From the NCBI GenBank assembly GCA_922989275.2, contig OV277872.1, positions 33,273,619 through 33,337,618 on the forward strand: 64,000 bases of DNA. Direction: 5' to 3'. The notes under the pieces were generated by a model that saw only the letters and a list, made by a program, of their open reading frames with translations, did no database searches and was not told where the DNA came from. Of this stretch, positions 1-64,000 are shown one piece after another (positions within the stretch are counted from its first letter, which is position 1; the number at the start of each line of letters is the position of its first letter). The translations under genes and the position numbers were made by a program. Origin of the DNA: Gari tellinella (Eukaryota; Mollusca; Bivalvia; Cardiida; Psammobiidae).

Positions 1-483
1 ACGGAAACCAGTCATTCTCTAGAGGCAATGAAAATTCTCTAAAAGCCTATACCGCACAGGGAATCCTGAAACTATTCCTTTAAAGATTATATGCACAGGG
101 AAACCTCTAGGTTCTCCAAAAGCCTATACCGCACAGGGAATCCTGAAACTATTCCTTTAAAGATTATATGCACAGGAAAATCTCTAGGTTTCTCTATTAA
201 GTTATGAGAATGCACTGGGAAACTTTTTTCTCTCAAGGTTATGCACAGGCGCAAACCTCTATTTCTCTAAAGGTTATGGGACCTGGGTTATGCACAGGCA
301 AACCTTTTCTAAAGGTTATGCACAAGGAAACCTCTATTTCTCCTAATGGCTATATGCAAAGGGATTAGACTCTATTTCTCTAAAGGTTTAATGCACAGGG
401 AAACCTTCTTGTGTTCCTAATCATATTCTATATGGAAAACCCTCAAATCTCAAAGGTAATTTTATACACAGGAAAATCCTCAA
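1..483. repeat. Degenerate minisatellite, 'TATGCACAGGGAAACCTCTA' type
   Basis: The stretch is built from diverged units around TATGCACAGG-GAAACCTCT-TTTCTCTAAAGGT. Near the left edge a 59-base segment starting AAAAGCCTATACCGCACAGG occurs twice without change, at 41-99 and 118-176, a 77-bp step. The array probably extends beyond the left window edge. Confidence 0.85.
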
Positions 484-751
484 GGTTTTAACCCAGTAAA
501 TCCTTATGAAGTAAAAGTTAATTAATTATTAAGTTCGAAAAAAACTTGATTTTGAAATGACCATGCAATTAGTACATCAGCTTGTTAATCATCCTTTAAT
601 TATAAGGGAATCCTGACTGTTTGTCTCTAAGCTAGAATTACATATTGTTTATCAGATCCCTACTGTGTCAAAGTGATCAATACTTGCTTAATGCTAGATT
701 CATATATAATCCCTTTCTATGTTGAAAACGAGCATAAGATAATATTATGTA

Positions 752-1135
752 TACAGTAAACCCCCTCTAAACCGGACATGTGTGAGGACAACAAAAAACA
801 TCCGGTTTAGAGGGGTTTCCGGTTTAGAGGGGTTTTAACCCATAGCGTGTTTCTAGTATGGAATATTAGGCTGACCACTTAAAGCAGGTTGAAAGTAAAG
901 CAGAATGCGCCTTAAGGCGCATTCTGCTTTACTTACAACCTGCTTTAAGCTATCATCTGCTAGAATATAGAAAATATTTCTGATGATATATGTTCAACTT
1001 CATCATGAATATAATCTCTTCAGTGAAGGAATAAATCAGTCGTAAAAACGGGTGGGAAACGGGACCAAAGTTTTTTGTACCGTTTAGAGAGAATTCCGGT
1101 ATTTAGAGGTTCCGGTTTAGAGGGGTTTTACTGTA
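752..1135. mobile_element. TA-flanked MITE, family M, with nested A fragment
   Basis: The ends are inverted copies of CAGTAAACCCCCTCTAAACC, bounded by TA on both sides (752-753 and 1134-1135), as in Tc1/mariner/pogo-type elements. A second copy of the terminal motif, CCGGTTTAGAGGGG, lies at about 800-835. Between 836 and about 1055 there is a partial family A element with its long hairpin (about 881-950). Confidence 0.8.
836..1055 (+). mobile_element. Family A MITE, partial, inside element M
   Basis: It starts TTAACCCATAGC, carries the A hairpin (CTTAAAGCAGG...GGCGCATTCTGC...CCTGCTTTAAG) and the AGAATATAGAAAATATTTC right body. The right terminal repeat is decayed. Confidence 0.75.
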
Positions 1136-1702
1136 TTTAATTTGCAACCGGTATCAACCATAAGAGAGCTCTGGTCAGGGTCTGCAGTTTGTTTTAATTT
1201 AATGTTTCTGAAATATTTTCTAGATCAGCCCTTAATTTAAATCAACATGTACTGGTCATTTTCCATACATAGTCTATTGAAAATTTTCATAAAAGAGAGG
1301 GTGCGATATTATTGAGAGGGATAATCCAAATCAAGGTAAAAAACTCGACATCTTCAATTCACCTAAGGCTATTTAGTATCGATTATCTCTTATCGGAATT
1401 TATAAACCCCAACGATGTATATATTGCTTATCTGCAAAGTTGTTAATGATTTTCAAGGACCTAGGATACAAATGAGTCGATAATCGACAGCTGTAAGTGT
1501 TTCGTTTAGAATTTATATCTCAGTATGTTTGACCCCAGCCATACGGCTATAAACCACATGTCGAAAGTGAGTCCTTGCCACTTATACCAAGCCATAAACC
1601 CTTGGAAAACTTATCATAAAATTGTCACAGGTTCAACTTCATATAGAAGTGCATGCATATTATAGTAGGCTGCCTGCCAAATTAACATTCTTGTCTTGTA
1701 GA
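1136..1702. other. No recognisable feature
   Basis: AT-rich unique-looking sequence. I see no TIR pair, SINE box or convincing exon on either strand. Confidence 0.5.
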
Positions 1703-1704
1703 TA

Positions 1705-2052
1705 CAGCGTTCCCTCTCTACAACGGCCCTCCCAATAACGACTCCCTCTTTACAACGACCCTTGTCTCAGTTCCCAAAACCGGACAATTATGTCTAACGC
1801 TTTTACTGCTGCAATGTCGTCTGCTTAAAATTGTCGTCGGCTGTTTTTCTTAAAATTACATATAAGTGGACATTTTGATAGAATAAATATATTTAATATA
1901 ATTTATGAGTGACAAACAGCTTGAATCCAGATCAGACGCCGCGTTTGCAAATATAAGCCAAGTCTTTATTTTCCCTCTCTATAACGACTACCTCCGAACA
2001 ACAAACACAATCTGTGTCTCCCATTGGTTGTCGTTGTAGAGAGGGAGCACTG
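1705..2052. mobile_element. TA-flanked MITE, family H, copy 1
   Basis: Ends are CAGCGTTCCCTCTCTACAAC and its inverse, with TA at 1703-1704 and 2053-2054. The interior holds the left arm of the GATCAGACGCCG hairpin (about 1915-1945) followed directly by TTTGCAAAT, so the right arm has been deleted. Compare the intact hairpin in copy 3 (33771-34136). Confidence 0.85.
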
Positions 2053-2090
2053 TATAACAAAACCATTCCTCAAGAAAGTTTCTAGTTTCC

Positions 2091-2349
2091 TTAACCCAGT
2101 ACCCCATAGCTTGTTTTAAATTTTGAAGATAGGTGATCACTTAAAGCAGGTTGAAAGTAAAGCAGAATGTGCCTTAAGGCACATTCTGCTTTACTTTCAA
2201 CCTGCTTTAAGCTACCATCTGCTAAAATAAAGAGAATATTTCTTATGAAACATATTTATAACTGTCTATTAAATTTGAACTGTTTTCTTCAGTGGAGCAA
2301 TGAATCTAAGGTGTTAATGTCATTGTGTATTTATGGGGTAATGGGTTAA
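2091..2349 (+). mobile_element. Family A MITE (TTAA-flanked), full length
   Basis: Reference copy for family A. TTAA is followed by CCCAGTACCCCATAGC, and the right end is TATGGGGTAATGGG-TTAA, so the ends are inverted repeats with a TTAA duplication, the pattern of piggyBac-like elements. A near-perfect hairpin lies at about 2141-2213, with GTGCC-TTAA-GGCAC at its dyad. Nested insertions elsewhere (13890, 15803, 30625) confirm TTAA as the duplicated target. No transposase is encoded. Confidence 0.9.
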
Positions 2350-2389
2350 CACTCAGAGCAACTAATATCTGCTAAAAGTTCAGAAAACA

Positions 2390-2720
2390 TTTCAGAAGCT
2401 TTCTGCTTTACTTTCAGCTTATTTAAAGCAACTCCTTTTCATAAAGATGAATTTATATATACATGTATATGGCCCTACAGACTTCTCATTTGGATCTGGA
2501 TGTTGGTACAGTTGTATGTAGATAAAAACTATATACCCACTTGACTATGAATATCTATCATCTGAACTATTAAATTGGCTAATGAAATAAGGAAAAGTTG
2601 TCCAAAAGGATTAAGAATGTCACTTACTGTCAGACAGATTCTATAAGAAATCAGTGTAGACTCGGATAAGACAGGATCTATCTTATCTGGGTCAACATTG
2701 TTTTCAAAAAGCATTCATAT
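2390..2720. repeat. Decayed hairpin-MITE remnants
   Basis: The half-hairpin AGCTTTCTGCTTTACTTTCA at about 2398 resembles the A/J hairpin arm. A weak GACCCAGATAAGA-like inverted pair lies near 2640-2700 on the minus strand. The 61-codon frame here is a by-product. Confidence 0.4.
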
Positions 2721-2930
2721 ATATGCCAATTAAAGATTTTAGGATGAATGACATGTAAAATTCACCACACCTAACCAAATTGACCATACATTTATATACT
2801 AAAAAATTTGATCCACTAAACCAAATTCATGGTTTAACGTTTCAAGTGTCTTTGTTTTTCTGTCACTGTATTTTAAACCGGACAATATTGAAAGCAGCTA
2901 ATGAACCAAAGACTGCTTTTCAATGGCCTT

Positions 2931-3144
2931 TTAACCCTTAGCCCGCCAAATAAATTGTCGTCTGCTATATTTCTCGTCTGCTTCAAGTTTCAAAGTGCTT
3001 CAAAGTTGCTCAAAATTGCTGAAAATGTTGTCCGAGTGTCAAACAGCTTGGATCCGGATGAGACGCCGAGTTACTCGGCGTCTCATCCGGATCCAAGCTG
3101 TTTTCATATGGAGCTATAGTCGTGAGTGGCAGGCTAAGGGTTAA
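2931..3144 (+). mobile_element. Family C MITE (TTAA-flanked), CCCTTAGCCCGCC subtype
   Basis: TTAA at 2931-2934 and 3141-3144 bounds the inverted ends CCCTTAGCCCGCC and GGCAGGCTAAGGG. The centre (about 3038-3102) is the hairpin AAACAGCTTGGATCCGGATG / AGACGCCGAGTTACTCGGCG and its mirror. The CGTCTGC-rich left arm is shared with other C-group copies. Confidence 0.85.
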
Positions 3145-3374
3145 TAGAACTATCAAAATTGTGAGCTCATTTTCTCTAAGTGATCAAGTTCCCTCATTTA
3201 AACTTCCAACATACATGTAATTTATAAGATAGTTTTATTCTTTCAATGGTCCAGTAAAACTTGCATTCTGCAGTTACACAATGCAGAAACTATTCGGTCA
3301 TTTCAAGACAGATCACTAGTGCTTAATTCAGGACAAAGACAAAAGAAAGCTTCTACAGTCCTGGGCTTTCCGTA

Positions 3375-3609
3375 TAAACCCTTTATCCCATAGCCTGTCT
3401 CTATAGTGTTGAAGACAGGTGACGACTTATAGCAGGTTGAAAGTAAAGCAGAATGGGTCTTAATTAAGGCCCATTCTGCTTTTCTTTCAATCGATCTGCT
3501 TTGAGCTAGCCGACCATCTGATAGCGAAAAGACTTTAATTGGAACTATTTTGTTCAGAAGCGGAATAAATTAGAGGTGTAAAAGGTGTATTTATGGGGTA
3601 ATGGGTTAA
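3375..3609 (+). mobile_element. Family A MITE
   Basis: The left end is degraded (TAAACCCTTTATCCCATAGCC); the right end TATGGGGTAATGGGTTAA is intact. The hairpin at about 3431-3505 has a GGTCTTAATTAAGGCCC centre. Confidence 0.85.
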
Positions 3610-4069
3610 GCCACTATCTTTATGTAAGTGTATTTGATTCATCTTCATTTGAATGACTGTTATATTAGGATAAGTGTACTATTCAGAGGTACACTGTTTG
3701 CTTTTAGGAAACATATATATGCATGATTCAGGTTCAAATGGTTGAATTACCAACCTTTGAACTATTTACTAGTAATTGCACGACTTTTCGTCAACAACAT
3801 TAAGAATAAGAATGTTCAAGGCCTGCCAATATCATATATCTGTCAGTTATTTAAAGTGTTAAGCATGGCACAATAGTTAAACACACTGACCTGTGACAAG
3901 TTATTATTTAAACAAGTTCAACTTCAAACAATGTCATTGGGTATATGTGGCGTAAAGTTTCACTTCTCTTTCTTAGTGAATTCTTAACCCTGCTTAACAC
4001 TGAACTTTTTTTCTGAACATTTCCAAACTTTTTGCATTTATTTCTCTGTCAATCTCTATGTTAACATTT
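3610..4069. other. No recognisable feature
   Basis: AT-rich unique-looking sequence with no supported element or exon. Confidence 0.45.
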
Positions 4070-4262
4070 AAGAAATAATAAATCAATACCAGTGTTTTAT
4101 AGTGCAATTGAACATGGGTAGGAGTTGAGATGTGTAGTAATTTAATCACGAGGCCACTATTAGGCCGAGTGATTTAAGTACAAGCATCTTAACAGCTACC
4201 CGTGTTCGATTGCACGATAAAACACTGGTATTAATTATTATTTCGATTCTAACACTTCAATT
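4070..4262 (+). mobile_element. Family F palindromic element, copy 1
   Basis: Long inverted arms run from AAATAATAAATCAATACCAG and end CTGGTATTAATTATTATTTC. The loop region has CACGAGGCC...GGCCGAGTG. A conserved single-stranded tail GATTCTAACACTTCAAT follows the right arm and is also present in the copy at 56310-56500, so the element is larger than its palindrome. Confidence 0.7.
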
Positions 4263-4336
4263 CAATTTTAACCTGCTTTAAGAAATCACCTGTCTTCAAA
4301 ACAAAGAAACAAGCTATGTGGTAAATAAAGGGTTAA
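4263..4336 (-). mobile_element. Family A fragment (right terminus, reverse orientation)
   Basis: It reads AACCTGCTTTAAG, CACCTGTCTTCAAAAC, then GTGGTAAATAAAGGG-TTAA. It stops at the TTAA shared with the adjoining B element. Confidence 0.7.
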
Positions 4337-4583
4337 CCCTTTGAACCCTAGTCCCGCATATAGGCGTGCTTTTCAAACAGCATACATGTGAAAAGTGCAC
4401 TTGTCCTATGCAAACAGTGAATACCCAGATCAGAGGGCTCCTTACGGAGCCCTCTGATCTGGGTCTTCACTGTTTGTCTTAATGCAAAACATCGACAAAA
4501 ACAAGCCTTAAAAGTCAGAAATGGACTAGACAGAAATGGAAACTGGAATTGTCCATTGAAAGTTTCAGGGAGGAAAGAGTTAA
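4333..4583 (-). mobile_element. Family B MITE (TTAA-flanked), full length
   Basis: Reference copy for family B. Between TTAA at 4333-4336 and 4580-4583 it runs from CCCTTTGAACCCTAGTC to GTTTCAGGGAGGAAAGAG. The central hairpin (about 4407-4478) has arms CAAACAGTGAA-ACCCAGATCAGAGGGCTCC and a TTACGGAG turn. The outer CAAACAGT and inner GATCAGA blocks are also found in the C, E and H hairpins. Confidence 0.88.
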
Positions 4584-4706
4584 TTAATATAGAACTATAT
4601 CTTACAGTACTGGAAATATTCATGATTGTATACAGTGGAACTTTATCATTTTGTGAAGGAATGAATTAAAGATGTGAAAAGGTATATTTATAAGGTAATG
4701 GGTTAA
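4584..4706 (+). mobile_element. Family A fragment (right half)
   Basis: It contains the AAATATTCATGA body and the right terminus ATTTATAAGGTAATGGG-TTAA. That TTAA (4703-4706) is also the left flank of the next A copy. Confidence 0.7.
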
Positions 4707-4955
4707 CCCATTATCCCATAACATGTTTCTGGTTTTGAAAACGGGCGATTACTTAAAGCAGGTTGAAAGTTAAGCAGAATGCGCCTTATGGCGCATTCTG
4801 CTTTACTTTCAGCCAGCTTTAAGCTACCATCTTCTAGAATATATGAAATAGTTCTAATGAAACATACTCATAACTGAATAAATTGGAACTATTTGCTTAA
4901 GTGGAGGAATAATATTACAGGCGTAAAAAGGAGTAATTATGGGGCAATGGGTTAA
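4703..4955 (+). mobile_element. Family A MITE, full length
   Basis: Ends CCCATTATCCCATA and TATGGGGCAATGGG lie between TTAA at 4703-4706 and 4952-4955. The hairpin is at about 4753-4822. Confidence 0.88.
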
Positions 4956-5084
4956 GCAACCATCAACATTAAATAGCCCAAGGGTCTTCTATCTAGTGTC
5001 TTGTGGGTTATTAGGTTCCCATTTTGATCTTACATGAACCAGTCTACTTAGAATTCTGGGTACAGTCAAATAAATACTGCTTTA

Positions 5085-5150
5085 AATAAGCAAACAATGA
5101 GACCCTGATCAGAGGGCTCCTTTTGGAGTCCTCTGATCTTTGTCTATGTA
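5085..5150. mobile_element. Family B hairpin remnant
   Basis: AGCAAACAATGAGACCCTGATCAGAGGGCTCC-TTTT-GGAGTCCTCTGATC is the B-type core without terminal repeats. Confidence 0.6.
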
Positions 5151-5521
5151 CAATGTTAGCAAATGTTATTATTAATAAGTATATTTAAATAGGTCCATGG
5201 TGTTGAAAGAGTTTCCATGGGAGTGACTGTAAATTGATTTTGTTTTGACATTTATAGCATTTCAATTAAGTATTCATTTATTGCGTTCTTATGTTAATTC
5301 TTTTAAAGCCAGATCTGAGATCATAATTACCTAATATGTTTGTGCAGCCGTGTAAAGCTTAATATTATAATAGCTAAATGCCTTTATAGTTATTGTGTAA
5401 ATGATAATCATTTATACACACATTTATAAATACAAGTTCTTTTTCTAGGACATTAAGCAAGGCTTCAACTTTTATATATATGTACAAGTTTCTAGCTCAA
5501 ACAATCACAAACAAACTTGTG
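5151..5521. other. No recognisable feature
   Basis: AT-rich sequence; no supported element or exon. Confidence 0.45.
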
Positions 5522-5597
5522 CTTTACTTTCAACCTGCTTTAAGTGGTCTCCATATGATCTACAATACTAGAAATAGGCTATGTGGAAATGGGTTAA
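5522..5597 (-). mobile_element. Family A fragment
   Basis: GCTTTACTTTCAACCTGCTTTAAG to ATGTGGAAATGGG-TTAA is the right third of a reversed A copy. Its TTAA is shared with the following G element. Confidence 0.7.
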
Positions 5598-6136
5598 AGC
5601 GACTCGCAACCAGATGGTGCATTAAAAATAGTAATTTGTAAATATGTGTCAAACGCTTATATAAATGGTAAAGAATTAGTTTAGGATAAGAAATTCTGTT
5701 TAAAAAATGTATTTCAATAAAAAAAATATTGGTCTCTGGTGGGATTCGAACCCGGGGCCCGGCATTGGCGGACAGAAGGCAAAATAGGGGAAACCGCTTA
5801 GACCAATGGACCACGGAACTATCCGTTTATCTCGGATCGATTTAACGTATTTCAATGTGTAGCGATCGAAAGTGCATACAACTTTGTAATTCGGCTCGTG
5901 TTTATGTCTGAGCCCGTGTAGAGAAGCAACAACAACAACTATACCATCTACTAGTCGGTATAGAAAAACGATGGAAAATATCTAAAAATCTAAGATTCGG
6001 TGACGATTCTTGAGACTTTTTTTGGACTGATCATATTTTTTTGATGTCAGTAGCCAAATAATGCCACAAATTTGCTTTTATTTGAGTAATTTATTTTATT
6101 TTGACAAGTACACCATCCGGTTGCGAGTCCCTTTAA
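5594..6136 (-). mobile_element. Family G element, copy 1: TIR element with tRNA-like module
   Basis: Terminal inverted repeats AG[C/G]GACTCGCAACC(A/G)GATGGTG are bounded by TTAA at 5594-5597 and 6133-6136, giving a 535-bp interior. On the minus strand at about 5815-5730 there is a tRNA-like module. Its A-box-like sequence is TGGTCCATTGG and its B box GGGTTCGAATCCC is perfect; a long gap between them recalls a type II (Leu/Ser-like) tRNA. An A-rich, SINE-like tail follows on the side nearer 5594. Copy 2 (61830-62344) shares both ends and the right body. A TIR element carrying a Pol III-type promoter is unusual; a SINE captured by a MITE is the simplest reading. Confidence 0.75.
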
Positions 6137-6156
6137 AGCATAGTTTTAGTTCTGCA

Positions 6157-6267
6157 TTGACCCTTAGCCTGCCAGTCACGACTATAGCTCCATATGCAAA
6201 CAGCTTGGATCCGGATGAGACGCGAAAATATAGCAGACGACAATTTATTTGGCGGGCTAAGGGTTAA
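6157..6267 (-). mobile_element. Family C MITE with internal deletion
   Basis: CCCTTAGCCTGCC and GGCGGGCTAAGGG ends with TTGA/TTAA flanks. The hairpin stops at GGATGAGACG and jumps straight to CGAAAATATAGCAGACGAC, so one arm and the dyad are missing relative to 2931-3144. Confidence 0.8.
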
Positions 6268-6639
6268 TGCTAGGTGAGGACAAAATGCAGAAACAGGCTT
6301 GAGCATAATTATACATGTAGGAAAGACCCTAATCAGGCTGCTCCCTCAGAAGCAGTCTGAACAGCTACAGCCTATTGTGTTTGCTATTTGTTTGCACATT
6401 TGGGACAATTTAAATAACTGTGATAAAAGCAATAAGTTAAACCTTTAGGATACGTTTCAGCAACTATAAAAACTAGGTGTCCCAATTTTAAGAACTTTTA
6501 CAATAGGTGGTGGCAAAGTTACTCAATATCTGATCAAGATCCATTGATCCAACCTGTTTGTGACTCGCAGATAGCATATGATTGTATAACGAGAGTTGTC
6601 AGAGAGACAGCAAAGCTTGCCTTTGGCATATTTAGAAAC

Positions 6640-7660
6640 TTAAAAGCAGACTCTGAGGTCAAGGTCACAAAGGTCAACTTTTTGTGTGCTTGGAAAGGTT
6701 TTGTCCATATACATATGCAAACCAAATATGAAAGTAAAACTGCAAAAGACAGGAATTATAAGAATTTGTAGAAACCTAAATGTGGGCCCTAAGTTCAAGG
6801 TCAAGATCACTGGGGTCAAACTGTTTAAAATGCACAGAAAGGTCTTGCCCATATACATATGCATACCGAATATATGAAAGGAATATCTCAATGGACATAG
6901 GAGTTAGAGGCATTTTGAGAATCATAAACACAGATTTTGAAACCAAAATGTGGGCCTTAACTGCAAGGTCAAGGTCACTGGGGTAAAAATATGTGTGTGC
7001 ATGGTAAGGTCTTGTCCATATACACATGTATACAAGATATGAAAGCAATATCTCGTGGCACATGGGAGTTATACACATTCAAGGTCAAGGTCACTGGGCT
7101 GAAACCTTTTATGCATGAAAAGGTATTGTCCGTATACACATGCATCCCAAATATGAAAGGAATATCTCAATGAACATGAGTTACAGGCATTTTTCAAAAC
7201 CTAAACACAGATTTCGAAACCTCAACACGGGTCCTAATTTCAAGGTCAAGGTCACAGGGGTAAAAAAAAACATTTATTTGCATGGCAAGGTCTTGTCCAT
7301 ATACACATGCATATCAGATATGAAAGGAATATCTCAATGGACATAAGAGTTATAATTATATAATTAAGCATTTTATGAAACCTAAACCCAGATTTCAAAA
7401 CCTAAAGGCGGGCCCTATGTTCAAGATCAAGGTCATCAGTAGGCTGAACATTTTTGTATGCATGATCAGGTATTTTTCGAAACCTAAACACAGATTTCGA
7501 AACCTAAACACAGGCCCTAAGTTCAAGGTCAAGGTCACAGGGGTCAAACCTTTTGTGTGCATGGAAAGGTCTTGTCCATATACAAACACATACCAAATAT
7601 GAAAGCAATCTCTGAAGGGACATATGAGTTATAAGCATTTTCTTAAAACTGCTAACGCAA
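6640..7660. repeat. Imperfect tandem repeat with AGGTCA direct repeats
   Basis: Seven diverged units contain AAACCTAAACACAGATTTCG, GGGCCCTAAGTTCAAGGTCA, CATGGAAAGGTCTTGTCCAT and ATATGAAAGGAATATCTCAA. Anchors fall near 6656, 6795, 6963, 7080, 7241, 7421 and 7523, so unit length varies from about 100 to 180 bp. Few stop codons occur, which creates overlapping frames on both strands that are not genes. The end (about 7665) has AACCGGAACGGCAACGCC. Confidence 0.85.
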
Positions 7661-8424
7661 ACCGGAACGGCAACGCCAATGACTGGGGGACAACATAATG
7701 ATAAATTTGAAGCTCTTTGACACAGTCCGGCGAGCTACAAACTAAGAGAAGTAAAAAGTTTGTTTTTTTTCCAAATCAAAAGCAGATGACATTTTGAGGA
7801 GACAATTATTTATACAGTGCCCAAAGGTTAAGGGTGTGCTGTTTGATCCTTGTTTTTCCAATAACCTTTAAAAGGCTGGAAATTATTAGTATACACAGAA
7901 AGTTACTAAGCGTACCAAGAGGGTACATTCATCCCTCTAGGATCAGGATATGAACCGTTTCTGTTAACAACAAAAGATTCTCACAAAACTTGTTTATAGA
8001 TTCAGTGAACTTGATCAATGGTTGAAGATATTGAAAAATCAATTTTTGAAAAAAATTACATATGACTGATACATTCCATTGATCCAATCTTATACCCAAT
8101 TTCAATACCAAAGACGGTTTTAATATGACTAAGGGATTAGCTGGATTAACTTCGATTTCAATACTATACTACTGCGAACAACAGAGATAGATATAAAACA
8201 CATAACTGTCAAAATCAGCCCTGCTTTATCGGGCCAATGTTATTACATATTAATGCTGATAGGATCTATTAGCCTGCAATAAACATGCTATCTCTTTTCA
8301 TTAGCTGTCTATCTCTAAACTAGACTTATGAACAGGTTAACCCCTTTCAGTATAGTGCAAATCAACTCATTTTTTTATCCACTCATTATTTGGATTAAAT
8401 AATAGGTGAATGGGCTTTTATATC
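7661..8424. other. No recognisable feature
   Basis: Unique-looking AT-rich DNA. A 60-codon minus frame at 7929-8111 has no recognisable homology. Confidence 0.45.
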
Positions 8425-8690
8425 ATCCATTGCTCCATTAATACACCTTTTTATGCCTTTAATTTATTCCTCCACTGAGGAAAATAGTTCCTCTTTTTAC
8501 ATGTAACAATCATGAACATGCACCATAAGAAATATTTTCTATTTAATAGCAGATGGTAGCTTAATTAAAGCAGGCTAAAAGTAAAGCAGAATGTGCCTAA
8601 AGGCGCATTCTGCTTTACTTTCAACCTCACAACAACTTTAAGTAGACACCTGTCTTCAAAACTAGAAACAGACTATGGGGTAAATGGTTA
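8425..8690 (-). mobile_element. Family A MITE, reverse
   Basis: The body reads CCTTTTTATGCCTTTAATTTATTCC at the left and ACTATGGGGTAAATGGTTA at the right. The hairpin at about 8565-8642 has a small insertion in the right arm. Confidence 0.8.
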
Positions 8691-9383
8691 GTGTTTACTG
8701 CAACCTTTGTGGAACCGGTACTTATCATGTACATGTACTATACTAAATCCCTTACGAAAACCAATCTTCTCTCTGATCATTTGATTCTTTTGTGTTAAAA
8801 TGCAAATACATTCCAATAGGGGGTACTTCCCTCACAATAGAAATAATTGGTCTACAAACAGAGTTTCCGAGGGCATGAAGTGAATAGTAGCCTGAAAAGT
8901 GGATTACAGTGCTTTATATATATTTCACAAGTACCCCCAAAAGGTATACATAAAGATACCTAACAATGAACTTTTTACATGGTGATTTATCTTTTACAAA
9001 ATATTTATTTCACCTCTTAGTACAAGAAGAAAACGATTCCAAAACTCAAACACTTTGCTAATTGCATTTAAAATGTCAACCCTCGATCTCTCTTCATATT
9101 AATTGCAAACCCACTCATAACTAGTTACTCAAATTTTCTCCAAGTTTAAAGACATATAACCCCAGTCCACACATTCATTCCCCCCCCCCCCCCCCCCCCC
9201 CCCCCAACTGTTTGCAAAGGTCTAATCCTACTTTTATCGCTAGCATTGGAATTTTAAGAGTTAAAGCATTCTGGACCATACTAATATATGTAACACAACA
9301 TCAATTTCTAAGACAGAACCATTTAAAACAGGCCTATGTCGTATGAAATTAATTGAACAGTCTTAGGCCTATGAATTGCAGCC
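8691..9383. other. No gene; homopolymer C run inside
   Basis: Unique-looking sequence. The only clear feature is the C tract at 9180-9205. Confidence 0.45.
9180..9205. repeat. Poly-C tract (26 C)
   Basis: An uninterrupted run of 26 C, i.e. poly-G on the minus strand. The exact length may be affected by sequencing or assembly. Confidence 0.9.
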
Positions 9384-9647
9384 TTAACCCTTTACTCCAT
9401 AGCATGTTTCTAGTATTGAAGATAGGACTAAGGTGATCACTTAAAGCAGGTTGAAAGTAAAGCAAAATGTGCCTTAAGGCACATTCTGCTTTACTTTCAG
9501 CCTGCTTTAAGCTATTATCTGCTAGGATATAGACAATATTTCTTATGATACATATTCATGACCTTATAAATGTGAACTATTTTCTTCAATGTAGGAATAG
9601 ATAAAAGGCATAAAAAGGCATATATATCATATGGGGTAATGAGTTAA
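9384..9647 (+). mobile_element. Family A MITE, full length
   Basis: TTAA-CCCTTTACTCCATAGC to ATATGGGGTAATGAG-TTAA, with the hairpin at about 9439-9510. Confidence 0.88.
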
Positions 9648-10057
9648 GGCCTATTAAATCAATTGAGCATGCAGTCTTAATTGGTCATTGACAAATGAAG
9701 TGATAATATACATGCATTAAAGGGTATATTATGACTACTGTAATAATAACTACATGCAGTCTCAATTAGGAGCTTTCTGCTTTACTTTCATCTTGCTTTA
9801 AAATAATCAGTCACCTCCAGATCCCATAAAACATGAAACCATGCTAGATATCGTGATTGACAGAAGCTGAGGAGAAACTTTCAAACAAACAATTGGTTGA
9901 CCTTTGAGAAAATGACAATTATGCGTCACTACGGAGTGGCACCTAGTGCTGCTTTATGAGGAAACTAATTCCAAGGACACGTCTGACCTCTTGATGTAAC
10001 CCAGCTTCTCAACTCTCAACAGGTTAAGTTTTCAAAAAGTCTAACGGGATTTTAACT
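9648..10057. other. Mostly featureless; one half hairpin
   Basis: AGGAGCTTTCTGCTTTACTTTCATC at about 9769 is one arm of a J/K-type hairpin. The remainder shows nothing supported. Confidence 0.45.
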
Positions 10058-10259
10058 AGAGTGCCAGACAAGAGGGAGTTATAACTGAGCAAATTCAACA
10101 TTTTCTAACTCATTTCAGCACCAAATCCTATTGTGTTACTACTCATTAGAATCGTCTATTCCAGACCATTCTAATGAGTAGTAACACCATAGGGTTAAAT
10201 GCAGAAATAAATATTTTAGTTTTTGATATACACATGTACTCCCCTTATCTGGAGCTCTG
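10058..10259 (-). mobile_element. Family D MITE
   Basis: Ends AGTGCCAGACAAGAGGGAGT and ACTCCCCTTATCTGGAGCTCT are inverted. The central inverted repeat TGTTACTACTCATTAGAATC / GATTCTAATGAGTAGTAACA (about 10134-10188) is broken by CATTCC-type changes at its tip. I found no clear target duplication. Confidence 0.8.
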
Positions 10260-10347
10260 AATAATAGACATCACACATACACACAATCAACCTCCCTATT
10301 TCAACCTTCCAGTGACTTGTTTATATGGAGGTGGCAGCTTAAACCGA

Positions 10348-10499
10348 AGTGTCTTTTAGCACATTTGAATTATTCCTCCGCTAAAGAAAATAGTTCCAAT
10401 TTATGGTCATAACCATTTACCAAAATAAATATTTCCTATAATGTTATCCTAGCAGATGGTAGCTTAAAACAGGCTGAACGTAAAGCAAAATGTGCCTTT
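10348..10499 (-). mobile_element. Family A left half, interrupted at its hairpin centre
   Basis: It reads GTGTCTTTTAGC, TTATTCCTCCGC, then the left hairpin arm up to AAATGTGCC, where the next A copy begins at TTTACCC. This matches the self-insertion at 15803. Confidence 0.65.
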
Positions 10500-10729
10500 A
10501 CCCAATACCGAATAGACAGTTTCTTGTTTTGAAGACAGATGACCACTTAAAGCAGCTTGAAAGTAAAGCAGAATGTGCCTTAAGGCACATTGTGCTTTAT
10601 TTTCAGCCTGCTTAAAATTATTAGTATTATACAAATTTATGACTTATAAATTGGAACTATTATTATCTTCAGCGGAAGAATAAATTGAGAGGCGTAAAAA
10701 GGCATTATATTAATGGGGTCATGGGTTAA
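10497..10729 (+). mobile_element. Family A MITE
   Basis: TTTA-CCCAATACCGAATAG to TTAATGGGGTCATGGG-TTAA; hairpin at about 10546-10615. Confidence 0.82.
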
Positions 10730-10977
10730 ACAAATGATCTCATTCCAACCAGTCATAAACAATAAATGAAGCTGAATTTAATGATCTCACCCAAGACCAG
10801 CTGATGTCATATCGCGAGACGAGCTCGTTTACTTTTACTATTAGTTTCATCAATTATGTAAGCCGTGATCTATGTACAGCATCGATATGTCAAGGAATGT
10901 GAGAGAGTAATGTAGGGGGTATGAATATTGATTAGACGTGGCAATTCAGGTGCAGTCTCCTCAACATTTAAGCCCTT

Positions 10978-11085
10978 CACCAACACTCGTAACGTATAGT
11001 GAAGGCATTTGCAAACAGTTTGGATCCTGATCAGGCCCCACTCAATGTGGGGCCTGATCAGGATCCAAGCTGTTTGTCACACGGA
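10978..11085 (+). mobile_element. Family C MITE, partial, GGCCCCAC-type hairpin
   Basis: TTAAGCCCTTCAC opens the element. The hairpin CAGTTTGGATCCTGATCAGG, CCCCACTCAATGTGGGG and mirror lies at about 11014-11077. Here GACGCCG is replaced by GGCCCCAC while the outer arms are conserved. Confidence 0.7.
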
Positions 11086-11288
11086 TCCTGATTTTGAAGA
11101 TAATTTTATAAGAAGATTGAGTTGATTTCAGAATTTAAGTGCATGACATTTTTCGGTTAAAGACAGAATATTCTGCATTGAACGGCCTATTACTCTTCAA
11201 TCTGCAGTACATACATACACTATGGTGTACTCTGCTATAGATTATGTCATCTGCTTAGGATAATTAGTAGAGTTTTATAGTGATTCTT

Positions 11289-11622
11289 TTAAATCATTAC
11301 CCAATAAATGCACTTTTTGTACCTTAATTAAATTAATTCTTCTAATGAACAAAATAGCTCCAGTTTAGACAGTTATGAATATGGATCATCAGAAATATTT
11401 TTTATACATCCTGGGTCACAGATAATATTAGATTAAAGCAGGTCGAAGTAAAGCAGAATGTGCCTTCCTTGCAGATAGTAGCTTAAAGCAAGCTGAAATT
11501 AATTAAAGAAAAATGTTCCCTAAGGCACATCATGCTAAATACTTTCAACCAGTGCTTTAATTGGTCAACTCCCTCTTTTGTAAACTAGAAACTGAGGTTT
11601 AAATAATGGGGTAATTGGTTAA
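11289..11622 (-). mobile_element. Family A MITE, diverged and partly duplicated
   Basis: TTAAATCATTACCCAATAAATGC to AATGGGGTAATTGG-TTAA. The hairpin arm is repeated (TTAAAGCAGG near 11436 and TTAAAGCAAG near 11474), consistent with an internal duplication. Confidence 0.7.
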
Positions 11623-11679
11623 ATGAGTTACTTTACAAAAGATCACCAACCTATCTCCTTGTTCATTGGATGTAATTTA

Positions 11680-11861
11680 AGGGCTCCAGAAAAAGGGGGT
11701 ATTTCAAACACTATTATCTTTCTTTCTGAATTAAACCCTATGGTGTGACTACTCATTAGAATTGTTTCTTTGAGAATATTCTAATGAGTAGTAACACCAT
11801 AGGATTTGATGAGAGAAAATGCTGGATTTGTTCAGTTTACTCCCTCTTATCTGGAGCCCTG
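11680..11861 (+). mobile_element. Family D MITE, array unit 1
   Basis: AGGGCTCCAGAAAAAGGGGG to CCCTCTTATCTGGAGCCCT. The inner repeat CACTACTCATTAGAAT pairs with ATTCTAATGAGTAGTAACAC. First of four head-to-tail units. Confidence 0.85.
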
Positions 11862-11890
11862 GGTGCTGAACACAAGTTTCTTTTATACAG

Positions 11891-12078
11891 AGCTCCAGAT
11901 AAGGGGAGTATTTCAAAAACTAAAATCTTTATTTCTGCATAAAACCTATGGTGTCACTACTCATTAGAATCGCCTCGAAGAGACGATTCTAATGAGTAGT
12001 AACACCATAGCATTTGGTGCTGAAATGAGTGAGAAAGCATTGAATTTGTTCAGTTTACTCCCTCTTATCTGGAGCCCT
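11891..12078 (+). mobile_element. Family D MITE, array unit 2
   Basis: Same ends as unit 1, with the perfect inner hairpin ...AGAATCG-CCTCGAAGAGACG-ATTCT. It is separated from its neighbours by the repeated spacer GGGTGCTGAACACAAGTTTC. Confidence 0.85.
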
Positions 12079-12108
12079 GGGTGCTGAACACAAGTTTCTT
12101 TTATACAG

Positions 12109-12251
12109 AGCTCCAGATAAGGGGAGTATTTCAAAAACTAAAATCTTTATTTCTGCATAAAACCTATGGTGTCAACACCATAGGAGTTGGTGTAGAAATG
12201 AGTGAGAAAGCATTGAATTTGTTCAGTTTACTCCCTCTTATCTGGAGCCCT
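12109..12251 (+). mobile_element. Family D MITE, array unit 3, hairpin excised
   Basis: Identical context to unit 2, but CTATGGTGTC runs directly into AACACCATAGG (about 12164-12185). The whole 45-bp inner hairpin is missing at its base. Confidence 0.85.
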
Positions 12252-12281
12252 GGGTGCTGAACACAAGTTTCTTTTATACAG

Positions 12282-12470
12282 AGCTCCAGATAAGGGGTGT
12301 ATTTCAAAAACTAAAATCTTTATATCTGCATAAAACCTATGGTGTCACTACTCATTAGAATCGTCTCGAAGAGACGATTCTAATGAGTAGTAACACCATA
12401 GGATTTGGTGCTGAAATGAGTGAGAAAGCATTGAATTTGTTCAGTTTACTCCCTCTTATCTGGAGCCCTG
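12282..12470 (+). mobile_element. Family D MITE, array unit 4
   Basis: Full unit with the hairpin restored (about 12337-12401). The 76-codon frame starting in it (12383-12613) is not a gene. Confidence 0.85.
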
Positions 12471-12765
12471 TTTTATATGAAAACATACTACACATATCAA
12501 AGACCCCATTCCCACGATCTTTTAAAAGTTTTGAAATGAGTATTTTAAATATGTTTAAAAGAACATCAAAGCATAACCATTCAGCTATACTTAAACTTGG
12601 CAGTGATGAATAATCAATTAGAACTCCTGATATTGAGCTCTAAAGGCATTTGTAATGATTAAACCTTTATCTCACAAAATTATTTTCTAATTTTAATTTT
12701 CTGCCCGAAGAAAAAATATCAAAATTCAGTTTTCATGAATTTTTTTTGGCTTATAAAACATTAAT

Positions 12766-13045
12766 ATGTGTGTCAAACAGTATTCCTGATCAGACGCTTT
12801 TTTATTTAATACCTAATCTGGATCAAAACTATCTGCAAATGCAAGTCAATTCCTGCTTAATGGGATAAGGTTGACATTAATATGCAATCAAACCTGTATC
12901 GAAGAACCATTACTATTAAGAAACATTAAGATCTTTAAAGATATATGTGACTGCTTAATGTAGGATCGACAAAAGAATTCTTTTGTTTAGAAAGCTTCTG
13001 TATTAATGTTGTCCTTCATTAAGCACCCAACTGCCTTTTACCACT
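12766..13045. repeat. Decayed C-type and K-type hairpin remnants
   Basis: GTCAAACAGTATTCCTGATCAGACGC and GATCAAAACTATCTGC (about 12772-12835) are the arms of a C-type core. CTTAATGTAGGATCGACAAA and TTTGTCC-TTCATTAAGCA (about 12953-13024) resemble a K-type hairpin. Confidence 0.5.
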
Positions 13046-13117
13046 TCTATGCTTCTTCAAAGGTCATCGAAACAGCTCTGAGCTGTACTGTATCTTCAAA
13101 TGATTTGACTTTATAAC

Positions 13118-13343
13118 ATTAAATCTTTGCATGCTGGGTAATTTTTTCTTCTGTCAAAATTGTTGTCTGTAACTGTTAGAAATAGAATTTTCTCAATTTC
13201 TTTTCCAAACAGTGTCAGATTATCAAACAGTTTGGAGCCTGATGAGACGCCGCATGACGCGGCGTCTCATCAGGATCCAAACTGTTTGCATAGATAATCA
13301 TGAATCCGCTGCTAAACGTTCAAATAAAACGTGCAAATAGTTA
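13118..13343 (+). mobile_element. Family C MITE, CTTTGCATGC subtype
   Basis: Left TTAAATCTTTGCATGCTGG and right AACGTGCAAATAG-TTAA are inverted. The hairpin GTTTGGAGCCTGATGAGACG / CCGCATGACGCGG and mirror lies at about 13228-13290. Close relative of 29690-29915. Confidence 0.82.
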
Positions 13344-13394
13344 ACTCACTGAATGCTTACAGTGAAACCATGAATGATGATTGATTACCTTTGA

Positions 13395-13490
13395 AAAAAC
13401 AGTTAGGATCCTTACGAGACACTTATATTATTAAAGTATTAAACCTCGGTGTCACATCCGAGGATTTAAACAGTTTGACACTCAAGCTGA
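13395..13490. repeat. C-type hairpin remnant
   Basis: AACAGTTAGGATCCTTACGAGAC and a later CATCCGAGGATTTAAACAGTTTGACACTC are the diverged arms. Confidence 0.5.
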
Positions 13491-13840
13491 CAGTAGTTTG
13501 AAAAGCGATTAAAAAGAAATATATAAATTCAAAACAGAAGCAGGCAGCACTTAATGCAAATGGGGAAAAAACACAGTTAACTGTCAAAGAGTTGTTATTA
13601 AGTTAGACGACAAGTCTATTAAACTCAATCTTCAACACAAACTAACTGAATACCAAGTATATAGTACAGAGTACACAAGTATAAAACATTTGCATATAGA
13701 GATACATAAATTCCATAAATATTCTTCATCCAATTAAAAATTATTAATATATTCATATCAACGAATGCTTCTACCAGTATATGTGCATATGGAATAGAGT
13801 TAACTAAAAATATACAGCAAATTGTGTGTTATGCGGCCAC

Positions 13841-14346
13841 TTAACCTATTATCCCATAGCCTGCTGTTTCTTGTTAGAGAGATGACCACTTAACCCTTTC
13901 CCCCATACATGTAGAAGCGCCTTTTAGCGAATATGATTTATTACTCCGCTGAAGAAATTAGTTCCAATTTAATCAGTCATGAATATATATTATAGAGAAT
14001 ATTTTCCATATTCTAGCACATGATAGCTTAAAGCAGGCTGAAAGTAAAGCAGAATGCGCCCTAAGGCGCATTCTGCTTTACTTTCAACCTGCTTTCAGTA
14101 GTCACCTATCTTCAATACGAGAAATAGGCTATCAGGTAATGGGTTAAAGCAGGTAGAAAGTAAAGCAGAATGTACCTTAAGGTGCAGTCTGCTTTACTGC
14201 CAGCCTGCTTTGAGCTACCTTCTGCTAGGATATAGAAAATATTTCTATGATGCACATACATGACAGTTTAAGATGGAACTATTTTCTTCAGTAGAGGAAA
14301 TAATTAAAGGATTAAAAATGGGCATCTATGGAGTAATGGGTTATTT
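13841..14346 (+). mobile_element. Family A MITE interrupted by another A copy
   Basis: The outer copy opens TTAA-CCTATTATCCCATAGCC and reaches GATGACCAC. It is interrupted by 13890-14147 and resumes AGCAGGTAGAAAGTAAAGC through CTATGGAGTAATGGGTTA. The uninterrupted family sequence GACCACTTAAAGCAGG shows that exactly TTAA was duplicated. Confidence 0.88.
13890..14147 (-). mobile_element. Family A MITE nested in family A
   Basis: Flanked by TTAA at 13890-13893 and 14144-14147. It runs CCCTTTCCCCCATAC to ATCAGGTAATGGG. The hairpin (about 14028-14097) has a GCGCC-CTAA-GGCGC centre. Confidence 0.9.
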
Positions 14347-14690
14347 AAGCACTTGTTTTTTTTCTTCCTATCTGTGTTAAATTAAGACAGATTTCTATAG
14401 TGAGGCTCGTTGTTTGTTCAAGCCTTACGGTATATAAGGCTATACAGGTCTTAACTTAAAATACCTATGATAGGCTTGAAGCCTTGAACAAATGCCAATA
14501 AGTCAATAACATCAAAAATGTGTCAAACTGATAAAATTCATTGATTACAAATAACTACCCTGGCACTGCCCCTATATGTATAATTCTCTCTTTAAATTAC
14601 ACACTTCATAAATCATCTGAATGAAAGGAACTCTATAAAGTTGTGAGAAATAACTGTTTTGACAATTATAAACATTCAATATCTATATAA
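14347..14690. other. No recognisable feature
   Basis: AT-rich; a short inverted pair around GGTATATAAGGC (14428) is the only local structure. Confidence 0.4.
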
Positions 14691-14691
14691 A

Positions 14692-14870
14692 CCTTTTTGG
14701 CCCATATCTTGTATTCAGTTTTTAGACAGATGGACGCTTAAAGAAGGCTGAAACTTTAAAGGAAAGTAGAAAGCTCTATCAGGAGCTTTCTGCTTTACTT
14801 TCAGCCTTCATTACAGTGACCTCACAGTCATGTTCCTAAAAACAATCTATGACTCTATAGGGGCTCTTTT
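14692..14870 (+). mobile_element. J/K-type hairpin element, diverged
   Basis: The central hairpin CTTAAAGAAGGCTGAAAC...AGAAAGCTC-TATCAG-GAGCTTTCTGC...TTTCAGCCTTCATTA lies at about 14738-14812. It has the GAAAGCTCC centre typical of the TA families J and K, but terminal repeats are not recognisable. Confidence 0.55.
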
Positions 14871-15266
14871 TTCAGACTTTATTTATAAGCTCTTAAGATC
14901 AGGCTTTATCAGATTTATAAGAGTTAACAAAGTCATATGTAATTACAAATACTTGACACTAATTGCTGAATAACTACAATGTACACATCAAATCAAAATA
15001 TAATTCAAACACCGTTTTCCATTATATATAACAATGGATGTAAATCGAACTTTAAGCAAAATATACATAGTGCACACTTTCCCTGTTCAATCACAAAACA
15101 ATTAGTGTAGTATACTGACATAATTATATGAATTGCCAATGCAGAAAAGTTGACATATGGTACAAGAATGGTTATGCATGTATACAATATACCTCAATTG
15201 ACAACTATATTATATTACAACTATTCCATATTGTGGTCTTGAAATCTCTATGGACAAATGTCTTGC
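14871..15266. other. No recognisable feature
   Basis: AT-rich sequence with no supported element or exon. Confidence 0.4.
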
Positions 15267-15470
15267 TTAACCCTTCCCCCCATAGAAGTGCCTTTTAGCG
15301 CATTCAGTTTATTCCTCCACTGAAAAAATAGTTCCAACTTATACATTCATGAATATGCATCATAAGGAATATTTTCTTTATTATAGAAGGCCAAGAAGTG
15401 GTAGCTTAAAGCAGGCTGAAAGTAAAGCAGAATGTGCCTTAAGTCACATTCTGCTTTACTTTCAAGGCCA
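15267..15470 (-). mobile_element. Family A MITE, right end missing
   Basis: TTAA-CCCTTCCCCCCATAGAAG through the hairpin (about 15400-15464). Sequence after TTTCAAGGCC is unrelated. This copy shows the intact junction that element X interrupts at 40486. Confidence 0.8.
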
Positions 15471-15719
15471 AATATATATGTTTTGATTCATATTGAGCAG
15501 GATCTCATCATAGAAACGCCTTTTCACGTCTATATGTATTCCTACTATATGGCTGCTTAAAATAGGCTGGAAAATGCAGGTGATCATTTAGCATTTATTT
15601 TATTCAACTTTTAAGTAAAAGCTTTCCCAATTTTATAAGTCATTTTAATAGTTCAGATAATGACAGTTCATAATAATAGTGGACATAGTTTAACATACAG
15701 ATATTCAGTAGGAAACAGA

Positions 15720-16207
15720 TTAACCCATTATCCCATAGCCATTTTCTATTTTGGGAGACATGTGACCACTTAAAGCAGGTTGAAAGTAAAGCAGAATGTG
15801 CCTTAACCCTTTACCCAATACCCCGTTTATAACATAAAATACAGGTGTTCACTTAAAGCACATTCTGCTTTACTTTCAACCTGCTTTAAACTACCATCAA
15901 CTAGCTATATAGAAATAATTGTTATGGTAATTGTTCATGAGGGTATAAATTGGAACTATTTTCTTCAGCGGAGGAATAAATTCAATACGCTAAAAGTCGC
16001 TTCTATGGGGGAAAGGCTTAAGGCACATTCTGCTTTACTCTCAGCCTGCTTTAACTTTAAAGTTTAAGCTATCACCAGCTAGAATATTATACAGAAAATA
16101 TTTTTTATGATACATATTCATAACTCACAGTATAAATTGGAACTATTTTTCGTCAGTTGAGGAATAAATTAAAGGTGTAAAAAAGGTGTATCTATGGAGT
16201 AATTATT
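15720..16207 (+). mobile_element. Family A MITE interrupted at its hairpin dyad
   Basis: TTAA-CCCATTATCCCATAGCC...AGAATGTGCC, then the nested copy 15803-16021, then GGCACATTCTGC...CTATGGAGTAATTATTTAG. The insertion point is the TTAA at the exact centre of the hairpin. Confidence 0.88.
15803..16021 (+). mobile_element. Family A MITE nested at an A hairpin centre
   Basis: TTAA at 15803-15806 and 16018-16021; CCCTTTACCCAATACCCC to CTATGGGGGAAAGGC. Its own left hairpin arm is deleted (CACTTAAAGCACATTCTGC). Confidence 0.88.
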
Positions 16208-16567
16208 TAGGATGTGTAGAAATTGATTCACCTATGGCCCCAAGCTTATCTACTGACTAAATTATAACAGTAAACGCCCCTCATCATCAATACAAAGTGT
16301 AAGCATGTTTGGTGTGTTTGTTTTCAACAAATAAGAACTGGCTAAGCTTTCATAATCTACTTGTCAATGCCTCAATGAAATGAAAAAGACTAGCTGTGGT
16401 AAACAGTAAACTTATATGTTATTCCCTTCCGTTAGAAAAAACTGAATCAACATTTTTTTTTACTTCAATTGGTGAAATGAATAGAATTGAATATTGAAGT
16501 TAGTTGCTCAAAAGAAGAAAACTGTTTGCCACAAGTTTTTAGATGTAATATATTTTGTTTGCATGTA
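16208..16567. other. No recognisable feature
   Basis: Unique-looking AT-rich sequence. Confidence 0.4.
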
Positions 16568-16744
16568 TAGTCAAACCTGAGTTTTAAGCAACTACTGAAT
16601 GAAGATAGCTGGTGATCTTTAAAGATAGGTGACCACTTACTTAATGCAAGGTAAAATTCATGCAGCCTTCTTCATGACCTTTGCCCTCCATTAAGCTGCC
16701 ACAGAAAGTGACAGATCAAAACTATAACATATTAGTTATATACA

Positions 16745-17150
16745 GGGCTCCAGATTAGGGGAGTATTTCAAAACTAAATCTTTATTTCTGCTTTAACTCT
16801 TTGAACCCTAGTCCCGCATATAGGCGTCCTATTCAAACAGTTTACATGTGAATAGTACACATGTCCTATGCAAACAGTGAAGACCCAGATCAGAGGGCTC
16901 CGAAAGGAGCCCTCTGATCAGGGTCTTCACTGTTTGTCACAATGCCAAACATTGACAAAAATAACCCTTAAAAGTCAGAAATGGACTAGACTAAAATGGA
17001 AACTGGAATTGTCAATTAAAAGTTTCAGGGAGGAAAGAGTTAAACCCTATGGTGTCACTAGACTCACTACTTATTAGAATCGTCTCGAAAAGACAATTCT
17101 AATGAGTAGTAACACTATTGGATTTGGGACTAAATGAGTGAAAAAATGTA
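16745..17150 (+). mobile_element. Family D MITE split by family B, right end lost
   Basis: AGGGCTCCAGATTAGGGGAG...TTTCTGCT then B, then AACCCTATGGTGTCACTA, the hairpin arms and GGATTTGGGACTAAATGAGTG. Confidence 0.8.
16793..17043 (-). mobile_element. Family B MITE nested in family D
   Basis: TTAA at 16793-16796 and 17040-17043; CTCTTTGAACCCTAGTC to TTTCAGGGAGGAAAGAG. The hairpin at about 16868-16940 has a GGGCTCCGAAAGGAGCCC tip. Confidence 0.88.
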
Positions 17151-17385
17151 ATATTATCATCTTAGAGGTGGCTTAACACAAGTTTGACTGTACAGTGGCA
17201 ATAGGATTATTGATTAAATATATGCTAAACAAACATGGAAGGTTTCCAAACTGCTTGTAAAAAATACAGTGCAACTTCATTGATAATTTTAGAAATCAGA
17301 TGAATGAGTCCTCAGGATGCGCATTCTGTACAACAATGAGTCCTTCAAAGGCTTGAGACAAACAGTGAGTCCTTTAAGTGAACAA

Positions 17386-17520
17386 TTAACCCAATATCCC
17401 ATAACTCATTTCTAGTTTTGATGACAGGTGACCACTTAAAGCAGGTTGAAAGTAAAACAGAATGTGCCTTAAGGCACATTATGATTTACTTTCAATCTGC
17501 TTTAAGCTACTATTTGCTTA
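17386..17520 (+). mobile_element. Family A MITE, left half
   Basis: TTAA-CCCAATATCCCATAAC through the hairpin (about 17435-17506); the right half is absent. The surroundings (17270-17650) hold short direct repeats AATGAGTCC and GCAACTTCATTG. Confidence 0.75.
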
Positions 17521-17689
17521 TGAGTATTAGGTTAATAAAGGCTAGAGAAACTATGGGTGCATGGGACTCGCAACTTTATAAATAATGAGTCCCTGGCTAA
17601 TTTAAAGAGTATAGGACTCGGGATGCACAGGTAAAATTATCACTGCAACTTCATTGCAAACAAAATTTCTATAACATCAATAGCAAATC

Positions 17690-17850
17690 TGTTCTTTTAT
17701 CTATTGGTTCTTTCCATAGAGTTCAGACATGTTGCTTAAAACAGGTTGAAAGTAAAGCAAAACCTCCTGAAAGAGCTAATTTCTACTTTACTTTCAGCCT
17801 GCTTTAATCTTCCACATCTGGCAGAATGCAGGAAAGGTTTCCTGCTCTCT
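17690..17850 (+). mobile_element. A/J-type hairpin element, diverged
   Basis: GCTTAAAACAGGTTGAAAGTAAAGC...AACCTCCTGAAAGAG...TTTACTTTCAGCCTGCTTTAA at about 17732-17808. No terminal repeats are recognisable. Confidence 0.5.
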
Positions 17851-18028
17851 TCAAATCAGAACATGATAGAAGCACTAAAATACTTTTCTATGAGATGAAG
17901 GTTACATAAAACCTTTTACACCATAGATAATATAAATTATATATATGCAATATATGTAAGTTGAGAAATACAGACTATTTAATCTGCAACCCTGCTTTAA
18001 TATAAATTAATGCTACTAATTTGGCATA

Positions 18029-18181
18029 ATAAATACACATCACCAGTTGACAGTGCAATACAGAGTGATGTTTTTAGCTCGAGACGTTTTTGGCGGAAAT
18101 AGCCGATCTGATAAGCACCTTGGTGCGAGTCTGATCGGTTTTTTCTGCAAAAACTGCACTGCCAACTGGTGATGTGTTTAC
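18029..18181. mobile_element. Palindromic element, single copy in window
   Basis: Outer arms TACACATCACCAGTTGACAG / CTGCCAACTGGTGATGTGT and an inner hairpin CCGATCTGATAAGCAC-CTTG-GTGCGAGTCTGATCGG. The architecture is like a MITE, but its core differs from those of A to E. The 81-codon minus frame is a by-product. Confidence 0.65.
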
Positions 18182-18484
18182 TATATGCCTTGAGTACACA
18201 CCAGAAACAACTAAATAGTTGTTTAAACCTTTTTATATCCAAAATTTATTAGTTATTTGAAGCAGAACACGAGTTTTTCTATGTCACAAAGAATAACGTC
18301 GCATTTGTACATGAACGTAAATGACGTCATGCTAAATTGAAAACGATGTCAGAGTATAATACATTTAGTGGCTGATATGCGCTGTGAGGTGGCTGATACA
18401 GACTCTTGTATTTTACTGTGCAGATACACGCGAAAACGATCAATATCATACAAAGGCATATAATAATTGTTCCTTAGGACCAGT

Positions 18485-18639
18485 TTAACTCTTTGAACCC
18501 TAGTCACGCAAAGGATGCGTCATTTGCAAACAGTATACCTGTGAGGAGTACACTTGTCCTATGCAAACAGTGTAGAGGAGCCCTCCAATCAGGGTATACA
18601 CTGGTCCATTTGAGGTTTTAGGGAGGAATTTAGGGTTAA
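18485..18639 (-). mobile_element. Family B MITE, shortened
   Basis: TTAA-CTCTTTGAACCCTAGTCACG to GGGAGGAATTTAGGG-TTAA. The left hairpin arm is mostly lost (GTGTAGAGGAGCCCTCCAATCAGGG). Confidence 0.75.
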
Positions 18640-18884
18640 GCTCTAAAGGACCTTTTATTTTTTTAAATCATTGGTCCTGTAAACTACTGGACTTATACCT
18701 GGTATTGGGTAAGGTTTTACAAGTCAGTGTCAAACCCAGCACTTGATGTAACTTGAAATCCCTACTGTTAAATATATTCTGAAACATATAATCAGGAAAA
18801 TGCTTAAAATTTCTACATAATGATCTATCTGACAAGGCATTAAGTGAACATTCAATCTTGTATTAACTATTAATTTAAGGCACA

Positions 18885-19275
18885 ATAACAAACAGTGCAG
18901 ACCCTAATCAGAGGGCTTCTGCAGGAGCAACCCTCTGATCTGGGTCTTCGTCGGCAGATGAAGAGGAGGGGTAAAGCTCCACATAACGATGTCAGGGCCC
19001 TCAAGGGTCTCGAGTTTGATTCCCTGCTGGACCAAGTCCTTGGGATGAGACTGTATAAACCGAGGTCCGATGTATCAGTGCTTCACAGTCACACTGGGCA
19101 TCTTAAAGAACCAGTGAACTCTTTCGATAATAAGAGTAGGGCATCGAGCCCGGGTTCTCGTATCCGCTCCACTCTCTCTGGGGCGTCCAATTAGCCCATA
19201 GATGGCAGAAACAGATGTTAACAAACAAAACAAATTGATCTGGGTCTTCATTGTTTGCATAGGACAAGTGTACCC
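18885..19275 (-). mobile_element. Family B hairpin split by a SINE
   Basis: AACAGTGCAGACCCTAATCAGAGGG...CCCTCTGATCTGGGTCTTC is interrupted at 18950-19235 and resumes CATTGTTTGCATAGGACAAG. Terminal repeats are not preserved. Confidence 0.75.
18950..19235 (+). mobile_element. SINE-like retroposon with 14-bp target duplication
   Basis: It is flanked by the identical 14-mer TGATCTGGGTCTTC at 18936-18949 and 19236-19249. It ends in an AACAAACAAAACAAAT tail, the mark of target-primed reverse transcription. A B-box-like GTTTGATTCCC is at about 19015; the A box is unclear. Overlapping frames on both strands are not genes. Confidence 0.8.
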
Positions 19276-19405
19276 TGTACAGGTGCACTGTTAATGACAA
19301 GTATACTCATCACTAGTGTTGAATGAGTACATGTTAGAGAATATGTAGTAATCATTATGCTGCTAAGCACTAAGCAGCCACATGTCCAGTGATGGCCGGA
19401 TTGGT

Positions 19406-19662
19406 TTAACCCTTTCCTCCCTGAAACCTCAAATGGACAATTCTAATTTTCAATTTAGTCTAGTCCATTTTTGACATTTTAGTGTTGATTTTTACAATAT
19501 ATGTCAAAATGACAAACAGTGTAGACCCTGATCAGAGGGCTCCTTAAGGAGCCCTCTGATCAGGGTCAACACTATTTGCATGGGACATTAAGTGTACTCC
19601 TAAAAGGTAGTACGCTGTTTGCCAATGACGCATATATGCGTGACTAGGGCTCAAAGAGTTAA
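19406..19662 (+). mobile_element. Family B MITE, full length
   Basis: TTAA-CCCTTTCCTCCCTGAAAC to GGGCTCAAAGAG-TTAA. The hairpin at about 19512-19580 has a GGGCTCC-TTAA-GGAGCCC centre, another TTAA at the dyad. Confidence 0.88.
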
Positions 19663-19924
19663 GCAATGCATATAGAATATATATATGAGCTGTGCTGTGA
19701 GAAAACCTCCATAAATCGCAATTTAAACAATGTATCTATCAAGGGCAGCCGCGGCGTCCTAGACTGACACGGAGGCTGGTCTTGATCTACAACACTGTTT
19801 GACACCCACATGCTTCTGTAGCTCAGTAGCTGTAAACAGTATTATATGGTATTTGACAGTGCAGACCAAACTTAGATACAGAGCCTGGGATGGCAAAGGG
19901 GCCTGTACATTGCAATGTTTTGTC

Positions 19925-20179
19925 CAGGGCTACCATAAGTTGACATGAAAAATCCTAAGATTTCCAAATTTGCATTTTTCAAGTGCGATTTTATGAATCG
20001 TACCTTTACCCCATCGCCTGTTTCTAGTTTTGTTGACATATGTCTGCTTAAAGGAGGCTGGAAATAAAGCAGAATGCGCCTTAAGGTACATTCTTCTTTA
20101 CTTTCAGCCTGCTTTAAGCTACCATGTACTAGAAAAAAATCCGAAGATTTAGGAAAAATCCGAAGAAATGGCAGCCCTG
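19925..20179 (+). mobile_element. Family L element, copy 1, carrying an A fragment
   Basis: It begins CAGGGCTACCATAAGTTGAC and ends GAAATGGCAGCCCTG, with the 6-bp duplication TTTGTC at 19919-19924 and 20180-20185. The middle (about 20005-20131) is the left half of a family A element including its hairpin. It then switches to AAAAATCCGAAGATTT. CAGGG ends suggest a hAT-like element with a shorter than usual duplication. Confidence 0.82.
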
Positions 20180-20185
20180 TTTGTC

Positions 20186-20640
20186 ATGGCGCAGACCATT
20201 ATGTGCTTGGGACCAAAAAATGTGTCAGTTAGGTATTCAGGTAATTCCGGTTCTTAATTAGAAAAATTAAGCATGACTCTGATTCTGCATTACTTTCAAC
20301 CTTCTTTAAGTGGTCATCTGTCTTCAAAACTAGAATTACGGTCTTTCTGTCTTTCCGATACTGAACTGTTCAGCGTCAACTCTGTGGCATAACATATGTG
20401 TATCGTACCGGGGCACTTATGAGGTGTACCAGAGACTGACATTCTATATTGTATCTGCGGTACCGTATCTCTAATTCTTAGTCTTAGACAAGTCTTATAT
20501 TTTGTATCCGCAATACAGATATCAAAACTAACATTCTATGGTGTAACAGTAACGGGTAAGACAGTGACCTGTCTTCAAAAACTAGAAACAGACTATGGAG
20601 TAAAGGTTAATAATGATACGGATAATTGGATCTGTATTTG
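20186..20640. other. A-family fragments around unique sequence
   Basis: Reversed A right-end pieces occur at about 20283-20337 (TTTCAACCTTCTTTAAGTGG) and 20563-20612 (CCTGTCTTCAAAAACTAG...TATGGAGTAAAGG-TTAA). They share CTGTCTTCAAAACTAGAA, so 20338-20562 may be a further insertion. Nothing there was recognised. Confidence 0.45.
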
Positions 20641-20646
20641 TCTTAC

Positions 20647-20957
20647 CTAATAGGTTTAAATTTATCGTTAATGATGGCAACATAATGTTCTCCCTCTCTG
20701 AAATCACCGATATCTCTCACTCTTGTGCCATGTACGGGAGTGCATATTCGACGTACGGTCCCGGCCTGTCGAAGTTTGGGTTGTAACTTTTCACCGAGTT
20801 CATTCATAAATACATCCAAAGTTTTGACTTTGTGCGAAACGCACACTTTCTTCGAAGTAGCAAACTTATCGCCATTCACGAAGAAATGACAATTCTTTGA
20901 ATATTTCAACTGTTGATCTACGGGCGTATAATGTGAAGGCGACATCGAATTTGACAT
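20647..20957 (-). CDS. Doublecortin (DCX) domain exon, probable first coding exon
   Basis: Encodes about 104 residues from ATG at 20957. A DCX fold is recognisable from residue 23 to 103: the hydrophobic strand and NGD turn CHFFVNGDKF (23-32), a V-rich second strand, the helix LDVFMNELGEKL (47-58), then GTVRRICTPVHGTRVRDI (66-83) and GEHYVAIINDKFKPI (89-103). DCX domains bind microtubules and tubulin; family members with this layout (DCDC2-like) often act in cilia or on the cytoskeleton, but the exact family member is not certain. The exon ends AG|GTAAGA, an excellent donor, leaving two bases of a codon. An in-frame TAA lies 12 codons upstream, so the ATG is a plausible start. Splicing in from the exon at 31501 at AAAG|CTGTGAT (about 20984) would keep frame, but the acceptor is weak. 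Downstream exons were not found. Confidence 0.8.
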
Positions 20958-21375
20958 GTTTGCTAAATCCTGAGTATCACAGCTTTAAATCCAAAAATCT
21001 CACCAACTTTCATTAACTGTCGAGCTTGAAAATACCGCTTTTCACGTTTCCATGAATCTGTAAACACATTTGGAAGGTTCGCCTTCTTCCATGATAGTAT
21101 TGCATTATGGGATAGGTTTACTATGACCTTTGAACCGCTTTCCCTAGTTACCACGTGGTCGATGTAAACAAACCGGCCTTTCTGTGTTTACATTAAATTG
21201 GAGGTTAACTGATGGATGAATAATGCGCATTTTAAATACGAGCTAAAAGAATATATGAATGTCTACAACTTGAAAACCAATCGACCCACATTTAAACCAC
21301 ATCACTTCTTACATTTATCTACGACAGTGACAACGTCAAATACATGTATGTAAATCTAGAGGCTATATGAACTTA
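20958..21375 (-). promoter_or_regulatory. Upstream region of DCX exon, possible promoter
   Basis: This repeat-free stretch precedes the ATG at 20957. On the minus strand, positions 21113-21101 read ATCCCATAATGCA, resembling the Staf/ZNF143 site and the box upstream of the other DCX exon. An inverted pair of GTAAACA / TGTTTAC (21164-21170 and 21185-21191) matches forkhead sites. GTTACCACGTGG (about 21148) contains an E-box and an RFX-like half site. These are motif matches only. A 63-codon minus frame (20963-21154) is out of frame with the DCX reading. Confidence 0.4.
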
Positions 21376-21377
21376 TA

Positions 21378-21470
21378 CAGTAAAACCTCTCTATTACGAC
21401 AACTAAATTGTGTTAATTAGCAGGTGTTTACGACTGAAGAATTAGAATCCACCTGCTTCAAACACACGAT
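21378..21470 (+). mobile_element. Family J fragment (left end)
   Basis: TA-CAGTAAAACCTCTCTATTAC-GACAAC opens at 21376. The sequence loses similarity after CCACCTGCTTC and no right end is seen. Confidence 0.65.
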
Positions 21471-21576
21471 ACACACTTTATTTGAAATGGTAGCAATCAT
21501 GAGTGGTGCATGTTGTAATCTACCTGTTCAAGTGTTTAAAAGATGAAATAACAATCCATATTGAATTATCTAAATA

Positions 21577-21990
21577 CAGTCAAACTTGTATCGGTCGAGT
21601 GACCACTGAACTAAGAAGCCAGCGAATCTTTAGAAACAGGTGACCGCTTAATGCGAGACAAAAGTACTACAGAAAAGCTCCTCTATGTTCTTTTTGTATT
21701 GCTTTTGTCGTATATTAAGTATCCACCTGTTATAAAGGCTGTTATGTACAGTAAAACCTCTCTATTACGACAACTATTTTAAAGAAGGCTAACTGGTTGT
21801 TTAAAAGACAGCTTAAAGCAAGGTGAACATCAAACAGAAAGCTCCTGAAGGAGCTTTCTGTTTTACTGTCACCTTTCATTAAGCAGTCACCTGCCTTAAC
21901 CCCTTGATAACTGACATAATTAAGTGGTCGTTATAGAGAGGTTTTACTGTATACTTTAGTTATAGGGGTCACTAAATTCAAGTTTGACTG
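21577..21990 (+). mobile_element. Family K element (TA-flanked) containing J
   Basis: CAGTCAAACTTGTATCGGTC to ATTCAAGTTTGACTG, with TA at 21575-21576 and 21991-21992. The inner hairpin is GACAAAAGTACTACAGAAAAGC...GTATTGCTTTTGTC. Element J (21749-21949) is inserted in its right half. Confidence 0.82.
21749..21949 (+). mobile_element. Family J element (TA-flanked), nested in K
   Basis: CAGTAAAACCTCTCTATTAC to AGAGAGGTTTTACTG, with TA at 21747-21748 and 21950-21951. The hairpin CTTAAAGCAAGGTGAACATC...GAAAGCTCCTGAAGGAGCTTTC...CACCTTTCATTAAG (about 21812-21881) follows the family A design inside quite different ends. Confidence 0.85.
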
Positions 21991-22015
21991 TAAGTTTATT
22001 TAAACTAGTATATTA

Positions 22016-22169
22016 CAGTCGAAACTCGATCTCTCGAACTCGCTTAACTCGAACTATCCTATATGTCGACACATGAACTTCATTATTTAATGCTCGGTTA
22101 AGCCACGTTTTAACTTTGAAATACGGGTATGTTCGACTTAATCGAGTTCGAGATATCGAAATTCGACTG
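22016..22169 (+). mobile_element. Family I element (TA-flanked, pogo-like)
   Basis: CAGTCGAAACTCGATCTCTC to GATATCGAAATTCGACTG, with TA at 22014-22015 and 22170-22171. The whole 154 bp is one large imperfect palindrome around ACGTTTTAACTTTGAAATACG. Confidence 0.85.
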
Positions 22170-22420
22170 TATGTGTGTTTCCTAATCCACTCAGGGTTTA
22201 GCTGAATTGGAGACTGGTGTCTCCATCTTCAGGAACTAAAATAGCATTTCGAGTGAAGAACAAACCATCCAATGTTTAGTCTATATGAATAAAACATTTG
22301 ATTTATTGATGAAAGTGTGAACAAAAATATTCATAAGTTTTAGTTAAAAGGTATGTTCGTAATTTATTTATAATTCGTAGTAGTTGAAAAACATTTTTAA
22401 ACATTGCTGGTTACTATGTC

Positions 22421-22446
22421 CATGGAGGAAGTATACTTCCTCCATG
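22421..22446. repeat. Perfect 26-bp palindrome
   Basis: CATGGAGGAAGTA followed directly by its exact reverse complement, with no spacer. It lies in otherwise featureless sequence between element I and element B. Confidence 0.9.
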
Positions 22447-22455
22447 CTATGTCCT

Positions 22456-22706
22456 TTAACTCTTTCCTCCCTGAAACTTTAAATGGACAATTCCAGTTTC
22501 GATTTTTGTCTGGTCCATTTCTGGCTTTTAAGAGTTGTTTCTGTCAATTTTGGCATTACTGACAAACAGTGAAGACCCTGATCAGAGGGCTCCTTTCGGA
22601 GCCCTCTGATCTGGGTCTTCACTGTTTGTATAGGACATGTGTACTATCCACATGTACACTGTTTGAAAAGCACGCCTATATGCGGGACTAGGGTTCAAAG
22701 AGTTAA
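22456..22706 (+). mobile_element. Family B MITE, full length
   Basis: TTAA-CTCTTTCCTCCCTGAAAC to GGGTTCAAAGAG-TTAA; hairpin at about 22561-22630. Its right TTAA (22703-22706) is also the left TTAA of an A copy. Confidence 0.9.
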
Positions 22707-23195
22707 CCCATTTCTCCATAAACACTTCCCTTTAGGCCTTTGATTAGACCCCAAATGAAGAAAATATTTCCACGGGATACAGTCATGAATTTGTACTATA
22801 AGAAATATTGTCCTAGCAGATATCACGGTGTAAAAGATGCTACATGTATTACTTTCTATTTCTATTTCTATTTATTACTTCTACGCCATCAATTCTGATG
22901 ATTATGAGAAGGGGCACTTTTTAGGTGCACCATTGGGACTGTACCCGGTCGGTCACTTTATCCTGACACCGACGAACCAGTTACGACTGCTCATATGCTA
23001 ACCCGAAATCCTGAACGGCAAGGAGGGAAGCCATTACTACCAATTTTCAAGTCTTTGGTTAGACCCGGTCGGGGATTGAACCCGCAACCTCCCGCACTGC
23101 AAGCGGACGCTCTACCACTGAGCTATACTTCGTGCAGATAATATGGTAACTTAAAGCATGCGCATTCTGTTTTACCTTTAGCCTGCTTAAAACAA
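22703..23195 (-). mobile_element. Family A MITE split by a SINE
   Basis: TTAA-CCCATTTCTCCATAAAC to CCTAGCAGATA, then the SINE, then GCAGATAATATGGTAACTTAAAGC and part of the hairpin to CCTGCTTAAAAC. The right terminus is lost. Confidence 0.72.
22823..23133 (-). mobile_element. tRNA-derived SINE
   Basis: Read on the minus strand, it starts with A box TAGCTCAGTGG (about 23124), a Cys-like anticodon arm TTGCAGT, and B box GGGTTCAATCC (about 23075). A body of about 200 bp and a simple (ATAGAA)n tail at about 22845-22880 follow. GCAGATA at 22816-22822 and 23134-23140 may be the target duplication. The RNA has no intact acceptor stem, so it is a retroposon rather than a working tRNA gene. Confidence 0.8.
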
Positions 23196-23301
23196 CCTGA
23201 CGTCTGATCTGGCTCCAAACTGTTTGCAATGGACAAAATAGTTGTAGCGTAAACGCGTTTATTGGGCAAGAATAACCTCTTCTCCTCTGTATGGGGTCAG
23301 G
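23196..23301 (+). mobile_element. Family E remnant (right half)
   Basis: CTGACGTCTGATCTGGCTCC, AAACTGTTTGCAATGG, GCGTAAACGCGTTTATTGGG and TCTCCTCTG-TA match the right half of family E. Confidence 0.75.
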
Positions 23302-23531
23302 AATAAGGATTCATCCAGACGCCCCTTTCCCTTGGGAAAACTATGTAGATCCGTACATGAGAAACATTTGGTAATAGGAGCCGTGCGAGTAATAGTCCCT
23401 TCCTATTTATTAGTTGATCAAGGATGTTTTATGGAAAATGCTTGTTTTGCAATTTGATCGCGGTAAGATCGATACACTTCCATAACACCACTGTTATGGT
23501 CACTCTCATCGACCATTAGCCATTGCATGTG

Positions 23532-23734
23532 CAGGCCTGCCATAAGTTGATAAAAAAATCCTAAGTTTTCAAATTTTTCATTTTTTCAAGCCCAATTTTC
23601 CTGATCATACCTTTAACCCATAGTCTGTTTCTAGTTTTTAAGACACGTAATGCTTAAAGCAGGTTGAAAGTAAAGCAGAATGTTGGAATAAAAATCCGAA
23701 GATTTCGGAAAAATCCGGAGAAATGGCAGCCCTG
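23532..23734 (+). mobile_element. Family L element, copy 2
   Basis: CAGGCCTGCCATAAGTTGAT to GAAATGGCAGCCCTG, with the duplication CATGTG at 23526-23531 and 23735-23740. It carries the same A fragment as copy 1 but lacks the right hairpin arm (AGCAGAATG-TTGGAATAAAAATCC). Confidence 0.82.
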
Positions 23735-23749
23735 CATGTGTATCAAGCT

Positions 23750-23830
23750 AAACGCGATTTGGCAAGCAGTTTGAACCCTGCTCAGACGTCGAGCAGTTAC
23801 GCGTCTTATCAGGAACTCATACTATTAGAA
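23750..23830. repeat. C-type hairpin remnant
   Basis: GGCAAGCAGTTTGAACCCTG-CTCAGACGTCG and GCGTCTTATCAGGAACTC are the decayed arms. Confidence 0.5.
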
Positions 23831-23935
23831 AACTTAATTTATTCATTTATTTACCATTTTATGATACAGCATTACTCTGTTAAATCGTAGGCATCTTTAA
23901 ATGGGTACAGCGGTAAAGTAGCGTGAAAACGGCAA

Positions 23936-24153
23936 ACACCCCTTCACTGCTTATCCCGGGTACAATGGTTTATTTGCAAATAGTTTGGATCCTGATTAGA
24001 CGCCGCGTCACGCGGCGTCTAATCAGGACCCAAGCTATTTGACACTCCGATTTAAATATCCCTTAAGTCAAAATACCTAAATATCAAATTTGATAAAATA
24101 GAAAAGCAGACGACAATTGTTTTAAGCAGATGACGTCATAGCAGAAGAGTTAA
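23936..24153 (+). mobile_element. Family C MITE, CCCCTTCACTGC subtype
   Basis: CCCCTTCACTGCTTATCCCG opens it; the right side has GATGACGTCATAGCAGAAGAG-TTAA. The hairpin at about 23977-24040 has CCGCGTCACGCGG at its tip. Confidence 0.8.
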
Positions 24154-24174
24154 TACTCTTACATTATCGATGCG

Positions 24175-24408
24175 TTAACCCTTATCGTGCTAAGCGCGAG
24201 CTGGCTGACAAATTTAGTAACATTTGCAAACAGTTTGGATCCAGATCAGATGCCACGTAACGCCGTGCCTGGTCTTGATCCAAACTGTTTGTCACTCATA
24301 TTCAACCTTTCTTGATTTTTTTTAAAAATAACATAACAAACTTTTTTTGATTATTATTTCGCACACGATATATTTGAAGCAGAAGACCATTCAGCATGAT
24401 AAGGGGTT
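24175..24408 (+). mobile_element. Family C MITE, CCCTTATCGTGCTAAGC subtype
   Basis: TTAA-CCCTTATCGTGCTAAGC; the right end CAGCATGATAAGGGG is followed by TTGC in place of TTAA. The hairpin CAGTTTGGATCCAGATCAGA to CTTGATCCAAACTG lies at about 24231-24290. Confidence 0.75.
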
Positions 24409-24419
24409 GCCATTATGCT

Positions 24420-24610
24420 GCAACACTATCGCCTGCTGCTAAATTATCGTCTGATGCAAAAGAGACTTCTGTCAAAAAAGCAAATTTAAATTTTATACAT
24501 ACATTACTATACGTAGTGGGAACGTCGGAACGAGTATAAAAAATATTTGACCGCGCTCTCATGGCCAGTTACTCGGCGTCAGACTAGGCTCCAACCTGTT
24601 TGCAAAGACC
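24420..24610. repeat. C-type element remnant
   Basis: ATCGTCTGATGC, GTTACTCGGCGTCAGACTAG and GCTCCAACCTGTTTGC are the right arm and flank of a decayed C or E-like core. Confidence 0.5.
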
Positions 24611-24648
24611 AGCGGAGGGCCGCTATTTCATGATTTTGTCTAGACTAT

Positions 24649-24897
24649 TAACTCATTATCCCCTGAAACTTCCAATGGACAATTCCAGTTTGCAATAAGG
24701 GCTGGTCAATTTTAGACTATTTAGGGTTGTTTTGTGTAATATATAGCAAAATGACAAACAGTGAAGTCCCTGATTAGAGGGCTCCTGTAGGAGCCCTCAT
24801 ATCAGGGAATTCACTGTTTGCATAGGACAAGTGTACTCTTCACGGGTACAAATTTGGTAACGGACGCATATATGCGTCACTAGGGCTCATTGAGTTA
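24649..24897 (+). mobile_element. Family B MITE
   Basis: TTAA-CTCATTATCCCCTGAAAC to GGGCTCATTGAG-TTA. The hairpin at about 24752-24822 has GGGCTCCTGTAGGAGCCC. Confidence 0.82.
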
Positions 24898-25004
24898 GCA
24901 AAGCGGCAATGTCATCATTCGCTAGAGATGTATACATGTAGTGTTGCCTTTTATAGTACTTCGTAATTACCGTCACTGCCAAGTGTTATATAGTCTCCTT
25001 TAAC

Positions 25005-25283
25005 TCCCTTACCGCCAAAATATCGTCTGCATTTGTAGTGTCGTCTGCAATATTTTTAAAGTCAGCTTAAGGGCTGTTTTGACTAAAGAAATGTCGATAC
25101 GCGTGTCAAACAGTTTTAATCCTGATCAGAAGCCGCATTACGCGGCTTCTGATCAGGATCCAAACTGTTTGAAAAGTCGTATTTTGGCGCCGTTGGCAGC
25201 GATCACTGCCTTGGTACCGTCTGCTCAAAATGCATCGTCTGTTTTAATTGAGTTTACAATATAAGTTCATGCATTTTAATATA
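25005..25283 (+). mobile_element. Family C-group MITE, diverged ends
   Basis: CCCTTACCGCC and ATCGTCTGC precede the hairpin GTCAAACAGTTTTAATCCTG-ATCAGAAGCCGCATTACGCGG and mirror (about 25106-25172). On the right, TCACTGCCTTGGTACCGTC is followed by a second CATCGTCTG. End points are not sharp. Confidence 0.6.
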
Positions 25284-25490
25284 ACCCATCAACCAATAGC
25301 ATGTTTCTAGTTTTTAAGACGGGTGACCTTTAGATGAATTCTGCTATACTTTCAGCCTGCTTTACGTAACTATCAGCTAGAATATAGAAAAAGTTCTTCC
25401 GGTCCTTATTCATGGCTGTACACATATAAAGCGAAACTATTTCTTAAACGGAGAAATAAAGGTATAAAATGTGTATTCATGTGGCAAAGG
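25283..25490 (+). mobile_element. Family A MITE, decayed, hairpin mostly lost
   Basis: AACCCATCAACCAATAGCATG, TTTCTAGTTTTTAAGACGGG and the right body AGAATATAGAAAAAGTTC remain. Only one hairpin arm (CTTTCAGCCTGCTTTA) is present. Confidence 0.65.
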
Positions 25491-25613
25491 TTCAAAAACG
25501 TCCTGAAGAAGCCATCTGATCTTGGTCTACACTGTTTGCATTGGACAATTCTACTCTTCACATGAACGCTGTAAATGACGCATATACTTGTCCACAGGGT
25601 TCAATGGGTTAAG
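25490..25613 (+). mobile_element. Family B fragment (right half)
   Basis: GAAGCCATCTGATCTTGGTC, CACTGTTTGCATTGGACAAT and GGGTTCAATGGG-TTAA. Confidence 0.65.
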
Positions 25614-25775
25614 TTGCACATCCTTGAAGTATTATAAACACAACGTGCTCACACTTCTTATGAACTCCAGATGCCCCGTGATCAGTGAAGATGATATACT
25701 GATACCTCACTCATGAAGAAGTTAAGTATTGATGGAAAATGTACAATTATGTGAACATGTTTCTCCGATATTTAA

Positions 25776-25850
25776 CGAATCTTCGGATTTTTATCCTATC
25801 AGATGGTAGCTTAAAACTGGCTGTAAGTAAAGCAGAATGTGCATTTCACA
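25776..25850 (-). mobile_element. Family L / A compound fragment
   Basis: AATCTTCGGATTTTTATCC joins TATCAGATGGTAGCTTAAAAC, the same L-to-A junction as in the three L copies. Both outer ends are missing. Confidence 0.6.
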
Positions 25851-25924
25851 AACTTGTTTCCATATACATGTACATGTATATTCTATGTAGGAAAACATTC
25901 AAAGGGTCATAACTTGTGTCAAAA

Positions 25925-26135
25925 AGGATGTTCAGATATAGCGCATTGGTAGCGCACCTGCTTCTCGAGTTCGATCCCGGGTCGGGGCAGTATGTGAGAG
26001 GGTATACTCGTATTGGTCGCCCGTCCGAACACATGGGTTTTTCTCCGGGCACTCCGGTTTCCTCCCACAGAAATGACCAACTACACCTCCATTCGTGCCA
26101 TCGAGAGTGATTTGCCCAAGTTGTTATACTTGAAT
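25925..26135 (+). mobile_element. tRNA-derived SINE
   Basis: A box TAGCGCATTGG at about 25936 and B box GAGTTCGATCCC at about 25967. The spacing is short, so the anticodon arm is partly deleted. The body contains CTCCGGGCACTCCGG-TTTCCTCCCAC, a SINE body seen widely in invertebrates. Frames on both strands are incidental. Confidence 0.7.
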
Positions 26136-26153
26136 TTAGTGACCACTATATTA

Positions 26154-26603
26154 CAGTAAAACCTCTCTATTACGACGACTAAATTATGCCAATTATCAGG
26201 GAGTTATGGCAGGTGACTGCTAAAAGCAAGGTGATACAGTGGAGAATCTGTTATTCTTTCCCGTTTAAACGCAAACGTACGCAAACGCAAATCACTAAAA
26301 CGTAGAAAAGAACAACTTTTGGACAATTCTGATAATTCTTGTTTATCTTGGTGGCAAACAGTTTGGAGCCTGATCAGACGCCGGGTTATCCGGCGTCTGG
26401 TCTGGCTCCAAACTGTTTGTACTGCAAATAATAGTTTTAGCGTAAACGCGTTTATTGGGAAAGAATAACATATTCTCCACTGTAGTATAACAGGAAGATA
26501 CTCAAGGAGCTTTCTGTTTTATGTTCACCTTGCTTTTAGCTGGCAGCTGTCATTTTTACAGTCAATTAGCCTGCTTTTTAGTGGTCGAAATAAGAGTTTT
26601 ACT
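26154..26603 (+). mobile_element. Family J element split by family E
   Basis: TA-CAGTAAAACCTCTCTATTAC...CTAAAAGCAAGGTGA, then E, then GGAAGATACTCAAGGAGC-TTTCTGTTTTATG-TTCACCTTGC...AGAGTTTTACTA. The last G of the right end is mutated. Confidence 0.8.
26237..26482 (+). mobile_element. Family E MITE, 246 bp, copy 1
   Basis: Reference copy for family E. CAGTGGAGAATCTGTTATTC to AGAATAACATATTCTCCACTG, with TA at 26235-26236 and 26483-26484, a Tc1/mariner-type target. The left body is GTTTAAACGCAAACGTACGC. The central hairpin CAAACAGTTTGGAGCCTGAT, CAGACGCCGGGTTATCCGGC and mirror is at about 26354-26419. The right body is AGCGTAAACGCGTTTATTGG. There is no coding capacity; recurrent frames around it, on either strand, are shadows of the repeat. 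Confidence 0.92.
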
Positions 26604-26879
26604 ATAAATAGTAGTCTTCAGGACAGGTGGATACTTAATACAGTATTGTAAGGAAGGGCATACCCGGTATAATTATATCGACATTAGATCTACGTTTAAA
26701 AATATCACAAAACAAGAACGGTGTCACAGTAAGTGACAAATGCTCCCGAAGTGTTTTGTTACTGCAATGTAAAATAAAATCATACAGCAAGGTATTGTAC
26801 CCCTTCAATTTGTTTTTCAATTAAAAAGGGTTAAACTATGTAAAACATATACATTGTAGTTTAGCAAATCTAGAAACCT

Positions 26880-27260
26880 CTTATTCAAATGCATCATCAC
26901 TATAGCATCATGATGTCATCTTGATGTAATGATGACGTCAAGATGACGTCGTCGTCATAACAACGTTCAAGATATTTTGAGGATTTTTTTTCTAAATTAA
27001 TGACATTGACCTTTGTTGGACATGAGCTACATTAGTTGAGTACACATTCCAATTATAAAGTATCTATCACATTCAGTTCCAAAGTTATGGCCAATGTTAA
27101 ATTCATCCGATTTAACCTCTTAATCACCTCGAAATGACATTGACCTTTGTCAGACATGATCAAAGTTGTACTGAATTCAAGAGCTTCTTGAGATGAGTAC
27201 GAATACCAAAAATAAAGTATCTATCCCATGTAGTTATAAAACAACACTATGCCTCCGATT
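26880..27260. repeat. Short direct-repeat region
   Basis: Two diverged copies, about 136 bp apart, of AATGACATTGACCTTTGT...AATAAAGTATCTATC, at about 27000 and 27134. The preceding 60 bp is rich in GATGACGTC and CATCATG motifs. Confidence 0.6.
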
Positions 27261-27534
27261 AAGTCGTGCGGGGGCATTAAAGGCATGTTAATATACTGCC
27301 CAGAGTCAAATATTTTATCACGCATTAATTAGGTAAAAACGATATCAGACTTCATCGAATAAAATATATTTTCCCATTTGTCAACTCAACCGATTAATGT
27401 TATTGAGCAAATATATCAAATTAAAAGCGAGACAACTGTATGTACATAGTAGCGTCACATTGATCTGGCGACATGATATATCGGTCAAATGTAAACAATA
27501 TGCAAAATAATAGCACCATGTTCTACCGTGTATT

Positions 27535-27800
27535 AACTCATTCCCTGTCCCTTAAACTTTAAACGGACATTTCCACTTTCCAATTAAGTTTAGGGCATAC
27601 TTTGTTTTTTAAATGAAATCCTTTCATGGTCACGTCGTCTGCTTCAATATTGTTGTCTACAATATCGTTTCATAGTTAAATTCAAGGCACTATGACAAGG
27701 TAAACTTCAAAACGAGTGTCAAGCTGTTTTGGTCTAATCACGATCAAAACTGTTTGTAAACGCGCCTTTTGGCGTCATTGATAATGAACATGTTAATCCG
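27535..27800. repeat. B left end joined to C-type remnant
   Basis: TTAA-CTCATTCCCTGTCCCTTAAAC is a B-like left end. From about 27630, GTCGTCTGCTTCAATATTG and GTCAAGCTG-TTTTGGTC / GATCAAAACTGTTTG are C-group pieces. Confidence 0.5.
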
Positions 27801-28096
27801 AAAAACCTGCTCATTATCGGGTATTGGCTGAGAAAGACCTACGACAAAGAATCTAGCTTAATCTCCCCGCGTTATCGTTCCCCCATAGCTTGCTTATTTT
27901 TTTTTTAGAATTAGATCTATTGGACGACAAGCAACCAACCAGATAACCACATAAAATTAAGCAGAATACTGCAAAGGCACTGTTTTTTTCTGCATTACAA
28001 TGCTAGCATTAAACTATTCATCATTTTTGAATGGTTGCTGAAATGTGACTAAACTATGTGTGAAATAAACTACACATACATGTATGTGTCGGTCTG

Positions 28097-28370
28097 ATTT
28101 TGATTTGATTTGTTTTTTATTTTACGTCGCTTTCAACAGTATTTCAGTCATATCGCGACGTCCAGCTAATTATAGGTGGAGGAAGACCCCAGAAGTCCTT
28201 TATGCACTGTTTCATGCACAAATCGGCAACTAGGTAGAACCACCGACCTTCCGCAAGCCAGCTGGAAGGCTTCCCCACATGAAAAATCCGGACGACCCTA
28301 CTGGGGTTCGAACTCACAGCGGTGAGGAGCTTAGTGATGTAAGTCACAGTGACTATACCACTAGGCCACG
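28097..28370 (-). mobile_element. tRNA-derived SINE with 13-bp target duplication
   Basis: ATGTGTCGGTCTG occurs at 28084-28096 and 28371-28383. On the minus strand the element starts with A box TGGCCTAGTGG, then B box GAGTTCGAACCCC. The 3' part GAAATACTGTTGAAAGCGAC-GTAAAAT is a common molluscan SINE end, followed by an (AAATC)n-like tail against the left duplication. A fragment of the same family lies at 55150-55285. Confidence 0.88.
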
Positions 28371-28383
28371 ATGTGTCGGTCTG

Positions 28384-28701
28384 TGTTCGATTACTGTTTC
28401 TAAAAGGTATTGGGTCTTGTACAAAGTAGTAAAGTAGATTACGATTGAGGTTTGTACTGATAGGGTTAAAGTATTACCAATACAACTATATACACATATA
28501 TGTAGTATATCTGTCACTAGAGCTATGCGTTTCGTATATATATTTGCACGCTCGCAAGTCGTCTGCCCCTGTTGCAAAATTTATTGGTTTAAAATTTTCT
28601 TTTCAAAATAAGACGAAAGTTTCAAATAGTTTGGATAACAAACAATGTCACTGTTAGCGTATTAAGACTATGGATATTGTGCAATGACTTGTAAATCTTT
28701 T
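28384..28701. other. No recognisable feature
   Basis: Unique-looking sequence; the 70-codon frames are not convincing exons. Confidence 0.4.
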
Positions 28702-28919
28702 TTAACCCCTTCACTGCCTTACTCCGAGCAGAGTAGTTTTTTGCAAACAGTTTGAATCCTGATCAGACGCCGCGAAACGCGGCGTCTGATCAGGATCCAA
28801 ACTGTTTGATACTCATTTCAATATTTCTTAAGTCAAAATACCTAAAAATTAAATTTGAGAAATAAATGCAGACGATAATTTGTTAAAATTGATGACGTCA
28901 CGTGCAGTGAAGGGGTTAA
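28702..28919 (+). mobile_element. Family C MITE, full length, CCCCTTCACTGC subtype
   Basis: Cleanest copy of the subtype: TTAA at 28702-28705 and 28916-28919, inverted ends CCCCTTCACTGC and GCAGTGAAGGGG. The perfect hairpin (about 28746-28808) has CCGCGAAACGCGG at its tip. GATGACGTCACG precedes the right end. Confidence 0.9.
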
Positions 28920-28962
28920 GTGTGACTAAACATGTACACATTGTTTATTTTCTTCTTGTATA

Positions 28963-29208
28963 CAGTGGAGAATCTGTTATTCTTTCCCAATAAACGCGTT
29001 TACGCTAAAACTATTATTTGCGGTGCAAACAGTTTGGAGCCAGATCAGACGCCGGGTAACCCGGCGTCTGATCAGGCTCCAAACTGTTTGCCACCAAGAT
29101 TAACATGAATTATCGGAATTGTCTAAAAGTTGTACTTTTCTACGTTTTTGTGTTTTGCGTTTGCGTACGTTTGCGTTTAAACGGGAAAGAATAACAGATT
29201 CTCCACTG
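28963..29208 (-). mobile_element. Family E MITE, 246 bp, copy 2
   Basis: TA at 28961-28962 and 29209-29210; perfect hairpin with GGGTAACCC tip. Opposite orientation to copy 1. Confidence 0.92.
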
Positions 29209-29210
29209 TA

Positions 29211-29689
29211 TACACTATACCTCATGCTGCATGTAACCATGCTAAGATTAAACAAAGTTTTGTTCTGTTCTGTTCTGTTCTGTTATATTGGGTACACAAT
29301 TGAACATTGAAAGGTAAAATATTGTTTTTACCAACGAATAAAATATAGAAAAACACCATCATGTAAACTTTAATGGATTTGAAAATTTTGGTGAATTCTC
29401 AAAAAAATCACACTTTTATAACTTCTTCCGGTCTTCGCCTAGTGTAAAATTATGAGAATTTAAGATGATAATTTTGAGTGGTGAGGTTTTTGTAGCATAC
29501 TATACCTTTGGGCCATTCAACTTTTTATAAAGAGACGTAACGTTTGAGTGGGGAAAGGGTGAATATTAATGTTCAGTATTCTCCAAGACTTTGGTTCGGG
29601 AGATGTTGCCGTATATACGATTGTCAAAAGTAGACTTTTGTTAAACTTAGAGCAGAAATGAGATGCTAATGGGAATATCAATAAAGCAG
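29211..29689. other. No gene; short (TTCTG)n repeat
   Basis: Four to five TTCTG units at 29259-29284. The rest is AT-rich and unrecognised. Confidence 0.5.
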
Positions 29690-29915
29690 TTAACTCTTTG
29701 CATGCTGTGTATTTTTTTTCGTCTGCATCATTTTTCGTCTGCTTCTGTTCTAGAATTGGACATTTTGAAAAAATCTTTTAAATTTAGTGTCAGAATGGCA
29801 AACCGTTTGGGTCCTGATAAGACGCCGCATTATGCGGCGTCTCATATGGATTCAAACTGTTTGCACAGGTTATGCCTGTGGCAGCTATATCTGCCACTAG
29901 CGTGCAAATAGTTAA
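29690..29915 (+). mobile_element. Family C MITE, CTCTTTGCATGC subtype
   Basis: TTAA-CTCTTTGCATGCTG to TAGCGTGCAAATAG-TTAA. The hairpin CAAACCGTTTGGGTCCTGAT, AAGACGCCGCATTATGCGGC is at about 29799-29862. ATTTTCGTCTGC repeats form the left arm body. Confidence 0.85.
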
Positions 29916-29989
29916 ACTGTTTGATTAATGAATTCTACAAATACCCGTCTGTTAGTCTTTAGCATGCTAGAAGAAATTTGCGATTGCTG

Positions 29990-30062
29990 TTTCAAACAGT
30001 TTGGAGCCAGATAAGACGCCGAGTAACTCGGTGTCTCATCTGGCTCCAGACTGCTTGAAACT
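29990..30062. repeat. Isolated GAGACGCC hairpin
   Basis: TTTCAAACAGTTTGGAGCCAG-ATAAGACGCCGAG and its mirror CTCGGTGTCTCATCTGGCTCC, without recognisable terminal repeats. Confidence 0.6.
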
Positions 30063-30224
30063 CTGATTATATATACATGTACTTTTAAATAAATGATAGG
30101 CTAATTTTCTCTCGTAATTGCTGCAATATGATATGCAAAATCTGCCAACGAAATATTTAATGCATGTTAAAGTTTAATGATTCAAACAAATAACCGTTCG
30201 TTAATCATTATCGCTCGAACCCTT

Positions 30225-30525
30225 ATCAGACTTAGCATATTATAGCATGCATTGGCGAGAAATCTAGCGTCTGATCTGGATCCAAACTCTTTGGAATCCG
30301 TATTTATATCTTGTCAAGTGAAACCTATACACATAGTCACATGCAGACTAAAATTTAAAAACCTTTATGCAGATGATGCAACATATACAGGTATACGAGG
30401 GATGACGCTATTCTTACCAAACAAACGTGCTTGTGAAAACTATTATAAATTTGTTGCAAACAGTTTAGATATTGATTAAATACAGAGTAACTCGGCGTCA
30501 GAGCAGGCTTTAGACTGATTTTCAT
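30225..30525. repeat. C-type remnants
   Basis: GTCTGATCTGGATCCAAACT at about 30270 and GCAAACAGTTTAGATATTG...AACTCGGCGTCAGAGCAGG at about 30455-30510 are isolated arms. Confidence 0.45.
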
Positions 30526-30528
30526 TAA

Positions 30529-31065
30529 CACTTTACCCCCAAAACCTTTTTCTAGTTTGGAAAAAATATGAACACTTAAAGCAGGTTGAAAGTAAAGCAG
30601 AATGCGTCTTACTTTCAAGCTGCTTTAACCCATTACCCCATAGCCGGATTCTAGTTTTGAAAATAGGTGACCACTTAAAGCAGGTTGAAAGTAAAGCAGA
30701 ATGTGCCTTAAGGCACATTCTGCTTTACTTTCAGCCTGCTTTAAGCTATCATCTGCTAGAATATAGAAAATAGTTCTTATCATACATTTTCATAACTGTG
30801 TAAATTGGAACTATTTTCCTCAGTGGAGAAATAATTCAAAGACGTAAAAGTCGTATTTATGGGGTAATGGGTTAAGCTATCATCTTAAACTTCTATTTCA
30901 TTTTATTTCTGTCGAACAATCATTTACTGGTATAACTGGTAGGTATGTGCTAGGATATAGAAAAATATATAGTGGTTCATACTCATGACTGTTTTAAAGT
31001 GAACTTTATTCAATAGAAGAATGACTTTAAGACTTAAAAAGGCATATTTATGGGATACAGGATTA
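30529..31065 (+). mobile_element. Family A MITE interrupted by another A copy
   Basis: TTTACCCCCAAAACC...GCGTCTTACTTTCAAGCTGC, nested copy, then GCTATCATCTTAAAC and the right body to TATGGGATACAGGATTAA. The hairpin of this copy is largely deleted. Confidence 0.75.
30625..30875 (+). mobile_element. Family A MITE nested in family A, full length
   Basis: TTAA at 30625-30628 and 30872-30875; CCCATTACCCCATAGCC to TATGGGGTAATGGG. The hairpin at about 30674-30746 is perfect through GTGCC-TTAA-GGCAC. Confidence 0.9.
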
Positions 31066-31132
31066 AATAGGAACAGGTAACCGTTATGTTTTGCTTACTG
31101 AACTTGAGTTTGACAAGGATTTAAACCAGTTA

Positions 31133-31488
31133 CAGCGCCCCCCCCTCTACAACAACATCCAATAGTAGACAAACATAGTGTGCGTTGTTCAGAAGGATTC
31201 GTTGTAGGGAGGGAATTTGGATAACATTTACAAATAGCTTAAATCCAGATCAGACGCCGCGTAACGCGGCGTCTGATCTAGATTCAAGCTGTTTGTCACT
31301 CGTCATTGAATTTTTAGTCCAAATGGCTATTATGTCACTTTGGAAAAAACAGCAGACGATAGCTTTAAGCAGACAACATTTAAGTCGTGAAAAGGTTGGA
31401 CATAACTGTCCTGTTTAGGGAACTGCGGCAATGGTCGTTGTAGAGAGGGAGTCGTTGTTGCGAGGGCCGTTCTAGAGAGGGAACACTG
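31133..31488. mobile_element. Family H MITE, copy 2, next to a splice donor
   Basis: CAGCGCCCCCCCCTCTAC to TCTAGAGAGGGAACACTG, with TA at 31131-31132 and 31489-31490. The interior has AGCTTAAATCCAGATCAGAC-GCCGCGTAACGCGG and mirror (about 31228-31293). In the DCX gene on the minus strand it lies in the intron. Only 12 bases separate its end from the exon boundary. Confidence 0.85.
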
Positions 31489-31500
31489 TATATAACATAC

Positions 31501-31775
31501 CCGAATCTGCCCAAAGGACGGAAGTGATCCGTGGCAGCAACATAATCCTGGTCTGGCTCAAACTGACCCAATTCTCGAATCCTTTCGCCTTTGGTCGTGT
31601 AGATCCCCCTAACGCAGCCACCCTTCGTCTTCGGGAGAGTTGTGGTAAGGAAGTCACAGAAGGCACCGAAGTCCGGGTACTGTCTTGTGTTGAGCGTGAC
31701 TCTCTTGCCGACAAAATGAGGCTCATTGTTAATGTAGAACTTTAATCGTCTTGCAGTCATAGTTGGAGAATGCAT
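31501..31775 (-). CDS. Doublecortin (DCX) domain exon, probable first coding exon
   Basis: Encodes 91 full codons from ATG at 31775. The same frame is open upstream to a TGA near 31853 with no other ATG, so the start is chosen there. The DCX domain covers residues 10-89: RLKFYINNEPHFVGKRVTL (10-28, the NN-E turn replacing the usual NGD), helix FGAFCDFLTTTL (36-47), GCVRGIYTTKGERIREL (53-69) and QDYVAATDHFRPL (76-88). The domain binds tubulin and microtubules. The exon ends TTCGG|GTATGT, leaving two bases of a codon, the same phase as the exon at 20647. It could be spliced to that exon, to a shared downstream exon or to unseen exons. The order and minus-strand sense fit one long gene or two tandem paralogues. 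Confidence 0.8.
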
Positions 31776-32280
31776 ATCACGAGCTCTAGATGAACACTCC
31801 ACGGAATTAGTAGCCGACGACTTCCTTACCGCGCGTTTTATAAATCGTTTTCACTGAAATACGTCTAATCCATGTCAAAGTTACTGAGAATAGGCAAAAT
31901 ATATAAGAGAACGTTCTATTCCGTGACGTTCCTATACGACGGACAGTAGATGCATGATGGGAATGTCATTGTTAACGACGTCGTTGTCAACAAACGCTTG
32001 GCTTCACTCGCTTTCCAAAAAACGCTTTGAATATGCGCAACGTTCTGCGACAGAAATCTTTTATTTTTTCACATTGCCGTCTGATTAGATTTCTCGTGCT
32101 TCTTTAGAAATGTTTAAATTATTCGAAACATACACGCCAATCCGATTTATATTTACCGTGACTTGTATTACATTATCTACCCCTTATACACCTTTTCAAT
32201 ACGAACAAAGTCCATGTTGTATACTTACGAATTTTGTAATCTTTTGACTGAACCGCTGGTTTAAAGTTTTCAATTAAAGA
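31776..32280 (-). promoter_or_regulatory. Upstream region of DCX exon, possible promoter
   Basis: Repeat-free and less AT-rich than its surroundings. On the minus strand, 31966-31951 reads ACATTCCCATCATGCA, a good match to the Staf/ZNF143 consensus, about 176 bp from the ATG. GACGTCGTTGTCAACAAACGC lies just beyond it. The assignment rests on position and motif only. Confidence 0.4.
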
Positions 32281-32408
32281 TTCTGTTAATGATTTTAATC
32301 CCACACGCAAGACTTGTTACAAATGAAAAGATAAAAAGGGGATGGGGGCTCGAAGAAGCAACTTCGAGAATCGCAATGACTGAAGTCAGTCTTACCAAGG
32401 GTATGTTA

Positions 32409-32654
32409 CAGTGGAGAATACGTTATTCTTTCCCTTTTAAACGCAAACGTACGCAAACGCAAAGCACTAAAACGTAGAAAAGTGCAACTTTTGGAAAAAT
32501 CTGACAATTCATGTTTATCTAAATGGCAAACAGCTTGGAGCCTGATCAGACGCCGGGTTACCCGGCTTCTGATCTGGCTCCAAACTGTTTGCACTGCAAA
32601 TAATAGTTTTAGCGTAAACGCGTTTATTGGGAAATAATAACAGATTCTCCACTG
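32409..32654 (+). mobile_element. Family E MITE, 246 bp, copy 3
   Basis: TA at 32407-32408 and 32655-32656. The left arm has CTTGGAGCC and the right arm CGGCTTCTGATC, two hairpin mismatches. Confidence 0.92.
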
Positions 32655-32691
32655 TATCTTTAAATGCCGAGTATTTAACTCGTCTGGAATA

Positions 32692-32937
32692 CAGTGGAGA
32701 ATCAGTTATTCTTTCCCGATAAACGCGTTTACGCTAAAACTAGTATTTCCAATACAAACAGTTTGGAGCCAGATCAGACGCCGGATAACCCGGCGTCTGA
32801 TCAGGCTCCAAACTGTTTGCCACCAAGATAAACAAGAACTATCAGAATTGTTCAAAAGTTGTTCTTTTCTACGTTTTAGTGCTTTGTGTTTGCGTACGTT
32901 TGCGTTTAAACGGGAAAGAATAACAGATTCTCCACTG
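32692..32937 (-). mobile_element. Family E MITE, 246 bp, copy 4
   Basis: TA at 32690-32691 and 32938-32939. It lies 37 bp from copy 3 in opposite orientation and interrupts the left side of a C-group element that continues at 32940. Confidence 0.92.
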
Positions 32938-32939
32938 TA

Positions 32940-33110
32940 ACTGTTGTCTGCTACTGTTCTAAAACAAGAACTCTCAAAATTTTCTTTTCAAAATCGGCCA
33001 AGAGTATCATACATTTGGGATCCTGGTGAGACGCCGAGTTACTCAGAGTCTCATTTTGGATCCAAGTTTATAGTAACAACGGATTTGCCGCTAACGTGCA
33101 AAGAGTTAAG
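32940..33110 (+). mobile_element. Family C MITE, right part, CTTTGCACG subtype
   Basis: TTGTCTGCTACTGTTCTA, the hairpin ATTTGGGATCCTGGTGAGAC...GTCTCATTTTGGATCC, then GCTAACGTGCAAAGAG-TTAA. Relative of 29690-29915. Confidence 0.7.
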
Positions 33111-33383
33111 ATTGAGGGGCCCTAATGAGATCGGGGCCAATGTCGGTTATTATCGGAGCTCTACGGAGAACGATCGGCCATTCTCGTCAACTGCCGACCT
33201 ATACTGATATCTAAAGACACAGAAAGCATCAGGAGCTTTCTGGGTTGTTTCTGACATGCATTGTGCGGTGTATAGTGTTACAAAAGTAATTTATAAAGTT
33301 AGTCTCAAATTAAAATACTTACCTATGTCTACTGATACGAAGACCCTAAATAATTGTGTTCTTATACATATATATTTGAGCCA

Positions 33384-33596
33384 TTAACCCTTTGCCTGCT
33401 GGTCGCGACTTTATTGATTTTTGCAAACAGTTTAGATCAAGATCAGACACCGCGTAACGCGGTGTCTGATCTGGATCCAAACTGTTTGACATTCTTCTTT
33501 AGGTTTCTTTACTTATTAAATGTATACATCTAGATATGTCAAACTTTGCGGACGACAATTTCGAAGCAGACGACATCACCGCAGGATAAGGGTTAA
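33384..33596 (+). mobile_element. Family C MITE, full length
   Basis: TTAA at 33384-33387 and 33593-33596; CCCTTTGCCTGCTGG to CACCGCAGGATAAGGG. The hairpin at about 33424-33489 has CACCGCGTAACGCGGTG at its tip. Confidence 0.85.
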
Positions 33597-33770
33597 TGGA
33601 GTACGTGACAGTTGTGAATATTATTTACATTGTATTTTGTATTGGCGAGATACTGTTTGTATAGGAAAAAAAAAGTTCTGTTCTGTTCCGTTCATTATCC
33701 GTAACATCACATGAGTCGATTCATAGGGAATATACTGACTGAGACCAATAGCCTGATCAGTGTGCATGTA

Positions 33771-34136
33771 CAGTGTTCCCTCTCTACAACGGCCCTCCCA
33801 ACAACGACTCCATCCTTACAACGGTCATTTCCGCCATTCCCGAAACGGGACAATTATGTCTAGCACTTTTACAGCTGCAATATCGTCTTCTTAATGTTGT
33901 CGTCTATTTTTTTCTCTCAAAGTTACATATGAGTGGACATTTTGATAGAATAAATATAATGTTGAGTGACAAACAGCTTGAACCCAGAACAGACGCCGCA
34001 TGCGGCGTCTGATCTGGATTCAAGCTGTTTGCAAATGTAAGCATAGTCTTAAATTTCCTTCTCTATAACGACTCCCTCCGAACAACACACACAATAGGTG
34101 TCTCCAATTGAGTGTCGTAGTAGAGAGGGAGTGCAT
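33771..34136. mobile_element. Family H MITE, copy 3
   Basis: TA-CAGTGTTCCCTCTCTACAAC to GTAGAGAGGGAGTGCATG-TA; the right tip is mutated. It carries a full hairpin AACAGCTTGAACCCAGAACA-GACGCCGCATGCGGCGTC...CAAGCTG (about 33970-34027). Confidence 0.82.
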
Positions 34137-34996
34137 GTATTTCATTGCAAAATCATGTATCGAGATGAAAATAGTAAGAGGCTTAAGTTGAATTAAATTG
34201 AGTTGAATTATTGAAATATGGCGTTGAACAAAATCAGCCAGCTACATGTACCAACCAAAACAACAACAGCAACACCAACCCAACAAGCATTCGCTGTACA
34301 TAGACAAACAGCATGTAAAGTAATCAAGATATATCGGTAAGGAATTTCCTAATCAGTGGAAAAGACATTATTCTTTCTATGTAAACTATAAACAAAATGT
34401 AATTCGAATGCAATGAAGATAAAATGTAGTACATGTAAATGACATTGTTTTTGAAAATATTGACGATTTGTTGAAATTTGAATAGCAAACTGTTTGGAAC
34501 CTGATCAGGCGCCGAGTTACTCGGCGTCTGATCAGGCTCCAAACTGTTTTACAATCACCGGGTTATAAGTGTAACGTCTACTCACTTTTAGATGGACTGA
34601 TGCTCGTTATCACTGAGACCAAAACGAAATAATGTTTTTATTATATTCTAAGTAAAATAGCTATATTGCTTTTAATATAAAATATATGAAAACATTTTAA
34701 TACATTAATAATGTATGTATTAATCTTAAAATGTGCAATTAAATAAAAATTAATATATAATCTGATTTTTTTATTGTCAACTTAAAGATTTTGGTTCCTA
34801 AATTTATATTAAACAGTTAAATTTCTCATTTCGATTGTATAATCTATGATTTAATCAAGGTGGTCTGTCTGATTATATCCGATGACCGATTATGAAAATC
34901 AGTCGATTATGAAACCCTGGTTCATTTCAGCTCGTAAGTTTCAAGGGTGAACGAGTAAAGCATCACTGCTTATCGATTGAAGCTGAGAGAGTTACG
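34137..34996. other. AT-rich spacer with one hairpin
   Basis: The only element is an isolated hairpin AACTGTTTGGAACCTGATCA-GGCGCCGAGTTACTCGGCG and mirror at about 34487-34550. 34560-34860 is very AT-rich with TTAAAATATA-like runs. Confidence 0.5.
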
Positions 34997-34998
34997 TA

Positions 34999-35244
34999 CA
35001 GTGGAGAATCTGTTATTCTTTCCCGTTTAAACGCAAACGTACGCAAACGCAAATCACTAAAACGCAGAAAAGAACAACTTTTGGACAATTCTGATAATTC
35101 TTGTTTATCTTGGTGGCAAACAGTTTGGAGCCTGATCAGACGCCGGGTTACCCGGCGTCTGATCTAACTCCAAACTGTTTGCACTGCAGAAAATAATTTT
35201 AGCGTAAACGCGTTTATTGGGAAAGAATAACAGATTCTCCACTG
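34999..35244 (+). mobile_element. Family E MITE, 246 bp, copy 5
   Basis: TA on the left (34997-34998); the right flank reads TG, so one base of the duplication has changed. The hairpin has TAACTCC in place of TGGCTCC. Confidence 0.9.
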
Positions 35245-35350
35245 TGCGTACAAAGAAATAATGAAGCATCTAGCAGAGGGCAATGAATATGTCAAGATAT
35301 GTCAGAATGACCTACTGTTTATGGCGATCAGGATACAGGAAGGTTTATAG

Positions 35351-35552
35351 TTAAAACCCATATATCAGGCTAAGCGAGACTTGGCTCACATTTGCAAACA
35401 GTTTGGATCCAGATCAGACGCCGCGTATAACGCGGCGTCTGATATGGATCCTAACTTTTTGCCACTCATCTTCAACCTTTCGTCTTTTTTTGAAATGCTT
35501 AAAAACTGACATTTATTTTCGCAGACGATAATGCAATATAATAAAGGGTTAA
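35351..35552 (+). mobile_element. Family C MITE, CATATATCAGGCTAAGC subtype
   Basis: TTAA-AACCCATATATCAGGC to ATAATAAAGGG-TTAA. The hairpin with CCGCGTATAACGCGG is at about 35396-35460. Its right TTAA is the left TTAA of the next element. Confidence 0.8.
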
Positions 35553-35756
35553 CCCATATATCATGCTGAATTATCGTCTGTTTCGAAACATGGAGTCTGC
35601 GAAATAAATAAGACTTGAAGTATTTGTGCCTAATTTGACTGTAAAACTCTGAATATTTTATAGTGTCAAAAAGTTTGGAATCCTGATCAGGCGTCTGATC
35701 AGGATCCAAACTATTTGCATATGTTAACCAAGTTGTGCTAAGTATGATAAGCGTTA
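35549..35756 (-). mobile_element. Family C MITE, same subtype, core deleted
   Basis: TTAA-CCCATATATCATGCTG to AAGTATGATAAGCG-TTAA. The hairpin reads GGAATCCTGATCAGG-CGTCTGATCAGGATCC: the GACGCCG tip and part of one arm are missing. Confidence 0.78.
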
Positions 35757-35869
35757 AACAATCATTAAATGATATTTTTATTGATTGATTCCATTCCTTT
35801 TATTTGAAAAGAATGAAGGAATGGTTGCAGTGCTCTTTTAGGGCATGGGACACCAATAAGCCTCTCCTA

Positions 35870-36115
35870 CAGTGGAAAATCTGTTATTCTTTCCCGTTTT
35901 AACGCAAACGTACGCAAACGCAAAGCACTAAAACGTAGAAAAGTACAACTTTTGGACAATTCTGATAATTCATGTTTATCTTGGTGGCAAACAGTTTGGA
36001 GCCTGATCAGACGCCGGGTTACCCGGCGTCTGATCTGGCTCCTAACTGTTTGCACTGCAAATAATAGTTTTAGCGTAAACGCGTTTATTGGGAATGAATA
36101 ACAGATTCTCCACTG
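35870..36115 (+). mobile_element. Family E MITE, 246 bp, copy 6
   Basis: TA at 35868-35869 and 36116-36117; the left tip reads CAGTGGAAAATC. Confidence 0.92.
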
Positions 36116-36117
36116 TA

Positions 36118-37300
36118 TATGATTCGTGAATATTCAAGGTCAAAATATGTCATCATAACAGCCTAGTCATGTGCAACATGCACAACTAGAACATGAAATA
36201 AAAACAAGGGGTCATGTGTTATGTAAAAAAAAACTATCATGACTTCAATGTCATGACTGGTGTTCTGCTACCTTTAGAAAGAGGCACCGGCTAAAACAGA
36301 GACATGCCACTTCAGCCAAAACAGTTTCAACATAAACCCCTTCTATAGGATGACAGAAAATGCCTTGTATATATTCTCTGGCACATTTATTACATCAAAA
36401 GCACAAAACAATGAATATCTAATGATAAAATGCCATTTTGAGGCAAAAAACAGTTGGTACTATATCTCAGGGGAACTTCTTTTCACCACTTCTGGTCTAT
36501 TTGGTGTTCCGTAACCTTTAGCTGCGCAACTTCTACGCGTGGGGTGTTACAGTATGGACAGAAATAAAGACAGACAGCAAGAAAGAGGGCAAAATAGGGA
36601 CATTTTATAATATGCGCTTACTTGTTAAGAATTTTAAAAAGACTGAAAACAAAATGGTGAATATGCTAAAAAGAGGAAAATAGTACTTTTATCATTTACT
36701 CAAATAAAAACAAACGTGTAGCATTAAAAATATGATCAGAGCAAACACAATCTCAAGAAATTGATCGAATGTTTGTTTTTTTGTTTTTCTTTTAGATATT
36801 TTACATCGCTTTTCTACCCCGCCTACCATATAGACAGAATTCATTTATCATCGGTTGCTCTTGCCCGTAGGACACTTTTTGCTTTACTTTCATTTTATTT
36901 TAATGAGTCCGAATGATATAGCGAAGCAAAATTTATTTCACATACCGAATAGTAAAATTCCATTAACGTATAGTAAAATGGATCTGATATAACGAAATTT
37001 GGCTATAACGAAATAAATCAAACTGTCTCAGGGACTTAGTTAGAAGTGAACTTTGTTACATCGAAGGTGTTTGTTCACCGATATGATTTGTACACACTTT
37101 CAGATAGATATATATTTGTGTAGAATGGAAATACCAGAGTGTATGGTATATATCTGTGGCAAGTTTTGTTTTCGACATGGGGAGTTATATATGGACACTG
37201 TCAGGACCATACCCCCTACTGACCAAAGGCGTTACAATACTAACATTACAGAGTCATAGAGCTGTCGTTAGGAATAATATACAGCAGGAATCAAGATAAG
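36118..37300. other. Unassigned spacer with one decayed inverted repeat
   Basis: No gene supported. GATATAGCGAAGCAAAATTT and AACGAAATTTGGCTATAACG (about 36916 and 36994) resemble the ends of a decayed pogo-like MITE. A 68-codon plus frame at 37053 has no recognisable homology. Confidence 0.45.
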
Positions 37301-37470
37301 AAAGAGTAAACTGAACAAATACAGTTTCTCCCTCATACCTGTACAAAATTCTATGATGTAACAACTCATTAGAATCGACTCAAAGAGACGATTCTAATGA
37401 GTAGTTCCACCATAGGGTTTAGTACTAATATAAAGATATTTTTTTAAATACATGTACTCCCTTTATCTAG
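37301..37470 (-). mobile_element. Family D MITE
   Basis: AGTAAACTGAACAAATACAG through the hairpin CAACTCATTAGAATCGACTC / GAGACGATTCTAATGAGTAG to GTACTCCCTTTATCTAGACC. The ends are decayed. Confidence 0.75.
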
Positions 37471-37858
37471 ACCTCTGATATACAGCCAATTTTGTATTTA
37501 TCAGCTAAATTACTAAGCCAATATTGTGTAAAACGGCCTTTATTTAAACCAAAAACAATAACAAGTAATACATACTACAATGTATGTACACGATCAAGCA
37601 TTGTTCGGTACATGTCGCCAGTTCACGATAATGGCCGATTCGAGAATGGCTCTATACATATATACAGTCATCGCTCTACGTATAGACTATCAACACTGAC
37701 CTATATTGGATCGATCTTATTAGAGGTGAACTACCTTAACACATTTAAGGCAATGATCAACCCAGATCCGACGCCGAGTAACTTAGTTACTGGTCAGGAT
37801 ATTTCTTCAGTTGTATTGGATCAAAAATTTGAAACGTTGAAATGGTACTGCTGTACCA
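37471..37858. other. Unassigned; one hairpin remnant
   Basis: AACCCAGATCCGACGCCGAG...TTACTGGTCAGG at about 37759-37800 is a decayed C-type core. The long plus frame spanning 37492-37986 crosses this and the next MITE and is not a gene. Confidence 0.5.
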
Positions 37859-38076
37859 TCTCTTTCACTGCCAACGGAGCTAAAAATGCGACTTTGCAAA
37901 CAACTTTGATCCTGATCAGACGCCGCGTAACGCGGCGTCTGATCAGTGACCAAAACTGCTTGGCACTCATATCAACCTTTCCTTAGTCAAAACATCCCTA
38001 AAGCTGAATTTGAAAATATTACAGACGACAAGTATAATTATCCATGTTGAGGATATTTTGGCGGTGAGACGGTTTA
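37859..38076 (+). mobile_element. Family C MITE, TTTCACTGCC subtype, diverged
   Basis: TCTTTCACTGCCAACGG; the hairpin TTTGATCCTGATCAGACGCC-GCGTAACGCGG and mirror at about 37906-37960; TGGCGGTGAGACGG-TTTAA. Confidence 0.7.
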
Positions 38077-38219
38077 AGATTCAAGATTTAGCAGACAATA
38101 AAATTTGGAAGAGAAATAGTTAACCTGAATCTGGTGATATAAAAACAGTAAAATGGTTGAATCAGGCCATAGGAATTGACAGTGAAACGATATTTGCAAA
38201 ATTGCTTCCATTGTCCTTT

Positions 38220-38413
38220 CAGTTGAAACTCGGTAATTCGAACTCGCGTTAGTTCGAACATACTCATATTTCAAAGTTAAAACGTGGCTTAGCCATGTTT
38301 TAACTTTGAAATACGGATATGTTCGACATAAGCGAGATCGACTTATCGAAATACAACTTATGTAATACTGGTTCGATCGATTTAAGCGATTTCGAAGCAT
38401 CGTGTTTCGACTG
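38220..38413. mobile_element. Family I element (pogo-like), copy 2
   Basis: CAGTTGAAACTCGGTAATTC to GCATCGTGTTTCGACTG-TA. The inner inverted pair is CATATTTCAAAGTTAAAACG / TTTTAACTTTGAAATACGG. Confidence 0.78.
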
Positions 38414-38838
38414 TATTATGAGTTTACAGCTTCAAGGAAATGCCAATCAAATATACATGTATTTCGTTTAAATATAATGGGTTCTATTTTTAGCCTTTTA
38501 AATCTGATTTCCGTTTGAGAGGTCGGAAATAATCGAATATTATCGAACACTATAGCTTTAGAACAACCGTATCCCGATGTCTTACCGACATTATCCGACA
38601 ACCGTGCGGCCCGAGCAAAAAACAAAATGGCACTCAATAGAGATCGAAATCTCTCCTTTGAAGAAAGAAATAAGCAAAACGATTCTTCAACGACTCTCAA
38701 GATAAGTCTATTCGTTAATATGCTAAACAGTATACAGCATACATGAAATGAAGGACGAATCTCCTTTAGGAGCTTCTGTATTACCTTTGTGACAATGGTA
38801 TGCACTAAGCAATCACATCCCTTTAAAAAACCCATTTG
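38414..38838. other. Unassigned; long minus frame without homology
   Basis: A 139-codon minus frame (38416-38835) has no recognisable domain and abuts MITEs on both sides. CTCCTTTAGGAGC-TTCTGTATTACC at about 38761 hints at a decayed K-type hairpin. Confidence 0.4.
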
Positions 38839-39078
38839 TCTTAACTGGTATCCCCTCCTTAAACTTTAAATGAACACTTCCAAATTCATTTTAAGTCTGG
38901 TCCAATTTTTGACTATTTAGGGCGTTACAAAATGACAACAGTGTAGACCCTGATCAGAGGGCTCCTTAAGGAGCCATCTGATCAGGATCTATACTGTTTG
39001 CATAGGACAAGTGTACTCCTGACAGGTATATGATTTGTTAATACCGAATATACTCGTCGCTAGGGTTCAATGTGTTAA
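38839..39078 (+). mobile_element. Family B MITE
   Basis: TTAA-CTGGTATCCCCTCCTTAAAC to AGGGTTCAATGTG-TTAA. The hairpin at about 38935-39002 has GGGCTCC-TTAA-GGAGCC. Confidence 0.82.
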
Positions 39079-39389
39079 AAAGAAGTTGCACAGTATTATT
39101 TTTGTTCACAAAGAGGATCTAGCCAAGTGATTTGTACATATTAACTGTCTGTTTAAATAGTAACTGATAACAGGTGTTGACATAATGTTTCTTTTGATCA
39201 TTGTGTCATTGTGTTTTCCCTACCCCCTCTTTGTTTGCTTTAACTATGCTTGTAACCTGCTTGCATTGATCAATGCAACAGATCGTTACATACATGTATA
39301 CATGTAAAATGATAGTTTCAGGAGTTGATTCAGTACTTTACTTTGGACGAAGAGCATAGAGGAGGAAGGGCAGCATGGAGGACTCTGCA

Positions 39390-39560
39390 AAATACTTGAG
39401 GGCGCTATAAATCATACTTGATGACGACATACCTTACTTGAGGCGCAACAAAAAAACAATACTTGGAATGCTAAACTCTACCTTAGGGTGCCCATCAAAA
39501 TTTAGGGGACAAACACAAAACGTAATACTTTAAGGGCAACATAATACTTAAAGGATAACC
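39390..39560 (+). repeat. Degenerate minisatellite around AATACTTGAGGGC
   Basis: AATACTTGAGGGCGC, CATACTTGATGACG, CTTACTTGAGGCGCAAC, AATACTTGGAATG and AATACTTTAAGGGCAAC recur at irregular 25-60 bp steps. Confidence 0.55.
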
Positions 39561-39719
39561 AAACATTTTTGCGTAAAATGTTTTGGAAGCAATCGCATTA
39601 GATGATTTTGCAAGACATTACTTGATGTCTCAATGCAATGTACCGGAATTGCCAAAAATGAACGATAACGAACATAATTTTATTTCAGATTGAAAACAAC
39701 AACTCCTGACCCCAAGTTA

Positions 39720-39840
39720 TAAAGCGTTTGAGTTGATGCTTAGATGGTTCTTAAACATTTGATTGGTCAGATTTGAGCTTAATAAATGCACAAATCTGAC
39801 CAATGAAATGCTTCAGAAAGATCTTAGACCGAACTCTAAC
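39720..39840. repeat. Inverted repeat
   Basis: TTTGATTGGTCAGATTTG-AGC and CAAATCTGACCAATGAAA face each other across about 15 bp (39759-39812). ATTGGTYAGATTTGG-like motifs also occur at about 49095 and 52415. Confidence 0.6.
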
Positions 39841-39889
39841 TATTTAACCTTGGACACTGACCATTCGGTCGTTTAGCGAAGACAGGAAC

Positions 39890-40340
39890 TGTCTGCTTTA
39901 CCTTCAGGCTGCACGTAACACATTGAACACTAGATGAGTAATAATTGCAATTTATTTGTAAAACATAACCCTAAGTAGTCAGAAAATGGACTAGACTTGA
40001 TTTGAGACTGGGTTTTTCCATTAAAAGTTTCAGGATTGAGTTAATCAACTAGTGACGAATATGTACGGATCCTTTTAAAAGATTGTATACCTGCGGAAAA
40101 GTACACTTGTTGTAGGCACAACTATAGGCCGAGATCAGAGGACTGTATAGTAACAATCTGCTAAAGATCTGCGCTATTTGTCCATGGAATTATATATATA
40201 TTATTGTAAACTTCCGTGATTTGTCATTTTGCAACAAAGTACATGTATTCACTCAATCCTAAACAGGCACCAATCGACTATGCTTAATTGGAAACTTGAA
40301 TTTTCCATTTGAAGTTACAGGAATCGGCGAGTTAAATGAA
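39890..40340. repeat. Decayed B-type fragments
   Basis: AGTCAGAAAATGGACTAGAC, GTTTCAGGATTGAG-TTAA and a second GGAAACTTGAATTTTCCATT-TGAAG belong to B elements with lost hairpins. Confidence 0.5.
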
Positions 40341-40374
40341 AGATACTAAACACCACGAAAAAACATGAGTAACT

Positions 40375-40474
40375 AAACCCTTCCATGCACTGCCAATATG
40401 TTGTAATGCCCCGTCTAACACAAGCCACTCCCATAATATCGTCTGCTTATAGTTTTCGTCTGCTTTCACTTTAA
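40375..40474. repeat. C-type fragment
   Basis: TAAACCCTTCCATGCACTGCC and two CGTCTGCTT repeats match the left part of a C-group element, ending at TTAA 40471-40474. Confidence 0.5.
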
Positions 40475-40860
40475 CCCGTTCCCGATACAGTACTGAACCT
40501 TATTAAATTAAATTGATAATCGCCATCGAATTGCCATCGAATTGCCATCGAATCGGGCGCTTTGAAAATCGATTAAGCTAAAAAATCGTTTCAAGCGATT
40601 TTTCCGAAGCGGTTGTAACAAAAAAGGAATCGATAAAATTTAACGAAAAATATTAGCGAAAATATGCAATCAGCATCAACAGACATAATTGACCGAGTGC
40701 TAACTTACAAAATTGTAATATATATATTCATTTAAATTTCCCCAGAAGAGAAAATGTTACATATATCGATCACGGGGTTAGAAATAAACGCGAACCTATT
40801 TAGGTATTCTCCCGCGCTATGAAGATAAATATGTTAAATTGATACCGCCTTGGGTACAGT

Positions 40861-41076
40861 CCGGCATAGCCCAGTGGGCTAACGGGTTGTGTTTTGCTCT
40901 CTCTGTCCCCGCCGGGTCCCGAGTTCTAATCCCACCAGAGCTCAAAATATTTTTATTATTGAAATGCATTTTTAAACAGAATTTTTTGTTCTAGACTTAT
41001 TCTTACCCGTCTAAGAGTTCGATATATATTTAAAAATTACTATTTTTAAGCTAAATCTGGTTGCGAGTCTCTTTAA
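40861..41076 (+). mobile_element. Family G element, truncated copy 3
   Basis: A box TAGCCCAGTGG at about 40866, B box GAGTTCTAATCCC at about 40920, the A-rich tail and the right TIR TCTGGTTGCGAGTCTCT-TTAA. The other TIR side is missing. Confidence 0.7.
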
Positions 41077-41126
41077 ATCATGTGACTGAATTCTCTATGA
41101 TGCGACTTTTCAAAATCATCTTGAAG

Positions 41127-41440
41127 ACGGTAGTAGCAGTAGCGGAAAAAGTGGAGGCGGTAATAGTAACAGTAGTAACAGAAATAGTTATAAGTAATAG
41201 TTTTATTATTGAAGTAGTAGAAGTGGTAGACGTAGTAGTAGTAGTGGTGGTGGTCGTAGTAGTAGTTATAGTAGTAGAAGTAGTGGTAGTAGTAGTAGTG
41301 GTAGTAGTAGTAGAAGTAGTAGTAGTAGTAGTAGTTGTTGTAGTAGTTGTATTAGTAGTACATGTAGTAGTAGTAATAGTAGTAGTAGTAGTAGTAATAC
41401 ATGTAGTACATGTAGTAGTAGAAGTAGTAGTAAAATCCAT
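41127..41440 (+). repeat. (TAG)n trinucleotide array
   Basis: Imperfect TAG/GTA repeats, densest at 41217-41434 with interruptions such as ACATGTAG. Long Val-rich and Thr-rich frames on the two strands come from the repeat. Confidence 0.92.
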
Positions 41441-41445
41441 CTTCT

Positions 41446-41830
41446 AGTTTATTATAGCCTATTAATCCTGAAAATTCAAGTGAACAATTCAAGTTTCGAA
41501 TTAAATATGACATTAATAGTTTACAATAGATTAAACAAAATACTCTGAACACACGGATCCTCTATGAGACATCTGCTCTGGGTCTATAGTGTTTCTACAT
41601 GATAAGTGTAAACTTGACAGGTTCACTGTACAAAATACATTGAATTTTACGCGTCACTATGGGTCACAGCTAGGGTTAATTTAAGTTGTAATGACGATTC
41701 TACGTCAGGTCAGATCAATCACTGTTTGACATATTATTACGATGTACAAACGCAATCCAGCAGTGCAGACTCATATCATAATTATGCAGTATAATGCCGC
41801 GTCTGGTCTGAGTCTACACTGTTTTCTAAC
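41446..41830. repeat. Decayed MITE remnants
   Basis: AATCCTGAAAATTCAAGTGAAC, AGACATCTGCTCTGGGTCTA and GTCTGGTCTGAGTCTACACT are diverged B-like pieces. Confidence 0.4.
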
Positions 41831-42429
41831 AGCATTTTCTATCAATCTAAAACAAATATATAAAACATAGAACAGCACTCTTTGAATGAAAAGTGGATTC
41901 ATCCATTCTCTTCTATTCTATTGTAATAAGGAATTTTTAGCAATGTACGTTTTATACTGCAATCAGAAGAGTGTTCTTTAAACGGTCATAAAACCTTAAA
42001 CAGACACGGTCGCCCGCTGTGTCTGGTGGTCTGAGTTGACATTCCGGATTGAATGTTTATTACACATACCCAAATACGACTTAAATGGAGTCACCAATTA
42101 GTGCAGTCATAAGCGGATGTAAATCCTCCGAATTTAGTGAATTTTGCATAGAACCACGAATTTAAAAAAAATCATTTTCTTTGTCACAATACACAAATAG
42201 TTTTAATCACATTGGCCCACTTGGATTTGGTTGGTTTAAAAGAATAAAAGCCATGTAAAGGAAACTACAAACATTCTAATGTATCGGTATATCAGTTATT
42301 TCTTGCTGTTTGCAAAATCCTGATCAGATGAAAAGTACGTAATCAAGGATCCACACTGTCTAAAAACCTTAGTCAGGAGTCGATCTGCACGATTATAACT
42401 TAAAAGACTGTTCCATGTGCTGTTGAAAT

Positions 42430-42500
42430 AAACTTACAACTACAACTATTACTACTACTATTTCTATTATTACTACTATTACTACTACTACTACTACTGA

Positions 42501-42535
<35 letters not shown>

Positions 42536-42910
42536 TTTCTAATGATACTACTAGTAATGCTACTACAACTACTACCACCACCTACACGACAAATATATTC
42601 TCAAATTTCTGATAAAATAACTACAACCACAACGATAACTACTACTACAACTACTATGAATGCTACTATTAAGAATGCTGCTACTTAGTACTACTGCTAC
42701 TGATATGACTGCTGATTTCTTCTACAACTACTACCACTACTACTACTACTACTTCTACTACTACTACAACAACAATTACTACAACTACTGCTTCTACAAC
42801 AACAACTACTACTAGTACTACTACTAAAACTACTACTATCACTACTACTACCACAACCATCTTCGCTACTACCATTGCTGCTGCTACCACTACAACAACT
42901 GTCACTACTT
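42430..42910 (+). repeat. (CTA)n trinucleotide array
   Basis: Imperfect CTA/ACT repeats, broken at 42588-42700. This is the reverse complement of the array at 41127-41440, about 1 kb away. Confidence 0.92.
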
Positions 42911-44900
42911 CCACTGTCAGCTTTTGTTTCCAACCTATTTTAGCAGAAAATAAAGCCAATTAGACTATAAATTGCCAACAACTTCTATTTTTATATAGAT
43001 TCATTCTACCATCTTGGAATATATCTGCTGCTTCTATATATTTCCTTCAGAAAAGTGTTATTATGTATCAAAATAATTGATTGGTTAACTTTTCAGTTTA
43101 TAAAAAAGCGTTCGAAATAAATTTCGCTTCTGCGAAAGCTAATTTACTCCGACCGAAGTAGCTGAATGCCCACATATTTTGCCGCTTGACTATTTTTTAA
43201 AATCATGTAATGCTAATGCATGTATTCCATCATATTCAAGTCTGTCAGCTTTTGTTTTAAACCTATTTGAGCAGAAAATAGAGCTGATTTGGCTTTTAAA
43301 TTTGCCAATAATGGCATTTTGATAGAGATTACGCCTACCATCTTGGAATAATTATCTGCTGTTTCAATATATTTCCTTCAGAAAAGTGTTATTATGTATC
43401 AAAATAATTGATCGGTTAACTTTTCGGTTTATAAAAAAGCGTTCGAAATAAATTTTGCTTCTGCGAAAGCTAATTTATTCTGACCGAAGAAGCTGAATGT
43501 CGACATATTTTGCCGCTTGACTATTTTTTAAAATCATGTAATGCTAATTCATGTATTCCATAATATTCTAGTCTGTCACTGTGTCAGCTTTTGTTTTAAA
43601 CCTATTTGAGCAGAAAATTGAGCTGATTTGGCTATTTAATTTGCCAATAATTGCATTTTTATAGAGATTACGCCTACCATCTTGGAATAATTATCTGCTG
43701 TTTCTATATATTTCCTTCAGAAAAGTGTTATTATGTATCAAAATAATTGATCGGTTAACTTTTCGGTTTATAAAAAAGCGTTCGAAATAAAATTTGCTTC
43801 TGCGAAAGCTAATTTACTCCGACCAAAGAAGCTGAATGTCGACATATTTTGCCGCTTGACTATTTTTTAAAATCATGTAATGCTTATTCATTTATTCCAT
43901 AATATTCAAGTCTGTCACTGTGTCAGCTTTTGTTTTAAACCTATTTGAGCAGAAAATTGAGCTGATTTGGCTATCTAATTTGCCAATAATTGCATTTTTA
44001 TAGAGATTACGCCTACCATCTTGGAATAATTATCTGCTGTTTCTATATATATTTCCTACAGAAAAGTGTTATTATGTATGAAAATAATTGATCAGTTAAC
44101 TTTTCGGTTTATAAAAAAGCGTTCGAAATAAATTTTGCTTCTGCGATAGCTAATTTACTCCGACCGAAGAAGCTGAATGTCGACATATTTTGCTGCTTGA
44201 CTATTTTTTAAAATCATGTAATGCTAATTCATGTATTCCATAATATTCAAGTCTGTCACTGTGTCAGCTTTTGTTTTAAACCTATTTGAGCAGAAAATTG
44301 AGCTGATTTGGCTATTTAATTTGCCAATAATTGCATTTTTTTAGAGATTACGCCTACCATATTGGAATAATTATCTGCTGTTGCTATATATTTCCTTCAG
44401 AAAAGTGTTATTATGTATCAAAATAATTGATCGGTTAACTTTTCGGTGTTTAAAAAAGAGTTCGAAATAAATTTCGCTTCTGCGAAAGCTAATTTATTCC
44501 GACTGAAGAAGCTGAATGTAGACATATTTTGCCGCTTGACTATTTTTTAAAATCATGTAATTCTAATGCATGGTTATCATAATATTCAAGTCTGTCAGCT
44601 TTTGTTTTAAACCTATTTGAGCAGAAAATAGAGCTGATTTGGCTATTTAATTTGCCAATAATTGCATTTTTATAGAGATAACGCCTACCATCTTGGAATA
44701 ATTATCTGCTGTTTCTATATATTTCCTTCAGAAAAGTGTTATTATGTATCAAAATAATTGATCGGTTAACTTTTCGGTGTTTAAAAAAGCATTCGAAATA
44801 AATTTCGCTCCTGCAAAAACTAATTTACTCCGACCGAAGAAGCTGAATATCGACATATTTTGCTGCTTGACTATTTTTTAAAATCATGTAATGCAAATGC

Positions 44901-44934
44901 AGGAACGTAGATTATAGATCTAATCTATGTTCCT
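44901..44934. repeat. Palindrome inside satellite unit (1 of 4)
   Basis: AGGAACGTAGATTA-TAGATC-TAATCTATGTTCCT, 14-bp arms with one mismatch. The same insert is at 45259-45292, 46957-46990 (perfect arms) and 48322-48355. Confidence 0.9.
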
Positions 44935-45258
44935 GATCATATTCAAGTCTGTCAGCTTTTGTTTTAAACCTATTTGATCAGAAAATAGAGCTTTTTTGCA
45001 ATGTAAATTGACAATAATTGCATTTTTATAGAGATTACGCCTACCATCTTGGAATAATTATTTGCTGTTTCTATATATATTTCCTTCAGAAAAGTGTTAT
45101 TATGTATCAAAATAATTGATCGGTTAACTTTTCGGTGTTTAAAAAAGCGTTCGAAATAAATTTCGCTCCTGCGAAAACTAATTTACTCCGACCGAAGAAG
45201 CTGAATATCGACATATTTTGCTGCTTGACTATTTTTTAAAATCATGTAATGCAAATGC

Positions 45259-45292
45259 AGGAACGTAGATTATAGATCTAATCTATGTTCCT
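45259..45292. repeat. Palindrome inside satellite unit (2 of 4)
   Basis: Same sequence as the insert at 44901. Confidence 0.9.
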
Positions 45293-46956
45293 GATCATAT
45301 TCAAGTCTGTCAGCTTTTGTTTTAAACCTATTTGAGCAGAAAATAGAGCTTTTTTTGCAATGTAAATTGACAATAATTGCATTTTTATAGAGATTACGCC
45401 TACCATCTTGGAATACTTATCTGCTATTTCTATATATATTTCCTTCAGAAAAGTGTTATTATGTATGAAAATAATTGATCGGTTCACTTTTCGGTTTATA
45501 AAAAAGCGTTCGAAATAAATGTTGCTTCTGCGATAGCTAATTTACTCCGACCGAAGAAGCTGAATGTCGACATATTTTGCCGCTTGACTATTTTTTAAAA
45601 TCATGTAATGCTAATTCATTTATTCCATAATATTCAAGTCTGTCACTGTGTCAGCTTTTGTTTTAAACCTATTTGAGCAGAAAATTGAGCTGATTTGGCT
45701 ATTTAATTTGCCAATAATTGCATTTTTATAGAGATTACGCCTACCATCTTGGAATAATTATCTGCTGTTTCTATATATTTCCTTCAGAAAAGTGTTATTA
45801 TGTATCAAAATAATTGATCGGTTAACTTTTCGGTTTATAAAAAAGCGTTCGAAATAAATTTCGCTTCTGCGAAAGCTAATTTACTCCGACCGAAGAAGCT
45901 GAATGTCGACATATTTTGCCGCTTGACCATTTTTTAAAATCATGTAATGATAATGCATGTTTATCATAATTTTCAAGTCTGTCAGCTTTTGTTTTAAACC
46001 TATTTGAGCAGATAATTGAGCTGATTTGGCTATTTAATTTGCCAATAATTGCATTTTTATAGAGATAATGCCTACCATCTTGGAATAATTATCTGCTGTT
46101 TCTATATATTTCCTTCAGAAAAGTGGTATTATGTATCAAAATAATTGATCGGTTAACTTTTCGGTGTTTAAAAAAGCGTTCGAAATAAATTTCGCTCCTG
46201 CGAAAGCTAATTTACTCCGACCGAAGAAGCTGAATGTCGACATATTTTGCCGCTTGACTATTTTTTAAAATCATGTAATGCTAATTGATGTATTCCATAA
46301 TATTCAAGTCTGTCACTGTGTCAGCTTTGGTTTTAAACCTATTTGAGCAGAAAATTGAGCTGATTTGGCTATTTAATTTGCCAATAATTGCATTTTTATA
46401 GAGATAACGCCTACCATCTTGGAATAATTATCTGCTGTTGCTATATATTTCCTTCAGAAAAGTGTTATTATGTATCAAAATAATTGATCGGTTAACTTTT
46501 CGGTTTATAAAAAAGCGTTCGAAATAAATTTCGCTTCTGCGAAAGCTAATTTACTCCGACCGAAGAAGCTGAATGTCGACATATTTTGCCGCTTGACTAT
46601 TTTTTAAAATCATGTAATGTTAATGCATGTTTATCATAATATTCAAGTCTGTCAGCTTTTTTTTAAACCTATTTGAGCAGAAAATTGAGCTGATTTGGCT
46701 ATTTTATTTGCCAATAATTGCATTTTTACAGAGATAACGCCTACCATCTTTGAATAATTATCTGCTGTTTCTATATATTTCCTTCAGAAAAGTGTTATTA
46801 TGTATCAAAAAAATTGATGGGTTAACTTTTCGGTGTTTAAAAAAGAGTTCGAAATAAATTTCGCTCCTGCGAAAGCTAATTTACTCCGACCGAAGAAGCT
46901 GAATGTCGACATATTTTGCTGCTTGACTATTTTTTAAAATCATGTAATGCAAATGC

Positions 46957-46990
46957 AGGAACGTAGATTATAGATCTAATCTACGTTCCT
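46957..46990. repeat. Palindrome inside satellite unit (3 of 4)
   Basis: The right arm reads TAATCTACGTTCCT, so the arms pair perfectly; probably the ancestral form. Confidence 0.9.
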
Positions 46991-48321
46991 GATAATATTC
47001 ATGTCTGTCAGCTTTTGTTTTAAACTTATTTGAGCAGAAAATAGAGCTTTTTTTGCAATGTAAATTGCGATTATTGCATTTTTATAGAGATTCAGCCTAC
47101 CATCTTGGAATAATTATCTGCTGTTTCTATATATATTTCCTACAGAAAAGTGTTATTATGTATGAAAATAATTGATTGGTTAACTTTTCGGTTTATAAAA
47201 AAGCGTTCGAAATAAATTTTGCTTCTGCGATAGCTAATTTACTCCGACCGAAGAAGCTGAATGTCGACATATTTTGCTGCTTGACTATTTTTTAAAATCA
47301 TGTAATGCTAATTCATGTATTCCATAATATTCAAGTCTGTCACTGTGTCAGCTTTTGTTTTAAACCTATTTGAGCAGAAAATTGAGCTGATTTGGCTATA
47401 TAATTTGCCAATTCATGTAATTGCATTTTTTTAGAGATTACGCCTACCATCTTGGAATAATTATCTGCTGTTGCTATATATTTCCTTCAGAAAAGTGTTA
47501 TTATGTATCAAAATAATTAATCAGTTAACTTTTCGGTTTATAAAAAAGCGTTCGAAATAAATTTTGCTTCTGCGAAAGCTAATTTATTCTGACCGAAGAA
47601 GCTAAATGTCGACATAATTTGCCGCTTGACCATTTTTTAAAATCATGTAATGCTAATGCATGTTTATCATAATATTCAAGTCTGTCAGCTTTTGTTTTAA
47701 ACCTATTTGAGCAGAAAATAGAGCTGATTTGGCTATTTAATTTGCCAATAATTGCATTTTTATAGAGATAACGCCTACCATCTTGGAATAATTATCTGCT
47801 GTTTCTATATATTTCCTTCAGAAAAGTGGTATTATGTATCAAAATAATTGATCGGTTCACTTTTCGGTGTTTAAAAAAGCGTTCGAAATAAATTTTGCTC
47901 CTGCGAAAGCTAATTTACTCCGACCGAAGAAGCTGAATATCGACATATTTTGCTGCTTGACTATTTTTTAAAATCTTGTAATGCTAATGCATGTTTATCA
48001 TAATATTCAAGTCTGTCAGCTTTTGTTTTAAACCTATTTGATCAGAAAATTGAGCTGATTTGGCTATTTAATTTGCCAATAATTGCATTTTTATAGAGAT
48101 AACGCCTACCATCTTGGAATAATTATCTGCTGTTTCTATATATTTCCTTCAGAAAAGTGTTATTATGTATCAAAATAATTGATCGGTTAACTTTTCGGTG
48201 TTTAAAAAAGCGTTCGAAATAAATTTCGCTCCTGCGAAAGCTAATTTACTCCGACCGAAGAAGCTGAATGTCGACATATTTTGCTGCTTGACTATTTTTT
48301 AAAATCATGTAATGCAAATGC

Positions 48322-48355
48322 AGGAACGTAGATTATAGATCTAATCTATGTTCCT
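48322..48355. repeat. Palindrome inside satellite unit (4 of 4)
   Basis: Same mismatch as the first two inserts. Confidence 0.9.
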
Positions 48356-48883
48356 GATAATATTCAAGTCTGTCAGCTTTTGTTTTAAACCTATTTGAGC
48401 AGAAAATAGAGCTTTTTTTGCAATGTAAATTGCGATTATTGCATTTTTATAGAGATTCAGCCTACCATCTTGGAATATATATGCTGTTTCTATATATTTC
48501 CTTCAGAAAAAGTGTTATTTCAAAAAAGTTATCGGTTAACCAATAAATCATTAAATGCATTTTTATCGAGAATCGGCCTACCATCTTTAAGGGAATTTTC
48601 TGCTGTTACTATATTTCATTTTTTAGGGTAAATCTTCTTTCACCATATGCTAAACTTTGTTCAGTATTATATGACATATTGTAGACTTGATATTTTAGTT
48701 GTTTGTATATCTATATCCATAGTTTGAAGCTTTGTACGAGTTATACCGGTACATATTCGAGTTCCGATTTGTACCAGTGTCAGCGGCACAACTCTCAATT
48801 GTATCAGATTCTTTTGCTATATTGAACCTGTTAAAAATTGCTAGTCTAGAAATCTATACTCCTGATTTTTTAATCATTCTGTT

Positions 48884-48922
48884 CAGAGACTTTAAAAGCC
48901 AGAGACTCTTTTAAAGTCTCTG
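48884..48922. repeat. Short inverted repeat
   Basis: CAGAGACTTTAAAAG and CTTTTAAAGTCTCTG with a 9-bp spacer. The 60-codon plus frame here is not a gene. Confidence 0.85.
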
Positions 48923-49439
48923 TTCAGTTAAATTATTACATGATTATCATCTGAAAACAGAATAAGTTTATGTATTTTTGTGCGTGGTCCGATAGAGAAA
49001 AAAAAATGGCGGCTTAAACAATGTGATTTAGCGGTATACTGTATAATAGCTATCGCTTATCAGATTAAACGAAACTAATTCTCTCAACCAATCAGATTTT
49101 GGCAAATTATAGAAGCGCAAAGCGAATCGAATCGCCTATAATTAATCGCGTTAATCGAATCGCAAGCGAATCGCCATCGAATTGCCATCGAATTGCCATC
49201 GAATCGCAAAAATTGTTAATTTAATAAGGTTCAGTACTGTAGAAGCGCCTTTAAGCGAATATGATTTATTCATCCGCTGAAGAAAATAGTTCAAATTTTA
49301 TATTCTAGAACATGATAGCTTAAAACAGACTGAAAGTAAAGCAGAATGCGCCTTAGGGCGCATTCTGCTTTACTTTCAACCTGCTTTAAGTAGTTACCTA
49401 TCTTCAATACTAGAAATATGCTATCAGGTAAAGGGTTAA

Positions 49440-49964
49440 GATTGGAATTCTATGCGTTGCTTTACTTAAGAAACATTGATATAAGGGCCAAAGAACTTGG
49501 ATCCTGATCAGACGCCGCATCATTCATTCATTCATTCATGTATTTCTCTTCATTGTACAACACATCAGTAATTATATACCGTGCCTTTAATAAATTTGTA
49601 CACTACCACTCTAATTAGAGTTATAAGAGACTACAAACAAGCAACATTAAAACAACATGTCAACTATCATACACATATTCAACGTATTAGACCTTGCATA
49701 TGTTGTTTGTAGATTGTATTGATAGGCATGAGTGCGATCTGACCCAGCGTAAATCAGCCAGTTTTCATAGAAATTCCGATAGAAAAAGGCATTGATTGTC
49801 TACTATAGGAAACTTATCAGTGGTCGCCTTTGGCAGGTTAGAGCTATAAACATAACCTTATTCCAGCCATAATATCATCTGTTTGAAAAGAGTTGATTAC
49901 ATTTTTCAAAAATTAGTTTCATCGTTTTATTATGATTATGATGAAAGGCTGGATACGGTGCGAA
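49440..49964. other. Mostly featureless; (ATTC)n and a hairpin remnant
   Basis: AACTTGGATCCTGATCAGACGCCGCAT at about 49495 is one C-type arm that runs into CATTCATTCATTCATTCATG. The rest is unrecognised. Confidence 0.5.
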
Positions 49965-50030
49965 ACAGTTTAGCTCCAGATCAGACACCGAGAAACTCGG
50001 CGTTTGATCTGTATCCAAACTGTATAAATC
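49965..50030. repeat. Isolated C-type hairpin
   Basis: GAAACAGTTTAGCTCCAGATC, AGACACCGAGAAACTCGGCG and TTTGATCTGTATCCAAACTG. Confidence 0.65.
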
Positions 50031-50464
50031 TATAAACCTGTCAAATTGCGACCGGTCGAAGAAGGGGAATTACTCGGTTAATTGATAACAGATATGGCAT
50101 TGAGACTGGAAAAAATCTTCTCAGACATATTACGTCATTTGGACGGTCTGGTCAATTTAATAAATATATGCCTACCGAACGACGCCGCTGCGAAAACTTA
50201 TTCGGTACAGAATCGGACTTTGAGGCTGCAGGTCGAGGGTTTGATTCCAAACCGATGGCTTTAAAAACTGTCTAATCAGGTTCTACACTGTTTTCTTATA
50301 GGATATGTCTGCCATGAGATTTGCATTCTTTCCTTGGAAAACTGTTCCTTATTCTTTTAACCAATGTAATACATTTGCAGCTCAGATAAAATATATTTAT
50401 AGTGGATCATACTATAATGAATATTCAGCGAGAGATGGCTTAAATAGTGAACTCAAACTTTTCT
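50031..50464. other. No recognisable feature
   Basis: Unique-looking; 60- and 114-codon plus frames overlap the next MITE or lack homology. Confidence 0.4.
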
Positions 50465-50717
50465 TTAACCAAATACCCCATAGCCTGTTTCTAATTTTGA
50501 AGATGTATGATCACTTAAAGCATGTTGAAAGTAAAGCAGAATGCGCCTTAAGGCGCATTCTGTTTTACTTTCAGCCTGTTTTAAGATTAGTATCTGCTAG
50601 AATATGGAAACTATTACTTATGATTTTTATTTTTGACAGTATGAATTGAAACTATTTTCTTCAGGAGACGAATTGATCAAATGTGTAAAAAGGCGTATTT
50701 ATGGGGAAAAGGGTTAA
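50465..50717 (+). mobile_element. Family A MITE, full length
   Basis: TTAA-CCAAATACCCCATAGCC to TATGGGGAAAAGGG-TTAA; hairpin at about 50513-50584. Confidence 0.88.
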
Positions 50718-50847
50718 GAGGCAGTAATAGCTAGACTTTATGTATGATGGGCGTGTATGTTTCAAGTCAAATAACAGCTGTTATTTCCTGAAATCTACCA
50801 TCGCTATAGCCAACAATGGTCCCATTCAGATACACTGTACCATAAAG

Positions 50848-50942
50848 AAGACGCTACTTTTCCCCGTTTAAACGCAACTGAAACGCAAGCACAGTGCAAT
50901 AAAATGTAGAATATTACAACTTTTGGAAATTTCTGACTATCT
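50848..50942 (+). mobile_element. Family E fragment (left part)
   Basis: GCTACTTTTCCCCGTTTAAACGC, GTAGAATATTACAACTTTTGG and TTTCTGACTATC; it stops just before E copy 7. Confidence 0.7.
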
Positions 50943-50946
50943 AATA

Positions 50947-51192
50947 CAGTGAAGAATCTGTTATTCTTTCCCGTTTAAACGCAAACGTACGCAAACGCAT
51001 AGCACTAAAACGTAGAAAAGAACAACTTTTGGACAATTCTGATATTACATGTTTATCTTGGTGGCAAACAGTTTTGAGCCTGATCAGACGCCGGGTTACC
51101 CGGCGTCTGATCTGGCTCCAAACTGTTTGTATGGGAAATAATAGTTTTAGCGTAAACGCGTTTATTGGGAAAGAATAACAGATTCTCCACTG
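50947..51192 (+). mobile_element. Family E MITE, 246 bp, copy 7
   Basis: TA at 50945-50946 and 51193-51194; TTTTGAGCC and TGTATGG variants around the hairpin. Confidence 0.92.
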
Positions 51193-51518
51193 TATGCCCC
51201 ATCGATATGATTAATCGGGGGATTTATTGTTTTACATGTACCACTGTCTGTACACATGTCCGTCCGTCAATCCGTCCGTTCGTCCGTCCCACACATACAA
51301 TACATACTTTGTCTGGCTAAGTCCTCCTACAGTTTTCAAGCTACAACCTTATAATTTGGCAGAATATTTTGCACATATACCATAGATGTGCATGTGAAAA
51401 GGATTTGATCTGCTTTAATTTTTCACAAAATTACAGACAGTTGAACGTAACCTTTTTTCCCGGCGAGGGCATCAGATTTGTCTTATGGACAAAGCCATCC
51501 TTCTAGTTACATACATGT

Positions 51519-51632
51519 ATGAGTGGCAAACAGTTTGACGCCTGATCAGACGCCGGGTCTGACCAGGCGGCAAACTGTTTGCAATGGAAATAAAGGTGTC
51601 AGCGTAAACGTGCTTGTTGGGAATCAACTGTA
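51519..51632 (+). mobile_element. Family E remnant with shortened hairpin
   Basis: GGCAAACAGTTTGACGCCTG-ATCAGACGCCGGG-TCTGACCAGGCGGCAAACTG; the tip and part of one arm are deleted. GCGTAAACGTGCTTGTTGGG follows. Confidence 0.7.
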
Positions 51633-52092
51633 GCAGACTTTGTGTTTTCATTGAGATAGACAAGCAATACCAACCAAAGGGCGCTCCAGAAGAAATCAAT
51701 TTATACATTGAATATCTATGAACCAAAGTCTCCTTTTTTGCACACCCCTTTACCTGTAGGTTCCTTTCACAACGTTCGTTTCGATGAAAATCAATTTCAT
51801 TTTTTCTTTCAAAATGAGCGTTGGGCATGATTAGATCCTTTCAATGTAATGCTGTTTTCTATTTAATCCTGTTGAACTAACTTTCTTTGACGTAATGCAT
51901 AGATCATTCGCCAAGCAAAGGTAAACAGGTTCGAAAGTAAATACAAGTTTTGGTCCAGATTTAACTATAACCAAAGAAAGATCAAGATTCAATCTATTTT
52001 GTCTGCCATTTTGTAGGCATTGATCGTAAAATCAAAACAACCATGATCAAAGTCCATGTCACGAAAACTTTAAACTCTCAGTTGTGTAGCTA
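51633..52092. other. No recognisable feature
   Basis: A 118-codon minus frame (51472-51828) starts in this spacer but ends inside the E remnant; not supported as a gene. Confidence 0.45.
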
Positions 52093-52338
52093 CCATTTAC
52101 CCCATAGCCTGTTTCTAGTATTCAAGTTATTTGACCACTTAAAGCAGGTTGAACGTAAAGTAGAATGTGCCATCAGGCGCCTTCTGCTTTACGTTCAACC
52201 TGCTTTAAGCTCTAACCTGCTAGAATAAAGAAAACATTCCTTATGCTACATTTTGATGACTATAAATTGGAAATATTTTCTTCAGCGGAGGAATAAACTA
52301 AATGCGCTACAAGTCGCTTCTATTGGGGATATGATTAA
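52093..52338 (+). mobile_element. Family A MITE, diverged ends
   Basis: CATTTACCCCATAGCCTG to TCTATTGGGGATATGATTAA. The hairpin at about 52138-52209 has GTGCCATCAGGCGC. Confidence 0.8.
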
Positions 52339-52575
52339 AACAGACATATCCTGGGCCTATATTCTTTTATATAACGCATTTGAGATAAGTTTGATATAGT
52401 TCTCAAGCTTTTGATTGGTTAGATTTGGCCATTATTCATTTTTACTATTTATTTTGACAAGCTTTCGAGTAAATCGGCGTCTTCTCTATATGAAAACTAT
52501 TTGACAATCAGATGATCGTTTCTGAATGAATATGCAAATGCAGCAACTTTGAGCATTGTCGCATACGACATATTA

Positions 52576-52821
52576 CAGTGGAGAATCTGTTATTCTTTCC
52601 CGTTTAAACGCAAACGTACGCAAACGCAAAACACTAAAACGTAGAAAAGAACAACTTTTGGACAATTCTGATAATTCTTGTTTATCTTGGTGGCAAACAG
52701 TTTGGAGCCTGATCAGACGCCGGGTTACCCGGCGTCTGATCTGGCTCCAAACTGTTTGCACTGCAAATAATAGTTTTAGCGTAAACGCGTTTATTGGGAA
52801 AGAATAGCAGATTCTCCACTG
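52576..52821 (+). mobile_element. Family E MITE, 246 bp, copy 8
   Basis: TA at 52574-52575 and 52822-52823. Its right end has GAATAGCAG instead of GAATAACAG. Confidence 0.92.
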
Positions 52822-52824
52822 TAC

Positions 52825-53041
52825 TTAGCCCCTTCACTGCCTTATCCCGAGTACAATTATTATTTACATATAGTTTGGATTCTGATCAGACGCAAGCAAC
52901 GCGGCGTCTGATGGGAATTCAAACTTTTTGACAGTTTTTTCAACATTTCTTAAGTCAAACTATCTAAAATTCAAATTTGAGGAAATAAAAGCAGACGATA
53001 ATTGTTTAAAATTGATGACGACATTGTAGTGAAGGGGTTAA
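52825..53041 (+). mobile_element. Family C MITE, CCCCTTCACTGC subtype
   Basis: TTAG-CCCCTTCACTGCC to TTGTAGTGAAGGGG-TTAA. The hairpin at about 52872-52930 is mismatched (GACGCAAGCAACGCGGCGTC). Confidence 0.82.
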
Positions 53042-53099
53042 TATGCTAACGGTTGAAAAATTAGCACAAACTATGTTACGAGAAAAGAGAGCCAACCAC

Positions 53100-53185
53100 C
53101 ATTCAATGCAAACAATTCAAACCCTTATCAGACACTGTGTTCGAAACCCGGCATTCGAACGCGGCAAACATTGTTTGAACCGGAA
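53100..53185. repeat. Decayed hairpin
   Basis: CAAACAATTCAAACCCTTATCAGACACTG...GCGGCAAACATTGTTTG. Confidence 0.5.
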
Positions 53186-53339
53186 GTGGATTAAAAATAA
53201 AAAGTTAACTCAGTGTGAATAAACAAGCATTAAGACTATGACCAGGAACCCCATGTCAAAGCGTTGTGGTTAACTATTTGCAATATCTAAGGGTATATTT
53301 TCTTAAAGTTTCTAAACAATTCCTCTTTAAAGAAAAATA

Positions 53340-53539
53340 AACCTCTTTTCAAAGATAGGTAGCTTCTTAATGCAGAGCATATAGGTAAGGCAGAAGGCCT
53401 GTTCGGGAGATTCTGCTTTACATTTTCTCTGCATTAAGCATCCACCTGTGCTAAAGACTACAAATTAAAATTTGTTTGAGTGGTCGCTAAACACAAATGG
53501 TCGCTAAATGCAGGTGGTCGCTTAACACATGTTTGACTG
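53340..53539. mobile_element. Family K element, right end and hairpin
   Basis: AAGATAGGTAGCTTCTTAATGCAGAG...CTCTGCATTAAGCATCCACC is the hairpin. The right end GCTTAACACATGTTTGACTG is followed by TA. The left terminus is unclear. Confidence 0.7.
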
Positions 53540-53635
53540 TAGCACATTTGTAGGAGAATGATAAATTGTTAAAACCTTATCTAAAAGCAAATGGCATGCA
53601 GTATTGCAATCTATATTTGAAAATAATCTATACAG

Positions 53636-53790
53636 TTACAGTCAATACTCGCTATCCTGACCACGCGCTAAAATAACCCATTGCTATGTTAGGACATGTG
53701 GTAGCTTAAAGCAGGGTGAAAGTAAAGCAGAAAGCTCCACAGGAGCTTTCTGCTTTACTTTCACCCAGCTTTAGGCACTCTAAATTAAAC
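53636..53790 (+). mobile_element. J/K-type hairpin element
   Basis: TACAGTCAATACTCGCTATC resembles a K-like left end. The hairpin GCTTAAAGCAGGGTGAAAGT...GAAAGCTCCACAGGAGCTTTC...CACCCAGCTTTA is at about 53703-53774. The 69-codon plus frame is a shadow. Confidence 0.65.
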
Positions 53791-54249
53791 AAAAAAGGAA
53801 GCAATTCTTCGGTTGAAAATAAAATTGTTGTAATATGTGGCGCAATTAGCAATTTCTGCATATGTAATCAACTTCATCTAAATAAATACAAGAGAATGGC
53901 AAAGAAGATATCACTCATGGTATAGCTAGCAACAAAAGCTGCCAACCCTGATCCTTTACAATGCCGAGTTCCCAAATGGATACACCCATTTTCTGAATTA
54001 TGGTCAGTTTACATTGACCCTCAAGGTATGTGTGTAAGCACAGTATTTAAAAGTAGAACAACAAATACAGATCCTGATCATGCATTCTGATCTAAGTCTA
54101 CTGCACTATTTACAGAAACTTTACAATTCCGGATCTACCATTGTGAAGGTTAAAACCTTATTTAACTATATCATCGTTTGTGTCTAAATGATCAACTTCG
54201 TTTTACTGCAAGATTTAAGATATTTGTTTAGGCAGCTGATGAAAATGGA
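53791..54249. other. No recognisable feature
   Basis: ATCCTGATCATGCATTCTGATC at about 54072 is a possible decayed hairpin; otherwise nothing. Confidence 0.4.
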
Positions 54250-54330
54250 TTGAAATGTCAAACAGCTTGAATCGAGATCAGACGCCGAGCTACTCGGTGT
54301 CTGATCTGGATCCAAACTATTTGTAGATGC
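54250..54330. repeat. Isolated C-type hairpin
   Basis: GTCAAACAGCTTGAATCGAG, ATCAGACGCCGAGCTACTCGG and mirror to GATCCAAACTATTTG. Confidence 0.7.
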
Positions 54331-54670
54331 TAGTCAATTCTCATTTATCAGCGTTAATGATAAAGGCGCCAGGTATCTAGGTCGGTCTTTGATTTTAGAT
54401 ATGTATTTTATAGGTGTCTTGGAGCGTAGCAGAACAAAATTTAATGTGTTTTCGGCAACCATTTGTCAAGACATTTTTAGGATACTACTTAAACTAGCAT
54501 TACAGACATTGCCCTAGCTTAGCATACACAAAATGTAGAGTTGGTCAACTTGCAGTAGAAATAGCTTAAAAGGGGCAAACCATGTTAAAATCAAATTTAA
54601 TGACCGTGTCTTTGACATTCTAATAGATTAAAGGAAACTTGAAAAGGTTGAAGTACCGCTGTCATCCTGC
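54331..54670. other. No recognisable feature
   Basis: Unique-looking sequence. Confidence 0.4.
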
Positions 54671-54921
54671 TTAACTCTTTCCTCCCTAAAGCTTTAAATG
54701 GACAATCTCAGTTTCCATTTTAGTCTAGTCCATTTCTGACTTTTAAGGGTTGTTTATGTCAATGTTTTGCATTATGACAAACAGTGAAGACCCAGATCAG
54801 AGGGCTCCGAAAGGAGCCCTCTGATCTGGGTATTCACTGTTTGCATAGGACAAGTGTACTATTCACATGTATACTGTTTGAAAAGGACGCCTATATGCGT
54901 GACTAGGGTTCAAAGGGTTAA
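54671..54921 (+). mobile_element. Family B MITE, full length
   Basis: TTAA-CTCTTTCCTCCCTAAAGC to AGGGTTCAAAGGG-TTAA. The hairpin at about 54778-54845 has GGGCTCCGAAAGGAGCCC, matching the copy at 16793. Confidence 0.9.
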
Positions 54922-55149
54922 TCCTTCTGATAATAACGTTATTAATTGACGCTTTTTAAAACCCAGAGCAGAAAGCTCCTGAAGGAGCGGTATGTTCAGG
55001 GTTGACACGTATTTCTCCTATGTGATATCTCTGTATAGAAAGAGACGTATTTGACACGAACATACTCGAGTCATCGTTTAAATGTTTTATGCACCCCAAG
55101 GAAGCACATTCGTCTCTCAAAATTTAAAAACGATTTATTTTTCTAAAAT

Positions 55150-55285
55150 GAAATAGCCCAAAGTAGTCGCTGTCTTTTGGGTCTTCCTCCACCTGTAGTT
55201 ATAAATAAATATAGCTGGACGTCGCGATATGATTGAAATACTGTTGAAAGCGACGTAAAATCAAAACAATTCAAATCAAATCAAA
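55150..55285 (+). mobile_element. SINE 3' fragment
   Basis: TTTTGGGTCTTCCTCCACCT, GCTGGACGTCGCGATATGAT, GAAATACTGTTGAAAGCGAC and a tail with three AAATC-like units. Same family as 28097-28370; the tRNA-like 5' part is missing. Confidence 0.82.
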
Positions 55286-55395
55286 TCGCTGTCTTTTAAA
55301 AGTGTAGTTTGTGAATCCCTTTGTACATGTAAGTATAATAAAAATCGCCTATATTATGTTGAGAACACAAACTACTTGCAATAGTTACAGTCATA

Positions 55396-55569
55396 ACCCT
55401 TTCACTGCCAAATTTTTCTTGAGATTTTTACCCCTTCACCGTTTCATTATCATCTGCTTCAATTTTGTTGTCTGTAATATCGTTTCAAAGTAGGAAAATA
55501 AGGCCTTATGAATGAAGAAATTACAAAACGAGTGTCAAACAGTTTGGATCCTGATCAGACGCCGCGTAA
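55396..55569 (+). mobile_element. Family C MITE, truncated at its hairpin
   Basis: AACCCTTTCACTGCC, CATCTGCTTCAATTTTGTTG and GTCAAACAGTTTGGATCCTG-ATCAGACGCCGCGTAAC, then an abrupt switch to E sequence. Confidence 0.7.
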
Positions 55570-55627
55570 CAGATTTATTAGAATAAAAACGCGTTTATTT
55601 TGAAGAAAAAACGTATTTTCCGCTGTA
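55569..55627 (+). mobile_element. Family E remnant (right end)
   Basis: AAAACGCGTTTATTTTGAAG and GTATTTTCCGCTG-TA. It is joined directly to a C-type hairpin arm, a chimera of the two families. Confidence 0.65.
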
Positions 55628-56309
55628 ACCATTACCGACACCAGGGGCCCATATTACATGTACAAAACGTCATACGACAAAATGGTCGTAAGTCAGATTC
55701 TAAAATTATCAATTATTATTTATTTCTCCATAAAATCATGTCTTGTGACATCTATTTGGAATCTTCTTTTCAAGACGATTCCAAATTATGACTGTTTGTA
55801 TCGTACGACGTTTAGTAAGACGGCCCTAACTAAATAAGCATTCTCTACTTTTCGACTAATTATTAAGAGAGTTAAAATTAGAAATCGAGATTTTCAAACA
55901 GAACATGTACATGTAGCATTTGTTCGGTGTATATGTACCCATTTGGTTTTGAGGGCGGTTTGAACTTTAGAACCCCAACCTCGGGTGTCTCTCTACTCTT
56001 CGAACTACAGGTACTTCTCACGTACAATAAGCCAAAGAAACAGTTTCAAGTGCATCTTGAAATGATATAAAACCTCTCAAAACGTTAATAACATGGTCCT
56101 CTGTCACGTGTTAGATACACAGATTGGGTATACAGGCACGTAAGTATGGCTTGAAGTGGAGAAATAGAACTTTTTTCATTACCTACTTGTTGATTCATTC
56201 GAAATTTAGTTTATTTAGTTGTAATATAGTTTTGTTTGTACATGTATACCGTTTTACAGGTGTTATTTAACTTGTTTAAACTAAAACGGAAATCAAACGC
56301 GATTTAATT
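55628..56309. other. No recognisable feature
   Basis: TTGGAATC-TTCTTTTCAAGAC-GATTCCAA at about 55757 is a small inverted repeat. No supported exon. Confidence 0.4.
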
Positions 56310-56500
56310 AAGAAATAAAAAATTCATACCAGTGTTCTATCGTGCAATCGAACACTGGTAGGAGTTGAGATGCGTAGTAATTAAATCACGAGGCCGGCAG
56401 GCCGAGTGGTTTAATTACAAGCATCTCAACGACTACCCGTGTTCGATTGTTAGATAGAACACTGGTATTAATTTTTTATTTCGATTCTAACACTTCAATA
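56310..56500 (+). mobile_element. Family F palindromic element, copy 2
   Basis: AAGAAATAAAAAATTCATACCAG to CTGGTATTAATTTTTTATTTC and the tail GATTCTAACACTTCAAT. The dyad is CACGAGGCCGGCAGGCCGAGTG. The left arm has an extra GAACACTGGTA not present in copy 1. Confidence 0.75.
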
Positions 56501-56735
56501 TATCCTTAATTTGCACCGAAGCAACGGCGCTACATTTCTTGGCGTACGCATTTTCGAAGCCAAATGACGTCACGTTTCTGTAACGTTTAGCGCGTGAGTG
56601 TTCTACTGAAAATTCGTACACTGTGACGGACCTTCTTCGCTTATATAGGGGTGTGGGCGAGGTGTGTTAGAATAACACATAGAATATCAGAATAATTATC
56701 AATTTCTAACGATTTATGTTATTCTTAGTTGCACA
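56501..56735 (+). promoter_or_regulatory. Possible promoter-like segment
   Basis: AATGACGTCACG (full CRE palindrome) at about 56561, then CTTATATAGGGGTGTGGGCG at about 56639. It is more GC-rich than its surroundings. No exon was recognised on either side. Confidence 0.25.
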
Positions 56736-56792
56736 AATATGAAGCCTGATCAGACGCCGACAGACATATCGGACTGTATGGTATAACCTGGC

Positions 56793-56890
56793 TTAACTCT
56801 TGCAACACCATGAACCTGTTTAAAATATTACATTTACAAACAATGTAGATCCAGATCAGAGGGCTCCTATAGGATCAGATTCTTCACTGT
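56793..56890. repeat. Family B remnant
   Basis: TTAA-CTCTTGCAACACC and the hairpin ACAAACAATGTAGATCCAG-ATCAGAGGGCTCC with a collapsed right arm. Confidence 0.55.
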
Positions 56891-57124
56891 CTGCTAATAA
56901 AGATCAGGATTTATCCATCTGCCCAGAATTCTTAGTAGACTGGTTCGTGTATCGATAAATGAAATGATCCACAAGTGAATGTCATACCCCACAGGAGTTA
57001 GTTATTGTAGAGTAATCGGATGTTTGAACTGGATCCAATTTGTTCCATTAAACATAGAAGATAAAACATGTATACATCTTCTATACTTGTGGAGCTGTGG
57101 TTGTCAACTTGCTTGAAGCCGATA

Positions 57125-57355
57125 CAGTGGAGAATCTGTTAAATTTATTCTTTCCCGTTTAAACGCAAACGTACGCAAACGCATTGCACTAAAACATAGA
57201 AAAGGACAACTTTTCGACAATTTTGACTATTCATGTTGATCTGAGTGGCAAACAGTTTGGAGCCTGATCAGACGCCGGCTCCAAACTGTTTGCAATGGAA
57301 AAAATAGTTTTAGCGTAAACGCGTTTATTGGGAAAGAATAGCGTTTTCCCCACTG
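57125..57355 (+). mobile_element. Family E MITE, copy 9, hairpin tip deleted
   Basis: TA at 57123-57124 and 57356-57357. GATCAGACGCC-GGCTCCAAACTG shows loss of most of the right arm. It also has a 6-bp insertion AAATTT near the left end. Confidence 0.9.
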
Positions 57356-57514
57356 TAGAACTGTCCGAATACTGTCGATAGACTGTCGATAAATTTAGTG
57401 ACAAGAAAACAAAAGACTTTTATTTTAAAGATCATATTGTTTACAGATCTATTTCTGTGCCTGATGATTACATAATCGATGTTTGCATGAGCAGTAAATA
57501 TAAGTACAGCCACT

Positions 57515-57733
57515 TTAACCCCTTCACTGCCTTAACACGAGCACAACGGTTTTTTTGCAAACAGTTTGGATTCTGATCAGACGCCGCGTCACGCGGCGAC
57601 TGATCATGATCCAAACTGTTTGACACTAATTTCAATAGTTCTTCAGTCAAAATAGCAAAAATTAAAATTTAAGAAATAAAAGCAGACGATAATTGTTTAA
57701 AAAATGATGACGTCACAGCAGTGAAGGGGTTAA
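57515..57733 (+). mobile_element. Family C MITE, full length, CCCCTTCACTGC subtype
   Basis: TTAA at 57515-57518 and 57730-57733. The hairpin at about 57558-57621 has CCGCGTCACGCGG; GATGACGTCACAGCAGTGAAGGGG closes it. Confidence 0.9.
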
Positions 57734-57769
57734 CAGTTCGTTCATGGCATTAAATGATTAATAGAGACA

Positions 57770-57870
57770 CGTGAACACTTTGAGCAAGATAGAAGTAATA
57801 CAGAAAGTCCCTTTATCGAATGTCTTCTTTACATTCATTTTGTTTTAAGCAGCAACTTGCCTGAAACACC
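57770..57870. repeat. K-type hairpin remnant
   Basis: CACTTTGAGCAAGATAGAAG...ACAGAAAGTCCC...TTTACATTCATTTTGTTTTAAGC. Confidence 0.45.
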
Positions 57871-58013
57871 AATATAAACCCTCTTTTGCCTGGATCTAAA
57901 TTTCGGATTTTATTCTTGTTTTTTGTGAGATGCAATTTTTACCTGCTCAGTGCAAAGCCTCCCCCAACCGACATTGTGAGTGGCATGATATGTAGACCAA
58001 ATATTGCAACCAA

Positions 58014-58408
58014 GGCTCCATATAAGAGGAAGTAAACTGAACAAATCCAAAATGTTCTCACTTATTTCAGCACCAAATGCTATGGTGTAACTACTCCTTA
58101 GAATCGTCTCGAAGAGACTATTCTAATGAGTAGTAACAACCTATTATTATTATTATTATACCCGATGTATATAGCGCTCTTTTCACACAAGAGTTAAGCG
58201 TTCAAACGAGCTTCACATAGAATTATATAAATATACATAGAATGCGAGAAAAGACAAACTACATTCACAATAAACATGATACATTAGGCAGTTACAAGGA
58301 AACATGGAAAATCTTTCAATATTATTAACAAGATTATAAAAAAAAAAGGTTTTAATGCAGAAATACAGATTTAAGTTTTTGAAATACTCCACTTATCAGG
58401 AGCTCTGA
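58014..58408 (-). mobile_element. Family D MITE with a retroposon-like insert
   Basis: AAGGCTCCATATAAGAGGAAG to ACTCCACTTATCAGGAGCTCT. The hairpin CTACTCCTTAGAATCGTCTC / GAGACTATTCTAATGAGTAG is followed at about 58140 by foreign sequence until GGTTTTAATGCAG near 58350. Confidence 0.75.
58140..58350. mobile_element. Insert with (TTA)n, likely SINE/LINE tail
   Basis: CTATTATTATTATTATTATACCC, then GATGTATATAGCGCTCTTTTC, a simple-repeat-tailed sequence resembling retroposon 3' ends of marine invertebrates. It ends in a run of A. Confidence 0.5.
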
Positions 58409-58754
58409 TTTCAACGACCTTCTTTTGGGGACAATAAGCCATAAAATACTGTTGATATTGATATAATAAGCAACCCTCTGTCTTTAATACTGAAAACAAG
58501 TTAATGGGGAACAGGGTTAACCGAAAATGATCTACATCTTACATGCACCTTCCGACACCAAAAAAGAGAGACATTAGCCATGAAAGGAAACCATCTCAAG
58601 CATAAACGGATTATGGTCGCAGCTTACAAGGAATAAACCTGTGTTTGTCTGTAGCCAGGGAGTTGTCAGCCCGTAGTCAAACACATTAGTGATGCAGATG
58701 CATTCCTCAGTGCACTTTAATGCATGATCGGGAAAATGACATGCATAATACACG
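58409..58754. other. No recognisable feature
   Basis: Near 58492, AAACAAGTTAATGGGGAACAGGG-TTAA may be the right tip of an A element; nothing else. Confidence 0.4.
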
Positions 58755-58756
58755 TA

Positions 58757-58983
58757 CAGTGGAGAATCTGTTATTCTTTCCCGATAAACGCGTTAACGCT
58801 GAAACTATTTTTTCTTTTACAAACAGTTTGGAGCCAGATCAGACGCCGGGTAACCAAACTGCTTGCCACCAAGATCAACATGAAATATCACAATTATCCA
58901 AAAGTTGTTCTTTTCTTCGTTTTAGCGCTTTGCGTTTGCGTACGTTTGCGTTTAAACGGGAAAGAATAACAGATTCTCCACTG
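58757..58983 (-). mobile_element. Family E MITE, copy 10, right hairpin arm deleted
   Basis: TA at 58755-58756 and 58984-58985; GACGCCGGGTAACC-AAACTGCTTGCC. Confidence 0.9.
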
Positions 58984-58985
58984 TA

Positions 58986-59203
58986 CAGTGGAGAAACCGT
59001 TATTATTTACCGTTTCAACGCAAACGTATTGCAAACAAATGAAGAAAATGAAATTTTTTTGACAATTCTGAATGTTGATTTTAACCTGTACGGCAAACAG
59101 TTTGGAACCTGATCAGACGCCGGGTTACTCCAAACTGTTTGCAATTGAATAATAGTTTTAGCGAAAACGCCTTTATTGGGAAAGATTAACGTTTTCTCAA
59201 CTG
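58986..59203 (+). mobile_element. Family E MITE, copy 11, diverged
   Basis: Starts immediately after the single TA (58984-58985) that ends copy 10; right TA at 59204-59205. GACGCCGGGTTAC-TCCAAACTG is again an arm deletion. Confidence 0.88.
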
Positions 59204-59205
59204 TA

Positions 59206-59400
59206 CCATGAACCTTCTCCGGTCGTGCTACCGTCTGCTGTAAAATTGTCGTCTGCACATTTTGTTAAAATTGAGTTTTCAGATTGTTTCGTAAATTGAG
59301 AAACTCAAGACAGGAGTGTCAAAAAGCATGTGTCCATATAAGAGCGCTGGGTTACATTTTGATCTGGAGCCGAACTATTTGTAAATGTAATATTGCACTT
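59206..59400. repeat. C-group remnant
   Basis: GTGCTACCGTCTGCTGTAAAATTG, TCGTCTGCACATTTTG and a degraded hairpin ending GATCTGGAGCCGAACTATTTG. Confidence 0.5.
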
Positions 59401-59659
59401 CTTAATTATTGTCGATGCATTCTCACAGTTAAATCAGTGGCCTTTTATACATTAAAATAAATCGTGAAAGTCTATTTAATACATGCAAGCGTGTACATGC
59501 AATGTATTTACTATTGTCATTATCACCATACTTATAGATACACACAGTAGTTTGTTCATTTAGTGCTTTCCTTTCTCAATCAACACTCAAAATACATGTA
59601 TATGGGAGTGTCTGGACAGATGATGGGTTTGTGAGATATAGAATTACATCATACATGTA

Positions 59660-59886
59660 CAGTGGAGAATATTCTTTCCCCAAAAAACGCGTTTACGCTA
59701 AAATATTTATTTTATTGGCAAACAAATTGGAACCAGATCAGACGCCGGTAACCCGGCGTCTGATCAGGCTCCAAACTGTTTGCCGTCAAGGTTAAAATTA
59801 ACATTCACAATTGTCTTCGTTTTATTATAATGTGTTTGCGTTTCGTTTGCATTTAAACGGCAAAGAATAACGTATTCTCTATACTG
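59660..59886 (-). mobile_element. Family E MITE, copy 12, diverged
   Basis: TA at 59658-59659 and 59887-59888; shortened left end (AGAATATTCTTTCCCC); hairpin complete. Confidence 0.88.
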
Positions 59887-59981
59887 TATATATTATTCTT
59901 GTACAGCATCTGCATTATAGGTCCCTACGTATGCCCTACATTAGTCAACGGTCTGTAGTCTGTACTTAGGTGAGTCTTATA

Positions 59982-60227
59982 CAGTGGAGAAAACGTTATT
60001 CTTTCCCAATAAACGCGTTTACGCTAAAACTATTATTTGCACTGCAAATAGTTTGGAGCCAGATCAGACGCCGGGTAACCCGGCGTCTGATCAGGCTCCA
60101 AACTGTTTGCCACCAAGATAAACATGAATTATCAGAATTGTAAAAAAGTTGTACTTTTCTACGTTTTAGTGTTTTGCGTTTGCGTACGTTTGCGTTTAAA
60201 CGGGAAAGAATAACAGATTCTCCACTG
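59982..60227 (-). mobile_element. Family E MITE, 246 bp, copy 13
   Basis: TA at 59980-59981 and 60228-60229; nearly identical to copy 2. Confidence 0.92.
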
Positions 60228-60363
60228 TATCGTTTTACCGAGTGTCGTTGAAGAGAGGCAGCACCGAACTAAAATATTTTTCCCATCAATTTTACGTATT
60301 TCGGATTGATATAAGAATGTATACGATATATGACAGTATATCTATAGACAGAGAATACATGTA

Positions 60364-60543
60364 CAGTCGAACTTCGATATCTCGAACTCGGTTAGGTCGA
60401 ACATAACCGTATTTCAAAGTTAAAACGTTTTAATTTTGAAATTCGGTTATGTTCGACTTGACCGAGCATGCAATAATGTAGTTTATGTGTCGACATATCG
60501 AATAGTTCGAGTTAAGCGAGGTCGAGATATCGAAGTTCGACTG
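60364..60543. mobile_element. Family I element (pogo-like), copy 3
   Basis: TA-CAGTCGAACTTCGATATCTC to GATATCGAAGTTCGACTG-TG. Two reading frames on opposite strands overlap it because it is palindromic. Confidence 0.85.
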
Positions 60544-61009
60544 TGTATGTATAAATACAACAGTTCAAGGAAAGACACACAATCAGCTAGTTCTACTTTC
60601 GTTTTAATCCTGAACTTAATTGTATGTTTGTGAAATGCATGTAAATTTTTTAAATAAAACATGTTTTTAAAAAGTAACGTCTTCCTCACTGTATAAACTA
60701 CGGTCGAGTATGTGGACTGAATTTATGGACTCGTTAAATCAAAAGTTCAAGGATATCTAAGTCGGTGGCAACCATGTTGAAAATAAAAAATGGTCAGCGG
60801 ATTAGCCCGTGCCTTTCAAATGCATTTTCAAAAGATTTAAAAGGCGACTTAATGCGAACGAGTCTATGGCTTTTAAAATAAGCATTGGAATCTGGTTTGA
60901 ATATACAAAATCGAACGAATCATGAATATGAATTACCTAAAACATTCCTTATCTTCTCTATACATGTATGAATCAATGGCAAAACTTCGGTGACAGCTTT
61001 AAAATGATT
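60544..61009. other. No recognisable feature
   Basis: Unique-looking sequence. Confidence 0.4.
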
Positions 61010-61200
61010 TCGTCTGCCAGAAAAGCGTCCGATTTTGAAATCGTCGCTTGTAATGTTAAGTTGTTTTTCGTCTGCAATTCTTTCTTTTTATGCATTTCAA
61101 CTGAATGAAATTTAAAATCGAGTAACAAACGGTCTGGATCCTGATCAGACGCCGAATATCTCGGCGTCTGATCTGGATCAAACTGTTAATAAATGTCGTT
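61010..61200 (+). mobile_element. Family C-group element, ends unclear
   Basis: TTTCGTCTGCC, TTTTTCGTCTGC and the hairpin AACGGTCTGGATCCTGATCA-GACGCCGAATATCTCGGCG and mirror at about 61127-61193. Confidence 0.6.
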
Positions 61201-61265
61201 CAATTTGCGAGTGGAAGGACAATGATTGAGTGCTTTAACCCATTCCTCACAGATGCTCCTTAGGA

Positions 61266-61281
61266 CCCCCCCCCCCCCCCC
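61266..61281. repeat. Poly-C tract (16 C)
   Basis: A run of C between TAGGA and TCTACC. Confidence 0.85.
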
Positions 61282-61433
61282 TCTACCTGCTCCTCCACAA
61301 AAGTGTCATAGATCTTCATGGATCTTCACTAATGGTGTTGAATATAGGTTATAACGTGGGGTAAAGCATGATGGAAGTAACGAAGAAAGATTCTAAAGGA
61401 GTGGTCTGCTTGATTTCCAGTTCGCTTTAAGTA

Positions 61434-61652
61434 CAGTGGAGAAAGCGTTATTCTTTCCCGTTTAAACGCAAACGTACGCAAACGCAAAGCACTAAAACGT
61501 AGAAAAGAACAACTTTTGGACAATTCTGAAAATGCATGTTTATCTTGGTGGCAAACAGTTTGGAACCTGATCTGGCTCCAAACTGTTTGTATTGGAAATA
61601 ATAGTTTTAGCGTAAACGCGTTTATTGGGAAAGAATAACGTTTTCTCCACTG
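61434..61652 (+). mobile_element. Family E MITE, copy 14, hairpin core deleted
   Basis: TA at 61432-61433 and 61653-61654. TTTGGAACCTGA-TCTGGCTCCAAAC lacks the whole 27-bp GACGCCG core; arms and ends are otherwise intact. Confidence 0.9.
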
Positions 61653-61729
61653 TAACCACTTGCCTTAAACACAAATCGCTATAGATGATTTACACATACA
61701 AGGGTTAACTTTCAGAAAAAAGTTGAATA

Positions 61730-61810
61730 TGAGTGCCAAGCAATTTTGGTCCAGATCAGACGCCGCGTTACTCGGCTTCAGATCTGGACCCATACTGTTT
61801 GCAAATGTTA
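61730..61810. repeat. Isolated C-type hairpin
   Basis: AGCAATTTTGGTCCAGATCA-GACGCCGCGTTACTCGGCTTC-AGATCTGGACC. Confidence 0.65.
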
Positions 61811-61829
61811 GCATTGTCTTGCCTAACTT

Positions 61830-62344
61830 TTAAAGAGGCTCGCAACCGGATCAAGCATTAAAAATAGTAATTTGTAAATATATGTCAAATGCTTATATAA
61901 ATGGGTAAAATTTAGTTTAGGATAATAAATTTCCAAAAAAAAAAAGAAGAGGCTTTGGTAGGATTCGAACCCGTGACCATCCATGCGGAGACAAAAATGA
62001 AAAATAAGGCACCGCCTTTACGCCCTCGGCTACGGACGCTTTCTATATATATGATAGCGAATTAACGTACTTCAATGATAGCTATTAATAGAACATTATT
62101 CGGTTCGGGTTTATGTCTGACCCCGTGTAGAGAAGCAACAACAACAACTATACCGTTAGCTAACGCTATGGAAAAACGATGGAAAATATCTAAAAAACTA
62201 AGATTCGGTGACGATTCTTGAGACGTTTTTTGGACTGATCATATTTTTTTAATGTCAAAAGCCAAATAATGCCACAAATTTGCTTTTATTTGAGTATTTT
62301 ATTTTATTTTGACAAGAACACCATCCGGTTGCGAGTCCCTTTAA
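61830..62344 (-). mobile_element. Family G element, copy 2, with tRNA-like module
   Basis: TTAA-AGAGGCTCGCAACCGGATC to CCGGTTGCGAGTCCCT-TTAA. The minus-strand tRNA-like part has A box TAGCCGAGGGC (about 62033) and B box GGGTTCGAATCCT (about 61968). The stretch between them differs strongly from copy 1, while the flanking body (GGTTTATGTCTGA, GATTCGGTGACGATTCTTGAG) is well conserved. Confidence 0.78.
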
Positions 62345-62582
62345 GGGTTTAGACAGACGATTTATTAAGGTTGTTAACGAAAATGTTAAGCATTTCTGTA
62401 TATGTAAAGGGAGGGGTGCGTTTAAGTGTGTCTTCGTGCATTTGACAGGTGGATTTATTTATTCGAGAGCATTGCTTGTAAATACTTTCACATTTTTTTT
62501 GATTTCAAACGTATCTATGCATTCTATAGAAACTCGTTCATGTTTTCTTTATCCTGTCTCACACAAACTCACTATATCATTT

Positions 62583-62650
62583 ACAAACAGTTTGGATCCA
62601 GATCAGACGCCGATTAACTCGGCGTCTGATCAGGACCCAAACTGTTTGAC
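62583..62650. repeat. Isolated C-type hairpin
   Basis: ACAAACAGTTTGGATCCAGA-TCAGACGCCGATTAACTCGG and mirror; AT-rich flanks without terminal repeats. Two plus-strand frames over it are shadows. Confidence 0.7.
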
Positions 62651-62966
62651 GATGTAATTTGAGTTTATTTAGATGAAACAGCAAAATGAACTTTTTTTTA
62701 CGACAAATTGTACAAATTTGGAGCACACAAGATATTAGATATTGAATGACTTGTACATTTCAAGTAGATCTATATTGGTGCGCATTCTCTATCTATATGT
62801 TATTACTTACAATGTCTGTTAATGTTTGCCCAACAATACTAAAATGTATTCTAAACCGTGTATGTTAATGTACTCTACAATAATTTGAAAAAGTAGTTAC
62901 TAGAAGCATAGCATAATGTTACATGTAACATCGACATCCCATGCAGAAACCTTTACGCAAATAGAT
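62651..62966. other. No recognisable feature
   Basis: AT-rich spacer. Confidence 0.4.
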
Positions 62967-62969
62967 GTA

Positions 62970-63215
62970 CAGTGGAGAATTTGTTATTCTTTCCCGTTTA
63001 AACGCAAACGTACGCAAACGCAAAGCACTAAAGCGTAGAAAAGAACAACTTTTGGACAATTCTGATAATTCTTGTTTATCTTGGTGGCAAACAGTTTGGA
63101 GCCTGATCAGACGCCGGGTTACCCGGCGTCTGATCTGGCTCCAAACTGTTTGTACTGCAAATAATAGTTTTAGCGTAAACGCGTTTATTGGGAAAGAATA
63201 ACACATTCTCCACTG
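62970..63215 (+). mobile_element. Family E MITE, 246 bp, copy 15
   Basis: TA at 62968-62969 and 63216-63217; differs from copy 8 at only a handful of positions. Confidence 0.92.
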
Positions 63216-63223
63216 TACATGTA

Positions 63224-63257
63224 CAGTGGAGAAGATATTATTCTTTTCCGTTTAAAC
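63224..63257 (+). mobile_element. Family E left-end fragment
   Basis: TA-CAGTGGAGAAGATATTATTC, CGTTTAAAC, then a jump to CGATATTGCAGACAGC, a C-group sequence that continues to AAGGG-TTAA near 63365. Confidence 0.65.
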
Positions 63258-63404
63258 AAACTTTGAAACGATATTGCAGACAGCAATATTGGAACAGAGG
63301 AGAATACGAATATAATGGCAGTGGTGGAGTAAAATCCTTAAGATAAATTTGAGGATAAAAGGGTTAACGAAACTGCGCAGGCACACTACAATGAAATGTA
63401 AAGG

Positions 63405-63659
63405 CAGGGCTGCCATTTCTCCGGATTTTTCCGAAATCTTCGGATTTTTATTCGAAAAGATGGAAACTTAAAACAGGCTGAAAGTAAAGCAGAATGCGCC
63501 TTAAGGCGCATTCTGCTTTTCTTTCAACCTGCTTTAAGCATCACGTGTCTTAAAAACTAGAAACAGACTATGGATTAAAGGTATAATCAGGAAAATCGGG
63601 CTTGAAAAATTGAAAAATTTAAAATCTTAGGATTTTTTTATCAACTTATGGCAGGCCTG
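63405..63659 (-). mobile_element. Family L element, copy 3, carrying an A fragment
   Basis: CAGGGCTGCCATTTCTCCGG to ATCAACTTATGGCAGGCCTG, with the 6-bp duplication TAAAGG at 63399-63404 and 63660-63665. The A fragment and its complete hairpin are at about 63455-63575. This is the best-preserved copy. Confidence 0.88.
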
Positions 63660-63732
63660 TAAAGGAAGCCATTGTTAGGATCATTTATAAACACATTATA
63701 TGAAGCAGAAAAACGTCCCCGTTCTTAAACGT

Positions 63733-63955
63733 TTTAACCATTTACTCCATATAGATACCCATATTTACGCATATAAGTTATTCATACATTATTGAAAATA
63801 CATGTAGTTCCAATTTATTCAGCCATGAATATGTATCATAAGACACGTTTCTATATCCTAGCTGATTATAGTTTAATGCAGGCTGAAAGTAAACGGCACA
63901 TTATGCTTAATTTACTTTCAACCTGCTTTAAGTGATCACCTATCTTAAATACATT
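63733..63955 (-). mobile_element. Family A MITE, diverged
   Basis: TTAA-CCATTTACTCCATATAG; the hairpin AATGCAGGCTGAAAGTAAAC-GGCACATTATGC...CAACCTGCTTTAAG; the right tip is missing. Confidence 0.72.
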
Positions 63956-63958
63956 GTA

Positions 63959-64000
63959 CAGTGGAGACTCTGTTATTCTTTCCCGTTTAAACGCAAACGT
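63959..64000 (+). mobile_element. Family E MITE, cut by the window edge
   Basis: TA-CAGTGGAGACTCTGTTATTC through CGTTTAAACGCAAACGT. Confidence 0.88.

What the first reader, a model, noticed from the sequence alone, without database searches (positions are those of the whole stretch)
1915..63152. One hairpin cassette inside transposon families with unrelated ends
Seen: a long palindrome with arms CAAACAGTTTGGA(T/G)CC, (T/A)GATCAGACGCCG and mirror occurs more than 40 times. It is the centre of TTAA-flanked C elements (28702, 57515), TA-flanked E elements (26237, 62970) and TA-flanked H elements (31133, 33771). Family B keeps the outer CAAACAGT and inner GATCAGA with a different tip. The ends and body sequences of these families are otherwise unalike. 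Known: TTAA and TA duplications point to different transposase superfamilies. Inference: the hairpin is a module passed between families by recombination, insertion or template switching, or it has a function of its own (replication, small RNA, target for capture).
Basis: partly seen in the sequence, partly recalled or inferred. Interest (0 to 1): 0.78.

Follow-up and report, generated by a model that had tools for sequence, protein, structure and literature searches.

The report
Shared hairpin inside unrelated miniature transposons
In an animal genome, one short hairpin-forming DNA sequence sits inside small jumping genes whose ends belong to different transposon types; in one family it arrived when one jumping gene landed inside another, and its paired shape looks preserved by selection.

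Summary
A 65-bp near-perfect palindrome occurs as 35 type-A and 7 type-B hairpins. It lies inside TTAA-flanked elements (T, B) and TA-flanked elements (E, H).

The reading needs correction. (1) The T families are not unrelated: 15 T elements align end to end. In the 10 measured, cores stay 81% identical while arms fall to 49% and 46%. (2) H is a TA element with a T element nested in it: a T-arm profile not trained on H finds that arm in 3 of 3 H copies. (3) E (TA, 250 bp) has no detectable T arm. It shares the core (consensus 61 of 65) plus about 8 and 5 bp of flank in T polarity. E cores form one group among T cores, so capture was probably single.

The pairing looks maintained: both E/T consensus differences are compensated pairs, while 8 of 8 E singletons break pairs. 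A second hairpin (72 bp) also occurs in TTAA and TA families.

Best reading: TA elements capture TTAA hairpin MITEs, and the hairpin is what survives. Only the window was available; genome search did not complete.

The parts
28702..28919 (-). T (TTAA) element with intact hairpin core 28744-28808; short arm 42 bp, long arm 111 bp
57515..57733 (-). T (TTAA) element, core 57558-57622
33384..33596 (-). T (TTAA) element with another tip variant (TTAACCCTTTGCCTGC), core 33424-33488
2931..3144 (+). T (TTAA) element with tip TTAACCCTTAGCC, core 3040-3104
29690..29915 (+). T (TTAA) element with tip TTAACTCTTTGCATGC, core 29799-29863
22456..22706 (+). B (TTAA) element, 251 bp, core 22563-22628 with the tip GAGGGCTCC
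26235..26484 (+). E (TA) element, 250 bp, core 26355-26419; itself inserted in the hairpin of J element 26152 to about 26606
52574..52823 (+). E (TA) element with consensus-type core 52694-52758
62968..63217 (+). E (TA) element, core 63088-63152
57123..57357 (+). E element whose core flanks are closest to T (CCACTCA; score 15.1 against a null maximum of 13.7); tip of its core deleted
1703..2054 (+). H (TA) element; T long arm nested at 1795-1889; right half-core lost at the tip
31131..31490 (-). H (TA) element; T long arm nested at 31297-31395; intact core 31231-31295
33769..34139 (+). H (TA) element; T long arm nested at 33861-33967; core 33970-34031
55425..55629 (+). T/E hybrid: T long arm, left half-core 55536-55570, then E short arm 55567-55629 ending at an E terminus
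30625..30875 (+). K (TTAA) element carrying the second hairpin, core 30674-30745; end coordinate read
21747..21951 (-). J (TA) element carrying a relative of the K hairpin, core 21812-21883 (E=4.3e-11 to the K-core profile)
53705..53775 (+). K-type hairpin (E=2.6e-16) beside a TA-type terminus at 53637-53664; second terminus not found
752..1135 (+). TA element with a K element nested in it (K core 878-949); the K right end is not clear

Best explanation
The hairpin is the conserved heart of an old TTAA-flanked (piggyBac-type) MITE lineage (T, probably also B). It entered TA-flanked families when a TTAA hairpin MITE inserted into a TA element and the composite was then copied by the TA element's transposase. 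H shows an early stage (T arm still readable). E, and J for the second hairpin, are read as late stages in which the arms eroded and only the hairpin plus about 5-10 flanking bp stayed. The hairpin stayed because its paired form helps the copies that amplify. Since it works with two kinds of ends, the benefit probably does not depend on the transposase: for example cruciform or hairpin extrusion that brings the ends together or stalls a replication fork. Shown: shared core, common descent of T families, nesting in H, compensated changes. Inferred: late-stage status of E and J, selection on pairing, and the physical role.
For: T families align end to end with core identity 0.81 against 0.49 and 0.46 for the arms and 0.63 and 0.58 for the 16-bp ends (10 elements, 45 pairs). 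A T long-arm profile built without H hits 3 of 3 H copies at E=4.9e-9, 1.5e-7 and 2.8e-5, and the three copies share the T/shell junction. E and T core consensuses agree at 61 of 65, and the 4 differences form 2 compensated pairs. Flank polarity matches T in 16 of 16 E, 7 of 7 B and 2 of 2 H scored. 11 of 32 pairs show two-sided change; 42 such cells against 17.2 (sd 3.0) in shuffles, 0 of 500 reaching it. Within families changes break pairs: E 8 of 8 singletons, B 12 of 14, K 33 of 37. A second, unrelated hairpin is likewise in TTAA (K) and TA (J) elements.
Against: E carries no detectable T arm: none of 30 arms of 15 E copies has a T-profile hit above 5 bits, and longer-range tests were null in nearly all E copies. 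So E's route is inferred. In the core-anchored test one H copy (1913) did no better than its own shuffles, and 33970 was reached by 2 of 60. Copies are related, so the shuffle control overstates covariation (stated by the tool). Singletons in T include lineage changes, 9 of 35 compensated. No transposition or DNA-structure data exist here.
Confidence: 0.55

Rival explanations
1. Arm exchange at the hairpin: breaks or polymerase switches at the hairpin tip join the half of one element to the half of another, so the hairpin is the crossover point and not a nested remnant.
For: 55536 is T long arm plus left half-core, then E short arm in the right polarity (E-arm score 55 against a maximum of 30 in 1000 shuffles; T arm 34.7 bits leave-one-out). 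13 of 15 single-ended partial cores end within 8 nt of the tip, 6 within 3. 23196 joins a broken K hairpin to a right half-core and E short arm.
Against: A T/E hybrid has unmatched ends and need not transpose; the hybrid seen is single. Insertion plus deletion would give the same product. Local alignment favours stops near the tip. E cores form one group, so exchange is not frequent.
Confidence: 0.2
2. Hitchhiking plus arm-to-arm correction: the hairpin has no benefit; palindrome correction during replication keeps the arms alike and the core only looks selected.
For: Compensated changes are also what such correction would make.
Against: Resident copies show decay without correction: 10 changes in 10 E cores, 0 compensated. 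E cores carry one fixed mismatch (position 17/49) in 10 of 10 copies, which correction at each amplification should erase. It also does not explain why the core sequence itself is conserved against the arms.
Confidence: 0.12
3. Sequence-specific function: the core is a binding site for a host protein or a source of small RNA (or dsRNA) useful to the element.
For: 18 of 65 columns are invariant in 26 cores, more than pairing alone needs; strong single-strand folding, -29 to -39 kcal/mol for six hairpins.
Against: A second hairpin with another sequence shows the same behaviour, pointing to shape more than sequence. No RNA family matched beyond one tRNA. No small-RNA data were available.
Confidence: 0.1
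4. All families, E included, descend end to end from one element, and the ends diverged beyond recognition.
For: True for the T families. E, T and B share arm polarity, and all have one short and one long arm.
Against: TTAA and TA ends imply different transposase superfamilies (established knowledge), so the ends cannot drift gradually from one to the other; E arms give no T hits.
Confidence: 0.03

Closest known systems
CMITE families of Acropora (PMC2872659; parts 1-3 of 4 read)
   Same: TTAA-flanked MITEs with different TIRs and a conserved internal region of about 75 bp that is better conserved between families than the TIRs; a new element made by CMITE insertion (CMITE-IN).
   Different: There all families have TTAA ends. 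Here the core also occurs in TA-ended families, is a near-perfect palindrome with compensated changes, and a second unrelated palindrome repeats the pattern. The paper's text as read does not describe its core as a palindrome.
MER6 / V domain (PMC6887750; abstract, outline and section 2.4 read)
   Same: A conserved module moved from one kind of element into MITEs with unrelated ends.
   Different: The module is a SINE domain carried into a mariner MITE; not a palindrome and not TTAA to TA.
Ost35 Stowaway MITE (PMC3660474; passages only)
   Same: Internal MITE sequence was found to enhance transposition, so selection on an internal part is plausible.
   Different: No hairpin module shared between superfamilies is described in the passages seen.
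Nested MITEs and foldback-type elements such as Galileo (PMC4168063; passages only)
   Same: Exchange between copies and restructuring of repeats by recombination and repair.
   Different: Galileo palindromes are the TIRs themselves; here the hairpin is internal and separate from the TIRs.

Membership tests
MITE (non-autonomous, TIRs, target duplication, short, no coding) | Short elements with TIRs and target duplication in several copies | tested here: met
   E 250 bp, TA at both ends in 13 of 14 copies whose ends were located; T 213-226 bp in the 5 copies with both TTAA ends
MITE (non-autonomous, TIRs, target duplication, short, no coding) | Mobilised by a transposase encoded elsewhere | not testable with these tools
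   No autonomous partner sought outside the window; genome search did not complete (and later)
piggyBac/TTAA MITE (T, B, K) | TTAA duplication and CCC/CC(C/T)T-like terminus | tested here: met
   TTAACCC and TTAACTC termini; hallmark taken from PMC2872659
piggyBac/TTAA MITE (T, B, K) | Related autonomous piggyBac (Kolobok also uses TTAA, recalled) | not tested
   Superfamily assignment rests on ends alone
Tc1/mariner-type MITE (E, H, J) | TA duplication and matching TIRs | tested here: met
   TACAGTGG..., TACAGTGTTCCC..., TACAGTAAAACC...
CMITE-like group | Internal region better conserved between families than TIRs | tested here: met
   Core 0.81 against TIR 0.63 and 0.58 in 10 T elements
CMITE-like group | All families with TTAA duplication | tested here: not met
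   E and H carry the core with TA ends
Foldback element | Long TIRs that make up the palindrome | tested here: not met
   The palindrome is internal; TIRs are separate sequences
Hairpin as a mobile element of its own | Solo hairpins flanked by their own target duplication | tested here: inconclusive
   Most cores have recognisable T, E, B or H arms; several, such as 12775, 49962, 54259, 56735 and 62584, have no recognisable arm and were not shown to have duplications

The most novel reading that the evidence does not exclude
Central hairpins are portable amplification modules: a structure, largely independent of its sequence, that raises the success of a MITE whichever transposase moves it, so that it is captured across superfamilies and kept while arms and ends turn over. 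Two unrelated hairpins (65 and 72 bp) have done this in one genome.
Probability: 0.3. Interest if true: 0.85.

Novelty: new variant of a known kind. Interest (0 to 1): 0.55.

Why it matters
Why MITEs outnumber their autonomous partners is an old open question. A hairpin that is conserved by compensated changes while everything around it changes, and that is carried over from TTAA to TA elements twice, would point to a transposase-independent factor that can be tested directly by excision and insertion assays. It also gives a readable series (T, H, E) for how new MITE families form by nesting.

Tried and rejected
Host and relatives: exact-pattern scans of viral contigs with the core, the second hairpin and the E terminus, and of genome contigs with the core gave 0 hits; these collections are viral or prokaryotic, so this says little. 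A protein search with a spurious ORF through a core found no candidate. Two doublecortin-domain ORFs show an animal genome; that it is a bivalve is my guess, partly from a recalled peptide seen in bivalve gene models, for which no paper was found.

Rejected: chance palindromes; end-to-end descent of E and T; correction at every amplification; frequent exchange of cores. One suggestive E/T long-arm similarity (E57249, 1 of 200 shuffles) is 1 of 16 tests and was not used. A first count that 13 of 13 partial cores break near the tip rested on a hand list; the recount is 13 of 15, and notebook entry 4 still carries the old figure. One search used ends that were off in several of the 10 T elements; one search replaces it. 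Of the 15 T elements aligned, 10 were measured; the other 5 lack a usable end or core half.

Literature: search listings only; none of the listed titles describes a hairpin core shared by TTAA and TA MITEs, which is not proof of absence.
Full report
What is there. The core is a 65-bp near-perfect palindrome, CAAACAGTTTGGA(T/G)CC(A/T)GATCAGACGCCG, a 3-base loop and the mirror. Matches to its arms exceed shuffles by more than tenfold. A palindrome scan of the window gives 76 hairpins: 35 of this type (A), 7 of the related type B, 20 of a second type (C), 7 of a third (D) and 7 others. Six folded as single-stranded DNA give -29 to -39 kcal/mol, with z-scores of -12.6 to -16.2.

Families. T elements (TTAA) have a short arm of 40-56 bp, the core and a long arm of 91-119 bp in the 10 measured. 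Fifteen with visibly different tips align end to end, including a shared AGCAGACGA motif in the long arm. B elements (TTAA; 251 bp in four of the five with both ends located, 257 bp in the fifth) carry the related core. E elements (TA) are 250 bp when whole; 14 have both ends located and 13 of these have TA at both sides. H elements (TA) number 3.

Core against arms. In 10 T elements (45 pairs) the core is 0.81 identical, the long arm 0.49, the short arm 0.46 and the two 16-bp ends 0.63 and 0.58; the core exceeds the long arm in 43 of 45 pairs and the short arm in 45 of 45. The E consensus core matches the T consensus at 61 of 65 positions. In the core tree E forms one group (92% of 200 bootstrap trees; no branch strongly supported) among T cores, and T is spread around it. 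So the core did not circulate freely: it entered E probably once.

H is a nested element. A local alignment joins the 1913 left arm with the T element at 33424 (score 48; the largest of 1500 random pairs was 28). A T long-arm profile built without H finds that arm in all three H copies (E=4.9e-9, 1.5e-7, 2.8e-5). The three copies share the junction between shell and T arm, so the composite was copied as a unit. A weaker, core-anchored test was passed clearly only by 31231; 33970 was reached by 2 of 60 controls and 1913 failed. 1913 has extra bases near the core in the alignment, which may be why. The element at 752-1135 is a second case: a K element inside a TA shell, with the K right end unclear.

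E. None of 30 arms of 15 E copies has a T-profile hit above 5 bits. What E shares with T outside the palindrome is short: CCACTCA on the long-arm side and CAATG on the other, clearest in E57249 and E51527 (scores 15.1 and 13.5; null 99% point 3.4, maximum 13.7 of 4000). All 16 E, 7 B and 2 H copies scored fit T better in the same polarity than swapped, though related copies are not independent. This fits a T remnant worn down to its core, or transfer at the hairpin. The second route has one candidate: at 55536 a T long arm (34.7 bits, leave-one-out) and left half-core run straight into an E short arm, which aligns over 63 columns to an E terminus (score 55; maximum of 1000 shuffles 30; T short arms 15-21). 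Of 15 partial cores with one internal end, 13 end within 8 nt of the tip and 6 within 3; two (23763, 33008) do not. Local alignment may favour such stops.

Pairing. In 26 cores (24 distinct) 92.4% of pair cells are standard, 11 of 32 pairs have two-sided changes and 42 cells do, against 17.2 (sd 3.0) in shuffles, 0 of 500 reaching it; related sequences can exceed shuffles without structure. The E/T differences are two fully compensated pairs, 14/52 and 30/36. By contrast, changes private to single copies mostly break pairs: E 8 of 8, B 12 of 14, K 33 of 37, T 26 of 35. E cores keep a fixed T/T mismatch at 17/49 in 10 of 10 copies. So resident copies decay, amplification does not itself perfect the palindrome, and pairing is kept along the lineages that amplify. 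That is what selection on pairing predicts; it is inferred, not shown.

Generality. Hairpin C (72 bp, CTTAAAGCAGG...) is the centre of TTAA family K (16 copies aligned). A profile of 14 K cores also finds it in the TA element J at 21747-21951 (E=4.3e-11), in a second J at 26152 to about 26606 split by an E element (E=5.9e-5), and beside a TA-type end at 53637 (E=2.6e-16). K and J also share CAGGTGAC just outside the hairpin (my reading; not tested statistically). The sequences of A and C are unrelated by eye, so shape more than sequence seems to be what travels.

Known and new. CMITE of corals (PMC2872659) is the nearest precedent: TTAA MITEs with an internal region better conserved than the TIRs, and a new element made by insertion. 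Transfer of a module into MITEs is known from MER6, and an internal MITE sequence that enhances transposition from Ost35. What I did not find in nine literature searches (listings) is a palindromic core shared by TTAA and TA MITEs, twice in one genome. I file it as a new variant of a known kind.

Limits. All evidence is from one 64-kb window. The genome search did not answer in any of 15 attempts. Superfamily names rest on ends only. No functional data exist.

Noticed in passing
15769-16054: A K element (about 15803-16020) sits in the TTAA at the tip of another K hairpin, with both half-hairpins and the TTAA duplication visible; the C and B hairpin tips (CCTTAAGG) are themselves TTAA targets.
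   Followed up: partly
10112-12500, 17066, 37341, 58086: A third hairpin type (D, CTATGGTGTNACTACTCATTAGAATCG...), in part inside elements ending GAGCTCCAGATAAGGGGAGTA; part of it in a tandem array at 11683-12347.
   Followed up: no
38254-38326, 60387-60466: A fourth hairpin (TCGAACATAACCGTATTTCAAAG...); the 60387 copy lies beside a TACAGTCGAACTTCGATATCTCGAA end.
   Followed up: no
42915-48519: Tandem array of a 331-bp unit, about 16 copies.
   Followed up: no
20646-20984 (-) and 31383-31850 (-): Two ORFs with doublecortin (DCX) domains, E=1e-12 and 2.3e-11.
   Followed up: partly
57249, 58820, 59094, 61552: Four E copies have lost different pieces around the tip of the core, as if the hairpin were a fragile site.
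   Followed up: partly
23069-23125 (-): tRNA-like match in Rfam (36.1 bits).
   Followed up: no
6794-7354: Two-copy tandem repeat containing CAAGGTCAAGGTCACTGGGC.
   Followed up: no
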